This document shows, piece after piece, positions 1-64,000 of a stretch of 64,000 bases of DNA. The notes beneath the pieces are model-generated. The model did not search any database, had not been told where the DNA came from, and saw only the letters and a list, made by a program, of their open reading frames with translations. The position numbers and the translations under genes are program-made. The stretch comes from Variovorax paradoxus (GTDB taxonomy: Bacteria; Pseudomonadota; Gammaproteobacteria; Burkholderiales; Burkholderiaceae_C). Numbering within the stretch: position 1 is the stretch's first letter; each line of letters opens with the position of its first letter. The DNA lies in the NCBI RefSeq assembly GCF_009498455.1, contig NZ_CP045644.1, positions 4,963,001 through 5,027,000 of the forward strand, written 5' to 3'.

Positions 1-543
<543 letters not shown>

Positions 544-601
544 TCTTCAGAGGCAAGAGCCAGCAGGGTGTTTCGACACCCTGTTTCAGACCTGTTTCAG
601 A

Positions 602-631
602 GGGCCACCCATCGCGGTGGCCCTTTTGTTT
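602..631 (+). terminator. Rho-independent terminator after ilvC
   Basis: Perfect 8-bp stem GGGCCACC/GGTGGCCC (602-609 with 616-623), 6-nt loop, then TTTTGTTT. It lies 58 bp after the ilvC stop. Confidence 0.88.
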
Positions 632-746
632 GAAGGGGAGCCCACGGGCCCCTGAACTACACTGCGAAACATGCGATTCACAGACCAAGAAGCCATCGAA
701 TGGATGGCTGACCGGGCAGTTCCCACGAGGGACGGAGGCCATTTCA

Positions 747-1571
747 ATGCATGACGACACGCTCCCCGACGATGTGCAGCCGCGCAAGCGTCGCAAGGGC
801 ATTTACATCCTGCCGAACCTGTTCACGCTGGCGGCGTTGTTCGGCGGCTTCTACTCGGTCGTGATGGCCATGAACGCGCGCTTCGACCTCGCCGCGCTCG
901 GCGTGTTCGCCGCCATGATCCTCGACAGCCTCGACGGCCGCGTCGCGCGCATGACCAACACGCAGAGCGCATTCGGCGAGCAGATGGACTCGCTGTCCGA
1001 CATGGTGTCGTTCGGCGCCGCGCCGGCGCTCATCGCCTACGAATGGTCGCTCAAGGGGCTGGGACGCTGGGGCTGGATTGCCGCCTTCGTGTACTGCGCC
1101 TGCGCGGCACTGCGGCTTGCGCGCTTCAACGTCAACACCGGCGTGGTCGACAAGCGCTGGTTCCAGGGGTTGCCGTCGCCGGCGGCCGCAGCACTCGTGG
1201 CCGGCTTCATCTGGCTCATGACCGAGTGGGGCAAGCGCGGCGGCGAGGTGCTGTACCTCTCGTGGACGCAGATCACGTGGATCACTTTCGCGTTCACGCT
1301 CTATGCCGGACTCTCGATGGTCACCAACGCGCCGTTCTACAGCTTCAAGGACGTCCAGATGAAGAAGAGCGTGCCCTTCGTCGTGATCGTGCTGATCGCG
1401 CTGGGCATCGCGGTCATCAACATCCATCCGCCGACGGTGCTGTTCGGCGTGTTCGTGGCCTACGGTCTGAGCGGCTACGTGGTGTACGCGTGGCGCAAGG
1501 CCAAGGGCCAGCCGGTGAGCGTGATCAGCACCTCGACCGAAGAGCCCGACGAGCGGGGGCTGCACAACTGA
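747..1571 (+). CDS. pssA: CDP-diacylglycerol--serine O-phosphatidyltransferase
   Basis: A 274-residue integral membrane enzyme that makes phosphatidylserine from CDP-diacylglycerol and serine, the first committed step to phosphatidylethanolamine. The CDP-alcohol phosphatidyltransferase motif DG(x)2AR(x)8G(x)3D(x)3D is complete, beginning LDSLDGRVAR near residue 55. Several hydrophobic segments follow, consistent with type II PssA. The open frame extends upstream, but the ATG at 747 is preceded at 731-738 by GACGGAGG and fits the family start, so I use it. It sits between ilvC and the leucine leader, an order common in Comamonadaceae. Confidence 0.94.
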   Translation: MHDDTLPDDVQPRKRRKGIYILPNLFTLAALFGGFYSVVMAMNARFDLAALGVFAAMILDSLDGRVARMTNTQSAFGEQMDSLSDMVSFGAAPALIAYEWSLKGLGRWGWIAAFVYCACAALRLARFNVNTGVVDKRWFQGLPSPAAAALVAGFIWLMTEWGKRGGEVLYLSWTQITWITFAFTLYAGLSMVTNAPFYSFKDVQMKKSVPFVVIVLIALGIAVINIHPPTVLFGVFVAYGLSGYVVYAWRKAKGQPVSVISTSTEEPDERGLHN

Positions 1572-1582
1572 AGTCCCGGGCC

Positions 1583-1612
1583 TTCACAGGCCCGCAAAGG
1601 CTGTGCTACATT
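1583..1612 (+). promoter_or_regulatory. Candidate promoter of the leu leader
   Basis: TTCACA (1583-1588), 18-bp spacer, TACATT (1607-1612), placed just after pssA and about 11 bp before the leader-peptide ATG. Match to the sigma-70 consensus is moderate; the position is the main support. Confidence 0.4.
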
Positions 1613-1622
1613 CGCAACCCTC

Positions 1623-1679
1623 ATGACCAAGATTTCGCTGCTGGCCCTACTAGCCCTCCCTCACGGGCGGAGACGGTAG
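1623..1679 (+). CDS. leuL: leu operon leader peptide
   Basis: An 18-codon open frame, [18 protein letters not shown], ending at TAG. Five of its 18 codons are leucine, in the run CTG CTG GCC CTA CTA GCC CTC, including two adjacent CTA codons that are rare in GC-rich genomes. It lies directly before a terminator hairpin and a 2-isopropylmalate synthase gene, the standard layout of ribosome-mediated attenuation. The peptide itself is not expected to have a function; its translation rate would report leucyl-tRNA supply. No strong Shine-Dalgarno sequence is visible. Confidence 0.75.
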
Positions 1680-1700
1680 CGCACGCGCTAATCCCTCATC

Positions 1701-1738
1701 ACGGCCCGTTCGCACCAGCAACGGGCCGTTTGTCTTTT
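1701..1738 (+). terminator. Attenuator terminator before leuA
   Basis: Ten-bp stem ACGGCCCGTT/AACGGGCCGT (1701-1710 with 1720-1729), 9-nt loop, followed by TTGTCTTTT. The segment ACGGGC at 1663-1668, inside the end of the leader peptide frame, is complementary to GCCCGT at 1704-1709. A ribosome stalled on the Leu codons could therefore free this segment to form an antiterminator. Confidence 0.82.
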
Positions 1739-1779
1739 GGGGTTGCTGGTTGAGTTCCAACCATCACAGAGAAATCGAC

Positions 1780-3483
1780 ATGTTGAAGCAACCTCAAGCC
1801 AAGTACCGCGCATTCGCACCGATCGGCCTCAAGGACCGCACCTGGCCCGACGCCGTGCTGACCAAGGCCCCGATCTGGCTGTCGACGGACCTGCGCGATG
1901 GCAACCAGGCGCTGGTCGAGCCCATGGACATCCCGCGCAAGATGCGCATGTTCGAAACCCTCGTGGCCATCGGCTTCAAGGAAATCGAAGTCGGCTTTCC
2001 CTCGGCGTCGCAGGTCGAATTCGACTTCGTGCGCAAGCTCATCGAGGAAGACCGCATTCCCGACGACGTGACGATCCAGGTGCTCACCCAAGCGCGCGAT
2101 CACCTCATCGAACGCACGTTCGAAGCACTGCAAGGCGCGCCGCGCGCCATCGTGCACCTCTACAACGCAGTGGCTCCGGTGATGCGTCGCGTGGTACTCG
2201 GCATGGACGAAGACCAGATCGTCGAACTCGCGAGCAGCCATGCGCGCATGTTCAATGACTTCGCCGCCAGGCAGCCGGCCACGCAGTGGACCTTCCAGTA
2301 CTCGCCCGAAATGTTCTCGGGCACCGATGTCGTGTTCTCCAAGCGCGTGGTCGATGCGGTCACCGCGGTGTGGGCGCCGACGCCCGAGCGCAAGTGCATC
2401 GTCAACCTGCCCACCACGGTCGAGCATTCCACGCCGAACATCTTCGCGGACATGATCGAGTGGATGCACCGCAACCTCGAGCGTCGCGATTCGATCGTGC
2501 TGTGCGTGCACCCGCACAACGACCGCGGCACCGGCACGGCGGCCGGCGAACTGGCCTTGATGGCGGGCGCCGAGCGCATCGAAGGCTGCCTCTTCGGCAA
2601 CGGCGAGCGTACGGGCAACCTCGACCTCGTCAACGTCGCGCTCAACCTCTACACGCAGGGCGTTTCGCCGGAGCTTGATTTCTCGAACATCGACGAGATC
2701 CGCGCCACGGTCGAGCACTGCAACCAGATTCCCGTACACCCGCGCCATCCGTACGTAGGCGACCTGGTCTACACCTCGTTCTCGGGCTCGCACCAGGACG
2801 CGATCAAGAAGGCGTTCGCCGCGCGCAAGGACGGCGACATCTGGGACATCCCGTACCTCCCCATCGACCCGAAGGACGTGGGCCGCAGCTACGAAGCCGT
2901 GATCCGCGTGAACAGTCAGTCGGGCAAGGGCGGCATGGCCTACCTGCTCGAGAGCGAATACGGCCTCGAGATGCCGCGCCGCCTGCAGATGGAGTTCATG
3001 CAGGTCGTGCAGCGCGTGATGGACGTCGGCGGCAAGGAGCTCACCGCCGCCGACCTCTGGCAGATCTTTGTGAACGAATACGGCATCGAGACGGCCAAGG
3101 CCTTGCAGCATCGCGTGATCCAGGAAGAAGGCGAGGGTGCCGAGGCCACGGTGGTGCTGCGCGGCGACCTGCCCTGGGACGGTGAAACGCGTGCCATCGA
3201 AGGCCGCGGCAACGGCCCGATCGACGCCTTCACGCAGGCGCTGAGCCAGGCCACCGGCCACACGGTGCGGGTCATGGACTACCACCAGCACGCCATCGGC
3301 GCGGGCGCCGATGCCAAGTCGGTGGCCTACCTCGAACTGCGCGTCGACGAGTCGCAGACCCTGTTCGGCGTCGGCATCGATGCCAACGTGATCTCGGCCT
3401 CGCTGAAGGCGATCGTGTCGGGTGTCCAGCGGGCGCGGACCCGCGGCGCGCACAGCGCACAATCGGCGGTTGAAGTCGCCTGA
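1780..3483 (+). CDS. leuA: 2-isopropylmalate synthase, long yeast-like class
   Basis: A 567-residue enzyme that condenses acetyl-CoA with 2-oxoisovalerate, the first step of leucine synthesis. The N-terminal TIM-barrel carries the DRDG-type motif as [12 protein letters not shown] (about residues 38-49) and the metal-binding HPHN (about 244-247), with [10 protein letters not shown] after it. The last 120 or so residues form the LeuA regulatory domain, ending in V-x-A repeats typical of leucine feedback sites. The start chosen is the ATG at 1780, giving the usual [11 protein letters not shown]-terminus. The attenuator directly upstream suggests control by leucine supply. A second, shorter leuA follows after 53 bp. 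Confidence 0.94.
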
Positions 3484-3536
3484 AGCACCGGCACCAGCCG
3501 CACGCGCAAGGTGGGAACGAACAAAGGAGATCCACG

Positions 3537-5075
3537 ATGACCGACCAACTCATTATTTTCGACACCACCTTGCGCGACGGCGAGCAGTCGCCCGGCGCCT
3601 CGATGACGCGCGACGAGAAGCTGCGTATCGCCAAGCTGCTGGAGCGGCTCAAGGTCGACGTCATCGAAGCGGGCTTTCCGGCCAGCTCGAACGGCGATTT
3701 CGAGGCCGTGAAGGCGATTGCCAACGCGATCAAGGACGCGACGGTGTGCGGCCTCTCGCGTGCCAATGACCGTGACATCGCACGCGCGGCCGAAGCCCTG
3801 AAGGGCGCGGCGCGCGGACGCATCCACACCTTCATCGCGACCTCGCCGCTGCACATGGAGAAGAAGCTGCGCATGACGCCCGACGAGGTGCATGAGCAGG
3901 CCAAGCTGGCGGTGCGCTTTGCGCGCAACCAGATCGCCGATGTGGAGTTCAGCCCCGAAGACGGCTATCGCAGCGACCCGGACTTCCTGTGCCGCGTGCT
4001 CGAAACCGTGATCAACGAGGGCGCCACCACCATCAACGTGCCCGACACGGTCGGCTACGCCATTCCCGAGCTGTACGGCAACTTCATCAAGATGCTGCGC
4101 GAGCGCATTCCCAACAGCGACAAGGCGATCTGGTCGGTGCATTGCCACAACGACCTCGGCATGGCCGTGGCGAACTCGCTGGCCGGCGTGAAGATCGGCG
4201 GCGCGCGCCAGGTCGAGTGCACCATCAACGGCCTGGGCGAGCGCGCGGGCAACTGCTCGCTCGAAGAAGTGGTCATGGCCGTGAAGACGCGCAGGGACTA
4301 CTTCGGGCTCGACCTGAACATCGACACCCAGCACATCGTGGCCGCCAGCCGCATGGTGAGCCAGACCACCGGCTTCGTCGTACAGCCCAACAAGGCCGTG
4401 GTGGGCGCCAACGCGTTCGCGCACGCCTCGGGCATCCACCAGGACGGCGTGCTCAAGGCGCGCGACACCTACGAGATCATGCGGGCCGAGGACGTGGGCT
4501 GGAGCGCCAACAAGATCGTGCTGGGCAAGCTCAGTGGCCGCAACGCCTTCAAGCAGCGCCTGCAGGACCTGGGCGTGACGATGGAGAGCGAAACCGAGGT
4601 CAACGCCGCGTTCTCGCGATTCAAGGAGCTGGCCGACCGCAAGTCTGAAATTTTCGACGAAGACATCCTGGCGCTGGTCAGCGCGGAAGAGTTGTCAAAC
4701 GTTGGTGAACAGTTCGCTTTTGTCTCTCTCTCCCAGCACAGCGAAACCGGCGAACGACCCCAGGCCAAGATCGTGTTCACGATCCAGGGCAAGGAAGTTA
4801 CCAGCGAATCCGACGGCAACGGGCCGGTCGATGCGTCCCTCAAGGCCATCGAGGCCCACGTCAAGAGCGGCGCGGAGATGGTTCTTTACTCTGTAAATGC
4901 CATCAGCGGCTCGACGGAAAGCCAGGGAGAAGTTACAGTCCGGTTACAAAACGCAGGGCGGGTGGTCAACGGTGTGGGGGCAGACCCTGACATCGTGGTC
5001 GCTTCGGCAAAGGCTTATTTGAGTGCGCTCAACAAGTTACAGAGCCAAGCTGAGAGAGTGGCGGCACAAGGTTAG
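3537..5075 (+). CDS. leuA: 2-isopropylmalate synthase, short bacterial class
   Basis: A 512-residue member of the E. coli-like LeuA class, with [12 protein letters not shown] (residues 12-23), HCHND (about 201-205), and GLGERAGN. The C-terminal third is the LeuA dimerisation/allosteric domain. A clear ribosome site AAAGGAGA lies at 3523-3530. It is adjacent to and in the same direction as the 567-residue LeuA but belongs to a different subgroup, so the two are not a recent tandem copy. The alternative, that it is a citramalate or homocitrate synthase-like paralogue, cannot be fully excluded, but its motifs and length fit LeuA best. Confidence 0.92.
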
Positions 5076-5192
5076 GTTTTGAGGCGTTCCTTGGTATTCG
5101 AATGAAGAAGGGGATGCAAGTAACTGATATTGCGTGCCTTTTTTGATTTGGATACACTGCGGTCCTCGTTTGTTGCCGCTGGAGATTTATTG

Positions 5193-6356
5193 ATGCCTGA
5201 AACCCGTCTACGTCGAGTTTCCATCCAGCGGTTCCTACCCGCCTTCAAGTTCCTCGCCGTGGCGCTGTGCGCCTCGGCGTTTTTGCTGCCTGGTGCCCAG
5301 GCCGCGAAGAAGGAAAAACCCGCCGCCGCCAAGTCTGCCGTCGCCAAGAAGGCGAAGGCACCCGTCGAAGCCAAACGCAATGCGTCGGCTTCCAAAGTGG
5401 CGCGCGGCGGTCGCACCGAGCAGGCCGACAAGGTCGTGCGCGGCGGCCGCAACGTCGTGGCCACGATCCGCAAGAAGAACGGCAAGACCGTCGTCGCCGT
5501 GCAGCGCCGCTCGGTCGTGCGCGTCGAGACGCCGGCCCGCCAGTCCTTCGGCCAGATGGCCGGCCTGCACAGCACCGACGACGCGCTCGACCTGAAGTCG
5601 AGCGTCGCCCTGGTGATCGACCAGGACACGCACGAGGTGCTGTTCAGCAAGAACGACCACGCCGTGCTGCCGATCGCGTCGCTCACCAAGCTCATGACGG
5701 GCTTGTTGATCAGCGAGGCCCATCTGCCGAACGACGAGCTCATCACCATCACGCAAGACGACGTCGACACCGAAAAGGGCAGCCGTTCGCGCCTGACCGT
5801 CGGCACCACGCTGTCGCGCGGCGAGCTGCTGCACTTGGCGCTGATGTCGAGTGAAAACCGCGCCGCGCACGCGCTGGGCCGTACCTACCCGGGCGGCCTC
5901 ACGACCTTCGTGAGCATCATGAACGCCAAGGCCCGCATGCTCGGCATGAAGGACACGCGCTACGTGGAGCCCACCGGCCTGTCGAGCCGCAACCAGTCGA
6001 GCGCGCAAGACCTGGCGCTGCTGGTGAACGCGGCCTATTCCGATGCCACGGTGCGCTCGCTGTCCACGTCGCCGGAATACCAGGTCGAGGTCGGCAACCG
6101 CGTGCTGCAGTTCAACACCACCAACCGCCTCGTGCGCAGCCCCGAGTGGGAGATCGGCCTGCAGAAGACCGGCTACATCTCCGAAGCCGGTCAGTGCCTC
6201 GTGATGCAGGCCAAGGTGGCCGGGCGCAAGCTGATCATGGTGTTCCTGGATTCGGCCGGCAAGTTCAGCCGCATCGCCGACGCCGAGCGGGTTCGCCGCT
6301 GGGTCGAGGCCACGCACGCCGTGTCGGGTCCGCGCGGCTTCCAGGTCGCCGGCTGA
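5193..6356 (+). CDS. pbpG: D-alanyl-D-alanine endopeptidase, PBP7 type
   Basis: A 387-residue exported serine peptidase of the S11 family acting on peptidoglycan peptides in the periplasm. A signal peptide (FKFLAVALCASAFLLPGAQA) is followed by a Lys/Ala/Arg-rich linker of about 100 residues. The penicillin-binding motifs are SLTK with nucleophile Ser163, SEN (220-222) and KTG (325-327). The ATG at 5193, not the upstream in-frame one at 5130, puts a normal n-region before the signal peptide and has GGAG upstream. The basic linker is longer than in E. coli PbpG. Confidence 0.9.
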   Translation: MPETRLRRVSIQRFLPAFKFLAVALCASAFLLPGAQAAKKEKPAAAKSAVAKKAKAPVEAKRNASASKVARGGRTEQADKVVRGGRNVVATIRKKNGKTVVAVQRRSVVRVETPARQSFGQMAGLHSTDDALDLKSSVALVIDQDTHEVLFSKNDHAVLPIASLTKLMTGLLISEAHLPNDELITITQDDVDTEKGSRSRLTVGTTLSRGELLHLALMSSENRAAHALGRTYPGGLTTFVSIMNAKARMLGMKDTRYVEPTGLSSRNQSSAQDLALLVNAAYSDATVRSLSTSPEYQVEVGNRVLQFNTTNRLVRSPEWEIGLQKTGYISEAGQCLVMQAKVAGRKLIMVFLDSAGKFSRIADAERVRRWVEATHAVSGPRGFQVAG

Positions 6357-6444
6357 CCTGAGCGGGGAGGCCGCTCAGCGGCCTGCCTGCAGCCCTCGTC
6401 GAGGGCCAAACCGGCTGACTCGCCGGAAAGCAGAGAGAAGAAAG

Positions 6445-6477
6445 AGCCGAAAGAAAACGGGCGCTCAGGCGCCCGTT
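6445..6477 (-). terminator. Terminator overlapping the end of the IclR gene
   Basis: Read on the minus strand: AACGGGCGC, loop CTGA, GCGCCCGTT, then TTCTTTCGGCTC. The 9-bp stem is perfect and the TGA stop codon of the IclR gene is in the loop. Confidence 0.8.
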
Positions 6478-7289
6478 GTCACGTTCGCGCCCGACGCAGG
6501 CGTGGCAGCCATGCCGTCCTTGAAGCCCAGCGCGCCCGAGATCTCGTTGGCGGTGGCCTGCAGCTTGGGCAGCCAACCTTCGTCGAGGCGATCGGCCGGG
6601 GCCGAGATCGACAGGCCCGCCACCAGCTTGCCCTGGTCGTCGTAGATGCCGGCGGCCATGCAGCGCACCCCCAGTTCCAGTTCTTCGTTGTCGCGGGCGA
6701 TGCCGTACTGGCGTGCCTTCGACAGCTCGCGCTCGAGCGCGGGCAGCTGCGTGATGCTGTTGCGCGTGTGGCCGGCCAGGCCGGTGCGCGTGGCGTAGGT
6801 GCGCACGCGCTGGGGATCGTCGGCCGCCAGGAACAGCTTGCCGGTGGAGGTCAGGTGCAGGGCGGCACGGCCGCCGATGGCGCGCACCACCTGCATGCCC
6901 GAGCGTTCGCTGTAGGCCCGTTCGATGTACACGATCTCGTCGCCCTGGCGCATGCTGAGGTTGACCGGCTGCTGGGTGAGCTTGTGCAACTCGCGCATCG
7001 GACCCAGGGCCGCGTCGCGCACGTTCAGGCGGCCCTTGACGAGGTTGCCCAGCTCCAGCAGGCGCATGCCGAGGCGGTAACTACCGGCCTCGGGCCGGTC
7101 GACGAAACGGCCGACCGCGAGGTCATTCAGGATGCGGTGCGTGGTCGACGGGTGAAGCCCCGTCTTTTCGCTGATTTCCTTGAGCGAAATGGCTTCTTCG
7201 CGCGAGGCCAGAACATCGATCAGCGAGAACATGCGCTCGATGACCTGGATGACGGGAGTGGCGGGAACGTCGGATAGGTTTTTTCTCAT
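6465..7289 (-). CDS. IclR-family transcriptional regulator
   Basis: A 274-residue regulator with an N-terminal winged helix-turn-helix (about residues 15-75, with LKEISEKTGLHPSTTHRIL) and a C-terminal GAF-like effector domain (about 90-255, with HLTSTGKLFLAADDP and the conserved NEELELGVRCMAAGIYD). It is likely a dimeric repressor or activator responding to a small organic acid. No catabolic gene is adjacent on the same strand, so its target cannot be named from context. It ends inside its own terminator hairpin and is separated from bpt by 31 bp. Confidence 0.9.
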   Translation of the reverse strand: MRKNLSDVPATPVIQVIERMFSLIDVLASREEAISLKEISEKTGLHPSTTHRILNDLAVGRFVDRPEAGSYRLGMRLLELGNLVKGRLNVRDAALGPMRELHKLTQQPVNLSMRQGDEIVYIERAYSERSGMQVVRAIGGRAALHLTSTGKLFLAADDPQRVRTYATRTGLAGHTRNSITQLPALERELSKARQYGIARDNEELELGVRCMAAGIYDDQGKLVAGLSISAPADRLDEGWLPKLQATANEISGALGFKDGMAATPASGANVTTGA

Positions 7290-7320
7290 GGCGCTGGGCG
7301 GTGATGACCGGACGCCAATT

Positions 7321-8070
7321 TTACCTTGTGAAATTGTCTGGTGCTTGCCAGTGGCCGTCCACCAACACTTCGTGCGGGGAAAAGCGCGCCTTGTAGTTCA
7401 TCTTGGCGCTGTGCTCGATCCAGTAGCCCAGGTAGACGTGCGGCAGCCCCAGCTTGCGGGCCTGCTCGATCTGCCACAGCACGCTGTAGGTGCCGTAGCC
7501 AGCACCTTCCTCGGGCTCGTAGAAGGTGTAGACGGCCGAGATGCCGTCGCTGAGCACGTCGAGGATCGACACCATCTTCAGCGCACCCGGGCTGCCGTCG
7601 GGCAGGGTTTCGCGGAACTCCACCAGCCGCGAGTTGACGCGGCTTTGCAGCAAAAACTGGGTGTATTGGTCGATGCTGTCGTGGTCCATGCCGCCGCCCG
7701 AGTGGCGGCCGGTCTGGTAGCGCAGGTAGAGCTGGTAGTGCTCGGGCACGAAGCACAGCTTGAGTACGCGCGCCTGCAGGTCGGCATGCTGCTTGGCCGT
7801 GCGCCGCTGGCTGCGGTTTGGTTGGAAGCTGTGTGCCAGCACGCGGAGCGGAATGCACGCGCGGCAGCCGTCGCAATAGGGCCGGTAGGTGAACATGCCG
7901 CTGCGCCGGAAGCCGCTGAGCACCAGGTCGGAATACGCGTCGTTGTGGATCAGATGGCTGGGCGTGGCCACCTGCGAGCGGGCCTGGCGATCCGGCAGGT
8001 AGCTGCAGGGGTAGGGCGCCGTCGCATAGAACTGCAGCGTGTGAAGCGGAAGATCCTTGAGGTGCGTCAC
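7321..8070 (-). CDS. bpt: Aspartate/glutamate leucyltransferase (Bpt)
   Basis: A 249-residue transferase that attaches leucine from Leu-tRNA to proteins with N-terminal Asp or Glu, marking them for ClpS/ClpAP. It has the conserved N-terminal [12 protein letters not shown] and the cysteine cluster [13 protein letters not shown], then the C-terminal acyltransferase part with YLGYWIE and [11 protein letters not shown]. The open frame extends to 8178, but the GTG at 8070 starts one base after the aat stop codon and gives the usual family length, so I choose it. This makes it translationally coupled to aat. Confidence 0.92.
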
Positions 8071-8071
8071 G

Positions 8072-8827
8072 TCACGTCGAAAGAGAAGGTCGCTCGGAAA
8101 GGAGTTCGGACCAGTATACGGGGTCGAATTGCCACTGTGGCCCGTCCTGTTTTCGGGCCTTGGCCACATGCGCGACAAAGCGCGCGCGCGGCATTTCGCG
8201 GGCGCCGAGGCTGGCGAGGTGGGCCGTGTTCTGCTGGCAGTCGATCATGTCGACACCGGCGCGCCGGCACAACGCGACCAGGCCGGCCAGCGCGATCTTC
8301 GAAGCGTCGGGCCGGCGCGTGAACATCGACTCGCCGAACACCGCCTGGCCCAGCGCCACGCAATAAAGTCCGCCCGCCAGCTCGCCGTCGATCCAGGTTT
8401 CGACGCTGTGCGCGTGCCCGGCGCGGTGCAAATCCGTATAGGCCTGCACCATGTCCGGCACGATCCACGTGCCCGACTGGCCGGCGCGCGCCGACTGCGA
8501 ACACGCCTGGATCACCGTTCCAAAATCGTGATCGACGCGCAGCTCGCAGCCGGGCGTCATGGCGAATCGGCTCAGGGTCTTGCGCAGCGAGCGATGCAGT
8601 CGGAAGTCTTTCACGCGCAGCACCATGCGTGGGTCGGGGCTCCACCACAGGATGGGCTGGTCGTCGCTGAACCACGGGAAAACGCAGCGGCTGTAGGCCT
8701 GCATCAAAGTATCGACATCGAGCGATCCGCCGGCCGCCAGCAGGCCGGGCACGGGGTCTCTTTCGTCCCATGCCGAGGCGGGGTCGGGCAGTGTGTCTCC
8801 GGGTTCGAGCCAAGGCAGTTGTCGCAT
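8072..8827 (-). CDS. aat: Leucyl/phenylalanyl-tRNA--protein transferase
   Basis: A 251-residue enzyme that adds Leu or Phe to proteins with N-terminal Lys or Arg. Family motifs are [18 protein letters not shown] near residue 60, [18 protein letters not shown] in the middle, and [19 protein letters not shown] near residue 195. The ATG at 8827 gives the typical N-terminus [11 protein letters not shown]. It is the first gene of a two-gene unit with bpt, so both bacterial N-degron leucyl transferases are made together. Confidence 0.95.
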
Positions 8828-9051
8828 GGTTGCAGGTATACACGGCTTCTCGCAACGCCCGCCACTTGAGGGAAAATCCCGCTCACACGGGAACAGTCCA
8901 CAAGGCTGCGGCCCTGGTGCCAGCGCCGATGGCACACGAGACACCCCACAAGACCCGTCGAAAAACCTATAGTGCTCAGCTTGCTTTCGCAGTACCACAG
9001 CGGATCCGGCAGGCATGAGCAGGCGCCGGGGATCAGCACAAGAGGACCACG

Positions 9052-11382
9052 TTGACCACTGAACCCAACCCCACGCGCTTCGGCAGCGGCCAGGCGGTGC
9101 GCCGTCTTGAGGATGAAAGCCTGCTCGCAGGCGCCGGCCGTTACACCGACGACGTCACGCTCTCCGAGCAGGCGCATCTCGTTTTTCTCCGCTCCCCGTA
9201 TCCGCATGCGCGCATCGCGTCCATCGACACGTCCGCGGCCGTTGGCATGCCCGGCGTGCTGCGCGTGATCACCGGGGCCGACCTGGCCGAGGCCGGCGTC
9301 AAGCCGATGCCTGGCGCCGCAGGCTTCAAGCGCGCGGACGGCAGCGACAGCGCCAGTCCGCCGCGCCGCGCCATGGCGCATGAGCGCGCGCGCTTCGTCG
9401 GCGAACCGGTGGCGTGCGTCATTGCCGACACCGTGCAGCAGGCGCGCGATGCGGCCGAGGCCGTCATGGTCGAGTACGAAGAACTGCCGATGGTGGTCGA
9501 CCTCCCCGGCGCCACCGCCGACGGCGCGCCGCTCCTGTGCGACGAGGCCACGGGCAACATCGCCGCCGAGATGCGCCACGGCAGCAGCGAAGCTGCGACC
9601 GCCGCATTCGCGCGCGCCGCCCATGTGATCGCGCTCGACGTGAACAACCAGCGCGTCGTCGCGCTCACCATCGAGCCACGCGCCGTGCTCGCCACGCACG
9701 ACAGCAAGACCGACCGCCTCACGATCCGCATGAGCACCCAGATGCCATCCGGCGTGCGCGATTCGGTTTGCGCGGCCATCGGCCTCGCGAAGGAAAAAGT
9801 GCGCGTGGTCGTGGGCGACGTCGGCGGCGGTTTCGGCATGAAGACCGGCGCCTACCCCGAGGACATCGCCGTGGCCTACGCCGCGCTGCAGGTGGGCCGG
9901 CCCGTGAAGTGGGTGGCCGACCGCAGCGAAGAGTTCCTCTCGAGCGCGCACGGCCGCGACATCGAGGCGCGCGCCGAAATGGCGCTCGACGCCGACGGCA
10001 AGATCCTCGCCCTGCGCATCAAGACGCTCGCCAACGTGGGCGCCTACGCCACCGGCACCGGCGTCGCGATCCAGCTGCTGATCGGCCCGTGGGTGCAGAC
10101 CAGCGTCTACGACATCCAGACCATCGACTTCCATTTCAAGGCGGTGCTCACCAACACCGCGCCCACCGGCGCCTACCGCGGCGCGGGCCGGCCCGAGGCC
10201 ATCTTCACCATCGAACGCCTGATGGACGAGGCCGCGCGCCAGACCGGCATCGACCGCATCGCGCTGCGTCGGCGCAACTTCATCCGCCCCGAGCAGATGC
10301 CCTACAAGAACCCGATGGCGCAGACCTACGACACCGGCCAGTTCGAGTCGGTGATGGACCAGGCATTGCAGCTGGCCGACTGGCAGGGCTTCGAAGCGCG
10401 CGCGGCCGAGTCCGCGGCGCGCGGCAAGCAGCGCGGCCTGGGCATCGCCACGTTTCTCGAATGGACCGGCGGCAACGTGTTCGAAGAGCGCGTGACCGTG
10501 TCGGTGCAGGCCGATGGCGTGATCGAGGTGTTCTCGGCCGTCAACGCCATGGGGCAGGGCATTGCGACCTCGCTCGCGCAGCTGGCCGTCGATGCCTTCG
10601 GCGTGCCCATCGAAAAGGTGCGCGTGGTACTCGGCGACACCGACCGCGGCGACGGCTTCGGCAGCGCCGGCTCGCGCTCGCTCTTCACCGGCGGCTCGGC
10701 CGTGCGCATCGGTGCCGAGCGCACCATCGACAAGGCGCGCGAACTTGCAGCGCAGGAGTTCGAGGCTTCCATCGACGACATCGTCTACAGCCGCGGCACC
10801 TTCATCGTGGCCGGCACCGACCTCGAACTCGACCTGTTCACCCTGGCCGCCAAGCAGCCGGGGCGCGAAATCTTTGTCGATTCCACCAGCACCGTGGCCG
10901 GCCCGAGCTGGCCCAACGGCTGCCACATCTGCGAGATCGAGCTCGACCCGCCCACGGGCGAGATCAGCGTCGTGGCCTACAGCTCGGTCAACGACGTGGG
11001 CCGCGTGGTCAACCCGATGATCGTGCGCGGCCAGCTCGAAGGCGGCGCGGTACAGGGCATCGGGCAGGCGCTGTACGAGCAGGTGGTCTACGACACCGAA
11101 ACCGGCCAGCCCGTGACCGGCAGCCTCATGGACTACGCCGCGCCGCGCGCCGACATCGTCGACACCATGTTCCAGATGGAGATGGACGAATCGACGCCCT
11201 GCAAGAACAACCCGCTGGGGGTGAAGGGCGTGGGCGAGCTGGGCACCATCGGCGCCACGCCGGCCATCGTCAACGCGGTGGCCGATGCCTTCGCACGCAA
11301 CGGGCTCGGGGCCCGCGCGCCCCGCCTGCACATGCCGCTGAGCCCGTCGCGGGTCTGGCAGGCGATGCAGACGATTGATTGA
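9052..11382 (+). CDS. Xanthine dehydrogenase/aldehyde oxidase-family molybdopterin-binding subunit
   Basis: A 776-residue large subunit of the molybdenum hydroxylase family (CoxL/aldehyde dehydrogenase branch). It has the aldehyde oxidase a/b hammerhead domain at about residues 20-140 and the molybdopterin-binding domain after it, with VGGGFGMKTGAYPED near 257, AYRGAGRPEA near 375, and the catalytic-Glu motif GVGELG near 729. The start is a TTG at 9052 with AGAGGA seven bases upstream; no in-frame ATG serves better. No FAD or 2Fe-2S subunit gene is adjacent, which is unusual because these enzymes normally work as three-part complexes. The substrate is unknown. Confidence 0.88.
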   Translation: MTTEPNPTRFGSGQAVRRLEDESLLAGAGRYTDDVTLSEQAHLVFLRSPYPHARIASIDTSAAVGMPGVLRVITGADLAEAGVKPMPGAAGFKRADGSDSASPPRRAMAHERARFVGEPVACVIADTVQQARDAAEAVMVEYEELPMVVDLPGATADGAPLLCDEATGNIAAEMRHGSSEAATAAFARAAHVIALDVNNQRVVALTIEPRAVLATHDSKTDRLTIRMSTQMPSGVRDSVCAAIGLAKEKVRVVVGDVGGGFGMKTGAYPEDIAVAYAALQVGRPVKWVADRSEEFLSSAHGRDIEARAEMALDADGKILALRIKTLANVGAYATGTGVAIQLLIGPWVQTSVYDIQTIDFHFKAVLTNTAPTGAYRGAGRPEAIFTIERLMDEAARQTGIDRIALRRRNFIRPEQMPYKNPMAQTYDTGQFESVMDQALQLADWQGFEARAAESAARGKQRGLGIATFLEWTGGNVFEERVTVSVQADGVIEVFSAVNAMGQGIATSLAQLAVDAFGVPIEKVRVVLGDTDRGDGFGSAGSRSLFTGGSAVRIGAERTIDKARELAAQEFEASIDDIVYSRGTFIVAGTDLELDLFTLAAKQPGREIFVDSTSTVAGPSWPNGCHICEIELDPPTGEISVVAYSSVNDVGRVVNPMIVRGQLEGGAVQGIGQALYEQVVYDTETGQPVTGSLMDYAAPRADIVDTMFQMEMDESTPCKNNPLGVKGVGELGTIGATPAIVNAVADAFARNGLGARAPRLHMPLSPSRVWQAMQTID

Positions 11383-11429
11383 GAGCCTGAGCGCCACCGG
11401 CCGGTGATCGAAGGGCGACGAAAGTCATC

Positions 11430-12344
11430 ATGCGTGTCACCACCGAACTGCAGACCGACGCGATCCGCGTTTCGACCTACCGCTGCGATGCGGGTGTCGG
11501 CGCGGCGCCGTTCACCGAGATGCACGAGACGCACTCGGTCTCGTATGTGCGCAAGGGCAGCTTCGGCTGCCGCGCGCTCGGCCGCGACTACGAACTGGTG
11601 GCCGGCTCCGTGCTGGTCGGCGCGCCGGGCGACGACTACGTCTGCACCCACGAGCACTTCGCTTGCGGCGACGAGTGCCTGTCGTTCCACTTCTCGCCGG
11701 GCTTCGTCGACCTGATCGGCGGCGACCGGCGCAGTTGGCGCGCCTCGGGGCTGCCGCCGCTGCCCGAACTCATGGTGCTCGGCGAACTCGCGCAGGTCGC
11801 AGTCGAAGGCGGCAGCGACGTGGGCCTGGACGAGCTGGGCATGGGCTTCGCCAGCCGTTTCCTCGACGTGGTGAAAGGGCGCGGCAAGCCCAAAGCGCCG
11901 CCGTCGGCCACGCCGCGCGACCGCCGCCGTGCGGTCGAAGCCGCGACATGGATCGAGGCCCACGCCGCGGGCGAGATCGGCCTGGAAGACGCGGCCGCGC
12001 AAACGGGCCTGAGCGCCTTCCACTTCCTGCGGCTGTTCTCCCAGGTGCTCGGCGTCACGCCGCACCAGTACCTCGTGCGCTCCCGGCTGCGCCGGGCGGC
12101 GCGCCTGCTGGCGGACAGCGACCTTCCCGTGACCGAGGTCGCCTTCGAGGCCGGCTTTGCCGATCTGAGCAACTTCGTGCGCACCTTCCACCGTGCGGCC
12201 GGCGTGTCGCCGCGCGGCTTCCGGCTCGCTGCCAAGGGCGACCGCAAGATTTTCCAAGACCGCCTGGCTGCGCTGCTTCACGATGACCGCTTGATCCACC
12301 CTTCAAGCAGAAAGTCATCGCCATGTACGACCACATCGGACTGA
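11430..12344 (+). CDS. AraC-family transcriptional regulator
   Basis: A 304-residue regulator. The N-terminal cupin-like sensing domain (about 1-120) has several Cys/His residues ([24 protein letters not shown]) that could hold a metal or react with a thiol. The C-terminal AraC double helix-turn-helix spans about 170-285, with [24 protein letters not shown] and the second helix region [22 protein letters not shown]. Its 3' end overlaps the VOC gene by 22 bp, so the two are one unit and it may control that gene and the SRPBCC gene after it. Confidence 0.9.
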
Positions 12345-12685
12345 AAGTCAAAGACCTCGCCGCGAGCCGGCGCTTCTACGAAGCCGCGCTCGCGCCGCTC
12401 GGCCACGTGCTGGGCTCCCACGACGACGAAAGCTACGCCGGCCTCGGCCCCGCCGGCGAACCGGCGTTGTGGCTCTACGCCGCGAAAGGTGCCAAGGGCC
12501 CGGGCACGCACGTCGCATTCCGCGCGCCCGACCACGCAGCCGTCGCCGCCTTCCACAAGGCCGGCTTGAAAGCCGGCGGCACCGACAACGGCGGCGCGGG
12601 GCCGCGCGCCGACTACAGCCCGACCTACTACGCGGCCTTCCTCATCGACCCCGACGGCAACAACGTCGAGGCCGTCTGTCCCTGA
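12323..12685 (+). CDS. VOC (glyoxalase/bleomycin-resistance fold) family protein
   Basis: A 120-residue single VOC domain, starting [23 protein letters not shown]. The pattern of a metal-binding His near the start (H4), the middle segment [22 protein letters not shown], and the ending [12 protein letters not shown] is typical of this fold. Many such proteins are metal-dependent lyases, isomerases or dioxygenases, but the reaction cannot be assigned. Overlaps the AraC gene in a different frame and is followed after 18 bp by an SRPBCC gene. Confidence 0.88.
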
Positions 12686-12703
12686 CACGAAAGGCACCGA
12701 CCC

Positions 12704-14459
<1,756 letters not shown>

Positions 14460-14462
<3 letters not shown>

Positions 14463-15230
14463 ACCATCGCCCGCGCCGACTTCATCGAGGGCATCGCCAA
14501 GGGGATGGCGGTGCTCGAAAGCTTCGACACCGAGCGCCAGCGCCTGAACGCCACGCTGGCGGCCGAGCGCGCCGGTCTCACGCGCGCCGCCGCGCGGCGC
14601 CACCTGCTCACGCTGGCCCACCTGGGCTACCTCGAAACCGACGGTAGCTACTTCTGGATGGCGCCGAAGGTGCTGCGCTTCTCGGGCAGCTACCTGGCCT
14701 CGTCGCGCCTGCCGCGTGCGCTGCAGCCCACGCTGAACCGGCTCGCGGCGCAGACGGGCGAGTCGTTCTCTGCCGTGGTGCTCGACGGCGAAGAGGTGGT
14801 CATCGTCGCGCGCAGCGGCAGCTACGGCACGCCGACGCGTGTGCTGGCCTACGGCCTGCACCTCGGTGCGCGCCTGCCGGCTCACGCCACCTCGACGGGG
14901 CGCGTGCTGCTGGCCGCGATGCCCGCCACGCAGCTCACGCAGTGGCTCAAGGGGCGGCACCTCGCGCGGCTCACGCCGCAGACCCTCACCCAGGCGCGCG
15001 CCTTGCGCCAGCGGATCGTGCAGGTGCGCAAGGACGACTACTGCTTTGCCAGCGAAGAACACGAACTCGGCGTGCAGGCGCTCGCGGTGCCGCTGCGCGA
15101 CATGCAAGGTCACACGGTGGCCGCGCTCAACGTGGTGCTGTCGGGCACGCGCTACCAGGAAGAGACCTTGCAGCGCGAGATGCTGCCGCTGCTGTTCGAG
15201 GCAGCGCGCGAAGTGCGCTCCCTCCTGTGA
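14460..15230 (+). CDS. pobR: IclR-family regulator of pobA (PobR-like)
   Basis: A 256-residue IclR regulator with an N-terminal winged helix (KGMAVLESFDTERQRLNATL, then AGLTRAAARRHLLTLAHLGYL) and a C-terminal effector-binding domain (LPAHATSTGRVLLAAMP near 140, CFASEEHELGVQALAVPLRD near 195). Both halves resemble the PcaU/PobR/PcaR branch that senses aromatic acids. Together with the divergent pobA this supports activation of pobA by 4-hydroxybenzoate. The start used is the ATG at 14460; the frame is open further upstream through the tandem repeat, so a longer N-terminus is possible but has no homology support. Confidence 0.88.
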
Positions 15231-15293
15231 ACTGAGGCGCGCTGAACTTTCGGCGCCGGCACGGCCTCGAACCCCCGACAACGGACATCCACC

Positions 15294-15953
15294 ATGCGAC
15301 TCCTGCTTCTCGAAGACGACGTGATGATCGGCGAGGCCGTGCTCGACTTGTTGCGGGCCGAGCAGTACGCCGTCGATTGGGTGAAAGACGGCGACGCTGC
15401 CGAATCGGCCTTGCGCACCCAGCAGTACGACCTCGTGCTGCTCGACCTGGGCGTGCCCCGCCGCGACGGCCTGGAAGTGCTGCGCGCCCTGCGTGCGCGC
15501 AAGCAGCGCATGCCGGTGCTGATCGCCACCGCGCGCGACTCGGTGCAGCAGCGCATCGAAGGCCTTGATGCCGGTGCCGACGACTACGTGCTCAAGCCCT
15601 ATGACCTCGACGAGCTGCTGGCCCGCATCCGCGCCTTGCTGCGGCGTGCGTCCGGGCGTGCAGAGCCGGTGTACGAGCACATGGGCGTGAGCATCAACCC
15701 CGCCACGCGCGAGGTTGCGGTGAACGGCGAACCGGTGGTGCTGTCGGCGCGCGAATGGGCGGTGCTCGAACCGCTGCTGGCCCGTCCGGGCATGGTGCTC
15801 TCGCGCGCGCAGCTTGAGGAAAAGCTCTACGGCTGGAAGGACGAGATCAGCAGCAACGCGGTCGAGGTCTATGTGCACGGCCTGCGCAAGAAGCTGGGCG
15901 CCGAGCTCATCCGCAATGTGCGAGGCGTCGGCTACATGGTGCCCAAGGCATGA
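15294..15953 (+). CDS. OmpR-family response regulator, QseB/PmrA-like
   Basis: A 219-residue two-domain regulator. The receiver has the acidic pair EDD (7-9), phosphorylation site Asp51 in LLDLGVP, and the conserved Lys in LKPYD. The C-terminal winged helix contains SNAVEVYVHGLRKKLGAELIRNVRGVGYMV, characteristic of the QseB/PmrA/TctD branch. The next gene, a sensor kinase, starts four bases before its stop (ATGA overlap). A CTTAAG-N5-CCTAAG site, the kind bound by this branch, precedes the HtrA gene downstream. Confidence 0.92.
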   Translation: MRLLLLEDDVMIGEAVLDLLRAEQYAVDWVKDGDAAESALRTQQYDLVLLDLGVPRRDGLEVLRALRARKQRMPVLIATARDSVQQRIEGLDAGADDYVLKPYDLDELLARIRALLRRASGRAEPVYEHMGVSINPATREVAVNGEPVVLSAREWAVLEPLLARPGMVLSRAQLEEKLYGWKDEISSNAVEVYVHGLRKKLGAELIRNVRGVGYMVPKA

Positions 15954-17293
15954 GGCGCCGCGTGATGCGATGGACTGGGTCGCTGCGGGCGCGGCTGCTG
16001 GTGTTTTTGCTCGCGGCCATCGTGCTCGCGGCCGGCGCGCAGGCGCTGGTGGCCTACCGCACGGTGCTGAAAGAGGCCGACGACATCTTCGACTATCACA
16101 TGCAGCAGATGGCGCTGTCGCTGCGCGCGGGCCTGCCGCCGAGCGCGGCCGTGGGCGGGCTCGGCGGCGCGGAGCAGAACTTCGAATTCGTGGTGCAGGT
16201 GTGGACGGTCGACGGCGTGCGCATCTTCGAATCGGCCGAAGAGGCGGCGCTGCCGCAGCTCGCGGTGCTGGGCTTTGCCGACGTGCGCGCACGCGGCACG
16301 ACCTACCGCGTGTTCTCGATGCAGACGCGCGGGCTGGTGATCCAGGTGGCGCAGGACATGGCGGCGCGGCGGAACATGGCCGGCTCGCTCGCGCTGCGAA
16401 CCATCGTGCCCGTGGCGCTGATGGCGCCGCTGTTGATGCTGGTCGTGTGGTGGGTGGTGAGCCTGTCGCTGGCGCCCGTGGCGCGCGTGCGCCGGCAGGT
16501 GGCATCGCGGCAGGCCGACGATCTTTCGCCCGTGAGCGAAGAGAACCTGCCCGAAGAAGTGCGCCCGCTGGTGCAGGAACTGAATCTGCTGTTCGGCCGC
16601 GTGCGCCATGCCTTCGACGCACAGAAGCACTTCGTGGCCGATGCCGCGCATGAACTGCGTTCGCCGTTGGCCGCGCTCAAGCTGCAGGTGCAAGGCCTGC
16701 AACGCGCGCCCGACGACGCGGCGCGCACGCTCGCCGTGAGCCGGCTCTCGGCCGGCATTGACCGCGCGACGCGCCTCGTCGAGCAGATGCTGGCGCTGGC
16801 GCGGCACGAGGCCAGCATGGCCGCGGGCGCGAAGCCCGAGACGGTCGATCTGGCCGAGGTGGCGCGCCTGGCGATCTCCGATGCGGTGGCGGCCGCGCAG
16901 GCGCGCCGCATCGACATCGGCGTCGCGCAAGCCGACGCGGGCGCGAGCGTGAGCGGCCAGCCCGAGGCGCTGCGCATGCTGCTGCGCAACCTGATCGACA
17001 ACGCCGTGAAGTACACGCCCGAAGAGGGGCGGGTCGACGTCGGCATCGTGAAGCGCGCGGACGCGGTGGAGCTGCGCGTGGACGACAGCGGCCCCGGCTT
17101 GCCCGAGGCCGAGCGTGCGCGCGTGCTCGATCGCTTCTACCGCTCGGGCGAGCCGCAGGCGCCGGGCAGCGGGCTGGGGCTGGCCATCGTGAAGTCGATT
17201 GCCGACCTGCACGGTGCGACGGTGGCACTGGAAAAGTCCACGAGCCTCGGCGGGCTGTGCGTGCGCGTGGTGTTCGCTCCGCCGCAAGCGTGA
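15950..17293 (+). CDS. Two-component sensor histidine kinase, QseC-like
   Basis: A 447-residue inner-membrane kinase with one transmembrane helix at about 12-32, a periplasmic domain of the two-component-sensor N-terminal type (to about 150), and a second helix near 146-170 (IVPVALMAPLLMLVVWWVVSL). The kinase core has the H-box with His234 in ADAAHELRSPLAALK, the N-box NLIDNAVKYTP, and G-boxes VDDSGPGLP and GSGLGLAIVKSIA. It is translationally coupled to the response regulator in front. It has no separate HAMP annotation that I can be sure of, though one would fit at 170-220. Confidence 0.92.
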   Translation: MRRRVMRWTGSLRARLLVFLLAAIVLAAGAQALVAYRTVLKEADDIFDYHMQQMALSLRAGLPPSAAVGGLGGAEQNFEFVVQVWTVDGVRIFESAEEAALPQLAVLGFADVRARGTTYRVFSMQTRGLVIQVAQDMAARRNMAGSLALRTIVPVALMAPLLMLVVWWVVSLSLAPVARVRRQVASRQADDLSPVSEENLPEEVRPLVQELNLLFGRVRHAFDAQKHFVADAAHELRSPLAALKLQVQGLQRAPDDAARTLAVSRLSAGIDRATRLVEQMLALARHEASMAAGAKPETVDLAEVARLAISDAVAAAQARRIDIGVAQADAGASVSGQPEALRMLLRNLIDNAVKYTPEEGRVDVGIVKRADAVELRVDDSGPGLPEAERARVLDRFYRSGEPQAPGSGLGLAIVKSIADLHGATVALEKSTSLGGLCVRVVFAPPQA

Positions 17294-17299
17294 GTTCCG

Positions 17300-17316
17300 C
17301 TTAAGCGACGCCTAAG
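17300..17316 (+). promoter_or_regulatory. PmrA/QseB-type direct-repeat box before the HtrA gene
   Basis: CTTAAG (17300-17305), five bases, CCTAAG (17311-17316). The spacing gives an 11-bp direct repeat, the arrangement bound by dimers of PmrA/QseB-type regulators. It lies between the end of the sensor kinase gene and the HtrA gene, about 65 bp before the latter's start. Assignment to the upstream regulator is inference. Confidence 0.6.
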
Positions 17317-17380
17317 TCAAGGCCGCGACATTCCTTTCATCGTGTTTGCGCTCCGGCGCAGGATTGAAAGGAATCGAAGA

Positions 17381-18868
17381 ATGAAAACCGCCTTGACTTC
17401 CCCCCGTGCCCTCGTCATTGCGCTGGCCGCCGCCGGCGTGATCGGTGCCGTCGGCGCCGGTGCCTACACCAGCGCCCGCGCCGTGGGTGCGCCGGCCACC
17501 GCTGCCGCCGTGGCCGCGCCGGCCGCCATGGTCACCTTGCCCGACTTCTCGACCATCACTTCGCGCGACGGCCCGGCTGTGGTCAACATCAGCGTGACCG
17601 GCACCGAAAAGGCCCCGGACGACGACACCATGGCACAGCTGCAGGGCATCGACCCGGACGATCCGATGTTCCAGTTCTTCCGCCACTTCCAGGGGCAGAT
17701 GGGACCGCGCGGCCAGCAGCAACAACAGCAGCGCGCCGTGCCGGTGCGCTCACAGGGCTCGGGCTTCATCGTGGACCCGAGCGGGATCATCATGACCAAC
17801 GCCCACGTGGTGAAGGATGCGAAGGAAGTCACCGTCAAGCTGACCGACCGCCGCGAGTTCCGCGCCAAGGTGCTCGGCGCCGACGCCAAGACCGACATCG
17901 CGGTGCTCAAGATCGACGCCAAGAACCTGCCCGTGCTCGCGCTGGGCAACACCAAGGACCTGAAGGTCGGCGAATGGGTGCTGGCCATCGGTTCGCCCTT
18001 CGGCTTCGAGAACACCGTGACAGCCGGCGTGGTGAGCGCCAAGGGCCGCTCGCTGCCCGACGACAGCTACGTGCCCTTCATCCAGACCGACGTGGCCGTG
18101 AACCCCGGCAACTCGGGCGGGCCGCTGCTCAATGCGCGCGGCGAGGTGGTCGGCATCAACTCGCAGATCTACAGCCGCAGCGGCGGCTACCAGGGCGTGT
18201 CGTTCGCCATTCCGATCGACGTGGCCGTGCAGGTGAAGGACCAGATCGTCGCCACCGGCAAGGCCACGCACGCGCGCCTGGGCGTGGCGGTGCAGGAGGT
18301 GAACCAGGCCTTCGCCGATTCGTTCAAGCTCGACAAGCCCGAGGGTGCGCTGGTCTCGAACATCGAGAAGGGCGGCCCCGGCGACCATGCCGGCCTGAAG
18401 GCGGGCGACGTGATCCGCAAGGTCGACGGCCAGGCCATCGTGTCGTCGGGCGACCTGCCGGCCGTGATCGGCCAGCAGGCGCCGGGCAAGAAGGTCACGC
18501 TCGAGGTGTGGCGCCAGGGCGAGCGCCAGGAGTTGCAGGCCAAGCTCGGCGATGCCAGCGACAAGCCGGCGCAGGTCGCCAAGGCCGACAACACGGCGGG
18601 GCAGGGCAAGCTCGGCCTCGCGCTGCGCCCGCTGCAGCCGCAGGAACAGCGCGCGGCCTCGGTCGACGGCGGCCTGCTGATCGAGGACGTGGCCGGCCCG
18701 TCGGCGATGGCCGGGGTGCAGGCCGGCGACGTGCTGCTGGCCATCAACGGCACGCCGGCCAAGAGCCTGGAGCAGGTGCGCCAGGCGGTGGCCAAGGCGG
18801 ACAAGTCGGTGGCGCTGTTGATCCAGCGCGGCGAAGACAAGATCTTCGTGCCGGTGCGCCTGGGTTGA
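17381..18868 (+). CDS. Do-family periplasmic serine protease (HtrA/DegP-like)
   Basis: A 495-residue exported protease/chaperone. A signal peptide (ALVIALAAAGVIGAVGAGAYTSARA) is followed by a Gln-rich LA-loop (GQQQQQQRA), the trypsin-like domain with triad His142 (TNAHVV), Asp172 (KTDIAVLK) and Ser245 (PGNSGGPLLN), and two PDZ domains at about 300-390 and 410-490. The start is the ATG at 17381, preceded by GAAAGGAA; the GTG at 17342 is weaker. It follows the QseBC-like pair with a matching regulator box in front, so it is probably an envelope-stress output of that system. Confidence 0.94.
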   Translation: MKTALTSPRALVIALAAAGVIGAVGAGAYTSARAVGAPATAAAVAAPAAMVTLPDFSTITSRDGPAVVNISVTGTEKAPDDDTMAQLQGIDPDDPMFQFFRHFQGQMGPRGQQQQQQRAVPVRSQGSGFIVDPSGIIMTNAHVVKDAKEVTVKLTDRREFRAKVLGADAKTDIAVLKIDAKNLPVLALGNTKDLKVGEWVLAIGSPFGFENTVTAGVVSAKGRSLPDDSYVPFIQTDVAVNPGNSGGPLLNARGEVVGINSQIYSRSGGYQGVSFAIPIDVAVQVKDQIVATGKATHARLGVAVQEVNQAFADSFKLDKPEGALVSNIEKGGPGDHAGLKAGDVIRKVDGQAIVSSGDLPAVIGQQAPGKKVTLEVWRQGERQELQAKLGDASDKPAQVAKADNTAGQGKLGLALRPLQPQEQRAASVDGGLLIEDVAGPSAMAGVQAGDVLLAINGTPAKSLEQVRQAVAKADKSVALLIQRGEDKIFVPVRLG

Positions 18869-18883
18869 CCGGCTGAGGCGCGC

Positions 18884-20752
18884 TCAGGGCAGCGCGCAGG
18901 GCCAGTCGAGCGAGACGCGCGTGCCGCCGGCCTGTGCGTCGGCCCGCTCGATCTGCAGCCGCGCCCCGATGGCCTGCGCCCGCGAACGCATGTTCGCGAG
19001 GCCGTGGCCGCCGGGGCGTTCGTTCGCCTGCAGCCCGCGGCCGTTGTCGGTGAGCACGATGCGCACCAGCGGCGGCGTCTGCTCGCCGTGCCAGCCCACA
19101 TGCATCACGATGCGCGTGGCAGCCGCATGCTTGAGCACGTTGGTGAAAGCCTCGAGCAGGATGCGTTGCAGCTGCAGCGCGGCCTGCGCGGCAAAGGGCG
19201 CAAGCGTCGGGATGAGGGCGACGTCCCACACCAGCTCGATGCCGGCGGCGTCCAGCCGGGGCTGCAGGCGGTAGCGCAGCGTGGCCAGCACGGTGGTCAG
19301 GTCGTCGTGCATCGGTTGCAGCGAATCGACGGCCATGCGCATCTCGTCGAGCGCCAGCTTCACGTGCTCCTCGACCACGTCGCGGTCGGGCGCGGGCTGG
19401 TTCACCACGTTGAGCAGGCCCACGAGCTGCGAGCCCACGCCGTCGTGGATCTCCCGCATGATGCGCTGGCGCTCCAGCAGCACAGCCTGTTCTTCCTGCT
19501 GCTTGCGCACGGTTTCGAAGGCGCCGCGCAGCTGCTCTTCGCGCTCGGCCACGCGCGCGGCGAGGTTGGCGTTGAGCGAGCGGTAGTCGGCCACGGTGCG
19601 GCTGTAGCGCTCGACCACGAGGCCGGCCAGGATCATCACGAAGAAGAAGATCGCGTGCGAGGTGAGCGTGTAGTAGGCGCCGCCGAAGAGGCCCATGCGC
19701 ACCAGCAGCAGGTCGTGCGCGCCCGCCAGGATGGCCAGCGTGCCCGCCGCCATCAGCACGCCCGCGATGCGCCGACGCGCCACCAGCGCACCGTGCACCA
19801 CGTAGGGCAGGCAGATGGTGCTCGTGACCTGCAGGATCGCCAGCCCCGTGGTCCACAGCACCGGCCGTGCGAACGCAAAGGAGGCGCAGGCCAGCGTGAC
19901 CGACAACGCCAACGCGCCATAGATCGATCGCACCAGCCACGGCGGGTTGCGGTCGAGCACGAGCAGCACGAAGCGCGCGATCAACCCGATGTGGCAGGCA
20001 TAGCAGACCGCCACCACCGCGCCCCACAGCGGCCAGGGCAGGGGCGCTTCGGTCAGTACGCGGTCGAGGTTGCGTGCCACGCCCGAGAGCGCGGCCAGGG
20101 CGAAGCAGCCGTAGAGCGCGTCGCGCTGGCGCAGCCACAGCCCGGCGGCCAGGCCGCCCATCAGCAGCAGGCTCACGGCGTAGACGATGGCCGAGGTGTT
20201 GCGCCAGTTCTGTTGCGAGCGGTGCAGCGGGGCCAGGGAGGCTTCGGGGCCGTAGAGCACGCTGGCCAGCCCGCCGCCGCGCTGGCGCTGCAGGGTGGCG
20301 TGGATGTGCAGCTCCTGCGTCTGGCCGTTGCCGCGGCGCAGGGCGGCGGCCAGCGGCACCAGGTGGTTGGCCTTGGCGGCGTCGTAGGTGGGGTCGCCGA
20401 GCACGCCGTAGTTCGCGACCAGTGCGCCGTTGAACCAGACCGCGACCTGGTTGCCCAGCCCCGACATCAGCAGCGCCTGGGCCTCGCCCTCGGGGACGGC
20501 GTCCGCCGGCAGCACGATGCGGTAGCTGGCCTTGCCGCCGCGCCCCGGAAACTCGTGGTCCCAGCGAAAGGGCAGTGCCACCTGCCGCACCTGCAACGGC
20601 AGGCCGTCGGGTTCGAGGCTGGCTTCGGCCGATCGCACGTCGGTGGTGCCTGGCGGGGTGGCGGCATGCGCGAAGGGCGGCGCACAGGCCAGCCACAGCA
20701 GCAGTAGAAGCACGGCCCGCAGGGAGGGCAGGAAAAGGGCGGGGCGGTTCAC
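18884..20752 (-). CDS. Membrane sensor histidine kinase with 7TM (7TMR-DISM-like) module
   Basis: A 622-residue kinase. Signal peptide (ALFLPSLRAVLLLLLWLACAPPFAHA), then an extracytoplasmic jelly-roll-like domain to about 190, then about seven hydrophobic helices (roughly 200-390), then a coiled segment and a HisKA_3 domain with His near 436 in REIHDGVGSQLVGLL, and a HATPase ending with NGRGLQANERPGGHGLANM. The start is taken as the GTG at 20752, four bases after the response-regulator stop. The architecture resembles NarX/UhpB-type kinases that phosphorylate LuxR-type regulators, matching the gene in front. Confidence 0.87.
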   Translation of the reverse strand: MNRPALFLPSLRAVLLLLLWLACAPPFAHAATPPGTTDVRSAEASLEPDGLPLQVRQVALPFRWDHEFPGRGGKASYRIVLPADAVPEGEAQALLMSGLGNQVAVWFNGALVANYGVLGDPTYDAAKANHLVPLAAALRRGNGQTQELHIHATLQRQRGGGLASVLYGPEASLAPLHRSQQNWRNTSAIVYAVSLLLMGGLAAGLWLRQRDALYGCFALAALSGVARNLDRVLTEAPLPWPLWGAVVAVCYACHIGLIARFVLLVLDRNPPWLVRSIYGALALSVTLACASFAFARPVLWTTGLAILQVTSTICLPYVVHGALVARRRIAGVLMAAGTLAILAGAHDLLLVRMGLFGGAYYTLTSHAIFFFVMILAGLVVERYSRTVADYRSLNANLAARVAEREEQLRGAFETVRKQQEEQAVLLERQRIMREIHDGVGSQLVGLLNVVNQPAPDRDVVEEHVKLALDEMRMAVDSLQPMHDDLTTVLATLRYRLQPRLDAAGIELVWDVALIPTLAPFAAQAALQLQRILLEAFTNVLKHAAATRIVMHVGWHGEQTPPLVRIVLTDNGRGLQANERPGGHGLANMRSRAQAIGARLQIERADAQAGGTRVSLDWPCALP

Positions 20753-20756
20753 GAGG

Positions 20757-21395
20757 CTAGGAAAGCCGGCCTGGAAGACCGGTCGCCAGCACGGCTTGCG
20801 AGGGTGGGGGCGCATCCAGCTTGCCGTAGATGTTTCTGATGTGGGTTTGAACCGTCGATGCGGAGACTCCCATCTGCGCGCCGATTTCGGCATAGGTGAA
20901 ACCACGAGAGACCCGGTCGAGCACTTCGGCCTCGGGCGACGAGAGGTGGCCGGGCGCGCCGTCGGAGGCTTGCCAGCGGCGCAGCAACTGCCGCGCGATG
21001 CCCGGCGGCAGCGGGGAGCCGCCGGCGCCCAGGTGGCGCAGGTGCGCCGCCAGATCGGCTTCAGTGCCGTCCTTGAGCAGGTAGCCGCGCGCGCCGGCCT
21101 CGAAGGCCTGCACCATGTGGGTCTCGTCGCCGAAGATCGTCAGCACCATCACCGCGCAGGCCGGCTGCATGCGGCGGCATTGGCGGATCACCTGCAGGCC
21201 GGGGTGGTCGGGCAGGCCGAGGTCGACCAGCAGCACATCGACCGGGTTGTCCGTGAGCCAGTTCAGGATGTCGACCGCGTTCGAGGCACTGAAGGCCAGC
21301 GCCAGCGCCGGGTCGGCGCCGATCACGCGCCCGATGCGCTCGCGCATGCCGCTGTCGTCTTCGACCACGGCGACCTGGGTGGCGGTCAGGGGCAT
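20757..21395 (-). CDS. NarL/LuxR-family response regulator
   Basis: A 212-residue regulator with a receiver domain (VVEDD at 10-14, phospho-acceptor Asp58 in LLVDLGLPD, Lys in GYLLKDGTEAD) and a C-terminal LuxR-type helix-turn-helix (GFTYAEIGAQMGVSASTVQTHIRNIYGKL). It is the first gene of a pair with the 7TM kinase after it; the short spacing indicates coupling. The frame is open to 21869, but the residues before MPLTATQVAVVEDD show no homology and overlap the thioesterase gene on the other strand. Confidence 0.92.
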   Translation of the reverse strand: MPLTATQVAVVEDDSGMRERIGRVIGADPALALAFSASNAVDILNWLTDNPVDVLLVDLGLPDHPGLQVIRQCRRMQPACAVMVLTIFGDETHMVQAFEAGARGYLLKDGTEADLAAHLRHLGAGGSPLPPGIARQLLRRWQASDGAPGHLSSPEAEVLDRVSRGFTYAEIGAQMGVSASTVQTHIRNIYGKLDAPPPSQAVLATGLPGRLS

Positions 21396-21644
21396 GGCGG
21401 GCTTCCGAAAGCGAGACCGAGGCCGAGGCGCATGGGCAGATCCGTTTCCGATCGGGAGGGTTGCAGGTGCCGCAAGGCTAGCCACAGGTATCGGTGGCGC
21501 CCATCCTATAGACGAGGGAGGGAGGTACCCTGCTGGCGCGCGATGGTGTCCAGCCGTGTGGCGCTGCGCGCCGCCCACCCGACCGGTAGCGCCCACGCTT
21601 TCGGCAGAGAATGCCCGCTGCTTCACCTGCTGCAAACGAAACCA

Positions 21645-22058
21645 ATGAACGACGAACTGGAAGCCCGCATCCGCTCGGGCCAGGCCCTGTCCGAATCGAT
21701 GGGCAACTTCCACGTGACCGGCTGGGACGCCGAGCACAAGACGCTGAAGGCCGCTTTCACCGTGCGGCGCGAGTACTGCCACACGAACGGCACGATCGCC
21801 CAGGGCGGCTTCATCACCGCCTGGCTCGACGCCGCCATGGCCCATGCGGTCATGCACGACACCGATCAATCGCAGACGGTCTTCAGCCTGGAGATCAAGG
21901 TGAGCTTCTACGAGAAGGTCGGCCCCGGCGAGGGGCGTGTAGAAGGGCGCGTGATCCGGCGCGGCAAGCGCGTCGCGTTTCTCGAAGCGGCGCTCTACAA
22001 CCCCGATGGCAAGCTGGCGGCAGAAGCCACGTCGACCGGAATCCTGGCGAGCCTGTAG
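21645..22058 (+). CDS. PaaI-type hotdog thioesterase
   Basis: A 137-residue hotdog-fold protein. The motif HTNGTIAQGGFITAWLDAAMAHAV carries the Asn/Gly-Gly pattern and Asp of the PaaI/YbgC-like acyl-CoA thioesterase family, followed by the strands SLEIKVSFYEKVGPGEGRVEGRV and RVAFLEAALY. The acyl-CoA substrate cannot be told. It stands alone, divergent from the response regulator gene. The start is the ATG at 21645, which gives a normal family length. Confidence 0.86.
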   Translation: MNDELEARIRSGQALSESMGNFHVTGWDAEHKTLKAAFTVRREYCHTNGTIAQGGFITAWLDAAMAHAVMHDTDQSQTVFSLEIKVSFYEKVGPGEGRVEGRVIRRGKRVAFLEAALYNPDGKLAAEATSTGILASL

Positions 22059-22066
22059 GTTGCGTC

Positions 22067-22090
22067 GGCCCGATCCGGGCCTGTATTTCG
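22067..22090 (+). terminator. Possible terminator after the thioesterase gene
   Basis: Stem GGCCCG/CGGGCC (22067-22072 with 22076-22081), loop ATC, then TGTATTT. The U-tract is broken, so this is only moderately convincing. Confidence 0.4.
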
Positions 22091-22219
22091 CGGATCACCG
22101 CTTCCTGACGTGGAGCCTGCGGCCATGGTGCAGGACTGACGGACAGACGAAGAGCTGCTCGTCTTGAGTCAGGGCCGGATGCGGCGCGGGTCCAGGCCCT
22201 GGACGAAGGCGAAAAAGTT

Positions 22220-23086
22220 TCATCGCACGATGCGCGCCAGCCAGGCCAGCAGCACGGCGACGACTTCGTCGCGGTTGGTCTCGTTCAGCGTCTCGTGGCG
22301 CGCACCGCCGAACACATGGCACGACACATCGCGCAGGCCGGCGTCGCGGTAGCGCTGCACCAGCGGATAGAACCATTCGGCCTTGTTGCTGACCGGGTCC
22401 TGGTCGCCGATGAACAGGTACAGCGGCAGCGCGGGGCGGATGCGCGTCTGCATCGCGGCGGGCGTGAGTTCGTCGAGGTTCGCGAACATGGTCCCCATCC
22501 CTTCAGCCGACACGGTGAAGCCGCACAGCGGATCGGCGATGTAGGCATCGACCTGCGCCGGGTCGCGGCTGAGCCAGTCGAAGGGCGTGCGCACGTCGGG
22601 CAGCGCGGCGTTCATGTCTTCGAGCCGGAAGCCGCTTTGCAGCGCACCGCCCAGCAGGTCGAGCGCCGAGGTGCCCGACAGCACCGCGCCCGACAACAGC
22701 TCGCTGTGCCGCACCAGGTAGTACTGCGTGGCGAACGAGCCCATGCTGTGGCCGAGGAGGATGAGCGGCAGGCCGGGGTGTTCGGCGCGCGCGTGTCGGC
22801 TCAGCAGCGCCATGTCGTCCACGAGGCCGGCGAATCCGCGCGGGCCGAACTCGCCGAGTTCCTTGCGCGCTGCGGCGCCTTCGCCATGGCCGCGATGTTC
22901 GTTCGCGTAGACGACGTAGCCGGCCTGCGTGAGTGCGTCGGCCAACGGGCGATAGCGCAGCGAATGCTCGCCCATGCCGTGCGCCAGTTGCACGATGCCC
23001 CGCGGCGCGGTGCCCTGCCAGCGGTGGGCCTCCACCGGGTAGCCGTCGTTGGCGGTCAGTTCGAAGTGGGTCTCGGTGCTCGGCAT
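22220..23086 (-). CDS. Alpha/beta hydrolase, monoacylglycerol lipase/lysophospholipase-like
   Basis: A 288-residue serine hydrolase. The nucleophile elbow is GHSMGS with Ser114. Other expected residues are the oxyanion segment QLAHGMGEHSLRY near 34, the acid in LFIGDQDPVSNK near 235, and the catalytic His in GARHETLNE near 268. The pattern ANEHRGHGEG near 62 is typical of the Hydrolase_4 (monoacylglycerol lipase) group. A good ribosome site (GGAGGA) precedes the ATG at 23086. The substrate is unknown. The gene lies just after a LysR gene on the same strand, with a 30-bp gap. Confidence 0.88.
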   Translation of the reverse strand: MPSTETHFELTANDGYPVEAHRWQGTAPRGIVQLAHGMGEHSLRYRPLADALTQAGYVVYANEHRGHGEGAAARKELGEFGPRGFAGLVDDMALLSRHARAEHPGLPLILLGHSMGSFATQYYLVRHSELLSGAVLSGTSALDLLGGALQSGFRLEDMNAALPDVRTPFDWLSRDPAQVDAYIADPLCGFTVSAEGMGTMFANLDELTPAAMQTRIRPALPLYLFIGDQDPVSNKAEWFYPLVQRYRDAGLRDVSCHVFGGARHETLNETNRDEVVAVLLAWLARIVR

Positions 23087-23116
23087 GCGGGGTCCTCCAG
23101 GAAGTGAATTGGCATC

Positions 23117-24019
23117 CTAATCGTTGACGGCCCGCAGCATGGCCTTGCGCAGCCACACCTGCGCCGGGTCCTTGTCGGTCACTGCGCGCCAGGCCATCTG
23201 CAGTGGGTAGCTCGGGCTGTCGAAGGGCAGGGGCTCGCAGCGCAGGCCGCTTTGCGCCGACAGCGCCATCGCCACATGCTCGGGCACCGTGGCCAGCAGG
23301 TCGGTGCCGGCGAGCACGGCAGGCAGGCTCCCGAACTGCGGCACCGAGAAGACCACGTCGCGCTGCCGTCCGAGTTCGCCCAGCGTTTCGTCGACGGTGC
23401 CGCAGAGGTCGCCGGCGTAGGTCACGAGCACGTGGCGACGCCGGCAGTAATCGTCGAGCGAGAGCTTGCCGGGTGCGGTGTCGGCGCGCAGCACGGCGAA
23501 GCGCGCGGTGCGGACCTTGCGCACCTTCGCATCGGCGGGCAGGTCTTTCAGGAACGACATCACCGCGCTGACGCGGCCCTGGTCGAGATAGCGCATGGCG
23601 TTGCGGTAGCAGACGGTGAGTGTCACCAGCTTGGCGCCGGGCACTTCGGCGCTCAGGGCGCGCAGCAGGCGGGGCAGCATCGCGATCTGCAGGTCGTCGG
23701 TCAGGCCGATGCGGAACACCGGTGCGGCACGCTCGGGTTCGAAGTCGGCCTGTGCGCGGAAGGTGGCCTCGATCTGCGCGAGCGCGGGGGCCAAGCCTTG
23801 CATCAGGGCGAGCGCCCGCGCGGTCGGCTCCATCACGCGGCCCTGGCGCACCAGCAGCGGATCGCCCGTGAGTTCGCGCAGCCGCGCCAGCGCATGGCTC
23901 ACCGCGGGCTGGCCGAGGTTGAGCCGCTCGGCAGCGCGGCTGACATGGCGTTCGCGCATGAGCGCGGCCAGCACGGTGAGAAGGTTCAGGTCGATGCGGT
24001 TGAGTTCGATGGGTTTCAT
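23117..24019 (-). CDS. LysR-family transcriptional regulator
   Basis: A 300-residue regulator with an N-terminal LysR helix-turn-helix (RIDLNLLTVLAALMRERHVSRAAERLNLGQPAVSHALARLREL) and a type 2 periplasmic-binding-like effector domain. I start it at the ATG at 24019 (MKPIELNRIDLNLL); an alternative ATG is at 24049. It is divergent from the zinc-type oxidoreductase gene, which it probably regulates, and may share a transcript with the hydrolase after it. Confidence 0.9.
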   Translation of the reverse strand: MKPIELNRIDLNLLTVLAALMRERHVSRAAERLNLGQPAVSHALARLRELTGDPLLVRQGRVMEPTARALALMQGLAPALAQIEATFRAQADFEPERAAPVFRIGLTDDLQIAMLPRLLRALSAEVPGAKLVTLTVCYRNAMRYLDQGRVSAVMSFLKDLPADAKVRKVRTARFAVLRADTAPGKLSLDDYCRRRHVLVTYAGDLCGTVDETLGELGRQRDVVFSVPQFGSLPAVLAGTDLLATVPEHVAMALSAQSGLRCEPLPFDSPSYPLQMAWRAVTDKDPAQVWLRKAMLRAVND

Positions 24020-24033
24020 CGGGGTCCTGGCGT

Positions 24034-24113
24034 GATCGATGGGGCGCATAGCGACTATCCCTTGAATCGATTTCCTTGATGGCGCTGCGGCCTCTAGATT
24101 GGAGCCATCGATC
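24034..24113. promoter_or_regulatory. Divergent control region with ATCGAT repeats
   Basis: GATCGATGG (24034-24042) and its exact inverse CCATCGATC (24105-24113) flank the divergent promoters, and ATCGAT recurs at 24066-24071 within a T-N11-A motif (24066-24080). LysR proteins bind T-N11-A dyads, often at several sites, so these are candidate operators for the regulator encoded next door. Confidence 0.45.
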
Positions 24114-24132
24114 ATTCAACGAAGGAGTTTTC

Positions 24133-25146
24133 ATGAGCAGGATGGTTCGCTTCCATGCGTTCGGCGGTGCCGAGGTGCTGAAGGTCGAAGAGGTCGTGGT
24201 GCCGGCGCCGGGCATTGGTGAAGTGCGCATCGCAGTGCAGGCCATCGGACTGAACCGGGCCGACGCGCTGTGGCGCGAGAAGCTGTACATCGAAGACGCG
24301 ACGCTGCCGGCCGGGCTGGGCAACGAGGCTGCCGGTGTCATCGAGGCTGTGGGCGAGGGCGTCGAAGGGCTGGGCGTGGGCGACAAGGTCGCTGTGCTGC
24401 CGGGGGCGGGCCAGGGGCTGTATCCGACCTACGGCGACCGCATCCTCTTTCCGGCCGCGCACGTGGTGCGGTATCCCTCCAACCTGTCGGCCGCACAGGC
24501 CGCGGGCGCCTACATGGCGTACCTCACGGGCTACTTCCCGATGTTCGAGATGGCGCGGTTGGAGCGCGGCCAAGTGATGCTGGTCACTGGGGCTTCATCG
24601 GGTACAGGCATCGCGGCGCTGCAGATGGCGCGCGCAGCGGGCATCGTCGCCATCGCTGTCACGCGCACCGCGGCCAAGCGCGACGCGCTGCGTGAAGCAG
24701 GCGCGACGCATGTGATCGTCACGGACGACGAAGACGTGGTCGCGCGCGTGCTGACGCTCACCGAGGGCCGCGGTGTCGACCTGGTGTACGACGGCGTGGG
24801 CGGCGGGCAGGTCGAGCGGCTCGGCGATGTGGTCGCGCATCGCGGGTGGTATGTGCTGTATGGCCTGTCGGGCGGTGCCGAGTTCAGGTACCCGGTGGTG
24901 GCGCAGTTTCGAAAGAGCTGGCGCTTCCACGTCTACAAGGTGCTGGAGCACACCGGTGCGGCCACCATGGGATTGCCGCGCGACGAGGGCGCATTGGGCC
25001 GTGCGCTGGCCTTCATCGATGCGGGCCTTGCCGATGGCTCGCTGCATGTGCGCATCGACCGGACCTTCGCACTCGACGAGGTGGTGCAGGCCCACCGCTA
25101 CCTCGAGCGTGCGGGGCACATCGGCAAGGTCGTGCTCGAGGTCTGA
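24133..25146 (+). CDS. Zinc-type alcohol dehydrogenase-like/quinone oxidoreductase
   Basis: A 337-residue medium-chain dehydrogenase/reductase. It has the GroES-like fold (GLGNEAAGVIEAVGEGVEGLGVGDKVAVLPG, about 60-95) and the Rossmann nucleotide-binding segment (MLVTGASSGTGIAALQMARAAG, about 155-176). The catalytic zinc ligands Cys/His/Cys of true alcohol dehydrogenases are not evident, so it is more likely an NADPH:quinone or enoyl reductase. The ATG at 24133 has GAAGGAG upstream. Divergent from a LysR gene. Its stop codon lies in a 15-bp palindrome shared with the convergent MBL gene. Confidence 0.88.
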   Translation: MSRMVRFHAFGGAEVLKVEEVVVPAPGIGEVRIAVQAIGLNRADALWREKLYIEDATLPAGLGNEAAGVIEAVGEGVEGLGVGDKVAVLPGAGQGLYPTYGDRILFPAAHVVRYPSNLSAAQAAGAYMAYLTGYFPMFEMARLERGQVMLVTGASSGTGIAALQMARAAGIVAIAVTRTAAKRDALREAGATHVIVTDDEDVVARVLTLTEGRGVDLVYDGVGGGQVERLGDVVAHRGWYVLYGLSGGAEFRYPVVAQFRKSWRFHVYKVLEHTGAATMGLPRDEGALGRALAFIDAGLADGSLHVRIDRTFALDEVVQAHRYLERAGHIGKVVLEV

Positions 25147-25153
25147 GCGACGC

Positions 25154-26230
25154 TCAGCCGCCGGAGGTGAGGCGGTACCAGGCCACGCCGTCATCGGCGA
25201 TGTCGCACGCAACTTCGCCGCGATGCCGCAGGTAGTTGAGGCAGGCGAGGCTTTCACCGGTCGCCATGCCGAGCAACGGCACATCGGACTCGGCGATGCT
25301 GCGTGCGAAGAGGCTCGTGAACACATCGACCGCGCGCTTGGGCGTTTTCAAGGTGTTGCGCAAGCGGTCGAGCGAGCGCTCCTGTCCATGCTGCAGCCGG
25401 TCGATGCGCGCATGCAGGCCGCGGAAGCACTCGTTGTGCGACGGCAGCACCAGCACGTCGTCGGGTACTTCGCGCTTGAGCTTGGCGAGCGACGAGAGCC
25501 AGTCGGCCATCGGATCGGCGTCGGGCTCGACGGGCGAGACCGACACGTTCGACGAGATGCGCGGCAGGATCTGGTCGCCCGAGATCAGCACCTTCAGGTC
25601 GGGGCAGTGCAGGCACGCATGCTCGGGCGAATGGCCGTTGCCGGTGACGACGCGCCAGTCGTGCGCGCCGATGCGCAGCACCTCGCCATCGCGCAGGCGC
25701 CGGAAGCTGTCGGGCAGCGGATGGATGTGCTTGCCGAAGTTGCCGAAGCGCGTGCGATAGGTCTCGATGGCCGCCTCGCCCCAGCCGGCGCGCCGGTAGA
25801 AGGCGATGGCGTCGTCGGGTGCTTCGCGGCCGGTGTCGGACACCATCACGCGGCACATGAGGTATTCGGAGCGGGTCATCCACAGGCGCACGCCGAACTT
25901 GCGCGTGAGCCAGCCGGCCATGCCGACGCGGTCGGGGTGCATGTGCGTCACGAAGACGCGCGTGAGGCCGCGCGTGTCTGGCGAATTGGCGAACAACTCG
26001 CGCCAGACGGCCACCGTTTCCTCGGTGCGCACGCCGGTGTCGACCACGGCCCAGCCGTCACCATCGTCCAGCGCCCACAGGTTGATGTGGTCGAGCGAAT
26101 AGGGCAGCGGCATGCGGATCCAATGGACGCCCGCGGCGACCTCGATCGACTTGCCGCGCTGCGGAAGCTCCGCAAAGGGATAAACCAGCTTGCCTTTGGC
26201 TGCTTGCGCCGACTCTTCCAGACCATCCAT
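25154..26230 (-). CDS. MBL-fold metallo-hydrolase
   Basis: A 358-residue metallo-beta-lactamase-fold protein. The metal-binding HxHxD motif is THMHPDRVG near residue 95, further His in GNGHSPEHACLH near 185, and Asp in LISGDQILPR near 205. The N-terminus has the usual strand MPLPYSLDHINLWALDDGDGWAVVDTG. The extra C-terminal domain of about 100 residues (HGQERSLDRLRNTL onward) is a helical winged-helix-like tail seen in LACTB2-like hydrolases. The start at 26230 has GGAGGT upstream. Third gene of a unit with the amidase and TctC-like protein, suggesting a thioester, lactone or amide route. Confidence 0.88.
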   Translation of the reverse strand: MDGLEESAQAAKGKLVYPFAELPQRGKSIEVAAGVHWIRMPLPYSLDHINLWALDDGDGWAVVDTGVRTEETVAVWRELFANSPDTRGLTRVFVTHMHPDRVGMAGWLTRKFGVRLWMTRSEYLMCRVMVSDTGREAPDDAIAFYRRAGWGEAAIETYRTRFGNFGKHIHPLPDSFRRLRDGEVLRIGAHDWRVVTGNGHSPEHACLHCPDLKVLISGDQILPRISSNVSVSPVEPDADPMADWLSSLAKLKREVPDDVLVLPSHNECFRGLHARIDRLQHGQERSLDRLRNTLKTPKRAVDVFTSLFARSIAESDVPLLGMATGESLACLNYLRHRGEVACDIADDGVAWYRLTSGG

Positions 26231-26277
26231 CGTGTTCACCTCCAGAGGAGATGAATTGTGCCCTTCGGCCGATGCGG

Positions 26278-27804
26278 TCAGACGGCTGCGACGATGGCCG
26301 CCTCGCTCGGGCCACCGGACAGCGTCGGCGGCGTGCGAACGATGGAGGTGAGCGTCGGCTCGGCGGGGCGCAGCAGCGAAAGGTCGGGGCGCGGGCGGCG
26401 CAGCTGCACGTCGGCGGCGAAGGCCTTCTCCATCGCGTGCGCGGCGCCCAGCACTTGGTGGTCGGCGCGGAAGCCGCCCACCACCTGCAGCCCGAACGGC
26501 ATGCCCGCATGGTCGACGCCGCAGGGCAGCGTGATCGCCGGATGTGTCGTGAGGGTGACGACATAGGTCAACGCCAGCCAGCGGTAGTAGTTCGCCTGCT
26601 TCTCGCCGTTGATGGTGTCGGCATACGGCTGCGTCCACGGAAAGGGCGAGACCGGCGTGGTCGGCGAGAGCACGAGGTCGTAGTCGGCGAAGGTGGACTG
26701 GAAGCGCTTGATGAGGCGCGTCTGCTCGGCCTGCGCCCAGGCGCTGTCCAGCAGGCTCATGCGCGCACCCATCTCGTAGTTCGCGCGCGGGTTCGGGCCG
26801 AGGCTCTGCGGATCGCGCTCGTAGGCGGCGTGCATGCCCGCCACGAAGGCCTCGGCGCGCAGCACGTCGAAGCAGCGGTGCGCATCGCCCAGATCGAAGC
26901 TCACTTCGTCGCAGCGGCGGAACAGGTGCCGCATCGACCCGATCTTTCGGCGCATCGTGGCGCGGATGCTGTCGTTCACCGCGCAGAGGCCGAAGTCTTC
27001 CGTCCATGCCACGCGAAGCCTGCTGAGGTCGATGTCCATCGGCTTGAGAAAGGACAAGGGGTCCAGCGGATAGCTCAGCGGATCGCCGGCGTTCATTCCG
27101 GCCGAGGCCGCGAGCTGCAGGCAGGCGTCTTCCACGGTGCGGCCCATCGGCCCGACCACCGAGATCGGCGTCCAGCCCAGCGGCTTTCGCACGCTGGGCA
27201 CGACGCCCGGCGAGGGCCGGAAGCCCACCACGCCGCACTTGGCGGCCGGAATGCGCAGCGAGCCGCCGGTGTCGGAGCCGGTGCACACGGGCAGCATGTC
27301 GCACGCCAAGGCCGCGGCCGATCCGCCCGAAGAGCCACCCGCATTCAGGTTCGGATCGAAGGGGTTGCCGGTGGCACCCCAGACCTCGTTGCGCGAATTG
27401 GCGCCCGCGCCCATCTCGGGCACGTTGGTCTTGCCGGCCACGATGGCACCGGCCTTGCGAAGGCGTGCGACCAGCTCGATGTCTTCCTGCGGCACGTGGT
27501 CGCGGTAGATCGGCGAACCCCATGTGGTGAGCAGGCCCTCGGTCGGCTCCAGGTCTTTCACGCCCAGCGGCAGGCCGTGCAGCAGCCCGAGCGGCTCGCC
27601 CTGCATCACGGCGGTTTCGGCGGCGGCGGCTTCCGATCGCGCGCGGTCGAAGCAGGTCGCGGTCACCGCATTGACGAAGGGGTTCGTCTGCGCGATGCGC
27701 GCGATGCAGGCCTCGAGCAGTTCGACGGGCGAGATCGCCTTGCTGCCGATGAGGCGGCGCAGTTCGACGGCGGAGTGTTCGACGAGTTCGTTGGGTGTGG
27801 ACAT
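26278..27804 (-). CDS. Amidase-signature family hydrolase
   Basis: A 508-residue amidase with the Ser-cisSer-Lys triad: Lys83 in GVKD, cis-Ser158 in GGSSGGSAAALA, and nucleophile Ser182 in GSDTGGSLRIPA. The whole length fits the amidase signature family rather than GatA, since no gatB or gatC is present. The substrate is not known. It sits between a TctC-like binding protein gene (16-bp gap) and an MBL hydrolase (47-bp gap), so uptake of a carboxylate followed by amide hydrolysis is a reasonable reading of the operon. Confidence 0.92.
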   Translation of the reverse strand: MSTPNELVEHSAVELRRLIGSKAISPVELLEACIARIAQTNPFVNAVTATCFDRARSEAAAAETAVMQGEPLGLLHGLPLGVKDLEPTEGLLTTWGSPIYRDHVPQEDIELVARLRKAGAIVAGKTNVPEMGAGANSRNEVWGATGNPFDPNLNAGGSSGGSAAALACDMLPVCTGSDTGGSLRIPAAKCGVVGFRPSPGVVPSVRKPLGWTPISVVGPMGRTVEDACLQLAASAGMNAGDPLSYPLDPLSFLKPMDIDLSRLRVAWTEDFGLCAVNDSIRATMRRKIGSMRHLFRRCDEVSFDLGDAHRCFDVLRAEAFVAGMHAAYERDPQSLGPNPRANYEMGARMSLLDSAWAQAEQTRLIKRFQSTFADYDLVLSPTTPVSPFPWTQPYADTINGEKQANYYRWLALTYVVTLTTHPAITLPCGVDHAGMPFGLQVVGGFRADHQVLGAAHAMEKAFAADVQLRRPRPDLSLLRPAEPTLTSIVRTPPTLSGGPSEAAIVAAV

Positions 27805-27820
27805 CGCGAGGGGCTATGGA

Positions 27821-28804
27821 TCAATCGGCGGTGATGTTGGCGCGGGCAGCAACGGCGCGCATCACAGGCAGTTCCCGGTGGATGAGCTCGCTGGCCGCCG
27901 CGGCATTGCTGTAGACCGGCTCCAGCCCCTGGGCGCTCAGCCTGGCCCGGGTGTCCGGATCGGCCATGGTCGCGGCGAGCGCCTTCTCGAGCCGGCTCTT
28001 CGCCTCGGCGGGCAGGCCGCGCGGTGCGGCGAGGATCAGCCAGGAGTCCATGTCGATGTCGGGATAGCCGCTCTCGGCGAGGCTGGGCACGTCGGGCAGC
28101 AGGCTGGAGCGCTTGGCCGTCGTCACCGCGATGGCCTTGATCTTGCCGCCCTTGAGCTGCGGGATGGCGGCGCTCACGGTGTCGACACTGAACGCGACCT
28201 GCCCGCCCATGAGGTCCGTCATGGCCGGTGCGCTGCCTTTGTAGGGCACATGCGTCATCTTCAGGCCGGCCGCATGCAGGATGCTCTCGCCGGCGAAATG
28301 CGAGGTCGTACCGGTGCCGTAGGAGGCGTAGGAATACGTGCCGGGCGAGGCCTTCACGTAGTCCACGAACTGTTTGACGGTCTTCACCGGCACCTCGCTG
28401 TTGGCCAGGAGGATGAGCGCAAGCCGCCCGGCAATGCCGATCGGCTCGAAGCCCTTGACCGGGTCGTACGGCAGGTTGGGGCGGATGGCGGGGTTCACGG
28501 TGAAGGTCGTGCCCGAGCTCACGAGCAGCGTGTAGCCGTCGGGCACCGCCTTCGAGACATAGGTGGCGCCGATGAGCGTGCCGGCACCGGCGCGGTTCTC
28601 GATGACGACGGGCTGGCCGAGCTCCTTGGCGAGCCGCTGGCCGATGATCCGGCCGTTCACGTCCGTAGCGCCGCCCGGCGGAAACGGAATCACGAGCGTG
28701 ACTGGCCGCGACGGGAAAACCGGCTCCGCGGCGAAGGCGGCCAGCGAGGCAAGACCGAGGCAAGAGACCAGCGCGATGCGGGCCAGTGCAAAGAGACGTT
28801 TCAT
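27821..28804 (-). CDS. Tripartite tricarboxylate transporter substrate-binding protein (Bug/TctC family)
   Basis: A 327-residue periplasmic binding protein. Signal peptide ALARIALVSCLGLASLAAFA, then the Bug-family start PVFPSRPVTLVIPFPPGGATDVNGRIIGQRLAKELGQ, and typical motifs VIENRAGAGT and FAGESILHAAGLKMTHVPYKG. It binds a carboxylate or related solute. No TctA/TctB membrane genes are nearby, which is common for Bug proteins in Burkholderiales. First gene of a unit with amidase and MBL hydrolase, divergent from a LysR gene with a palindromic operator between. Confidence 0.93.
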   Translation of the reverse strand: MKRLFALARIALVSCLGLASLAAFAAEPVFPSRPVTLVIPFPPGGATDVNGRIIGQRLAKELGQPVVIENRAGAGTLIGATYVSKAVPDGYTLLVSSGTTFTVNPAIRPNLPYDPVKGFEPIGIAGRLALILLANSEVPVKTVKQFVDYVKASPGTYSYASYGTGTTSHFAGESILHAAGLKMTHVPYKGSAPAMTDLMGGQVAFSVDTVSAAIPQLKGGKIKAIAVTTAKRSSLLPDVPSLAESGYPDIDMDSWLILAAPRGLPAEAKSRLEKALAATMADPDTRARLSAQGLEPVYSNAAAASELIHRELPVMRAVAARANITAD

Positions 28805-28878
28805 GGATGGTGCTCCTGTGAAATTCCATCGTAGGAGCGGACTTCGGCTGCCACAAGCGCAATGTTTAGAATCATTCG

Positions 28879-28893
28879 TTGCCGAATCGGCAA
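28879..28893. promoter_or_regulatory. Perfect 15-bp LysR-type operator
   Basis: TTGCCGA-A-TCGGCAA is a perfect palindrome with the T-N11-A form. It lies in the 130-bp gap between the divergent TctC-like and LysR genes, 42 bp before the LysR start. TAGAAT at 28867-28872 could be the -10 of the LysR gene. Confidence 0.7.
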
Positions 28894-28934
28894 TCGATGC
28901 GATGCGCTGGCCATCGTGCAGCCCGGAGGAATTC

Positions 28935-29849
28935 ATGCGACTTCAAGCCCTGCAGGAGCCGGCCGTCCGGTACTTTCTCGAGGTCGTGAAAAGCGGCTCG
29001 GTGAAGGAAGCGGCGCTCAGGCTCAACGTCGCGCCCTCGGCGGTGAGCCGGCAGGTGGCGCGCCTGGAACGCGAACTCGATACGCTGCTGTTCGACCGCC
29101 ACGCGCGCGGCATGGTGCCCAATGCGGCCGGCGAACTGCTGGCCGCGCATGCCAAGCGGACGCAGCAGGACATCGAACGGGTGGCGAGCGACATCGCCGG
29201 GCTGCGTGGCCTGCGCAGCGGGCATGTGCGCGTGGTGAGCACCGAGGGCTTCGCCTTCGACTTCCTGCCGACGCTGATCTCGCGCTTTCGCGAGAAGTAC
29301 GAAGGCATCCGCTTTCACCTGGAAGTCAGCACGCCGACCGACATCCCGCGCCGCATCCGCGACGGCGAAGCCGATGTGGGCATGACACTGAGCGCGCTGC
29401 CCGAGCCCGGCATCAAGGTCGAACTGCGGCATCCCAGCCCGATCTTCGCGGTGATGGCGAAGGGGCATCCGCTGGCGGCGCAGCGGCAGTTGTCGCTGCG
29501 CCAGGTGGTGGGCTATCCGTTGGGGTTGCCGCCGGAGGGCAGCTCGATCCGGCAGCTGCTGGACATCAGCTGCGGCCGGCAGGGCCTGCAGTACGTGCAG
29601 GCCATGTCCAGCAACCATGCGAATGCGCTCGTGAGCTTCGCGGCCGCGGGCGGCGGCAGCATCGCCTTCTATGGCGCGCTGTCGATCCGCACGCTGCTCA
29701 AGACACGGGCGCTGGTCGCGATTCCGCTGAAGGACAGGGAAATGAACGAGCGCCACCTCGAGGTCGAGACCTTGGCGGGGCGATCGCTGCCCGATGCGGG
29801 CAGGGCGTTCGTGCGGTTCCTGACGGAGGCGATCGAAGAGACCGCCTGA
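28935..29849 (+). CDS. LysR-family transcriptional regulator
   Basis: A 304-residue regulator with an N-terminal LysR winged helix (YFLEVVKSGSVKEAALRLNVAPSAVSRQVARLERELDTLLFDR) and an effector-binding domain (from about 90). The CGGAGGA at 28924-28930 supports the ATG at 28935. Divergent from the TctC-amidase-MBL unit; a perfect T-N11-A palindrome lies between them, so it very likely controls that unit and itself. Inducer unknown. Confidence 0.92.
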   Translation: MRLQALQEPAVRYFLEVVKSGSVKEAALRLNVAPSAVSRQVARLERELDTLLFDRHARGMVPNAAGELLAAHAKRTQQDIERVASDIAGLRGLRSGHVRVVSTEGFAFDFLPTLISRFREKYEGIRFHLEVSTPTDIPRRIRDGEADVGMTLSALPEPGIKVELRHPSPIFAVMAKGHPLAAQRQLSLRQVVGYPLGLPPEGSSIRQLLDISCGRQGLQYVQAMSSNHANALVSFAAAGGGSIAFYGALSIRTLLKTRALVAIPLKDREMNERHLEVETLAGRSLPDAGRAFVRFLTEAIEETA

Positions 29850-29876
29850 ACGGCCTGAAGGGGCCCGTGTGCCTGC

Positions 29877-30761
29877 TTACTTGCGGCGGTTGCGAGCGGC
29901 CGGTGCCGAGGTCTGCGACGGCGCCGCGCCGCCGTCCACGCCCAGCCGACCGCCGCCGCCGAGACCCTGGCCGCGCACCGTCTGCGCCTTGTAGTTGCGC
30001 AGCGAACGGACCATCTGGTTGAACGCGTCCATGAAGGCTGCCGCGATCACCTTGCCCTGCGCGGTGTTCGTGTAGCCGCCGATGCCGCCGGCACCGCTGC
30101 GGCCACCGAGGCCGCCGAAGCCTGCGAAATCGGTCTTGGAGGCGCTGCCTTCCGAGGCCGCGACCTGCACGCCCGAGCGGTTGTCGATGAGCGTCAGCAG
30201 GGCGCTGGCTTCTTTCGTCTGCAGGCTGGCGCCGACAGCCGCAATGGCGCGGCCACGGCCGCCGCCCACGAGGCCGCCGAGCGCACCGCCGATGCCGCCG
30301 GCGTCGTTGTTGCTGAACACGATCTCGGGCGACAGGCCGTAGTCGGAGGCGACCATCTGGCCGCGGCCGAAGTTGCTGCCGCCGCGCATCTCGCCCGATT
30401 GCATCAGCGCGCGTTCGCGCGTCATGGCGTTCATGCCGGCCGCGCCGCGCTCCACCACCACGAAGCAGTTCGACTGCTGCACCAGCAGGCGCAGCAGGTT
30501 GGCCGTGGGCGGCAGGCGGTATTCACCCGTGAGGATCGTGTACCAGCCGGCGTTGACGTTCTCGACCAGCGACACGGTGCCCAGTGGCGATTCGCAGCGC
30601 TCGAGCTGGCTGCTCGCGCCCGCCGTGGCACCGCCGGCGGCGCTGCCCGTGGCCGTGGTCTTGGCCGACGGGGCGCCCATCTGCATGTCCATGGTCTGGC
30701 AACCGGAAAGCGCCAGCAGGCCCGCGAGTGCGCTGGCGAGAGAGAGTTTGGAAAAAGGCAT
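29877..30761 (-). CDS. CsgG/HfaB-family lipoprotein
   Basis: A 294-residue lipoprotein: signal peptide with lipobox LALSGC (Cys21), a Thr/Ala/Gly linker, then the CsgG-like domain (YRLPPTANLLRLLVQQSNCFVVVERG near 85 and the later core with SALLTLIDNRSGVQVAASEG). CsgG forms the outer-membrane export pore for curli. Here the C-terminus is Gly-rich (GGLGGRSGAGGIGG and GQGLGGGGRLGVDGG) and no csgA, csgB or csgE gene is adjacent. Its cargo, if any, is unknown; the DUF11 cluster starts about 1.8 kb away. Confidence 0.82.
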   Translation of the reverse strand: MPFSKLSLASALAGLLALSGCQTMDMQMGAPSAKTTATGSAAGGATAGASSQLERCESPLGTVSLVENVNAGWYTILTGEYRLPPTANLLRLLVQQSNCFVVVERGAAGMNAMTRERALMQSGEMRGGSNFGRGQMVASDYGLSPEIVFSNNDAGGIGGALGGLVGGGRGRAIAAVGASLQTKEASALLTLIDNRSGVQVAASEGSASKTDFAGFGGLGGRSGAGGIGGYTNTAQGKVIAAAFMDAFNQMVRSLRNYKAQTVRGQGLGGGGRLGVDGGAAPSQTSAPAARNRRK

Positions 30762-30942
30762 GTCCCTGTCCGTCATCAAATGAAAACAATGTGGCGCCCC
30801 GATCCACCGGCAGGCGCCGCGCCCGCGCGACGATACGGGCCGCCCGATGCGGCAGCCAGTGTCGAAAGTCACAGTCAGGAACATTCGTGGCACTTCTTGG
30901 GTGCTTGGTTACAGTCCGGACTCCATTCGCAGGAGTTTTCAG

Positions 30943-31173
30943 ATGGCCACAAAGAAGAGGAATGTCGTGGGAGAAGCCGCCGTCGAGCTGACGACGCAGC
31001 AGGTGGCGCAGGCCTTGGCCATTGCCGGGGCGTCGGGCTACAGCGGCAGCGCCGATCCGTCGTTCGTGGGTGCGGTGCTGGTGGCGCTGGCGGTCAACAC
31101 GAGTTCCGTCAGCGCGACCATCGACAGCGCGAAGAGCAGGGGCCCCGGCGTCGCGGGCGTTCTGCAGCACTGA
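30943..31173 (+). CDS. Small hypothetical protein
   Basis: A 76-residue open frame with a good ribosome site (AGGAG at 30931-30935) and ATG at 30943. The N-terminus is basic (MATKKRNVVGEAAVE), the middle is rich in Ala, Ser, Gly and Val with an amphipathic look, and there is no signal peptide or clear transmembrane helix. Codon use matches the neighbours, and a GC hairpin follows directly. I do not recognise the family. It sits divergently from the CsgG-like gene with a 181-bp gap, so regulation may be linked. Confidence 0.65.
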   Translation: MATKKRNVVGEAAVELTTQQVAQALAIAGASGYSGSADPSFVGAVLVALAVNTSSVSATIDSAKSRGPGVAGVLQH

Positions 31174-31175
31174 CC

Positions 31176-31194
31176 GGCCGGCGGGGCGCCGGCC
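31176..31194 (+). terminator. GC-rich hairpin after the small protein gene
   Basis: Perfect 8-bp stem GGCCGGCG/CGCCGGCC with a 3-nt loop, starting two bases after the stop codon. There is no T-run, so it may serve as a terminator for convergent genes only weakly, or stabilise the transcript end. Confidence 0.4.
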
Positions 31195-31216
31195 TTCGAC
31201 CTGAACCGGTGCACTG

Positions 31217-31618
31217 TCAGCTCGTGTAGTCGCCGCTGGCTTCGGGCTGGAACAGCACAGCGATCACGCGCGCGCTGTGTTCGCCGCCGCCGGGCGTCTT
31301 CCAGTGCGCAACCGCGCCGGTCTTCTGGCCGAGCAGGCCGATGCCAACGGGCGAAAACACCGAGATGTAGCCCGTGGTCGGGTTCGCGTCGGCGGGATAG
31401 CAGATCACGATCTTCTGCCGCTGTCCGGCGGGCAGTTCCTCGATTTCCACCTGCGTATACATCGTCACGATGTCCGAGGGCATTTCGCGCGAGGGAAGGA
31501 TGTCGGCCGTGTCGAGCAGATCGGACAGGGCCGGGGGAAGAGGCGCGTCCGCGAATTTGCTGAGACGGACGTAATCGAGTTCGGTGAGCGTGCGCTCCCC
31601 GTGAACGGTTGAAAGCAT
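31217..31618 (-). CDS. GreA/GreB-like RNA polymerase-binding factor (Rnk type)
   Basis: A 133-residue protein with a short N-terminal helical part and the FKBP-like GreA/GreB C-terminal domain (YTQVEIEELPAGQRQKIVICYPADANPTTGYISVFSPVGIGLLGQKTG). This layout is that of Rnk, the regulator of nucleoside diphosphate kinase, which binds RNA polymerase without the long cleavage-promoting coiled coil. A direct effect on transcription is likely, but its targets are unknown. It is convergent with the small protein gene, and its 5' side faces the long AT-rich gap before the DUF11 cluster. Confidence 0.85.
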   Translation of the reverse strand: MLSTVHGERTLTELDYVRLSKFADAPLPPALSDLLDTADILPSREMPSDIVTMYTQVEIEELPAGQRQKIVICYPADANPTTGYISVFSPVGIGLLGQKTGAVAHWKTPGGGEHSARVIAVLFQPEASGDYTS

Positions 31619-32572
31619 GAAGCACTCCAGATGAACGCAACCCGCCTTCGAAACAGACAGGGTCGCTACCGCGCGGTGTGGTGCCCGGCGGTCAAGGTGT
31701 GCGCATCAAGAAGAAGGTAGCGGACCGCCGGGCTCAGGAATGTGCGGACGTGCGTCGGAGGACCGACGTGGTCGCCGCCGTGACGACGCCCACACGACGA
31801 CCGGCCGCTGCCATGGGCAGGGCTGCGCGTGCAGGGTGTAGACGGGGCGAGGAGGAGGCCATGGGGCGCGAGTGTAGGCGATTCTGGCCAGATTGGCCAA
31901 TTGTGGCCCTACTGGTCCGCCGTCGCACCGCCACGGAAATCCGCCATCTGCTGGGAAGCATGAATGCAGAGTTGTCGGCGGATCCGCTGGGAAAGCATTG
32001 CTCGGCGGTCGGGAGCCTGTTTTTTTACGCCGGAGAAGCGTCAGTCGCAAACGGCTTGGGTTCTCGCTTTTCAATGAATTGAATGTGCTGGTGTGGTTGG
32101 TTTTCTTCTTTCAAATAAAACCATTTGATTGGATTTAAGAATTGAGGAATAAAAAATCAACGAAAAATAGAAATTGATTCTTGTTGGAAATAGATCATTC
32201 GAAAATTCACACTTCTTCTCAAATGAAAGCGAATCTCAACAAATGCAGCCGTCAAATCCCTCTTGTACTCAGTAGTTCGCGGTTGGAGCGAATTGTTTGC
32301 ATTGGCATGTAAGTGAAAGGGCTGTCGCCAATTAACTAAAAAGAGTGAGAAACCATTGATCAGTGCGCGATCAATATTTCTCGTTTTCGGGGTTTCTCAT
32401 GTTTTGACGGTTGTAATGAAAGGCTAATGGCGCAAGAATTCGGTACGCAAGAGTTTGTCGATTCAATGGTGTCAAGCAAATGAGAAATCATCTGTTTGCG
32501 TGTGATGGGCGGGTTTCTATTGCGGGCAATTGCGATGTGATTGTTGAATATTGTTAATTAAGGGATTTTTGA
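31619..32572. other. 954-bp gap without a gene, with an AT-rich second half
   Basis: From 31619 to about 32040 composition is ordinary; it holds three TGGCC sites at 9-10 bp steps (31885-31909), the middle one in the palindrome ATTGGCCAAT (31892-31901). From about 32040 to 32572 the DNA is strikingly AT-rich against its GC-rich surroundings and contains the dyad at 32347-32398. Open frames here are short and show no coding bias. The likely role is control of the DUF11 cluster that starts at 32573. I see no tRNA, integrase or insertion sequence. Confidence 0.75.
32347..32398 (+). promoter_or_regulatory. Strong dyad with two alternative pairings
   Basis: ATTGATC (32355-32361) and GATCAAT (32369-32375) form a perfect stem with a 7-nt loop. 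GAGAAA (32347-32352) can extend it by pairing with TTTCTC at 32377-32382, or GAGAAACC (32347-32354) can pair perfectly with GGTTTCTC at 32391-32398. The two extensions exclude each other. It is about 175 bp before the first DUF11 gene and could be an operator or an RNA switch. Confidence 0.6.
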
Positions 32573-33193
32573 ATGACAGCATCCACATGGATTGGGCTTC
32601 CGACAACGGCGCGAGGCGACCGGGGCGGGGTTCGTCGGATGGTCCGGGCAGGGCTGGGCCTTCTTGCCGCAGGGGGCGTGGCTGTGGCTTTGGCACAACC
32701 TGCGGCATCGGTGGAAGCTCCACGGGCACCAGCCACCACAAAGGCCGTGACTGTGGCGTTGACCCAATTGAAGGTCGTCAAGGGGCCGGACGGCAACGAG
32801 CAGTTCCAGGACGCGGCGACGATCAAACCGGGCGACGTCATCGAATACAAGGCCACCTATACCAACAACACCGGAAAACCGGTGAAAGGCCTGGTGGCCG
32901 ATCTGCCGATTCCCGAAGGGCTCGAGTACCTGCCACGCAGCGCCAAGCCAGGTGCGAGCCTCGTGAAAGCCGCCACCAAGACAGCCGTTTTCGAAGCCGA
33001 GCCGCTCGTTCGCAAATTGCCCGATGGCAAGACTGAGCCTGTTCCCTACAACGAATACCGCATGTTGCGCTGGAGCCTGGGCCAATTGCCCGCCAACGGC
33101 AGCGCAACTGTGAGCGCGCGCGCCAAGGTCGAAGCCGTCGCACCGCCGACGGCAGCACCTGCGCCCACCACGCCGCCCCCGCGCGGCAAGTAA
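32573..33193 (+). CDS. Exported DUF11-type single-domain protein
   Basis: A 206-residue protein: basic N-terminus and hydrophobic signal segment (VRAGLGLLAAGGVAVALAQPAAS), then one DUF11-like beta-sandwich (KPGDVIEYKATYTNNTGKPVKGLVADLPIPEGLEYLP, about 85-125) and a Pro/Ala-rich tail. The start at 32573 follows AAGGGA; a later ATG at 32639 would also give a signal peptide. It is the first gene after the AT-rich region and probably the first of the cluster. It has no cell-wall anchor and no catalytic motif. Function unknown; perhaps a periplasmic or surface partner of the large DUF11 proteins. Confidence 0.82.
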   Translation: MTASTWIGLPTTARGDRGGVRRMVRAGLGLLAAGGVAVALAQPAASVEAPRAPATTKAVTVALTQLKVVKGPDGNEQFQDAATIKPGDVIEYKATYTNNTGKPVKGLVADLPIPEGLEYLPRSAKPGASLVKAATKTAVFEAEPLVRKLPDGKTEPVPYNEYRMLRWSLGQLPANGSATVSARAKVEAVAPPTAAPAPTTPPPRGK

Positions 33194-33210
33194 ATAAAGG
33201 CCGCGCCGCA

Positions 33211-33229
33211 CCTCGCGCATTGCGCGAGG
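33211..33229 (+). other. Hairpin between the first two DUF11 genes
   Basis: Perfect 8-bp stem CCTCGCGC/GCGCGAGG with loop ATT, 17 bp after the stop codon, without a T-run. It may pause transcription or protect the upstream message. Confidence 0.55.
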
Positions 33230-33356
33230 CGAGGGCGCCAGCCTTTCCCCCGATCTCCGTTTTCGTGCCAGTCGGCAGGTACGCGTTCGCCCAGCGAAAC
33301 GCACCGGCCAGGTTCTTTCGTGTTCCCGTTTCATTGACAACAGAGGAGAAGACTAC

Positions 33357-36251
33357 GTGATACCCACCCAGCCAACCCCACGCGCCAGCGGCTTCAAGCC
33401 GTCCGCGCCCTGGGCAGGCGCCGCAGCATTGACGCTGGGCTTCCTTTTTGGAAGCCCGGCCGCACTGGCCGCTTCGCCGCCCGCCAACGCCGTCATCGGC
33501 AACCAGGCTTCCGCCAGTTATGCCGACGCAGCCGGCACGACCCAGGTCGCCACCTCCAACCTCGTGCAGACCACAGTGCTCCAGGTTGGCTCGTTCACGC
33601 TCGACAGCGTCGACCGGGTCACGACGACCGTCGTCAACTCGAAGTCCGGCGCCGCCGGTGCCACGGTTTATGCACCTCACGTGCTGACCAACACCGGCAA
33701 CGGTGTCGACACCTTCGCCCTCACGGTCAAGGCCGACGCGGGCAAGTTCTCGCGCGTCGAGGTCTTTGCCGACGCTGACGGCAACGGCATGCCCGACAGC
33801 ACGACGGCGCTCTGCACGGCAACCGGCGCGAATGTTTGCACGGTGACCCCGGTGCAAAGCGTGCCAGGCAACAACGGCGCATTCCGCTTCGTCGTGGCCT
33901 ACACGATCCCGGGCTCGGCCATCGGCAACGGTAGCTTCGACACGGCGACGATCACGGCCACCCCGGGCACCCTGGGGCTGTACACCGCGCCGAACACCTC
34001 GGCAGCTGACAAGGACGAGGTCAAGCTGGCCACCGATGCGGTGTTCAACGTCACTAAGGCCATCGGTGCGCCGTCGATCTTGCCACCCGGCGGCGGCGCC
34101 TGGCCAACCCCGTCAGGCAGTGGCCCGCGCTCTGCCGCCGCTTGTACAACCACGAGCTGGACGACGGGTCTCGCGTCGAACGATAACTGCCAGTACTCGG
34201 TCTATACCCTCACGTTCAACAACACGGGCGGCGCACCGGGCAAGTTCGCGCTGTCCGACCAGTTGCCCCCGGGGTTGACCTACGTCACCGGTTCCGCCGT
34301 GTGGAGCGGAGCGTCCGGTATGGCGCTGGGTGATGGTGCAGCCGGCGATCCGTCGGGCATCGACTTCCAGGTGACTGGCAACACGCTGAATGCCGTGGTG
34401 GCGTCGCTGAACCCGAACGTGACGCAGACGCTGAGCTTCGTGGTGTTGGTGAACAGCACCGCCGCCATCGGCACGTCGACCACCGCCAATGTGGCTCGCT
34501 ACAACGCCGAGAACGCGCCAGCCGGCGTGACGGCAGCCTTGATCGGCACGGTTGGCTCGACCACCAACCCGGCGGCTTACACCGTCCTGGCGCGCTTCGG
34601 CATCGTGGTCGGTTCCAATCCGTCCACCTCCGCAACGGCGCTTGATGCCGTGGCCGGAACGCCCAACCCCGACCTCACCAAGGAAGACCTGACCAAGAGG
34701 CAGTTGGCTGTCGCGGGCGGCAGCGTGCGGTTCCCGCAAACCGTTTTCAACACGGGCGGCGCCACCGATGCAGTGAACCTCTCGATCTCCGCCAACACCT
34801 TCCCGTCCGGCACGAGCTTCCAGTTCTTCGCTGTCGGCAGCGGTGCACCACTGCTGGACACGAACGGCGATGGCGTGCCCGACACCGGTCCGATTCCGGC
34901 CGGCGGCAGCATCAAGATCGAGATGCAGGCGCAACTTCCGCCTGGCTCGGTGGGTGGCGTCTACACGGCCACTGTCCTGGGTCGCTCCGTGAACGACAAC
35001 ACGAAGATCGATGCGACGCTGGACCAGCTCGATAAGGTGATCGACACCTTGGTCGATCTGACCAACACCTCGGCAGGCACGGTCGGCAGCGACATCGGCG
35101 CGGGCCCCAGTCCATTGCCGACCCAGACCCGTGAAACGAGCCCTGGTACCGGCACGGTCTTCGCGTTGTTCGTGAAGAACAACGACCTGACGCCGGCGAC
35201 CTACAACTTCGCGGCCAGCCAGACGACCGGATTCCCCGGCACGCTGCCAGCGGGCTGGACGGTCAAGTTCGTGCCGGCTGGTGGCACCTGTGCATCGGCG
35301 GCCATCGCCGCCGACTTCCCGGTGGCTCCAAATGCGCAAGCCGAGATCGCAGCCTGTGTGACACCGCCTTCGACGCAGGCCGCCGTGGCCGGGCTGAAGA
35401 TCTACTTCAAGGTGCAATCCACCGCGGTGGCATCGACCGGCGGAATCGCTTCCGACGTCAAGACCGACGCCGTGACCGTGACCTCCACTGCACTTCAGCT
35501 GGGCGCTTCGCTCACGCCGAACAACAACGGCCAGGTCGCACCGGGCGGCACCGTGGTGTATGCCCACACGCTGACCAACATCGGCGCCCAGAGCTGCGGC
35601 GCGTACACGCTGACGGCGACGGTGCCTGGGGCCGATGCGACGCAAGGCTGGACCACCTCGGTCTACCTCGACGTCAACGGCGACGGTCAGATCGACGCCG
35701 GTGACACACCGGTGAACGGACCGCTGGCAAGCCTGCCGGTCGGCGCTGCACAGAAGTTGCTGGTGCGCGTGTTCGCACCGGGTGGTGTGAATGCGGGCGT
35801 GAGCAGCACGACGACGGTGACGGCCACCTTCACGGATCCGGCCCCCAACTGCGGTACGCCCTCGGCGACCGATATCACCGCCGTGATCACCGGCCAGATC
35901 CGCGTCCTCAAGACGCAGGCGGCCGACATCGCCTGTGACGGCGTGGCCGACGCTCCGGGCTTCGCGGCAACCTCGCTGCAGATGAAGCCGGGCCAGTGCA
36001 TCGTCTACCAGGTCGTCGCCACCAACGAAGGCATCGTGCAGGTGAGCAACATCGCCATCAACGATGCATTGCCGGCCTACACCACGTTGAGCGCGAAGCA
36101 GCCCGCATTGCAGTGCGAAGCAACCGGCGTGAGTGGTACGGCACTGGCCTTCGTGCCGGGCGCCACGGCCGTGAGCTGCGGCAGCGCAGCCAACACCGTG
36201 GCCCCAGGTGGCAAGGTCACGTTGACCTTCGCCGTGCAGATCAACCCCTGA
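33357..36251 (+). CDS. Large exported DUF11-repeat protein
   Basis: A 964-residue secreted protein. The start is a GTG at 33357 with AGAGGAGAA upstream. A signal peptide (WAGAAALTLGFLFGSPAALAAS) is followed by about six beta-sandwich repeats of the DUF11/conserved-repeat type, each with a sequence like NTGNGVDTFALTV or NIGAQSCGAYTLTATVPGAD. Several Asp-rich loops of calcium-binding form occur, the clearest DVNGDGQIDAGD at 35670-35705; others are DADGNGMPD and DTNGDGVPD. Cysteines are paired within domains. The chain ends in a last DUF11 unit, with no transmembrane segment or sorting motif. It probably forms an elongated surface or secreted rod; function unknown. Confidence 0.85.
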   Translation: MIPTQPTPRASGFKPSAPWAGAAALTLGFLFGSPAALAASPPANAVIGNQASASYADAAGTTQVATSNLVQTTVLQVGSFTLDSVDRVTTTVVNSKSGAAGATVYAPHVLTNTGNGVDTFALTVKADAGKFSRVEVFADADGNGMPDSTTALCTATGANVCTVTPVQSVPGNNGAFRFVVAYTIPGSAIGNGSFDTATITATPGTLGLYTAPNTSAADKDEVKLATDAVFNVTKAIGAPSILPPGGGAWPTPSGSGPRSAAACTTTSWTTGLASNDNCQYSVYTLTFNNTGGAPGKFALSDQLPPGLTYVTGSAVWSGASGMALGDGAAGDPSGIDFQVTGNTLNAVVASLNPNVTQTLSFVVLVNSTAAIGTSTTANVARYNAENAPAGVTAALIGTVGSTTNPAAYTVLARFGIVVGSNPSTSATALDAVAGTPNPDLTKEDLTKRQLAVAGGSVRFPQTVFNTGGATDAVNLSISANTFPSGTSFQFFAVGSGAPLLDTNGDGVPDTGPIPAGGSIKIEMQAQLPPGSVGGVYTATVLGRSVNDNTKIDATLDQLDKVIDTLVDLTNTSAGTVGSDIGAGPSPLPTQTRETSPGTGTVFALFVKNNDLTPATYNFAASQTTGFPGTLPAGWTVKFVPAGGTCASAAIAADFPVAPNAQAEIAACVTPPSTQAAVAGLKIYFKVQSTAVASTGGIASDVKTDAVTVTSTALQLGASLTPNNNGQVAPGGTVVYAHTLTNIGAQSCGAYTLTATVPGADATQGWTTSVYLDVNGDGQIDAGDTPVNGPLASLPVGAAQKLLVRVFAPGGVNAGVSSTTTVTATFTDPAPNCGTPSATDITAVITGQIRVLKTQAADIACDGVADAPGFAATSLQMKPGQCIVYQVVATNEGIVQVSNIAINDALPAYTTLSAKQPALQCEATGVSGTALAFVPGATAVSCGSAANTVAPGGKVTLTFAVQINP

Positions 36252-36264
36252 TCCCACGCCAGCG

Positions 36265-36296
36265 CTGCCGGCGGCCCGCAAGGGCCGTCGGCAGCC
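36265..36296 (+). other. Long GNRA-capped hairpin after the 964-residue gene
   Basis: Fourteen-bp stem (36265-36278 with 36283-36296) with one G-U pair and a GCAA tetraloop, 13 bp after the stop codon. No T-run follows. Probably a transcript-end stabiliser or a partial terminator. Confidence 0.65.
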
Positions 36297-36466
36297 TCCG
36301 CGAGGCCCGGACCCACACCCGGCGCCTCGCCTGTTTCCCCTGCCGCTTTCACGCACATCGCTGCATGCAAGCCAGCCTTGCCGGCCTTCAAAGGCGGCAG
36401 AGGAAATAGTTCTTCGAGTGTTTGACGCGTCTCCTGCATCGGAAGGCGCGACGGAAGGTCCACGGC

Positions 36467-39400
36467 GTGCAATTTCTTCTTTCTTCTTCGTGTGTTGGAG
36501 CGCATCGATGGCGTGGCGCCATGGCGGTCGCGCGCAGCACGCGCGCCGCGATGGTGGCCCTCGGACTTGTTTTCGCGATGGCGTTCGCGCACGCCATATC
36601 GCCGCCCGGCGGCGTCGTGATTCGAAGCATTGCAACGGGCACCTATGTGCCCGCCGGCCTTGCGTACAGTGAAACCGCAACCTCGAACGTCGTGATCGCG
36701 AGCGTGCTGCCCGTGGAAGCGCTGTCGCTCACACAGGACCAGCGTGTGAACCGTCCGCCGGGGACCGTCGCTACCTTGAGCCATCTGCTCACCAACACCG
36801 GGAACGTGGCATCGGGCTATGCGCTGAGTTTCGTCAACAACGGCACCGGTTGCCCGGCCGACGGACTCGACCTGTCGGCACTGCGCGTAGCACGCGACAC
36901 CAACCACAACGGTGTGGTCGATGCCGGCGATCTGGCGTTGCTGCCCGGTGCCGTCGGCATGCTGGCATTGGAGCCCGGCCAGACGGCCGAACTGCTGGTG
37001 CAGGGCACCGTTCCCGCTGCGGCCAGCGGCAGCGCCTGCCTGGTGCTCACTGCCACCACGGCGCTGCAGGGCGTCAGCGCGAGCAACCGCGACATCGTCG
37101 AGGTCGGCAGTGTCGCCGTGCTCGCCCTGGTCAAGTCCGCCAGCTACGCGGGTGCCGTTGTTCCCGGCAGCACGCGCATCGACTTCAGCATCTCGGGCAC
37201 CAACACCGGCGCGCGAGACGCGCAGCCGGGCGGCACGGCGGCGCCCACCGGCACGCAGGTGCTGGTGAACGGAAGCCCGCGCAGCCTCTTGTTGCTGCGC
37301 GACCTTGTGCCGGCCGGCACCCGCTACATCGCAGGCAGCCTGCAAAGCACGGCCGCTGGCGCGGTGCGGCTGTTCCGCATGCCTGGCGATGCCGACTTCA
37401 GCTACCGCACGGCCGAAGACGGCGGCGCCGTCGAAGTTGCCATCGGCGTGCCCGCTGCGCTCTTGCGCAACGCCTCCATCGCCATGCAGTTCGCGGTGCA
37501 GGTGAAAGCCGATCACACCGGCGACATCCGCAACACCGCGCACAGCCAGTACAACGACGGCGTGGCGCCTGCCGCATCACCGTCCAACACGGTGGTCATC
37601 GCAGCGAGCCCGACGCAGGGCCTGAACCGCATCGGCGTCGCCAAAGCAGCTTCCATGCCGCGCATGAACCGCGGCCCCGACGGCCAGCTGGACGGCACTG
37701 CCACCGTCACCTTCGATGTCAATGTGCGCAACTACGGTGCGACAGGGCTCTATGGCGTGCAGGCCACCGATGTCCTCGAAGGCCCGGGTGCGGCTCGCTT
37801 CGGCGCCCTCACGAGCGCCAAGGTGCCGGGCGCCAACCAGTACGCCATCGTGCCCGGAAGCCTGGCGATCGTCGGCAGCCTGGGCAAAGGCGCTGCCGGC
37901 ACCGTGGCGGCCGTCAACGCCGCATTCAAGGGCACGGCTTCTGATCAGAACCTGCTCGCGTCCGGCGCAGTATTGCCTTCGGGCGGCCAGTTCACCGTGC
38001 GTTTCGATGTGCGCTTCAACGCCGCCAGCCAGACAGGCACGCTGTACAACAGCGTGCGCGCGCAGGCGGCGCTCGTTGTCGGTGGCCCGCCCGTCGCGTT
38101 CGACGACTCGGTCAACGGCGGCGATCCCGACGCCGACGGCGACGGCAACCCCACCAACGACACCTCGCCCACGCCGGTATCCCTTCAACGGCCCGAACTC
38201 TCGCTCGTAAAAAGCGTCTCGCTGCCGCGCCGCGTGGGGGAGGGCGTTTACGAACTCGACTACCGCTTCAAGGTCAGCAACACCGGCACGGCACCCGCCC
38301 CGAGCGTGCGGGTGATCGACAACCTGAACTGCACGTTCGACATGGACAAACCCGACGGTCTCATCGCCGCGTGGGAACTCGGCAGTCCGCCCAAGGCGCG
38401 CCAGGGCCTCCTCCAGGTTGCCTCCAGCTTCACCGGCCGCGCGGCCTGCGACCGCGAAACCGCCGCCAGCGCCGATCCGTTCAAGCTGCCCACCCAGGCC
38501 GTGCTCGGCCTCACCGACGGCAGCCGCGCGCTGGCGCCCGGCCAGAGCGACGAAATCGAGTTCACCGTGCGTGTCACCCGCAAGCCTTCGAGCAGCGGTG
38601 CCCGCGTGCCGTTCACCAACAAGGCCTGGGCCGCCGCCTTCGAGCAGAACACCGGCAATCCGGCGCCGGCCACGCTCGTCGCTGCGAGCGCCAGCAGCGT
38701 GTCGTCGATGCTGGCCGACCCGCAGGGCGTGGTCTACAACGCCGTCACCCGCCAGCCCGTGGCCGGTGCCGTCGTCACCTTCACCCGCCAGTCGTGCACC
38801 GATGGCGCCACCAAGCCCATGGCCCTGGCCGAGGTGTTTGGCGGTGACAGCGGCATCTACCGCGCGAACGCCGACGGCAGCCTGTCGATGACCACCGGCG
38901 CCGATGGTGGCTACCAGTTCTACTTCCTGTCGCCGCCGGTCACCGGCAGCTGCACGTACGCGCTGAGCGTGGCGCCGCCCGCGGGCAGTGCCTATGCGTC
39001 GCCTTCGCAGCTCATCCCCGGCACGCCCGGCACCTTTGACCGCTGCGGTGCCATCGTCCCCCACGTGGCCGCACCGCGGGGCGCGGAGCCCACGACTCAT
39101 CACTTCTCGCTCAAGGCTGGCTTCGACGCTTCGGGGGCGGCCTGCGATGCGGTGAACAACCACATCCCACTCGACCCGGGCAATGTGCTGGGGCTCGTGC
39201 TGCGCAAGGAAGGCAGCAAGCGACAGGTCGAGTTCGGCGACTTCCTCGACTACGCGCTCGTCGTCACCAACAAGACCGGCTTCCCCGTCACCGGCCTCAG
39301 CCTCGCTGACCAACTGCCGCCGGGCTTTGCCTACGTCGCTGGCAGCGCGCGGCTCAATGGTGTGGCCACGGCCGATCCCGTGGGCGGCGCCGGCCCCGGG

Positions 39401-42400
39401 CTCACGTTCAAGCAACCGGGCCTTGCACTCGGCGTCGACCAGTCCGCCTCGGTGCGCTACCGTGTACGCGTCGGTGTCGGTGCGCCCACGAATGGCGACG
39501 CCGTCAATCGCGCGCGCGCCAGTTCGGGCCCCATGCAGTCGAACCTCGCGCAGTGGACCGTGCGCGTCACTGGCGGCGTGTTCTCCGACGACGCTTTTCT
39601 CTTCGGCAAGGTCTACATGGACTGCCGGCGCGACGGCCGCCAGGAAGGCGTCGACGAAATCGGCGTGCCCGGCGTACGGCTGTACATGGAAGACGGCACC
39701 CACGTCGTCACCGATGTCGAAGGCAAGTGGAGCCTCTACGGCCTGAAGCCCGTCACGCACGTGCTACGGCTCGATGGGACCACACTGCCCGCTGGCGCGC
39801 GGCTCGAAGCGCTCGACAACCGCAACGCCGGACGCCCTGAGAGCCGCTTCGTCGATCTGAAGAAGGGCGAGTTCCACAAGGCCAACTTTGTCGTTGCCAA
39901 CTGCGATGCGCCGGACGTGATGAAGGACGTCATCGCGCGACGCGAAGCCATCGCCGCGGTGCCCGACACCGAGGCCGAAGCCCAGGTGCGCATGCGCCTG
40001 GACCCTGAAGGACGCATCGTTGCGGTCGGCGACCGGCGCTCGTTGCCCGCCAGCGGCGAAGTGCGGGGGGGCGGCAGCACCGGTACCACGCAAACCAGTT
40101 CGGCGCCGTTGATCGCCATGCCCGCCGCCCCCGCTTCGCCCAGCAGCTTTGTGAGCGGCTCGTCGGGCGGCCAGGGCAGCACGCTCGGCGCGGCAAGCGG
40201 TGGCGGTGCGACGGACGCCACGTCCACCGCTGCGGGCCCTGCGGGCAGTCTCTTCTCCAGCATGCGCATGTCGCGCGGCATCCAGCAGCCGACAGTGGCG
40301 GTGGCGCCACTGCTGCCGCAGGCCGTGCCCAGCCCCATCGACCTCGAAGCCTTGCTGCCCCGCATCGAAAGCAACGCCCTCGGCTTCATCGACTTGCGCG
40401 ACGGCGACACCGTGCCCTCGACGTCGATCAACGTGCGCGTCAAGGGCGAGGCGGGCCTCGCGCTGCGCCTGGGCGTCAACGGCCAGGCTGTGGAGGCGCG
40501 CCGCGTCGGCAAGAAGACCGAACAGGCCAGCCGCCAGATCGGCGCGTGGGAATACATCGGCGTTGCGCTGCAGCCCGGGGTCAACCGCCTCACGCTCGAA
40601 GCCGTCGATCCCTTCGGCAACACGCGGGGCGCGGCGCAGCAGATCAGCGTCACCGCGCCTGACAAGCTCGGCGCCATTCACATCGACCTGCCGGCTACGG
40701 CCCAGGCCGACCTGCGCACACCTGTGGTCGTGAAGGTGCGCCTGACCGACGCGGCCGGCGTGCCTGTCACCGCGCGCACGCAGCTCACGCTCGAGACCGA
40801 CCGCGGTCGCTGGCTCGACGAAGACCTGAACCCCGCGGAGCCCGGCACCCAGGTCTTCATGGACGGTGGCGCGGCCGAGTTCCGTCTGTTGCCTCCGGGA
40901 GAACCCGGCGACGCCCGTCTGCGCGTCACGGCCACGAGCTTCGTGACCGAGGCACGACTCGCCCTGCTGCCCGAGCTGCGTCCCATGATCGGCGTAGGCA
41001 TCGTCGAAGGCGTGCTCGACCTCACGAAGCGCGGCAGCGTGCCCTTGGGCGCGATGCCCGCGGGCGCGGCCTTCGAGGCCGAACTCTCCGGACTGGCCGA
41101 CGAAGGCAACGGCAGCCGCCGCGCCGCCGCCCGTGGCGCCTTCTTCTTCAAGGGCGCGGTCAAGGGCGAGTACCTCCTCACGGCCGCCTTCGACTCCGAC
41201 AAGACGCGCAAGGACCGCCTCTTCCGCGACATCCGCCCCGACGAGTTCTACCCCGTGTATGGCGATTCTTCCGTGAAGGGCTTCGACGCCCAGAGCACGC
41301 AGAAGCTCTACGTGCGCATCGACAAGAACCGCTCCTACCTGCTGTACGGCGACTTCAGCACCGCCAGCAGCACCGAGGTGCGCAGCCTGAGCCAGGTCAG
41401 CCGCTCGCTCACCGGCGTGAAGCACGTCTACGACGACGGCGAGGTGCGCACCACCACGTACGCCTCGCGCACCGCGCAGACCCAGCAGATCGAAGAGTTC
41501 CGCGCGGTCGGCACCTCCGGCCCGTACTACCTGAGCGCCAGCGGCGGCGAGTTCGTCGAGAACAGCGAACAGGTCGAGATCGTCGTGCGCGACCGCAACC
41601 AGCCCGACCTCGTGCTGCAGCGCGCCACGGTGACGCGCTTCGTCGACTACACCGTCGAGCCGCTCACGCGCCGCCTGCTGTTCACGCGCGCCATCGCATC
41701 GGTCGACCCGAACCTCAACCCGCAGTCCATCCGCGTGACCTACGAGGTCGATGCGGGCGGGCCGAAGTTCACCGTGGCCGGTGCCGACGTTCAACTCAAG
41801 GTGGCCAAGAACCTGCAGGTCGGCGTGGTTGCCGCCATCGACGAGAACCCCGAAAACCGCCGCAAGCTCGGCGCCGTCACTGCCGTGGCCCGCCTGGGCG
41901 ACAACACCACCGTCGCCGGCGAATGGGTGCAGACCGATTCCGACCGCAGCGGCAAGGGCAGCGGCGCGCGCGTCGAGCTGCGCCACCAGGGCGAAGACCT
42001 GGCTGTGGCCGCACTCGCGAACAAGACCAGCAGCGGCTTCGACAACCCCGGTGCGAGCTTCTCGGCAGGCCGCACCGAAGCTTCGGCACGCGCCGAATAC
42101 CGCCTCGACGCCGCCACCGCCCTGCGCGGCGAAATGCTCTACGGGCAAGACGCGCTGCGCGAAGGCAGTCGCCGCGGCATCACGGCGAGCGTGCAGCGCA
42201 AATTCGGCGAACAACTCGTGGGCGAGTTCGGCCTGCGCCACGGCCACAACGGCGCCGGCCTGGGCAGCGGCTCGGGCTTCGACTACGGCCAGATCTCCAC
42301 CTACAGCGGCAACCTCGGCAGTGGCGTGGCCGCCAACAACGTCACCGCGCTCGGCGCGGCGGCCAATGCCGGCACCCAGGCCAACGCCAACGACGAAGAC

Positions 42401-43762
42401 CTGACCACCGTGCGCGCCCGCCTGTCGGCACAGGTGCCGGGCATGCCGCAGGCCCAGGTGTTCGTCGAAGGCGAGCAGGACGTCCGCCAGTCCGACCGCC
42501 GCTCGCTCGCCGTGGGCGGCAACTACGCCATCACCGACAAGACGCGCCTGTACGGCCGCTACGAACTCGTCTCCAGCCTCTACGGCCCGTACGAGCTCAA
42601 CGCAGGGCAGTCGAACAACGTCGGCATCCTCGGCATCGAAAGCGCATACATGGAAGGCGGGCGCGTGTACAGCGAGTACCGCCTGGCCGACAGCCTCGAC
42701 GGGCGCGCCGCGCAAGCGGCCACGGGCCTGCGCAACACCTTCAAGGTCGACGACCACTGGCGCCTGACCGGCGGCGTCGAGCACACGCGTCAGATCGGCG
42801 GTGTGCGCAACAGCGGCAACAACGGCACTGGCCACGCCAGCGGCCTCACGGGCGATTCCACCGCCATCACCGGCGGCGTGGAATACACCGACGCGCGCAT
42901 CAAGGCCAGCGGCATCCTCGAAGGCCGCCACGGCGACGACGCGAACACGCGCCTGTTCAGCGCAGGCTTCGGCTTCAAGATCGATCCGTCATGGAGCCTG
43001 CTGGCGCGCAGCGTGATGAGCGCCAGCGAAGGGCAGGGCGCCAACGCCGGCAATGCGCACCATCTGGCGCGCCACCAGATCGGCCTGGCCTATCGCCCCG
43101 TGGACACCGACCGCTGGAACGCGCTCATGCGCTACGAGCGCCGCTCCGAGCGCGTCACGGGCACCGGCAGTGCGACCGGCGCACTCGACGGCGCCAGCGT
43201 CTTCGGCGCAGGCAACGGCAGCGCCGGCCTGCCCGGCCGCACCAGCGCCGACATCGTCTCGGCCCACCTCAACTACACCTTGCGCCCCGGCACCGTGATC
43301 AACGGGCGCTACGCCGCCAAGTGGTCGCGCGCCGACGACGGGCTGCTGAGCAGCACCTACTGGGCGCACCTGCTGCAGGCGCGCTACACGCAAGACCTCA
43401 ACGACGAGTGGGACCTCGGCGTGCAGGCCGGCCTGCTGCGCGGCAAAGGCGGCGGCCTGCAGAAAACGTTGGGTGTCGAACTCGGCTACCAGGTCATGAA
43501 AGACCTCTGGGTGTCGGCGGGCTACAACTTCGTGGGCCTGAAAGACCGCGACCTGGCGGCCAACGACTACACAAGCAAGGGGGCCTATATCCGGCTGCGG
43601 TTCAAGTTCGATGAGGGCGTACTGGGTGGCGCGGCGGTGGGGGCGCCGGCGCGGCCGGCGAGCAGCAAGGCAAGGGATCAGCTCGAAGAACCCGGGACGA
43701 CCGCAAATGCGGGCCTGACGAAAAAAACCGAAAAGACGGCAATCGAAGATGAAAAGAACTGA
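36467..43762 (+). CDS. Giant DUF11/SdrB-like protein with C-terminal outer-membrane barrel
   Basis: About 2431 residues. I use the GTG at 36467 (GGAAGG eight bases before); TTG 36422 and ATG 36521 are alternatives, and the signal peptide MVALGLVFAMAFAHA is kept in all. By nucleotide position: DUF11-like units 36600-38700; an SdrB/CarboxypepD_reg-like unit 38710-39060; another DUF11 unit 39180-39580; a second SdrB-like unit 39597-39900 (GVPGVRLYMEDGTHVVTDVEG); a Ser/Gly/Ala linker 40050-40320; Ig-like units 40380-41200; then about 760 residues of alternating short strands rich in aromatic and charged residues, ending AYIRLRFKFDEG, which look like a large outer-membrane barrel. A charged tail of about 45 residues follows. 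DTNHNGVVDAGD (36896-36931) is a calcium-type loop. I infer a barrel-anchored surface fibre or platform. Confidence 0.8.
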   Translation: MQFLLSSSCVGAHRWRGAMAVARSTRAAMVALGLVFAMAFAHAISPPGGVVIRSIATGTYVPAGLAYSETATSNVVIASVLPVEALSLTQDQRVNRPPGTVATLSHLLTNTGNVASGYALSFVNNGTGCPADGLDLSALRVARDTNHNGVVDAGDLALLPGAVGMLALEPGQTAELLVQGTVPAAASGSACLVLTATTALQGVSASNRDIVEVGSVAVLALVKSASYAGAVVPGSTRIDFSISGTNTGARDAQPGGTAAPTGTQVLVNGSPRSLLLLRDLVPAGTRYIAGSLQSTAAGAVRLFRMPGDADFSYRTAEDGGAVEVAIGVPAALLRNASIAMQFAVQVKADHTGDIRNTAHSQYNDGVAPAASPSNTVVIAASPTQGLNRIGVAKAASMPRMNRGPDGQLDGTATVTFDVNVRNYGATGLYGVQATDVLEGPGAARFGALTSAKVPGANQYAIVPGSLAIVGSLGKGAAGTVAAVNAAFKGTASDQNLLASGAVLPSGGQFTVRFDVRFNAASQTGTLYNSVRAQAALVVGGPPVAFDDSVNGGDPDADGDGNPTNDTSPTPVSLQRPELSLVKSVSLPRRVGEGVYELDYRFKVSNTGTAPAPSVRVIDNLNCTFDMDKPDGLIAAWELGSPPKARQGLLQVASSFTGRAACDRETAASADPFKLPTQAVLGLTDGSRALAPGQSDEIEFTVRVTRKPSSSGARVPFTNKAWAAAFEQNTGNPAPATLVAASASSVSSMLADPQGVVYNAVTRQPVAGAVVTFTRQSCTDGATKPMALAEVFGGDSGIYRANADGSLSMTTGADGGYQFYFLSPPVTGSCTYALSVAPPAGSAYASPSQLIPGTPGTFDRCGAIVPHVAAPRGAEPTTHHFSLKAGFDASGAACDAVNNHIPLDPGNVLGLVLRKEGSKRQVEFGDFLDYALVVTNKTGFPVTGLSLADQLPPGFAYVAGSARLNGVATADPVGGAGPGLTFKQPGLALGVDQSASVRYRVRVGVGAPTNGDAVNRARASSGPMQSNLAQWTVRVTGGVFSDDAFLFGKVYMDCRRDGRQEGVDEIGVPGVRLYMEDGTHVVTDVEGKWSLYGLKPVTHVLRLDGTTLPAGARLEALDNRNAGRPESRFVDLKKGEFHKANFVVANCDAPDVMKDVIARREAIAAVPDTEAEAQVRMRLDPEGRIVAVGDRRSLPASGEVRGGGSTGTTQTSSAPLIAMPAAPASPSSFVSGSSGGQGSTLGAASGGGATDATSTAAGPAGSLFSSMRMSRGIQQPTVAVAPLLPQAVPSPIDLEALLPRIESNALGFIDLRDGDTVPSTSINVRVKGEAGLALRLGVNGQAVEARRVGKKTEQASRQIGAWEYIGVALQPGVNRLTLEAVDPFGNTRGAAQQISVTAPDKLGAIHIDLPATAQADLRTPVVVKVRLTDAAGVPVTARTQLTLETDRGRWLDEDLNPAEPGTQVFMDGGAAEFRLLPPGEPGDARLRVTATSFVTEARLALLPELRPMIGVGIVEGVLDLTKRGSVPLGAMPAGAAFEAELSGLADEGNGSRRAAARGAFFFKGAVKGEYLLTAAFDSDKTRKDRLFRDIRPDEFYPVYGDSSVKGFDAQSTQKLYVRIDKNRSYLLYGDFSTASSTEVRSLSQVSRSLTGVKHVYDDGEVRTTTYASRTAQTQQIEEFRAVGTSGPYYLSASGGEFVENSEQVEIVVRDRNQPDLVLQRATVTRFVDYTVEPLTRRLLFTRAIASVDPNLNPQSIRVTYEVDAGGPKFTVAGADVQLKVAKNLQVGVVAAIDENPENRRKLGAVTAVARLGDNTTVAGEWVQTDSDRSGKGSGARVELRHQGEDLAVAALANKTSSGFDNPGASFSAGRTEASARAEYRLDAATALRGEMLYGQDALREGSRRGITASVQRKFGEQLVGEFGLRHGHNGAGLGSGSGFDYGQISTYSGNLGSGVAANNVTALGAAANAGTQANANDEDLTTVRARLSAQVPGMPQAQVFVEGEQDVRQSDRRSLAVGGNYAITDKTRLYGRYELVSSLYGPYELNAGQSNNVGILGIESAYMEGGRVYSEYRLADSLDGRAAQAATGLRNTFKVDDHWRLTGGVEHTRQIGGVRNSGNNGTGHASGLTGDSTAITGGVEYTDARIKASGILEGRHGDDANTRLFSAGFGFKIDPSWSLLARSVMSASEGQGANAGNAHHLARHQIGLAYRPVDTDRWNALMRYERRSERVTGTGSATGALDGASVFGAGNGSAGLPGRTSADIVSAHLNYTLRPGTVINGRYAAKWSRADDGLLSSTYWAHLLQARYTQDLNDEWDLGVQAGLLRGKGGGLQKTLGVELGYQVMKDLWVSAGYNFVGLKDRDLAANDYTSKGAYIRLRFKFDEGVLGGAAVGAPARPASSKARDQLEEPGTTANAGLTKKTEKTAIEDEKN

Positions 43763-46700
43763 CCCGATGGTGAGAGCGCCTGTGTTTGAGAGCACCGCCC
43801 TGCCGGGGCTGTCTGCGCTGCTGCAATGGCCAATCCGTCGGTGGTTGCGTGCCGTGCGCAGCGGGATGATTTGCGTTGGTGCGATGGTGTGCTCTGTTCA
43901 TCTGACGCACGCGGCGGAAATCTGTATCGGCTATATGTTCAGCAGCGGGGGTGAGGTGATTCAACTTGGTGGCCAGAAGATCGAGTCGGATGGCGTGTTC
44001 TCCGGTAGCCGTACCCCGCTAACCTGGGAAGAACGTATGACCCCGACGAGCCAGGGCGGAGGGGACGGCACTGCGCTCTTCCTTGGTATGTACACGTACC
44101 CCATAGCAACCAGTCATACCTATCGGTTCACGCCGCCCCTGGAGGGCGCTTCGATCAAGAGCGTCGGTTCAAATTGCGGTTGGTATGACGAACCGTCCTC
44201 GTGCGAGACGTATTCGGTCGATATCAATGGAAGTCATCACGCGTTCACTACGGCGGACATTTCGCCGCTACCGCGATTGCTCAAAGACCCCTCAAACTCA
44301 GTGCCCATTGAATTAGGCGTTACCTCCAATGGAGACATCCGCGGCTTGTTCATGAGCAATGAGGGCTCGGGCTGGGGCGCGGGCATGGTCCGTGTCGATG
44401 CGGCACCCATCTCCACTTTGAGGATCAGCCATACCGCTCCCATAAACGTTGGCCTGTGGGGGATTCATTTCAATCTTTGCTTCCAAGCACCATCGCTTCG
44501 GCTGGAGCTCAAAAAGGAAGCCAGTGCGGCGCGCTGGATCGCGGGCCAATCTGCAAACTACACGCTTTCACTGAATTCGAATGGCGTGCCGACGACGGCC
44601 GAAACGACGATCACCGACGACGTGCCGTCTTCCCTGACCATCGGCGCGCTTCCCGCAGGTTGCACCGGCACCGGCCAGGTCGTGGCCTGCAAAGTGCCCG
44701 CCGGGCTCACGACTTCCATGTCCTTCGTCATCCCCGTGACCCCCAAGGCCTCTGCCTTCCCGAGCGTGGAGAACACCGCCAGGGCATCGGGTGGCGGAGA
44801 CGCGGCCTGCAACGGCACGGGGGCATGCGAGAGCAAGGTCACCACGCCCGTGGCCCTTCCATCGACCATCACCACGAAGAAATCCGCGAGTGCAAGCCCA
44901 CTGATCGCGGGGGCCCCTGACCAGTTCTATGCGATCGCCATTACCGTGGCCGACGCCACGACCACGGCACCCATTGCGTGGACGGACACCCTCCCCAACG
45001 GGATCGTGCTGAGCGGCCCACCGACCGTGAGGTCGGGGACCACCACCGCGAGCCTGAGCGGATGCCCGGCATCCGGCGGCAGCGGCGGAACCCTCCAGTG
45101 CAGCCTGGCGGCAGGCATTGGCCCGGGCACGTTCGAGATCCTGATTCCGATCAACGCCACCCGGGGGGCAACGGGCCTGAACACCGGCACGAACACCGTG
45201 AACCTGAATGGCGGGGGCGATCCCGCATGCACGGCGGCGCTCGGGGAGGCCTGTGACGCCAGCACGCCCGACACGTCGGTCGTGCCGACGAAGCTGAAGC
45301 TCGAAAAAACAGCCAGCGCATCCAGGTTCATCGTCGGCGTGCCGGCCAGCTACACGCTCAAGCTGAGCAGCAACGGCGGGCTGACCACGACGGAAGCCGT
45401 CATCACCGATGCCGTGCCGCCTTCCTTGCGCATCGGCACGCCGCCCGCCGGCTGCACCGTGGCCGGGCAGGACGTCACCTGCCGCGTCCCCCCCGGAATG
45501 ACGACCTTCCAGTCGTTCGTCATTCCCGTGACGCCCCTGGCGCCCGCGTCGGGCATCACCAACATTGCGGAGGCGAGCGGGGGCGGCGACGGCTCGTGCG
45601 CCGGCACAGGCGATTGCGTGAGCGCGGTGACCACGGCCGTGACGCTCCCGTTGGCCATCACCTCGACGAAGACGGCGAGTGCCAACCCCTTGCTCGTGGG
45701 AACGCCGGGGCAGTTCTACAGGGTGGCGGTCCAGGTGGCGAACCTGCCGACGACCGCGCCGCTCGCCATCGAAGACATGCTGCCGACGGGCATCACGCTC
45801 GCCGGCCCGCCCATTCTGTTTCCCGGCACCACCTCGGGCAGCCTGAGCGGCTGCACCACGGTGGGCTCGCTGGTCACCGGCTGCCGCGTGGCGTCGGGCG
45901 TTGCGCCGGGCACCTTCGAGATCCGCATTCCCGTCAACGTCGAGGTCACCGCAGTGGGGGTGCAGGCCGGCACGAACACCGTCAACCTGCAAGGCGGCGG
46001 CGATTCGCTGTGCACCGCCTTGCTGGACGAACCCTGCGATGCAACAACGCCACCGACCGGTGTCCGGCCGGCCGACCCGAGGGTCCGCATTCTCAAGGAG
46101 GTGACCGGCGGCTCGGGCACGCATCGCTTTCTTTTTGCGCTCTCGGGCCTGAGCGTGGCCAGTGAAACCATCACCGTCACCGACGTCGGCGTGGAAGTCG
46201 GCGCGTTGAACATCACGGGGACCGCCGGCGTTGCTGCCAGCATTTCTGAAGTATCGCCGGCGGGGTGGCCCCGCAATCCGGTGAATGCCTTCTGCTTCGA
46301 CGGCAGCGAAGTCATCGCGCCCGCTCCCGCTCCGACGCGCCAGGCGGCTCGTGCCATGGCGGCAGGCGGACCCATCGTGCTGACGGGCAACACGCTGACC
46401 ATTCCGGCAGACCGCATGGTGCCCGGCGCAGACCTTTACTGCGTCTTCGTCAACAACGACGCATTCGTCATAACCGGCCGCGTCTTCGACGACAACGGCA
46501 GCGGCGCAGGCAAGCCGAACGACGGCCTGGTGAATGGCGCAGAAAAGGGCATGGCAGGTGTTCAGATGCGTCTGTCCGACTGCGCCGCGGGTGTTTTTTC
46601 CACGGCCATGACCGACGGGCTGGGTCGCTACCGCCTGGAGGTGCCGTCCGCCACGGCCATCGACGATCCCGTGTGCGTTGAAGAGCTCACGCCGGCCAGC

Positions 46701-47651
46701 CACCTCTCTACCGGCGCGTCCGTCGGGAGCACGCAGCTTCCCTCGGGCGTGGCGGTGGACCAGAACGGCAAGACCTACACCTACCTGCGAACGGCCGACA
46801 GCACGCCGGACCGCATCGCCTTCAGGTGGAACAACAGCTCCGCCGGCGATCTGAACTTCGGCGACGTGGCCCTCAACCGCTTCGGTGCCGACAGCGCCCG
46901 CAGCGGTTCGCCTGGCAGCAGCGTCAGCCACTCGCACACCTTTGTGGCGCAGACCGGCGGGGCGGTGAGCTTCGACACGGCCGGTGCGGTGGCCACGCCG
47001 CCGATCGACGGCTGGAGCGCCAAGGTCTACGCCGACCCGGGCTGTACGGGGGCGCTGCAAGGCGGTGCCGCCGTGCTCTACCCGCCGTCGGTGCCCGTGC
47101 CCGTGACGGCGGGGCAGAACGTGTGCGTCGTGGTGCAGGAGTTCATCCCGGCCCAGGCGCTCGTCGGCCACTCCGACAAGCGCACGGTGCAGGCGAGTTT
47201 TGTTTTCACGAACGCCTCGCCCGGGCTGAGCGCGAGCTATCTCGTGAACGACACCACGACCGTATCGAGCACCGCACTGGAGCTCAAGAAGGAAGTGCGC
47301 AACCTGTCGAAAAGCGGCAGCACCTTCGGACTCATCAACGAGGCCAAGTCGGGCGAGACGCTGGAGTACCGCATCACGTACATCAACAACGGTGCGACGC
47401 CGATCAGCGACCTGACGGTGAACGACACGACGCCGGTCTACACGAGCTTTGCCGGTTCGCAGACGGGCACGACCCCGGCCACGCTGACGGCGTGCGCCAA
47501 GAACACGCCCGCCAATGCCTTGCCTGCACCGGCCGTGGCCTGCGCGGCGACTCAGGCGGCAGGCGGCGCGGGGCCGCTCGCCTGGAAGTTCACCGGGCAG
47601 CTCGCGCCTGGCGGAACGGGCGTCGTGCTCTTCAGCGTGACGGTGAACTGA
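43749..47651 (+). CDS. Exported DUF11 protein with duplicated repeat unit
   Basis: A 1300-residue protein starting 14 bases before the stop of the giant gene, hence translationally coupled. It has a long n-region, then hydrophobic SGMICVGAMVCSVHLTHA, and a unique N-terminal head of about 190 residues with SYSVDINGSHHAF-like sequence. Two copies of a two-domain DUF11 unit of about 265 residues follow (44496-45293, 45294-46080), then an SdrB-like unit (GRVFDDNGSGAGKPNDG) and a C-terminal block shared with the next gene, ending in a DUF11 unit. There is no membrane anchor. It may attach to the giant barrel protein; that is inference. Confidence 0.85.
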   Translation: MKRTDPMVRAPVFESTALPGLSALLQWPIRRWLRAVRSGMICVGAMVCSVHLTHAAEICIGYMFSSGGEVIQLGGQKIESDGVFSGSRTPLTWEERMTPTSQGGGDGTALFLGMYTYPIATSHTYRFTPPLEGASIKSVGSNCGWYDEPSSCETYSVDINGSHHAFTTADISPLPRLLKDPSNSVPIELGVTSNGDIRGLFMSNEGSGWGAGMVRVDAAPISTLRISHTAPINVGLWGIHFNLCFQAPSLRLELKKEASAARWIAGQSANYTLSLNSNGVPTTAETTITDDVPSSLTIGALPAGCTGTGQVVACKVPAGLTTSMSFVIPVTPKASAFPSVENTARASGGGDAACNGTGACESKVTTPVALPSTITTKKSASASPLIAGAPDQFYAIAITVADATTTAPIAWTDTLPNGIVLSGPPTVRSGTTTASLSGCPASGGSGGTLQCSLAAGIGPGTFEILIPINATRGATGLNTGTNTVNLNGGGDPACTAALGEACDASTPDTSVVPTKLKLEKTASASRFIVGVPASYTLKLSSNGGLTTTEAVITDAVPPSLRIGTPPAGCTVAGQDVTCRVPPGMTTFQSFVIPVTPLAPASGITNIAEASGGGDGSCAGTGDCVSAVTTAVTLPLAITSTKTASANPLLVGTPGQFYRVAVQVANLPTTAPLAIEDMLPTGITLAGPPILFPGTTSGSLSGCTTVGSLVTGCRVASGVAPGTFEIRIPVNVEVTAVGVQAGTNTVNLQGGGDSLCTALLDEPCDATTPPTGVRPADPRVRILKEVTGGSGTHRFLFALSGLSVASETITVTDVGVEVGALNITGTAGVAASISEVSPAGWPRNPVNAFCFDGSEVIAPAPAPTRQAARAMAAGGPIVLTGNTLTIPADRMVPGADLYCVFVNNDAFVITGRVFDDNGSGAGKPNDGLVNGAEKGMAGVQMRLSDCAAGVFSTAMTDGLGRYRLEVPSATAIDDPVCVEELTPASHLSTGASVGSTQLPSGVAVDQNGKTYTYLRTADSTPDRIAFRWNNSSAGDLNFGDVALNRFGADSARSGSPGSSVSHSHTFVAQTGGAVSFDTAGAVATPPIDGWSAKVYADPGCTGALQGGAAVLYPPSVPVPVTAGQNVCVVVQEFIPAQALVGHSDKRTVQASFVFTNASPGLSASYLVNDTTTVSSTALELKKEVRNLSKSGSTFGLINEAKSGETLEYRITYINNGATPISDLTVNDTTPVYTSFAGSQTGTTPATLTACAKNTPANALPAPAVACAATQAAGGAGPLAWKFTGQLAPGGTGVVLFSVTVN
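44496..45293 (+). repeat. Two-domain DUF11 unit, copy 1
   Basis: Begins LRLELKKEASAARW and ends near TPDTSV. Homologous along its whole length to copies at 45294 and 48444: same order of an ITDDVPSSL-type domain followed by a TKKSASASPLIAG-type domain. Confidence 0.8.
45294..46080 (+). repeat. Two-domain DUF11 unit, copy 2
   Basis: Begins LKLEKTASASRF; directly follows copy 1 in the same gene. The boundary is approximate, judged from protein similarity. Confidence 0.8.
46476..47651 (+). repeat. Shared C-terminal block, copy A
   Basis: From GRVFDDNG to the stop codon, 1176 bp. It aligns without large gaps to 49593-50765 (1173 bp). Similarity is highest in the last 370 bp, where long stretches are nearly identical in DNA. 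Confidence 0.85.
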
Positions 47652-47813
47652 GCAGGCGCCTGCCCGGAGAAACGCCGCAGACATCTGCAACCCGCATCCC
47701 ATTTGCGCTCGTCCTGGCACGAGCAACGGCCAAAGCAAAGGGGGCCGATCGAAGAACCCTTCGCAGTTGGATTTGCTGTCGCCTCGACAGCCAGAACCTG
47801 AACGGTGAAGACG

Positions 47814-50765
47814 ATGAAAAGAACAGATTCGATCGAGTGTGCGGCTGCGCCGCGGGGCAGGCTTGCATGCACAGGGGCCGTTGCGCTCGCACGGCGCATG
47901 GGCTTTTTTTGTCGCGCCTTGCGAAACGGCATCGTCTTGGCCGTGGCACTGCTGCTGGCTGGAGTGCCGGCCGTCGCGGCGGAGTTTTGCATGGATCTGA
48001 AAAGTGGAGCTGGGCCGTATGGCGGGGTCGTCGTCACACGAACGGGCAGCACGTGCAACCCAGTCGACGTATGGCTCGGCAACGCGGGTGTTTCGCAGTC
48101 CTGTACTTTCAACTTTTCAGCACCGGTGTCCGGTGTCTACGTAGATGCTGCCGGACTCACCTGCAAGGATTCTTCGTGCGAAAAGCTTGTGACGAGCGTC
48201 AATGGCAGCCATTACGCATTCCCCGTCGCGGACGTCATGCTTCCGTCGCCGTTGTTTGGCGGTTCCGCGGCATTGCGCGACGGAAACGGCGATTTTCTGG
48301 CCGCAAGTCAGTCCGGGGACTCTGCTCGAGGGTACATCTCGACTCCGGTCGTGTCTTCCTTGACGCTGTCACACCAGGGTGCTGCTGTTATTAGCGACGT
48401 CGGGGCCCTCTACCGGGTTTGCTTCTCGCCACCCCCTCCCCAATTGACGCTGAGCAAGACGGCGATCCCGGCGGGTTTTACCGTGGCGGTGCCGGCGATC
48501 TACAGGCTGACGCTGAGTAGCCGCAACGGCATGGAGACGACGGCACGCACCACGATCACCGACAACATTCCCGCGACCTTGAACATCGGCACGGTGCCTG
48601 CCGGTTGTACGAAGTCCGGGCAGGTGGTGACATGCACCGCCCCCGTGGGGTTGCGGGCACCGATGTCGTTCGACATTCCCGTGACGCCGCAGGCGCTCGC
48701 ATTTCCGAGCGTCATGAATACGGCCACGGCGACTGGCGGAGGGGATGCGGCTTGCAACGCAGCGGGTGCATGCAGGGCCTCGGTGACCACCCCCGTCACT
48801 CCGTTGCCGCTCATCACCACGACCAAGACCGCAAGCGCCAATCCACTGGTGGCGGGAACGCCCGACCAGTTCTATACCGTGGCCATCACCGTGTCGAACA
48901 CTGCGACCACGGCGCCGATCACGCTGGCGGACACCTTGCCCGCGGGCATCACGCTGGCCGGCCCGCCGACCCTGATCGCAGGGACGAGCACCGGGGTGGT
49001 CCTGAGTGCATGCGCTGCGGCGGGCTCCAGCACGACGGGGTGCAGCATCGGCACCGGCGTCACGCCGGGGTTTTTTTCCGTCAGGATTCCCGTCAATGTT
49101 GCCGCATTGGCCGTGGGGGTCACCGGCGGCACGAACACAGTCAACCTCAGTGGTGGTGGAGACCCGGCGTGCACACCAGCGGTCGGGCAAGCCTGTGACG
49201 CCACCACCGGGCCGATCCGGGTGGTCTTGGGTTCCCCGCAGGTGCGGATCGTCAAGCAGGTCATCGACGGGGCCGGAAGCAACGTGTTCAACTTTGCGTT
49301 GTCGGGCCTCAGCAAAACCGGTGATTCCATCGTCGTGGCAGGTGTGACGACCGCCACGGGATCGCCCGGGATCGTCGGACAGGCCGGCGTGGGGGCCAGC
49401 ATTACCGAGACCTCGCCGGCGGGCTGGCCTGCAAACCCGGTGAGCGCCAGCTGTGTCGATCCCGCCAGTGCCACGCCTGCGGTCGCCTTCGGCACGCTGA
49501 CGGGGAACGTCCTCACGATTCCCGCCAGTCGCATGGTGGCAGGGGCCGACATTCGATGCACGTTCGTCAACAGCGCAGGCTTCGCGGTGACGGGACGGGT
49601 CTTCGACGACAACGGCTGGGGTTCGGGTGTGCCGAACGACGGGCGGGTCAACGGCGGTGAAAAGGGACTGGGGGGCGTGGCTGTGCGGCTGACGAACTGT
49701 GCGGCGGTCGTTCTTTCGAGTGCCACGACGGATGGCCTGGGCAACTACAGCCTGCCCGTGCCGCTTTCGACGGCCATGGGTGCGGCCTTGTGCGTCGAAG
49801 AGTCAACACCTGCCGGCCACCTTTCGACGGGAGCCTCTGTCGGCGCCACGCAGTTGCCCTCGGGTGCCAGCATCGGCAGCGGCGGCAAGACCTACACCTA
49901 CACGCGGGCGGCGGCGGGCACCGCGGATCGCATCGCGTTCACCTGGAATGGCACAAGCAGTAGCGGGTTGAACTTCGGCGATGTTCCCTTCAACACCTTC
50001 GGTGCGGACAGCGTCAAGAGCGGAATGTCCGGCGCCAACGTCAACCACCCGCACATCTTCACGGCGCAAACGGGTGGTTCGCTGAGCTTTGACATTGCCA
50101 GTCAGGTGGCCACGCCGCCAATGGTCGGCTGGAGTTCCAGGGTGCTTGCCGACCCCGGGTGCACCGGCGTGCCGCAAGCCGGTGCAGCAGTGCTCTATCC
50201 GCCCGCGGTGGCAATGACCACGACGGCGGGACAAAACGTCTGCGTCGTGTTGCAGACCTTCGTTCCAGGCAACGCAACGGACGGCGATCGCAACAACGCG
50301 ACGGTGCAGGCCAACTTCGTGTTCACGAATGCGTCGCCTGGCCTGAACGCGAGCTATACGGTGCACGACACCACGACGGTGTCGAGCATGGCGCTGGAGC
50401 TCAAGAAGGAAGTGCGCAATGTGACGAAGGGCGGCACCTTCGGACTCAACAACGAGGCCAGGTCGGGCGAGACGCTGGAGTACCGCATCACCTACACCAA
50501 CAACGGCGCGACACCGATCAGCGGCCTGACGGTGAACGATGCGACGCCGGTCTATACGAGGTTTGCCGGTTCGCAGGAGGACACGACCCCGGCGACGCTG
50601 ACGGCATGCGCGAAGAACACGCCCGCCAATGTGGCGCCCGCGCCGCCGGTGGCGTGCGCGGCGACACAGGCGGTCGGTGGTGCGGGGGCGTTGGACTGGA
50701 AGTTCACCGGGCAGCTCGCGCCTGGCGGCACGGGCGCGGTGCTCTTCAAGGTGACTGTGAACTGA
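47814..50765 (+). CDS. Exported DUF11 protein, paralogue of the preceding one
   Basis: A 983-residue protein. ATG 47814 gives MKRTD, matching the start of the preceding paralogue (MKRTDPMV), so I prefer it to GTG 47805. Signal segment IVLAVALLLAGVPAVAA. The head of about 150 residues differs from its paralogue but shares a short SVNGSHYAF motif. It has one copy of the two-domain DUF11 unit (48444-49239), the SdrB-like unit (GRVFDDNGWGSGVPNDG) and the shared C-terminal block. It looks like an alternative tip on a common base. It is the last gene of the cluster. Confidence 0.85.
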   Translation: MKRTDSIECAAAPRGRLACTGAVALARRMGFFCRALRNGIVLAVALLLAGVPAVAAEFCMDLKSGAGPYGGVVVTRTGSTCNPVDVWLGNAGVSQSCTFNFSAPVSGVYVDAAGLTCKDSSCEKLVTSVNGSHYAFPVADVMLPSPLFGGSAALRDGNGDFLAASQSGDSARGYISTPVVSSLTLSHQGAAVISDVGALYRVCFSPPPPQLTLSKTAIPAGFTVAVPAIYRLTLSSRNGMETTARTTITDNIPATLNIGTVPAGCTKSGQVVTCTAPVGLRAPMSFDIPVTPQALAFPSVMNTATATGGGDAACNAAGACRASVTTPVTPLPLITTTKTASANPLVAGTPDQFYTVAITVSNTATTAPITLADTLPAGITLAGPPTLIAGTSTGVVLSACAAAGSSTTGCSIGTGVTPGFFSVRIPVNVAALAVGVTGGTNTVNLSGGGDPACTPAVGQACDATTGPIRVVLGSPQVRIVKQVIDGAGSNVFNFALSGLSKTGDSIVVAGVTTATGSPGIVGQAGVGASITETSPAGWPANPVSASCVDPASATPAVAFGTLTGNVLTIPASRMVAGADIRCTFVNSAGFAVTGRVFDDNGWGSGVPNDGRVNGGEKGLGGVAVRLTNCAAVVLSSATTDGLGNYSLPVPLSTAMGAALCVEESTPAGHLSTGASVGATQLPSGASIGSGGKTYTYTRAAAGTADRIAFTWNGTSSSGLNFGDVPFNTFGADSVKSGMSGANVNHPHIFTAQTGGSLSFDIASQVATPPMVGWSSRVLADPGCTGVPQAGAAVLYPPAVAMTTTAGQNVCVVLQTFVPGNATDGDRNNATVQANFVFTNASPGLNASYTVHDTTTVSSMALELKKEVRNVTKGGTFGLNNEARSGETLEYRITYTNNGATPISGLTVNDATPVYTRFAGSQEDTTPATLTACAKNTPANVAPAPPVACAATQAVGGAGALDWKFTGQLAPGGTGAVLFKVTVN
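48444..49239 (+). repeat. Two-domain DUF11 unit, copy 3
   Basis: Begins LTLSKTAIPAGF; the only copy in the 983-residue protein, equivalent to both units in the preceding gene. Confidence 0.8.
49593..50765 (+). repeat. Shared C-terminal block, copy B
   Basis: Counterpart of 46476-47651. The final segment with LELKKEVRN to KVTVN differs from copy A by only a few residues. Confidence 0.85.
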
Positions 50766-50772
50766 CCGGATG

Positions 50773-50791
50773 GCCTTCCGAAAAGGAAGGC
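50773..50791 (+). terminator. Hairpin at the end of the DUF11 cluster
   Basis: Stem GCCTTCC/GGAAGGC with loop GAAAA, eight bp after the last DUF11 stop codon, without a strong T-run. It lies between convergent genes. Confidence 0.45.
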
Positions 50792-50798
50792 GCCGCGA

Positions 50799-51236
50799 TC
50801 AGCAACGGCCCTTCTTGGCCTGGCCGGGCGGGCAGTGACCGCCGCCGCGGTGATCGTCGTCATGGTCGTAGCGGTCGCCGCGGTCATGGTGGTGGCGATC
50901 GCTGCGTCGTTCTTCACGGCGCTCGGCGCGGCGCCAGTCGCCTTCACGCCAGCGCCAGCCGCCGTCGGCACGCACCCAGCCACCCGGGGCGTAGGCGTAA
51001 TCGGGGCGGGCCGCCACGTAATAGCCCGGGCGCCATGCGTAGGCGCGGTCGTTCCATTGCCAATGGCCGGGCACCCAGACCTGACCGCTGCGCGGTCGTG
51101 GCGCGGGCTCGTAACGCGGTGCGGGCGGCGCGACCTGGATCAGGCCGGGCACGTTGATGTTGACGGAGACCTGTGCCACGGCGGGCAACGTGGCGGCCGC
51201 CACTGCGGCGGCCAAAAGAATTCTTGTGATTTTCAT
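50799..51236 (-). CDS. WXXGXW-repeat protein (BcpO-like)
   Basis: A 145-residue exported protein: signal peptide ITRILLAAAVAAATLPAVA, then WXXGXW-type repeats (WVPGHWQW, WRPGYYVAARPDYAYAPGGW) and an Arg/Asp/His-rich tail (RRSDRHHHDRGDRYDHDDDH) ending CPPGQAKKGRC. Proteins of this kind are small envelope proteins of unknown role in Burkholderiales; the His/Asp tail could bind metal. Convergent with the DUF11 cluster, and read in the same direction as the tRNA genes upstream. Confidence 0.83.
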   Translation of the reverse strand: MKITRILLAAAVAAATLPAVAQVSVNINVPGLIQVAPPAPRYEPAPRPRSGQVWVPGHWQWNDRAYAWRPGYYVAARPDYAYAPGGWVRADGGWRWREGDWRRAERREERRSDRHHHDRGDRYDHDDDHRGGGHCPPGQAKKGRC

Positions 51237-51422
51237 CGTGAAGCCCTTGATGATTGTTTTGGGGGAAGCCAGTCCGAACAACGCCTGACCGGTGGACCGC
51301 GTGTACGGGATACCCCTGCCTTGGCACCTGCAGTCGTTAACAAACGGGAAGTTTTGCACGCATCGAAGGGCGCCCCTGTCGGACAGGCCCGCGTGCCGCG
51401 AAACGACGCCTGATGTGTGGCG

Positions 51423-51464
51423 CAAAAAGCGAAAAGGCCCGTTACCTTGTGAGTAACGGGCCTT
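51423..51464 (-). terminator. Terminator of the first tRNA-Asn
   Basis: Twelve-bp stem AAGGCCCGTTAC/GTAACGGGCCTT (51434-51445 with 51453-51464), 7-nt loop, then TTCGCTTTTT on the minus strand. Confidence 0.88.
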
Positions 51465-51474
51465 CAGCAAATGG

Positions 51475-51550
51475 TGGCTCCTCGACCTGGGCTCGAACCA
51501 GGGACCTACGGATTAACAGTCCGGCGCTCTACCAACTGAGCTATCGAGGA
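51475..51550 (-). tRNA. tRNA-Asn (GTT)
   Basis: Minus-strand cloverleaf of 76 nt with encoded CCA (51475-51477). Acceptor stem TCCTCGA/TCGAGGA, D-arm AGCTCAGTTGGTAGAGC, anticodon loop CTGTTAA with GTT at 51515-51517, and T-loop GGTTCGAGCC. The same gene, with an identical sequence, is at 51755. Confidence 0.97.
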
Positions 51551-51561
51551 ACAAGCCTTCA

Positions 51562-51567
51562 ATTATA
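51562..51567 (-). promoter_or_regulatory. -10 element of the first tRNA-Asn
   Basis: Perfect TATAAT on the minus strand, 11 bp before the mature tRNA 5' end. No good -35 match is seen at normal spacing. Confidence 0.65.
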
Positions 51568-51695
51568 TTCAATGAATTCGCCGTTCTGAGACGGCGGCGA
51601 TCATTTTTGATGGGTCAAGCGCGCAGGGCGATTGATTTTTTTCGCGTCTTCCACGTCTTCGCCCCCGCGTGCTTCGTTCGCGTGGGGCTCCACAA

Positions 51696-51731
51696 ATGAA
51701 AAGGCCCGCTACCTTGTGAGTAGCGGGCCTT
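51696..51731 (-). terminator. Terminator of the second tRNA-Asn
   Basis: Twelve-bp stem AAGGCCCGCTAC/GTAGCGGGCCTT (51701-51712 with 51720-51731) and the same CTTGTGA loop (plus-strand reading) as the first copy, then TTCATT on the minus strand. One stem pair differs from the first copy, with both partners changed. Confidence 0.85.
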
Positions 51732-51754
51732 TCAGAGGCCTTGCGGCTTTGTTC

Positions 51755-51830
51755 TGGCTCCTCGACCTGGGCTCGAACCAGGGACCTACGGATTAACAGT
51801 CCGGCGCTCTACCAACTGAGCTATCGAGGA
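51755..51830 (-). tRNA. tRNA-Asn (GTT), second copy
   Basis: Same 76-nt sequence as the copy at 51475, including CCA (51755-51757) and anticodon GTT. It has its own promoter and terminator, so the duplicated unit is promoter-tRNA-terminator. Confidence 0.97.
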
Positions 51831-51841
51831 ACAAGCCTTAG

Positions 51842-51869
51842 ATTATAGCGTGGTTTTTTGGGCTTCCAA
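51842..51869 (-). promoter_or_regulatory. Promoter of the second tRNA-Asn
   Basis: On the minus strand: TTGGAA (51869-51864), 16-bp spacer, perfect TATAAT (51847-51842), then 11 bp to the tRNA. Confidence 0.75.
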
Positions 51870-51948
51870 AAACTCCGGGAAGCATCGAGGCGCGAGCGCA
51901 ACGAAATCGTGGCGACGAGGCCGCGACGAAGACGAACGCGCTTACTCG

Positions 51949-54090
51949 TCACATCGCAATGCTCACGCCCAGCCGCAGCGTGCGCGGCGCGCCCGGGAAC
52001 AGGTAGACGTGGCTGAACTGGTAGGGCGACTCCTTCCAGTAGCGGCGATCGAACAGGTTGTCGACGGCCAGCGTCCAGCTCGTGGCCATGCCGGCCAGCT
52101 TGGTGTCGTAGCGCAGCACCGCATCGAGGCGCGTCCACGACGGCAGCCGGATCGAGCCGTCGGGCAGCACGTTGCGGCGGCCTTCGTACGACAGCTGTCC
52201 CGCGAGTTCGAGGCCCGGCACCGACGCGAAGCGGTAGCCGGCCTGCGCGCGCAGCACCTGCTTGGGCACGTTGGTGGGCGCCTGTCCGTTGAGCTCAGGC
52301 GCGGTCGTGCTGCCGCGCCGCTTGGCGTCGATGAGCGCCACGCTGCCGCCCACGCGCCAGGGGCCGCCCGTCCATTGCGCGCCGGCCTCGAGGCCGCGGT
52401 GTACCGCGCGGCCGTCGTTGCGCACCGTGCAGAACTCGCCGCACAGGTCGAGGTTGGTCATCGGGCGCGAGATGTCGAACCACGCGACCTGCCAGTTGAA
52501 CGCCGCGCCGCCGCCCTTCAGGCCCAGTTCCCACTGGCGCGATTGCAGCGCGGGCAGCGCCTCGCCCGCGTTCGCGTACTGCGAGCTCTTGTTCGGCACC
52601 ACCTGCGATTCGACGCCCTTGCCCCAGCTCGCGTAGGCGAGCAGTCCGGGCTGGATCGTGTAGCTGGCCGCGATCCACGGCGTGGTGATGCTGTCGTTGT
52701 AACCGGTGGGGCGCGAGCCGTCGGTGCGAATGCTGTCGCGCGACAGCCGCGTGTGCCGCGCGCCGATCCAGGTCGTGAAGCGGTCGTTCCAGCGGATCGC
52801 GTCCTGCACCGACAGCTCGGTCGAGCGCTCGTTGCGGTTGGTATTCGCGTCGGTCAGCCGCGGGTCGGCCGGCGTCATCGCGGTCGCCCAGATGTTGCCG
52901 GTGCCGACGTAGTTGTAGGCCTGGTCCTGGAAGCGGTTGCGCACGCGGCTTTGCAGCAGGCCGAAGCCCAGCTCGTGCCGCACGCTGCCCGTCATCACGT
53001 TGCCCTTGAGGTTGAGGCTGCCCGCGGTCTGCGTGCGGCGCTCGTTCTCGCTGCGGAAGTCGTACACGTCGAAGGTGCCGTCAGAGCAATAGCGGTCGTA
53101 GTTGCCTTCGGCGCCGCAGCCGAAGGCGTAGGCCAGCCGGTCGTCGGTCTTCAGGCGCTGCTGGCCGATCTGCGCGCTCCAGCGCCAGTCGGCATTCAGT
53201 GCCTGGCTAAAGCGCACCGTGCCGGTCAGCGCCTTGAACACCGAGGGCTGCGACCACGGCTGGTTGTTGAGGTTGATGCGCGGATCGACCGGCCTGGGCA
53301 GCGTGTTGCCCAGCAGGCTGTAGCCGTTCTGGCTCGGCTGTGTCTTGCGGCTTTGCTCAACCTCGAATTCGAGCACCGAGTCGCGCGTGATGCGCCAGTC
53401 GGCCGCGAGCGAGAAGATGCGGCGGCTGCCGTCGAGGTTGTGCGTGAGCGGGTTGAGCTTTTCGGCGGCCATGTTGAGCCGGTAGCCGAACTGGCGGTTC
53501 TCGCCGAAGCGCCCACCGAAGTCGAGTGCGCCGAGCACGCTGCCGCGGCTCGTGGTTTCGAGGCGGACGGTGCGCAGGTCTTGCTCGGTCGGGCGCTTGA
53601 CCACGTAGTTGACGAGCCCGCCCGGCGCGCTGGTGCCGGCCTGGATGCCGCTGGTGCCGCGCAGGATTTCGATGCGCTCTTTGTTGTCCAGCGGAATCGC
53701 CGTCTCGGCGCTGATCGGCAGGCCCTCGCGCCGGTAGTTGAAGCGGTTGTCGAGCACGAAGCCGCGCACCGTGAGGTAGTCCCAGTAGCCGGCCGAGTTG
53801 TAGGCGTCGGTGACCGAGGCATCGAACTGCGTCAGGTCGGCGAGGCGGCGTGCGCCGCTGGTGCGCAGCTGCTGGCTGTCGATGATCGTGGCCGACAGCG
53901 GCAGCTCGCGCAGCGGCACGTCGCCGAAGCCGCTGATGTCGGCCTGCGGCGCGGCGGCGCCGTCGTTCACGGTGACCTCGGGGAGTGCTTGCGACGGCGA
54001 TTGCGCATGCGCGCCGCAGGCGCCGAAAGTGAGGAGAGCGGCGGCGAGCGCGCGCGAAAGCGGGGAGTGCGAGAAAAGTCGAGCGTTCAT
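51949..54090 (-). CDS. TonB-dependent receptor in the thiamine operon
   Basis: A 713-residue outer-membrane receptor. Signal peptide LSRALAAALLTFGACGAHAQ, plug domain (about 40-165, with YLTVRGFVLDNRFNYRREGLP and GGLVNYVVKRPT) and a 22-strand-type barrel ending LRLGVSIAM. Sequence features are close to siderophore receptors (FhuE/FpvA-like). Its ATG overlaps the thiE stop by four bases, so it is made from the thi operon. I infer uptake of thiamine, a precursor or a thiamine-containing compound rather than iron. The last residue is Met rather than the usual aromatic. Confidence 0.9.
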   Translation of the reverse strand: MNARLFSHSPLSRALAAALLTFGACGAHAQSPSQALPEVTVNDGAAAPQADISGFGDVPLRELPLSATIIDSQQLRTSGARRLADLTQFDASVTDAYNSAGYWDYLTVRGFVLDNRFNYRREGLPISAETAIPLDNKERIEILRGTSGIQAGTSAPGGLVNYVVKRPTEQDLRTVRLETTSRGSVLGALDFGGRFGENRQFGYRLNMAAEKLNPLTHNLDGSRRIFSLAADWRITRDSVLEFEVEQSRKTQPSQNGYSLLGNTLPRPVDPRINLNNQPWSQPSVFKALTGTVRFSQALNADWRWSAQIGQQRLKTDDRLAYAFGCGAEGNYDRYCSDGTFDVYDFRSENERRTQTAGSLNLKGNVMTGSVRHELGFGLLQSRVRNRFQDQAYNYVGTGNIWATAMTPADPRLTDANTNRNERSTELSVQDAIRWNDRFTTWIGARHTRLSRDSIRTDGSRPTGYNDSITTPWIAASYTIQPGLLAYASWGKGVESQVVPNKSSQYANAGEALPALQSRQWELGLKGGGAAFNWQVAWFDISRPMTNLDLCGEFCTVRNDGRAVHRGLEAGAQWTGGPWRVGGSVALIDAKRRGSTTAPELNGQAPTNVPKQVLRAQAGYRFASVPGLELAGQLSYEGRRNVLPDGSIRLPSWTRLDAVLRYDTKLAGMATSWTLAVDNLFDRRYWKESPYQFSHVYLFPGAPRTLRLGVSIAM

Positions 54091-55046
54091 TCTGTGCGTT
54101 CAGGGGAAACCGGGGCGGCGTGCATCGCCGCCATCCATTGCGCGGCCGTGGCCTCGGGGTCGTCGGCGGCGACCAGCGCGCGCACCACGGCGACCGAGCC
54201 GACGCCGGTGGCGAGCACCTCGGGCAATCGCACGGCATCGACGCCGCCGATGCCCACCTGCGGGTAGCCGCGCAGCAGGCGCGCATACGCCGCGAGCCGC
54301 GCCACGCCCTGCGGCGCGGTCGCCATCCGCTTGAGCGTGGTCGGGTAGATGGCGCCCATCGCGATGTAGCTCGGGCTCACCGCGTCGGCGCGCACCATCT
54401 CGGCGTAGCCATGGGTGCTCACGCCGAGCCGCAGGCCGGAGGCGCGCAGCTGCTGCAGTTCGTCGGGCGACAGTGCGTCGAGGTCTTCCTGCCCGAGGTG
54501 GATGCCGTAGGCGCCCGCCGCGATGGCGACCTGCCAGTGGTCGTTGATGAAGAGCAGCGCACCCGTGCCGCGCACCGCGTCGACCGCGGCCTGCACTTCA
54601 CGCGCGACGGCGGCTGCGTCGTCCGACTTGAAGCGCAGCTGCACCGTCGGCACACCGGCGCGCGCCATGCGGCCGACCCAGGCGGCATCGGGCAGCACGG
54701 CGTAGAGGCCGAGCCGTTCGGGGCAGGGCGGAAAGGCGTCGGCGCGCGCGGTCGGCGGAAACGGGCCCATGCCGAAATCGACCGGCACATCGGGCCATGC
54801 CGATGCGTCGAACTGGCTGAGCCGTTCGGTCTGCGCGCGCCATGCATGGGCGAGGCATTCGGCGTCGATCTCGATGAAGCCGAGCGCGGTGCAGGCCTGC
54901 TTCGCGCCGCGGTAGATGGCGTCGTCCGACGAAAAGTGCGGTGCGCCGCTCACGGGCGTGGACGTGGCAGCGCCGAAGCGCAGGCCGTGGGACGCGACGA
55001 TGGCTTGCGCCACGGCGCGGGCGTTGGAGGTGTCGATGGCGGTCAT
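54087..55046 (-). CDS. thiE: Thiamine phosphate synthase with N-terminal extension
   Basis: A 319-residue protein. The C-terminal 200 residues are ThiE, which joins HMP-diphosphate and thiazole phosphate: LYAVLPDAAWVGRM, LFINDHWQVAIAAGAYGIHLGQEDL, GVSTHGYAEM and AMGAIYPTTLKRM, then GIGGVDAV. ThiE is usually about 210 residues; the first 110 or so here (MTAIDTSNARAVAQAIVASH onward) are extra, and I do not recognise them. The start is the ATG at 55046; a GTG at 55055 overlaps the thiG stop as GTGA and is an alternative. It is translationally coupled to thiG and to the TonB receptor. Confidence 0.9.
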   Translation of the reverse strand: MTAIDTSNARAVAQAIVASHGLRFGAATSTPVSGAPHFSSDDAIYRGAKQACTALGFIEIDAECLAHAWRAQTERLSQFDASAWPDVPVDFGMGPFPPTARADAFPPCPERLGLYAVLPDAAWVGRMARAGVPTVQLRFKSDDAAAVAREVQAAVDAVRGTGALLFINDHWQVAIAAGAYGIHLGQEDLDALSPDELQQLRASGLRLGVSTHGYAEMVRADAVSPSYIAMGAIYPTTLKRMATAPQGVARLAAYARLLRGYPQVGIGGVDAVRLPEVLATGVGSVAVVRALVAADDPEATAAQWMAAMHAAPVSPERTE

Positions 55047-55051
55047 GATGT

Positions 55052-55861
55052 TCACGGCGCGTGGTGCCAGAAGGGCGTGCCGAGCACGGGCGTGCTGGGC
55101 TGCGCGGCGTCCTGCGCGGCCATCGCGCCGGCACGGTAGGCGGTGCGGCCGGCCTGCACCGCGTCGGCAAAGGCGCCGGCCATCGCGACCGGCTCTTGCG
55201 CGAGCGCGACGGCGGTGTTGAGCAGCACGCCGTCGTAGCCCCACTCCATCACCTGGCACGCATGCGAGGGCAGGCCGAGGCCCGCGTCGACCAGCATCGG
55301 CACCTTCAGGCGCTCGCGCAGCAGGCGCAGCGCATACGGGTTGACCGGCCCGCGTCCGGTGCCGATGGGCGCGGCCCAGGGCATCACGGCCTGGCAGCCG
55401 ACATCGACGAGGCGCTGGCACAGCACGAGGTCTTCGGTGCAGTAGGGCAGCACGTGGAAGCCATCGCGGATCAGCTGCGACGCCGCATCGACGAGGTTCA
55501 GCGTGTCGGGCTGCAGCGTGTAGTCGTCGCCGATGAGCTCGAGCTTGATCCACGGCGTGTCGAACAGCTCGCGCGCCATCTGCGCGGTGGCGACCACCTC
55601 TTGCACGCTGTGGCAGCCGGCGGTGTTGGGCAGCACCGGCACGTCCAGCTTGCGCAGCAGCTCCCAGAAGCCGTTGCCGAGGTCGCTGTTGCCGGAGCCC
55701 TGGGTGGCCGTCTGACGGCGCAGCGAAGCGGTCAGCATCGCGGGCTTGGCACGCCGCACAGCCGCCTCGAGCACGTCGGGCGACGGGTAGCGCGCGGTGC
55801 CCAGCAGCAGGCGGCTGTGGAAGGTCTGGCCGTAGAGGACCAGGGGATCGGGGTTGGTCAT
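55052..55861 (-). CDS. thiG: Thiazole synthase
   Basis: A 269-residue TIM-barrel enzyme that forms the thiazole phosphate from deoxyxylulose phosphate, dehydroglycine and ThiS thiocarboxylate. Motifs: [54 protein letters not shown] with the active-site Lys, and MVDAGLG-type [30 protein letters not shown]. The ATG at 55861 has GGAGA in front; an upstream ATG at 55876 is also in frame. Middle of the operon thiO-thiS-thiG-thiE. Confidence 0.95.
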
Positions 55862-55898
55862 GGGTGTCGTCTCCATCGTCTTGTCTCTGTGCGTTCGT

Positions 55899-56096
55899 TC
55901 AGCCGCCGGTCACCGGGCGGATCACCTCGACGCGGTCGTCGGCATGCAGCGGGTGCGTGGCATAGGCCGAGCGCGGCACGAACTCGCGGTTCACCGCCAC
56001 CGCGAAAGGCGGCACGGCCTGCAGCACGGCGAGCGCGTCGGCGAGCAGCGCGCCCTCGGGCAGCGTGCAGGGCTTGTCGTTGATCAGGATGTTCAT
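55899..56096 (-). CDS. thiS: Sulfur carrier protein ThiS
   Basis: A 65-residue ubiquitin-like protein, [15 protein letters not shown] to the C-terminal Gly-Gly (VIRPVTGG) on which the thiocarboxylate forms. I use the ATG at 56096 because it gives the family N-terminus; the ATG at 56117 overlaps the thiO stop as ATGA and would add seven residues. No thiF is adjacent, so sulfur loading must use a distant enzyme. Confidence 0.93.
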
Positions 56097-56113
56097 CGTT
56101 GCAAAGGTCGTCG

Positions 56114-57208
56114 TCATGCGTCGGGCACGCCCATGCCGAAGCCGCGCGCGAGCGTGGAGCGGCCGTGCACCAGCAGCTCCATCGCTGCGTCGAGCAGCGC
56201 GGGCGCGATCATGAAACCGTGGCGGTACAGGCCGTTGATCTGCAGCACGCGCGGTTGCGGCTGGCGGATGGCCGGCAGGTTGTCGGGCAGGGTGGGGCGG
56301 CATTGCGTCGCGATCTCGACGATGCGCGCCTCGGCAAAACCGCTGTGCACCGCGTAGGCCGCGCTCAACAGCTCGAGCGTGGAGCGCACGCTGGCGGGCG
56401 ACATGTCGTCCGACTCGATCTCGGTCGCGCCGATCACGAACAGGTGGTCGGGCTTGGGCGCGATGTACAGCGGGTAGCGCGGATGCACGAGGCGCGTGGG
56501 GCGCTGCAGCGTGACCTCGGGCGCATGCACGCGGATCACTTCGCCGCGCACGCCGCGCAGTGCGCTCCATTGCGGCTTGGCGCCGAGGCCGCGGCAGTCG
56601 ATCACCCAGTCGGGCTGGCCCGCCGTGCCGGGCGAAAAGTCGGACGGTGCACGCGGCGATTGCCAATGCAGCGTCACGCGCGCATCGGCTTCCAGCGTGG
56701 CGCGCAGCGACGTCAGCAGTGCGCGGTTGTCGAGCTGGCCTTCGCCCGGCAGGTACAGGCCGCGGGCGAAGCGCGTGCCCAGCGAGGGCTCGAGCGCGGC
56801 AATGGCGGCGGGCGTGTCGAGCGCCTGCATCGGTGCAAGCTCGGGCACCTGCGCGCCGGTGCGCGTCAGCACGCCCGCGAGCCGCGCAGCTTCGGCGGCG
56901 TCCTGCCGGTGCCACAGCACCAGCGTGCCTTCGCGCTGGAAGAACACGGGTTGCGCCAGCGGCGCGAGCAGCTCGGGCCAGCGCGACAGCGCGTGCTGGC
57001 CCATGCGCACGACCGACACCGGCGCCACGGCCGATTCGGCCAGCGGCGCGAGCATGGCCGCGGCCACGCGTGCGGCTGCGCCTTCGGCTTCGGGGCTGCC
57101 GGCTTCGTAGAGGTCGATCTTGCAGCCGGCCTGCGCGAGCGTGACTGCCATCAGGCGACCCATGAGGCCCGCGCCGAGGATGGCCGCCGATTGAAGTGGC
57201 ACGCTCAT
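56114..57208 (-). CDS. thiO: Glycine oxidase-type FAD enzyme
   Basis: A 364-residue FAD-dependent amine oxidase that oxidises glycine to dehydroglycine for thiazole synthesis. It has the FAD motif AAILGAGLMGRLMAVTLAQAG (about 8-28), the segment GAAARVAAAMLAPLAES, and the C-terminal DAO motif INGLYRHGFMIAPALLDAAMELL. Length and operon position fit ThiO. The start at 57208 gives MSVPLQSAAILGAG. First gene of the minus-strand unit; the repeat element in front contains no riboswitch. Confidence 0.93.
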   Translation of the reverse strand: MSVPLQSAAILGAGLMGRLMAVTLAQAGCKIDLYEAGSPEAEGAAARVAAAMLAPLAESAVAPVSVVRMGQHALSRWPELLAPLAQPVFFQREGTLVLWHRQDAAEAARLAGVLTRTGAQVPELAPMQALDTPAAIAALEPSLGTRFARGLYLPGEGQLDNRALLTSLRATLEADARVTLHWQSPRAPSDFSPGTAGQPDWVIDCRGLGAKPQWSALRGVRGEVIRVHAPEVTLQRPTRLVHPRYPLYIAPKPDHLFVIGATEIESDDMSPASVRSTLELLSAAYAVHSGFAEARIVEIATQCRPTLPDNLPAIRQPQPRVLQINGLYRHGFMIAPALLDAAMELLVHGRSTLARGFGMGVPDA

Positions 57209-57217
57209 GGTCTTGCT

Positions 57218-57310
57218 CCTTCCCCCGCTGGGGAAGGCTGGGATGGGGGCAACCAGAGCGCCCGATGGACACGCCGCGTGCCCCACCCCGACCCTCCCCG
57301 GAAGGGGCGG
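57218..57310. repeat. REP-like inverted repeat between thiO and thiD
   Basis: CCTTCCCC-CGCT-GGGGAAGG (57218-57237) forms a perfect 8-bp stem. Further on, CCCCACCCCGACCCTCCCC then GGAAGGGG at 57280-57307 is an imperfect inverse of the segment GGGGAAGGCTGGGATGGGGG. It has the look of a dispersed intergenic element of Comamonadaceae genomes. Confidence 0.6.
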
Positions 57311-57347
57311 AGAAAGAGGTGTGGCGCACTCGCCGATAATTTTCAAC

Positions 57348-58196
57348 ATGACCCCCGCACCCACCCAACGCTACGCACGCGTGCTTTCCATCGCCGGCTC
57401 CGACAGCGGCGGCGGCGCCGGCATCCAGGCCGACCTCAAGACCTTCGCGGCCCTCGGCTGCTACGGCATGACGGCCATCACCGCGCTCACCGCGCAGAAC
57501 ACGGTGGGTGTTTCTGGCATCCACGGCGTGCCGCCCGACTTCCTGAAGGCGCAGATCCAGGCCGTGGTGGAAGACATCGGCGTCGATGCCGTCAAGCTCG
57601 GCATGCTGCACGCGCCCGAGGTCGTCGAGGTGGTGGCCTGGGCCATCGACCGCTACCAGCTGAAGAACGTGGTGCTCGACCCCGTGATGATCGCCACCAG
57701 CGGCGACCGCCTGATCGCAGCCGAAACGGTGCAGGTGCTGGTGCGCGAGCTGTTCCCGCGCGCCGTGGTGGTCACACCGAATCTCGACGAAGCCGCCTTG
57801 CTGGTCGGCCATGCCATCGGCGGCATCGACGCGCTCGACGGCGCGGCGGACGAACTGCTCGCGCTCGGTGCGAAGGCCGTGCTGCTCAAGGGCGGTCACC
57901 TGCCCGGCGACGAAGTGGTCGATGTGCTGCTGGAGCGCGGCGGCGCGCGCAAGCGGCTCGCGTCGCAGCGCATCGTCAGCCGCAACCTGCACGGCACCGG
58001 CTGCACGCTCTCGTCGGCCATCGCCGCGCACCTGGCACTGGGCCTGGCGCTGCCCGACGCGGTCGAGCGCGCACGCGCGTACATCCTCGGCGCGATGAGC
58101 GCCGGTGCGAATGTGCAGGTCGGTGCGGGCCACGGTCCGCTCAACCACGGCTTTGCGCCAGTGCCGACCCACCGCTTGCCGCTGTCGGCCGGCTGA
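57348..58196 (+). CDS. thiD: Hydroxymethylpyrimidine/phosphomethylpyrimidine kinase
   Basis: A 282-residue ribokinase-fold enzyme that phosphorylates HMP and HMP phosphate in thiamine synthesis. Motifs: SIAGSDSGGGAGIQADLKTF (14-33), MTAITALTAQNT, VVLDPVMIATSGD, TPNLDEAALL, LLKGGH, and the anion-hole motif HGTGCTLSSAIAA. It lies alone on the plus strand between thiO and cytX, which are on the minus strand, and its 3' end overlaps the end of cytX by 56 bp. Confidence 0.95.
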   Translation: MTPAPTQRYARVLSIAGSDSGGGAGIQADLKTFAALGCYGMTAITALTAQNTVGVSGIHGVPPDFLKAQIQAVVEDIGVDAVKLGMLHAPEVVEVVAWAIDRYQLKNVVLDPVMIATSGDRLIAAETVQVLVRELFPRAVVVTPNLDEAALLVGHAIGGIDALDGAADELLALGAKAVLLKGGHLPGDEVVDVLLERGGARKRLASQRIVSRNLHGTGCTLSSAIAAHLALGLALPDAVERARAYILGAMSAGANVQVGAGHGPLNHGFAPVPTHRLPLSAG

Positions 58197-59478
58197 GCCA
58201 CGCCAGAACGAAAGTCGCCGCCAGCGTCGGCAGCGCCGAGCCGAACTGCGGCGCCCACTTGGCCAGCGCGTGGTAGGCCGCGATGCCCGCCAACCAGATC
58301 AGCGCCGCGCCCCAGTCGATGGTGCGCGTGCCGCCCGCCGACACGGCGCTCCCGCTGCCCAGCCGCCCGAGGATCACGCCGTACAGCGGCACGAACACCG
58401 AACTCAGCAGCAGCAGGAAGGGTTCGAGCGTGTGCATCGGCAGCACCAGCGCGAGGCCGATGCACAGCACCGCCAGCAGCAGGCCCCAGCGCTTCACGCT
58501 CCAGCGCGGCAGCAGGCTGTGCGTGGACACCGAGCCCGAGTACACGTCGCCATAGGCGTTGTCGAGTTCGTCGATGAGGATCAGGCCCAGCGCCACCAGG
58601 CCGCCCTGCGCCAGCAGCAGCGCCATGACGAGGCTGGTGCCCGGCTCGGCCACGCTCACCACCATCACCCCGAGCGCGTAGCACCAGATGTTGGCGAGCG
58701 CGTAGCCGATCCAGGTGCCGCTGAACGCGCTGCCCAGTCCACCGCCCGCGCTGCGCTTGCCGTGGCGCGCGTAGTCGGCCACCAGCGGCAGCCACGACAC
58801 CGGCATCGCAATCACCAGGTCGAGCGCACTGAACATGCCCATGCTGCCGTTGCCCGGCCGCGCCCAGAAGGCGTCGAGGCCTTTGGCGTGCAGCTGCGTC
58901 GCGAACTGCCAGCTGAGCCACAGCAGCGACAGCACCACCAGCGGCAGGCCGAAGCGGCTCACGAAGCGGCGCACCAGCGTGACCATCGAGCCCGCGAGCA
59001 GCGCCAACAGCACCGCGCCCCACAGCAGCGTGGTCAGCACGCCGCCCCAGGCCGTGCCCAGCGCCGCGCCGAAGGCCTGCTGCCCGATGGCCTGCGTGCC
59101 CTCGCGCATGATCACCAGCTCGAAGGTGGTCCAGCCCACCAGCTGCACGATGTTGAGCAGCACCGGCAGCCGCGCGAAGGCGCTGCCGTAGGTGGCGTGC
59201 ATGAGGCCGGCGCTGGCCAGCCCGGTTTCGCAGCCCAGCCGCGCGGTCCAGGCCAGCAGCCCGGCGCCGAGCAGCGAGCCCAGCACGATGGCCAGCGCCG
59301 CGTCGCGCGTGCCCACGGCCGGCACCAGGTAGGCGCCGATCTGCATCACCAGCAGCCCCACGCCGAGGCTGAACCACAGCGAGGCGTGGTCGTGCCAGCC
59401 GAAGACGCGCCGGGAGGCGGGCAGGGGTGCGAGCGCTTCGTTGCCGGAAGCGGAACTGTCGTTGTGGTCGTGTGCCAT
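58141..59478 (-). CDS. cytX: NCS1-family transporter CytX, putative HMP uptake
   Basis: A 445-residue permease with about twelve hydrophobic helices, starting after VFGWHDHASLWFSLGVGLLVMQIGAYLVPA. It belongs to the nucleobase:cation symporter-1 family; CytX members behind TPP riboswitches are predicted hydroxymethylpyrimidine transporters. The ATG at 59478 (MAHDHNDSS) has GGAG upstream. A TPP riboswitch precedes it, so it should be shut off when thiamine diphosphate is plentiful. It overlaps thiD tail to tail. Confidence 0.9.
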   Translation of the reverse strand: MAHDHNDSSASGNEALAPLPASRRVFGWHDHASLWFSLGVGLLVMQIGAYLVPAVGTRDAALAIVLGSLLGAGLLAWTARLGCETGLASAGLMHATYGSAFARLPVLLNIVQLVGWTTFELVIMREGTQAIGQQAFGAALGTAWGGVLTTLLWGAVLLALLAGSMVTLVRRFVSRFGLPLVVLSLLWLSWQFATQLHAKGLDAFWARPGNGSMGMFSALDLVIAMPVSWLPLVADYARHGKRSAGGGLGSAFSGTWIGYALANIWCYALGVMVVSVAEPGTSLVMALLLAQGGLVALGLILIDELDNAYGDVYSGSVSTHSLLPRWSVKRWGLLLAVLCIGLALVLPMHTLEPFLLLLSSVFVPLYGVILGRLGSGSAVSAGGTRTIDWGAALIWLAGIAAYHALAKWAPQFGSALPTLAATFVLAWLSRPTAASGGSALAQSRG

Positions 59479-59521
59479 CCGTTTTGCTCCAGTGCAAAAG
59501 GTTTGGCAGGTGGGCGAGGCT

Positions 59522-59565
59522 CCAGTGGCGCAGCCGTCGCGCGAGACAACGCGACAGGCCACCGG
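59522..59565 (-). promoter_or_regulatory. Expression-platform hairpin of the TPP riboswitch
   Basis: On the minus strand CCGGTGGC and GCCACTGG enclose an inner stem GTCGCG/CGCGAC. There is no T-run after it. The minus-strand 9-mer CACTGGAGC occurs at the foot of this hairpin (59527-59519) and again over the cytX ribosome site (59494-59486), so a switch acting on translation is possible. Confidence 0.55.
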
Positions 59566-59567
59566 AC

Positions 59568-59656
59568 CAGCTTCCCTGCGCGAGGATTACCTCAGTCAGG
59601 TTCAAAGGGACTCTCTCAGTCAGCCCCGGAAAAATCCGGTTCGACACCCCTAGCGA
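59568..59656 (-). promoter_or_regulatory. TPP riboswitch (THI element) of cytX
   Basis: The minus strand carries the conserved aptamer pieces in order: TAGGGGTG, CTGACTGAGAGAG (59623-59611 area), CCCTTTGAACCTGA (59609-59596), GGTAATCC and CGCAGGGAAG. These are the P1, pyrimidine-binding and pyrophosphate-binding segments of the thiamine diphosphate aptamer. Confidence 0.95.
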
Positions 59657-59685
59657 TGCGCCCCAGCGAACTGCGGCGCGGGCGG

Positions 59686-59691
59686 ATTTTA
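59686..59691 (-). promoter_or_regulatory. Candidate -10 of the riboswitch transcript
   Basis: TAAAAT on the minus strand, about 30 bp before the aptamer. No convincing -35 element. Confidence 0.4.
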
Positions 59692-59772
59692 TCCCCGCGC
59701 GGCAGAACGCTCCAGACGCATGAAAATCCGCGTCGCGAGGGCGGTTTCAAACGCCCCGGGGAACGACGGCAC

Positions 59773-61710
59773 ATGGCAGAAGATTTCAAGCACGCGGAAC
59801 CGGCGCCGGCGCCACCGGGGAACGCGCCGCGCATTCGCCTGCGGCGCTTCCGCGTCGACGTCGGCACGATCATCTGCGCGGTCGCGCTGCTGCAGTCGCT
59901 GCTGCTGGTGGCCTTCGGCTACTGGGGTGCGGAGAAGCTGGTGTCGAAGGTCGGCGAGTCGGCGCACAAGGTCAACCACGATCGGGTCGAAGACAACGTC
60001 GTCGCGTTCCTCGCGAAGACCGAGGGGCTGGTGCGCGCCATCGCCCACACGCCCGACCTGCACCCGTCGGGCCACGACGGCGAGCAGACCGCCGAGCTGC
60101 TCTGGGCCGCGCTGGAGCAGACGCCCGAGATCGACAGCATCGGCGTGGGCAGCGACGACGGCCACTTCCTGATGGCCATGCGCCACCCCGTGCCGGTGGT
60201 TCGCCAGGTGCTGCGCGAGGCCGGCTTCAGCACCGAGACCTGGGAATACAAGTCGCCGCCCGACAGCGACGAAGACGAAGACCCGCGGCGGCGTTACGAG
60301 ACGACGCGCATCGAGGCCTTTCGCAGCGAAGACGATCCGGTCCACCAGGACTGGTTCACGCAGGCCGACAAGGCGCGGCGGGCCGTGTGGACCGCGCCCT
60401 ACGTGCTGCCATCGATGAAGGAGCTTGGCGTGAGCCATGCACGGCCGAGCCGGCGGCAGGACGAAGAGGGCGTCACGCAGACGTTCGTGGCCGTCGCCAG
60501 TGTGTCGCTCGGGCATCTCTCCAGCCTCGTGCGCCTGTTCGGCGGCACGGGCCACGGCCACAGCGCGCTGCTGAGCGGCGACCACCACGTGATCGCGCGC
60601 AGCGACCATCCGCATTCGGTGCGGAAGTTGGAGGACCCCGACGACGGCGTGCTCGGCGCGCTGCATGCGCACATGCTGGCCAGCGGCAGCCGCGGCTGGA
60701 CGGAAGACATGGCCTTTCCCTTCGTGCACGAGGGCATGCACTACCAGGTGCAAACCTCGCGCATTCCGGCCACCGACTGGCATCTGGTCAGCTGGGAGCC
60801 CGGAGAGGCGCTGATGGGCGCGCTGCATCGCAACGTGCTGTGGTCGCTGCTGTTGGTGCTGGCGTTCCTGGCGATCGCACTCTTCATTTCGCTGCGGCTG
60901 TCGAAGCTGGTGACCGCGCCCATCGAAAGCCTCGCGCGCACGGCGCGGCGCATCGGGCGGCTTGAGCTGGACGACCTGCCGCGCGAGCCCAGCCGCGTGC
61001 TCGAGATCCAGCACCTGAACCAGGCGCTGGACGAGTCCGCGCGCAGCCTGCGGGCGTTTCGCAAGTTCGTGCCGGTGGACGTGATTCGCCAGCTCATCGC
61101 CGAAGGGCACGCGCTCGCACCCAACGGTTCGCCGCGACGCGTCACTGCGATGTTCACCGACGTGGAAGGCTTCACCGGCATCTCGGAATCGATGCCGGCC
61201 GATGTGCTGATGCGGCAGCTGACCGACTACTTCAACCTCGCGACCCGCGTCTTCGCGCGCCACGGCGGCGTGATCGACAAGTTCATGGGCGACGGCATCA
61301 TGGTGCTGTGGGGCGCGCCCGCCGACCTGCCCGACGCGGAACATCAGGCCTGCGTGGCGTCGCTCGAACTGCACGCCGAGATGAACGACCTCAACCGCCG
61401 GTGGCAGGCGGAAGGCCTGCAGCCCTTTCGCACGCGCATCGGCATCCACACCGGCGTCGTGATCGCGGGCGTGCTCGGCTCGAGCGACCGGCTGTCGTAC
61501 ACCGCGCTGGGCGACGTGATCAACGCGGCGAGCCGCATCGAGGGCATCAACAAGCAGCTGGGGACGCGCACGCTGATGTCCGAGACGACATTCCAGGGGC
61601 TGGGCGGGCGGCTGTCCACGCGGCGCATCGAAGAGCTGGTCGAGCTGCGCGGGCGGCAGACGCGGATGGTGCTCTACGAATTGCTAGAGGTCGAGCACCA
61701 GCCTGGGTGA
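59773..61710 (+). CDS. Membrane-bound class III adenylate cyclase with sensor domain
   Basis: A 645-residue protein. First transmembrane helix near 35-57 (IICAVALLQSLLLVAFGYWG), a periplasmic dCache-like sensing domain of about 290 residues, a second helix near 357-375 (VLWSLLLVLAFLAIALFISL), HAMP region, then the class III cyclase domain. The metal-binding Asp residues are in FTDVEGFT and KFMGDGIMVLW, the Lys there and the Asp in TALGDVINAASR suggest ATP as substrate, and the Asn/Arg of the last motif are present. It should make cAMP in response to an extracellular signal. Its 3' end overlaps the reductase gene on the other strand by 27 bp. Confidence 0.9.
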   Translation: MAEDFKHAEPAPAPPGNAPRIRLRRFRVDVGTIICAVALLQSLLLVAFGYWGAEKLVSKVGESAHKVNHDRVEDNVVAFLAKTEGLVRAIAHTPDLHPSGHDGEQTAELLWAALEQTPEIDSIGVGSDDGHFLMAMRHPVPVVRQVLREAGFSTETWEYKSPPDSDEDEDPRRRYETTRIEAFRSEDDPVHQDWFTQADKARRAVWTAPYVLPSMKELGVSHARPSRRQDEEGVTQTFVAVASVSLGHLSSLVRLFGGTGHGHSALLSGDHHVIARSDHPHSVRKLEDPDDGVLGALHAHMLASGSRGWTEDMAFPFVHEGMHYQVQTSRIPATDWHLVSWEPGEALMGALHRNVLWSLLLVLAFLAIALFISLRLSKLVTAPIESLARTARRIGRLELDDLPREPSRVLEIQHLNQALDESARSLRAFRKFVPVDVIRQLIAEGHALAPNGSPRRVTAMFTDVEGFTGISESMPADVLMRQLTDYFNLATRVFARHGGVIDKFMGDGIMVLWGAPADLPDAEHQACVASLELHAEMNDLNRRWQAEGLQPFRTRIGIHTGVVIAGVLGSSDRLSYTALGDVINAASRIEGINKQLGTRTLMSETTFQGLGGRLSTRRIEELVELRGRQTRMVLYELLEVEHQPG

Positions 61711-62664
61711 GATGGCCCGCGAGCAGCAGGGCAGGAAGCAGTCGTTGGCGGCCTGCTCGGCGGGTGTCAGGTAGAGGTCGTGGTGCGCGACCTCGCCTGC
61801 GAGCACGCGCGTGAGGCAGGTGCCGCAGACACCCTGCGCGCACGACACAGGAATCTCGATGCCCTCGGCAGCGAGCGCGTCCAGCACGGTCATCGTCGCG
61901 GGGATGTGGACGACGCGGCCCGAGCGGTGCAGTTCGACTTCGAAGCTGCCTTGTCCGTCAGCCGGCGGCGCAGTGCCCGTGAACGACTCGAAGTGCACCT
62001 GTGCGTCCGCCCAGTGCAGGGCGCGCGCGGTCGTCCGCACGGCTTCGAGAAAGCCTGCGGGGCCGCAAACGTAGACGTGCCTGCCTGGGGCCGGACTGCC
62101 GAGGGCTGAAGCAAGGTCGAGGCGTTGCGCGGGCGGGCCGTCGTCGTGATGAAAGAACACCTGGTCCGCGAACGCGCTCTCTTCAAGCCGCCGCCGGTAG
62201 GGCGCGCGCGCCGCCGAGCGGCTGCAGCAGTGCAGCGCGAAGTCGCGCCCCAGCGCGGCCAGCCGCTGCGCCATCGACAGCAGCGGCGTCACGCCGATGC
62301 CGCCGGCCAGCAGCAGGCTGTGCGTTGCGCTCTCGTCGAGCGCGAAGAGATTGCGCGGCGGGCTGATCTGCAGCACCGAGCCTTCGTGGACGGCGTCGTG
62401 CATCGACCGCGAGCCGCCGCGCGAGGCCGCATCGCGCAGCACGCCGATCTCGTAATGCCCATCGTCCAGAGTCGATGCGTTGCACAGCGAGTACTGGCGC
62501 ACCAGCCCGCCGGGCAATGCCACGTCGATGTGCGCGCCCGGCGTGAAGGCCGGCAGGCGCTTGCCATCAGCGGGCACCAGCCTGAAGCCGGCCACGCCCT
62601 CGGCCTCGACCGTCTTGCGCGCCACCCGCACCGCGATGCCCGCGCCGCCCAGCACGCCATTCAT
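61684..62664 (-). CDS. PDR/VanB-family oxidoreductase (reductase of a Rieske oxygenase)
   Basis: A 326-residue reductase with an FMN-binding barrel (RQYSLCNASTLDDGHYEIGVLRD), an NAD-binding domain (LLAGGIGVTPLLSMAQRL, YVCGPAGFLEAV) and a C-terminal plant-type 2Fe-2S ferredoxin domain with Cys in PVSCAQGVCGTCLTR and a last Cys in NDCFLPCCSRA. It passes electrons from NADH to the oxygenase encoded just in front; the ATG overlaps the oxygenase stop by four bases. Phthalate dioxygenase reductase and vanillate demethylase VanB are the nearest models; the substrate is not known. Confidence 0.92.
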   Translation of the reverse strand: MNGVLGGAGIAVRVARKTVEAEGVAGFRLVPADGKRLPAFTPGAHIDVALPGGLVRQYSLCNASTLDDGHYEIGVLRDAASRGGSRSMHDAVHEGSVLQISPPRNLFALDESATHSLLLAGGIGVTPLLSMAQRLAALGRDFALHCCSRSAARAPYRRRLEESAFADQVFFHHDDGPPAQRLDLASALGSPAPGRHVYVCGPAGFLEAVRTTARALHWADAQVHFESFTGTAPPADGQGSFEVELHRSGRVVHIPATMTVLDALAAEGIEIPVSCAQGVCGTCLTRVLAGEVAHHDLYLTPAEQAANDCFLPCCSRAISPRLVLDL

Positions 62665-63887
62665 TCCTTGGGCACGAGGAAGTTGCCGGCCTCGAACTGC
62701 ACGGGCGGTGCCGCGGGGTCGAAGCTCACGCCGGCCGGGTCGCGGCCTTCGCGCACCGCGTCGAGCTGGCGCTGCAGCAGCCGGCGCAGCATCACGATGC
62801 CGCGGTCGGACGAGGCCAGGTGCTCTTCCGAATGCGCGGTGATGGCGCCCTGGCTCACCTGCGCCTCGTAGTCGCCGGGGAAGGCGCGGTGCTCGGCCTC
62901 GGTCAGCTCTTCCCACAGCTTGCCGTTCAGGCGCGAGCGCATGCGGGAAAGGTCGCCGGGGGTCTTCACGCGGCCCACGGTGTAGATGCGGAAGCTGTGG
63001 TCGTCGATGGGCAGCACCCAGCCGATCGACTCGACGCGCCCATACGTGGCCACGCGCGGGTTGGGCACCACGCGCAGTGTCGGCAGCACGGGGCCGGCCA
63101 CGCGGCGGAAGGTGCGGCCGTCGTCGAGCGTGCGGATCGATGTGATCGTCACGCCGGTCTCGGTGCTCTCGAAACTCACGTCGGGCATCTGGCCCATGAG
63201 CGCCACGAACTGCGTGCCGCTGAAGCTGCCGTGCAGCACGGGCACGTGGAAGGGGTCGGCCACGTTCTCGTAGTGCTGCAGCCAGTTGCACGGAATGACC
63301 TGCGGCCCGCCGCCGCCGATGCTGTTGCCGTCGGCCTCCAGCGTCTCGCCTTCGTCCATGGTTTCGAGGCAGTCGTAGCGCGGCAGCACGGGTTTCTTGT
63401 CGGCCGGGCCGAGGTAGGCCCAGATCAGGCCGTACTGCTCCTGCACCGGGTACCAGGGCTGGCGCACGCGGCCGCGGCTGCGCGCGCCGCCTTCGGGTTC
63501 GCAGGGCTGGTCGACGCAGTGGCCCTGCACGTCGAACATCCAGCCGTGGTAGCAGCAGCGGATACCTTCTTCTTCCACGCGCCCGTAGTACAGCGAAGCC
63601 CCGCGATGCGCGCAGCGCCAGTGCACGAGGCCCGCGCGACCGCGCTTGTCGCGGAACAGGATCAGGTCTTCGCCCAGCACGCGCATCTGGCGCGGCGTGT
63701 CGGTGGCATCGGCGGCCAGGCCGATGGGGTGCCAGTAGCGGCGCAGCAGCTCGCCCATGGGCGTGCCGGCGCCGACCTCGGTCAGCTCGGGCTTGTGGCT
63801 CGGCGCCTTGCGGCCGTAGGCGGTACCGGTGTCGAATGAAATGGGTTGCCACTCGGAGGTGGCGGAGGAAGGGACGACGGCGCTCAT
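62661..63887 (-). CDS. Rieske 2Fe-2S aromatic ring oxygenase, alpha subunit
   Basis: A 408-residue oxygenase. The Rieske cluster ligands are Cys92, His94, Cys111 and His114 (RCAHRGAS and CCYHGW). The mononuclear iron region contains NWLQHYENVADPFHVPVLHGSF, with the expected Asn/Asp and two His. Overall it is like phthalate 4,5-dioxygenase or vanillate O-demethylase alpha subunits. The start overlaps the stop of the TctC-like gene by four bases, and its stop overlaps the reductase start in the same way, so three genes form one coupled unit. Confidence 0.92.
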   Translation of the reverse strand: MSAVVPSSATSEWQPISFDTGTAYGRKAPSHKPELTEVGAGTPMGELLRRYWHPIGLAADATDTPRQMRVLGEDLILFRDKRGRAGLVHWRCAHRGASLYYGRVEEEGIRCCYHGWMFDVQGHCVDQPCEPEGGARSRGRVRQPWYPVQEQYGLIWAYLGPADKKPVLPRYDCLETMDEGETLEADGNSIGGGGPQVIPCNWLQHYENVADPFHVPVLHGSFSGTQFVALMGQMPDVSFESTETGVTITSIRTLDDGRTFRRVAGPVLPTLRVVPNPRVATYGRVESIGWVLPIDDHSFRIYTVGRVKTPGDLSRMRSRLNGKLWEELTEAEHRAFPGDYEAQVSQGAITAHSEEHLASSDRGIVMLRRLLQRQLDAVREGRDPAGVSFDPAAPPVQFEAGNFLVPKE

Positions 63888-64000
63888 TCGGGGGTGACTC
63901 CTGCGGCCTTGATCAGGTCCGCCACGCGGGGAAAGTCGGCCTTGTAGCCGGCACGGAATTCGGCGGGCGTGCTGCCCAGCGGCTCGAAGCCATAGCCAGC
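63884..64000 (-). CDS. Bug/TctC-family substrate-binding protein, C-terminal end
   Basis: Only the last 38 codons are in the window; the rest lies beyond 64000. The sequence, GYGFEPLGSTPAEF then RVADLIKAAGV, is the typical Bug-family C-terminus. Its stop overlaps the oxygenase start as ATGA. A periplasmic binding protein in front of a Rieske oxygenase suggests uptake of the aromatic acid that the oxygenase attacks. Confidence 0.82.
   Translation of the reverse strand, partial: AGYGFEPLGSTPAEFRAGYKADFPRVADLIKAAGVTPE

Follow-up and report, generated by a model that had tools for sequence, protein, structure and literature searches.

A DUF11 gene cluster in a Variovorax-like bacterium with protein ends suggestive of a donor-strand-linked surface fibre

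Five open reading frames occupied positions 32573–50765 of the window (the whole stretch of 64,000 nucleotides that was analysed) in an ORF check; the DNA is from a Variovorax-like bacterium, and all genes and features described below lie on the + strand. The predicted products had 206, 964, 2446, 1300 and 986 aa, which confirmed the row of same-strand DUF11 genes observed in the first-pass annotation. DUF11-type repeats were recovered in each of them, with NCBIfam model TIGR01451 exceeding its cut-off in all five genes and Pfam DUF11 exceeding its cut-off of 24.6 bits in genes 3, 4 and 5; genes 1 (23.3 bits) and 2 (23.1 bits) fell just under the latter. The N-termini of all five proteins were export-like, and their hydrophobic stretches and A-x-A sites in a hydropathy scan fit the signal peptides that had been claimed. 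Genes 3 and 4 shared 14 nt, in agreement with the overlap noted earlier. An Rfam scan returned two tRNA-Asn genes and nothing else, and promoter-like sites were not in excess over shuffles in a promoter scan.

Gene 2 (P0002, 964 aa; 33357..36251), the proposed shaft, ended in a DUF11 domain without its last strand, hereafter the acceptor (residues 848–964, 35898..36248, with Lys852 and Asp903), which stopped at position 115 of 155 in the family HMM. The presumed mature N-terminus of the same protein contained a strand that appeared to resemble the missing one and carried an Asn (proposed donor strand, residues 43–72 with Asn49, 33483..33572). This Asn was found in 25 of 25 gene-2 proteins from the loci and in all 120 listed homologues (117 by pattern, 3 by eye). 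Both the acceptor Lys and Asp were present in 117/117 homologues with a detected C-terminal domain, none being detected in the remaining 3 of the 120; among the 25 gene-2 acceptors, one (L025) had Asn in place of the Asp. Gene 1 (P0001, 206 aa; 32573..33193) encoded a small, putatively exported protein; its single DUF11 domain is incomplete, and its tail is rich in Pro and Ala. HMM comparison placed an acceptor-like domain at residues 81–191 (32813–33145), and the Asp of the isopeptide triad was missing from all 28 gene-1 proteins that were aligned (29 supplied).

Gene 3 (P0003, up to 2446 aa; 36422..43762), the proposed anchor, encoded a DUF11 rod fused to a predicted barrel. Its start codon is uncertain: the giant protein of about 2431 residues described previously is obtained from a later start, and the full 2446 aa are read from a TTG at 36422. 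A donor-like strand related to that of gene 2 was located near the start (residues 63–92, 36608..36697). Here Ser69 takes the place of Asn, both in this strain and in its second copy; most homologues from the loci had Asn (21 of the 29 readable proteins by eye). The pattern search gave 19/30 for the same loci, misreading the gene-3 rows of L027, L045 and L046 and missing those of L039 and L043, and it recovered Asn in 58 of 120 homologues. Comparison with the family HMM placed four complete DUF11-like domains in the rod (residues 234–394, 424–550, 593–753 and 924–1056; 37121..39589), followed in the AlphaFold2 model by two Ig-like domains (residues 1321–1533, 40382..41020). The barrel, which had been tied to one of the five proteins beforehand, was indeed predicted in gene 3 (residues 1568–2397, 41123..43612), by the model and with reference to relatives. 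It would be a large outer-membrane barrel of about 40 strands, an approximate number counted from the secondary structure of a model of medium confidence (pLDDT 73.8, pTM 0.62).

Genes 4 and 5 are the proposed tips. Gene 4 (P0004, 1300 aa; 43749..47651) consisted of a head (residues 57–250 by position in the protein, 43917..44498), four complete DUF11-like domains, a SpaA_4 domain and a conserved C-terminal part with an acceptor (residues 1176–1300, Lys1181 and Asp1226, 47274..47648). Gene 5 (P0005, 986 aa; 47805..50765) was its tandem paralogue (62.5% identity over 792 aa), with a head (residues 58–211, 47976..48437), two complete DUF11-like domains and an acceptor (residues 863–986, Lys868 and Asp912, 50391..50762) that was predicted to have six strands, in part at pLDDT <50. 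Both acceptors stopped at HMM position 115, and the acceptor Asp was present in 19/19 gene-4/5 proteins tested. Across gene-4 proteins the C-terminus was constant and the N-terminus, including the head, variable between relatives. The cluster therefore holds four kinds of part rather than the five distinct ones first proposed, gene 5 being a paralogue of gene 4, and the two heads that had been taken as different are one head that has diverged (29% identity over 135 aa, E 1e-12). Among the matches listed, fold matches of P0005 to integrin and complement proteins, mainly over residues 210–474, look like generic sandwiches and were rejected.

The C-terminal DUF11 domains of genes 2, 4 and 5 lacked the last strand in 43 of 43 cases, as did 3 of 642 internal domains, a domain being counted as truncated if it ended at HMM position 116 or before. 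The missing strand is the bearer of the isopeptide Asn, and the Lys and Asp of the triad were kept in the acceptors of gene 2 and genes 4/5. The domains had the 9IFR-like fold of the DUF11/CLIPPER family, and the complete ones carried its Lys-Asp-Asn triad: in 455 complete internal domains, Lys6 was found in 75% (with 20% gaps), Asp40 in 90% and Asn126 in 87%, at positions that we matched to the 9IFR numbering, in which the Asn is off by one. The match of the donor strands to the missing strand was short and statistically modest. With the tail-HMM, P0002 scored 8.6 bits and P0003 1.2 bits, the P0003 match lying beside the proposed strand; the best of 1100 shuffles reached 9.3 bits. The N-termini of 25 gene-2 proteins scored 2.9–13.1 bits and those of 30 gene-3 proteins −1.7 to 8.9 bits, plus 24.8 bits in L045, where gene 3 starts inside a DUF11 domain. 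The controls, 49 N-termini of genes 1 and 4, reached at most 4.7 bits. Two of 1499 background N-termini exceeded 10 bits, both from ORFs that start within a gene 3 that is fragmented or cut (L029, L015), and the third best (7.9 bits) belonged to a DUF11 neighbour with the same type of start. These scores are supportive at group level and indecisive for a single protein. A Pfam junction test, in which the gene-2 donor was joined to acceptors, was dropped as non-discriminating. Scores rose from 23.5 to 29.3 bits with gene 1, from 22.6 to 23.8 bits with gene 4 and from 28.5 to 28.8 bits with gene 2, on which the reversed donor did as well (30.0 bits); gene 5 joined to the donor gave 26.8 bits, with no separate control. 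The match on the gene-4 domain was extended neither by the gene-3 N-terminus (21.4 bits) nor by the gene-4 N-terminus used as control (22.2 bits).

All four kinds of part were found in the same 16 of 61 genomes of the genus, and another cluster of such genes was present elsewhere in the same genome; the cluster thus exceeds a chance arrangement. Of the 24 loci compared, 15 had genes 1–4 on a single strand and in the same order. The neighbourhood of homologues had been named beforehand as the point on which the idea of a system could fail, and the idea withstood this check. The same types of end occurred in more distant proteobacteria, in regions partly picked for having them; one of the loci (L097) had acceptor ends and no donor recognised by the pattern search. 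Split-type relatives with rod and barrel and no shaft or tip genes were also observed.

We consider it probable that these proteins form a surface fibre of DUF11 (CLIPPER) subunits held together by donor-strand complementation, with gene 3 as the anchor, gene 2 as the shaft and genes 4 and 5 as the tips. The giant barrel of gene 3 would bear the DUF11 rod and present its mature N-terminus as a free donor strand. The C-terminal domain of gene 2 would accept the donor of the subunit below and its own donor would enter the next subunit; since it has both a donor and an acceptor, gene 2 is proposed to polymerise. Genes 4 and 5 would act as tips, with a variable head, an acceptor and no donor, and for lack of a donor would end the chain. 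On entering an acceptor of gene 2 or genes 4/5, which supplies Lys and Asp, the Asn of the gene-2 donor would complete the isopeptide triad between two chains, and a self-made covalent link is therefore predicted. The joints would probably contain such interchain bonds. With Ser in this strain and Asn found by pattern in 58 of 120 homologues, the base joint at gene 3 would in many cases lack a covalent bond. Gene 1, whose acceptor has no such Asp, would hold donors without locking them and is proposed as a cap or assembly factor. The full form of this model, a covalent fibre that needs no PapD-type chaperone, closes a Lys-Asp-Asn triad at each joint and grows from or through the barrel that supplies the first donor, is put forward tentatively. 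The earlier interpretation as a multi-part surface fibre or adhesion apparatus is thus partly supported, by the complementary ends; the distinctness of its five parts did not hold.

The proteins could instead be separate fibrillar adhesins, with gene 3 anchored by its barrel, the products of genes 1, 2, 4 and 5 attached otherwise or released, and the truncated C-terminal domain a mere variant of the DUF11 fold. This explanation is favoured by the available text of a 2025 survey (PMC12617251), in which DUF11 repeats are treated as the stalks of fibrillar adhesins made of one chain, and by the split-type relatives mentioned above. We regard it as unlikely, as it leaves unexplained why the C-terminal domains of three kinds of protein share a stop point, why Lys and Asp are retained without an Asn in cis, and why four kinds of part are inherited jointly. 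Complementation might also occur without an interchain bond, as in chaperone-usher-like docking, with Lys, Asp and Asn serving in packing or inherited from complete domains. The Ser found in both gene-3 copies of this strain and the missing Asp of gene 1 point in this direction; the gene-2 residues (Lys/Asp 117/117, Asn 120/120), which are stricter than in internal domains, albeit in a less diverse set, make it improbable. Least probable is that gene 2 completes its C-terminal domain with the strand at its own N-terminus and closes into a ring or storage form instead of a polymer. Gene 2 does carry both ends, and some of the AlphaFold models of subunits from archaeal threads showed auto-complementation (PMC9715654, available portion). 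However, the acceptor-only genes 4/5 and gene 3 with only a donor-like start would then have no partner, and a chain of several sandwich domains would need to bend back on itself.

The fibre that we favour would resemble chaperone-usher pili (type 1, P and archaic CU) in its head-to-tail subunits, strand-lacking Ig-like fold and N-terminal donor as well as in its tip adhesin and outer-membrane barrel, as far as these are described in the available portion of PMC9715654. It differs in that the subunits are DUF11 proteins of 330–1000 aa, the barrel forms one protein with a rod whose start is donor-like, the joint is predicted to be covalent, and neither a sequence match to the usher family nor, in the 20 flanking ORFs scanned, a chaperone family was found. 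The usher family PF00577 was absent from a Pfam scan of gene 3 (E 0.01), hhalign gave no similarity between the barrel and nine ushers, and a PDB profile search (A1) returned OmpA domains, 9IFR and a short OmpT-porin match and no usher. A weak match to the usher C-terminal domains, obtained when the two Ig-like domains were included (probability 22.5, E 0.0002), was set aside. Pfam scans of the five genes and the 20 flanking ORFs contained no PapD-type chaperone. An usher-like machine is rated as improbable; in it the gene-3 barrel would be a remote usher that assembles and exports the subunits of genes 2 and 4, and gene 1 would serve as the chaperone. Rod and barrel were either fused or encoded by neighbouring genes, a likeness to type V secretion, where autotransporter and two-partner layouts have the rod and barrel fused or separate. 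In contrast, the Pfam scan of gene 3 found no type V barrel or passenger families, and the predicted barrel is far larger.

Archaeal threads (Saci_0406, Sulfolobus) combine donor-strand complementation with an isopeptide bond between subunits (PMC9715654, available portion), the combination proposed here from sequence. In that text, the bond of a thread subunit runs from its N-terminal amino group to an Asn located two subunits away, whereas the bond predicted here would link Lys and Asn inside the joined domain; archaeal threads also have no outer membrane and no barrel, and their subunit is presumably unrelated to the present DUF11 proteins. The DUF11/CLIPPER adhesin B9T28_05395 of Acinetobacter silvestris (9IFR) shares the domain family and the triad residues, but is described as a single-chain stalk with intrachain bonds, and donor strands or split domains are unmentioned in the available portion of PMC12617251; here the domain would be split between chains. 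An OmpA domain in some gene-3 relatives is a further likeness to such adhesins. In Isopeptag and SpyTag/SpyCatcher, which are engineered splits of Gram-positive domains, a docking strand brings one partner residue to a domain from which it is missing, and an isopeptide bond forms. In contrast to these engineered tags, separate natural gene products would do likewise here.

A search of open-licence PMC literature, with subscription papers outside its scope, found no description of such a system and no paper linking DUF11 with Variovorax. Its DUF11 matches included a Clostridium taeniosporum paper, found in connection with fibrils, biofilm and gene clusters (PMC5749712, in part), and the F-ENA preprint PMC11952670, the available text of which places DUF11 domains in an anchor protein and gives no donor-strand role. 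Until now DUF11 has been interpreted as a repeat of the stalk in single-chain adhesins (PMC12617251, in part); new here is the fit of protein ends between subunits. DUF11 is a widespread and little-explained domain in surface proteins of bacteria and archaea, and the end rule (a donor on the anchor, an acceptor on the tip and both on the shaft) would, if true, give it a function in assembly and define a proteobacterial fibre type outside the known pilus pathways. Natural covalent tag/catcher pairs would be on offer, and enzyme-free polymerisation by a split-isopeptide tag and catcher would already exist in nature, with exchangeable tip heads. The strain-variable heads on a constant docking end suggest an exchangeable platform for adhesion.

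A profile of 155 positions was made from the DUF11 family itself, and 455 complete internal domains were aligned to it. The outstanding residues were Lys6 (75%, with 20% gaps), Asp40 (90%) and Asn126 (87%). By our mapping, in which the Asn is off by one, these residues correspond to the isopeptide triad reported for CLIPPER 9IFR in PMC12617251, where DUF11 was described in 2025 as a domain with an isopeptide bond inside one chain. With domains of at least 20 bits counted and two near-terminal domains set aside, all 43 C-terminal domains stopped at profile position 116 or before; among 642 internal domains, 636 ran past position 130, three stopped at 117–130 and three at or before 116. Because the C-terminal domains stop 11 positions ahead of Asn126, they lack the last strand. 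A search with the gene-2 protein found 766 relatives, and among the 120 listed, which include the window's own, the C-terminal domain ended at 114–117 in 117, all retaining Lys and Asp, and was undetected in three. Asp was also kept in 24 of 25 gene-2 proteins from the compared loci and in 19/19 gene-4/5 acceptors, a count from which locus L041 was omitted because its gene runs off the contig. Gene 1, whose domain is incomplete, had no Asp in any of the 28 aligned proteins (29 given).

A free strand resembling the missing one, ANAVIGNQASASYADAAGTTQVATSNLV, lay at the N-terminal end of the presumed mature gene-2 protein. With signal-peptide cleavage behind ALA (residue 38), as assumed from the A-x-A rule, Asn49 would be mature residue 11, a spacing equal to that from profile position 115 to Asn126. 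This donor Asn was present in 25/25 gene-2 proteins from the loci and in 120/120 homologues listed out of the 766 found (117 by pattern and three by eye). Gene 3 began with a related strand, GGVVIRSIATGTYVPAG followed by SNVV; Asn occupied its donor site in 21 of 29 readable proteins from the loci (by eye) and in 58/120 homologues (by pattern), and Ser was found there in this strain and its second copy. The match of the donor strands to the missing strand was short and modest, and a Pfam junction test, with donor joined to acceptor, gave no discrimination.

Genes 1–4 occurred in order on one strand in 15 of 24 loci from named genomes; these 15 are from Variovorax, Xenophilus and Pseudacidovorax and include L024, which contains frame breaks. 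Judging from its relatives, with Variovorax prevailing among the named loci, the genome of the window belongs to that genus or close to it. Eight of the other nine showed a partial cluster with a contig end in or near it, and the ninth (L033) held gene 3 pieces only. Among 61 genomes of the genus, the barrel, gene 1 and the gene-4 C-terminus were each found in the same 16, as was gene 2, with a gene-2 fragment in one more genome (1310 contigs). The chance that two random sets of 16 out of 61 coincide is 5e-15, kinship ignored. Based on the shared order and co-occurrence, genes 1–4 are one system. On a Polaromonas MAG contig (L018, 10031–10585), a gene-4-type C-terminus was located on the strand opposite to gene 3.

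The five open reading frames of the window cluster (P0001–P0005, 32573–50765, + strand) are flanked by genes on the opposite strand, encoding a GreA/GreB C-terminal domain protein (31217–31618) and a WXXGXW protein (50799–51470), the latter followed by two tRNA-Asn genes. The spacing between these neighbours was approximately 400 bp in the close relative G151, which carries its own DUF11 cluster on another contig, whereas it was 19.2 kb in the window. Genome G166 has a DUF11 cluster at the same site. The cluster between the two neighbours (31618–50799) thus looks like an insertion.

All eight DUF11 matches in the genome (one contig of 7.29 Mb) fell into this cluster and a second, paralogous four-gene cluster (contig positions 2801458–2817493, approximately 2.80–2.82 Mb; L009, L010), which has the same gene order and proteins of 268, 996, 2539 and 1187 aa. 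Approximately 146 aa follow the barrel end in the 2539 aa protein. This tail is probably an OmpA domain, as the tail of P0020, a close homologue of the same length, is one (residues 2432–2521). In the split relative L049 (7645–11853 and 11850–17369), the OmpA domain of the barrel gene was N-terminal to the barrel; the domain changed sides, being C-terminal in fused relatives such as P0020. The genome also contained four usher-family (PF00577) matches, at contig positions 713842, 2825899, 3725598 and 5187214, the match at 2825899 being separated by approximately 8 kb from the second DUF11 cluster.

Gene 5 duplicates gene 4. G166 and G145 also had two gene-4-type C-termini near their own cluster, and G145 had a further one approximately 2.6 Mb away. 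In a comparison of 17 gene-4-type proteins (15 from the loci, P0004 and P0005), the final ~510 residues matched in 272/272 ordered pairs, and the part ahead of them showed no similarity in 128/272. The heads, which form the N-terminal start in genes 4 and 5, were 478–2143 aa long in mechanical reading frames, some of which start too early (L019–L021). Big_1, ALK/LTK glycine-rich or PATR domains were detected in the variable part of the four proteins scanned. In L025 (17612–25525) and L017 (20358–25322), the variable part had PATR repeats, or an ALK/LTK-type glycine-rich region with Big_1. From sequence, the pattern fits surface heads that can be exchanged while the docking end stays constant.

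In the order, a barrel match was found in 21/120 genomes, own genome included. From the 20 others, 20 regions of 19 genomes served as natural controls, one genome on a short contig being omitted. Genes 1 and 2 were clear in five (L036, L039, L041–L043). In L045, L046 and L054, a gene-1-like protein was accompanied by short DUF11 subunits whose starts were donor-like and whose C-termini were similar; L035 was cut at the contig edge. In 11 of the 20 regions, none of genes 1, 2 and 4 was recognisable, and rod (the DUF11 part of gene 3) and barrel were two genes. A donor strand at the rod start was found in 0/11 of these split-type regions, the start in L037 being unreadable. Donor pattern matches in L047 and L048 were rejected as internal strands of a complete domain.

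Across the phylum, 25/150 genomes had a DUF11 match, and nine regions from eight genomes were inspected. Most were picked for short frames with the DUF11 match stopping near profile position 85–90, and therefore serve as an illustration, not a sample. In these regions, mostly chosen for early stops, all 20 detected C-terminal domains ended at 111–115, with Asp in 15/15 non-gene-1-like and 2/5 gene-1-like proteins; the domain was undetected in three more proteins of the DUF11 or gene-1-like kind. In L095, L096 and L098–L102, gene-1-like proteins had subunits with a donor-like N-terminus near them (about 330–440 aa; 966 in L099), and a barrel relative was also in view in all of these except L100. 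L097 had acceptor ends and no donor recognised by pattern, and L103 was of the split type. L100 also encoded a 2060 aa protein (5308–11490) with 11 DUF11-like domains and an acceptor-type end, adjoining gene-1-like and donor-bearing subunits; it may be the tip protein of this distant relative.

We propose that the proteins would be exported by Sec, judging from their hydrophobic N-termini, and that gene 3, folded in the outer membrane, would place its N-terminal donor in the groove at the C-terminus of a shaft or tip protein. Gene 2 would repeat donor insertion outward, and a gene-4 or gene-5 tip would end the chain. Joints that bring Asn together with Lys and Asp could lock covalently; the gene-3 joint would be non-covalent in this strain because of the Ser at its donor site. 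Our guess for gene 1 is that it occupies donors reversibly. In this scheme the parts, their co-inheritance, the form of the ends and the residues are observed, and strand insertion, the bond, polarity and location are inferred. Searches of the open-licence PMC literature found neither this gene set nor donor-strand fibres of DUF11 proteins described. The mechanism class itself is already known, according to PMC9715654, from chaperone-usher pili and from archaeal threads, the latter with an isopeptide bond between subunits.
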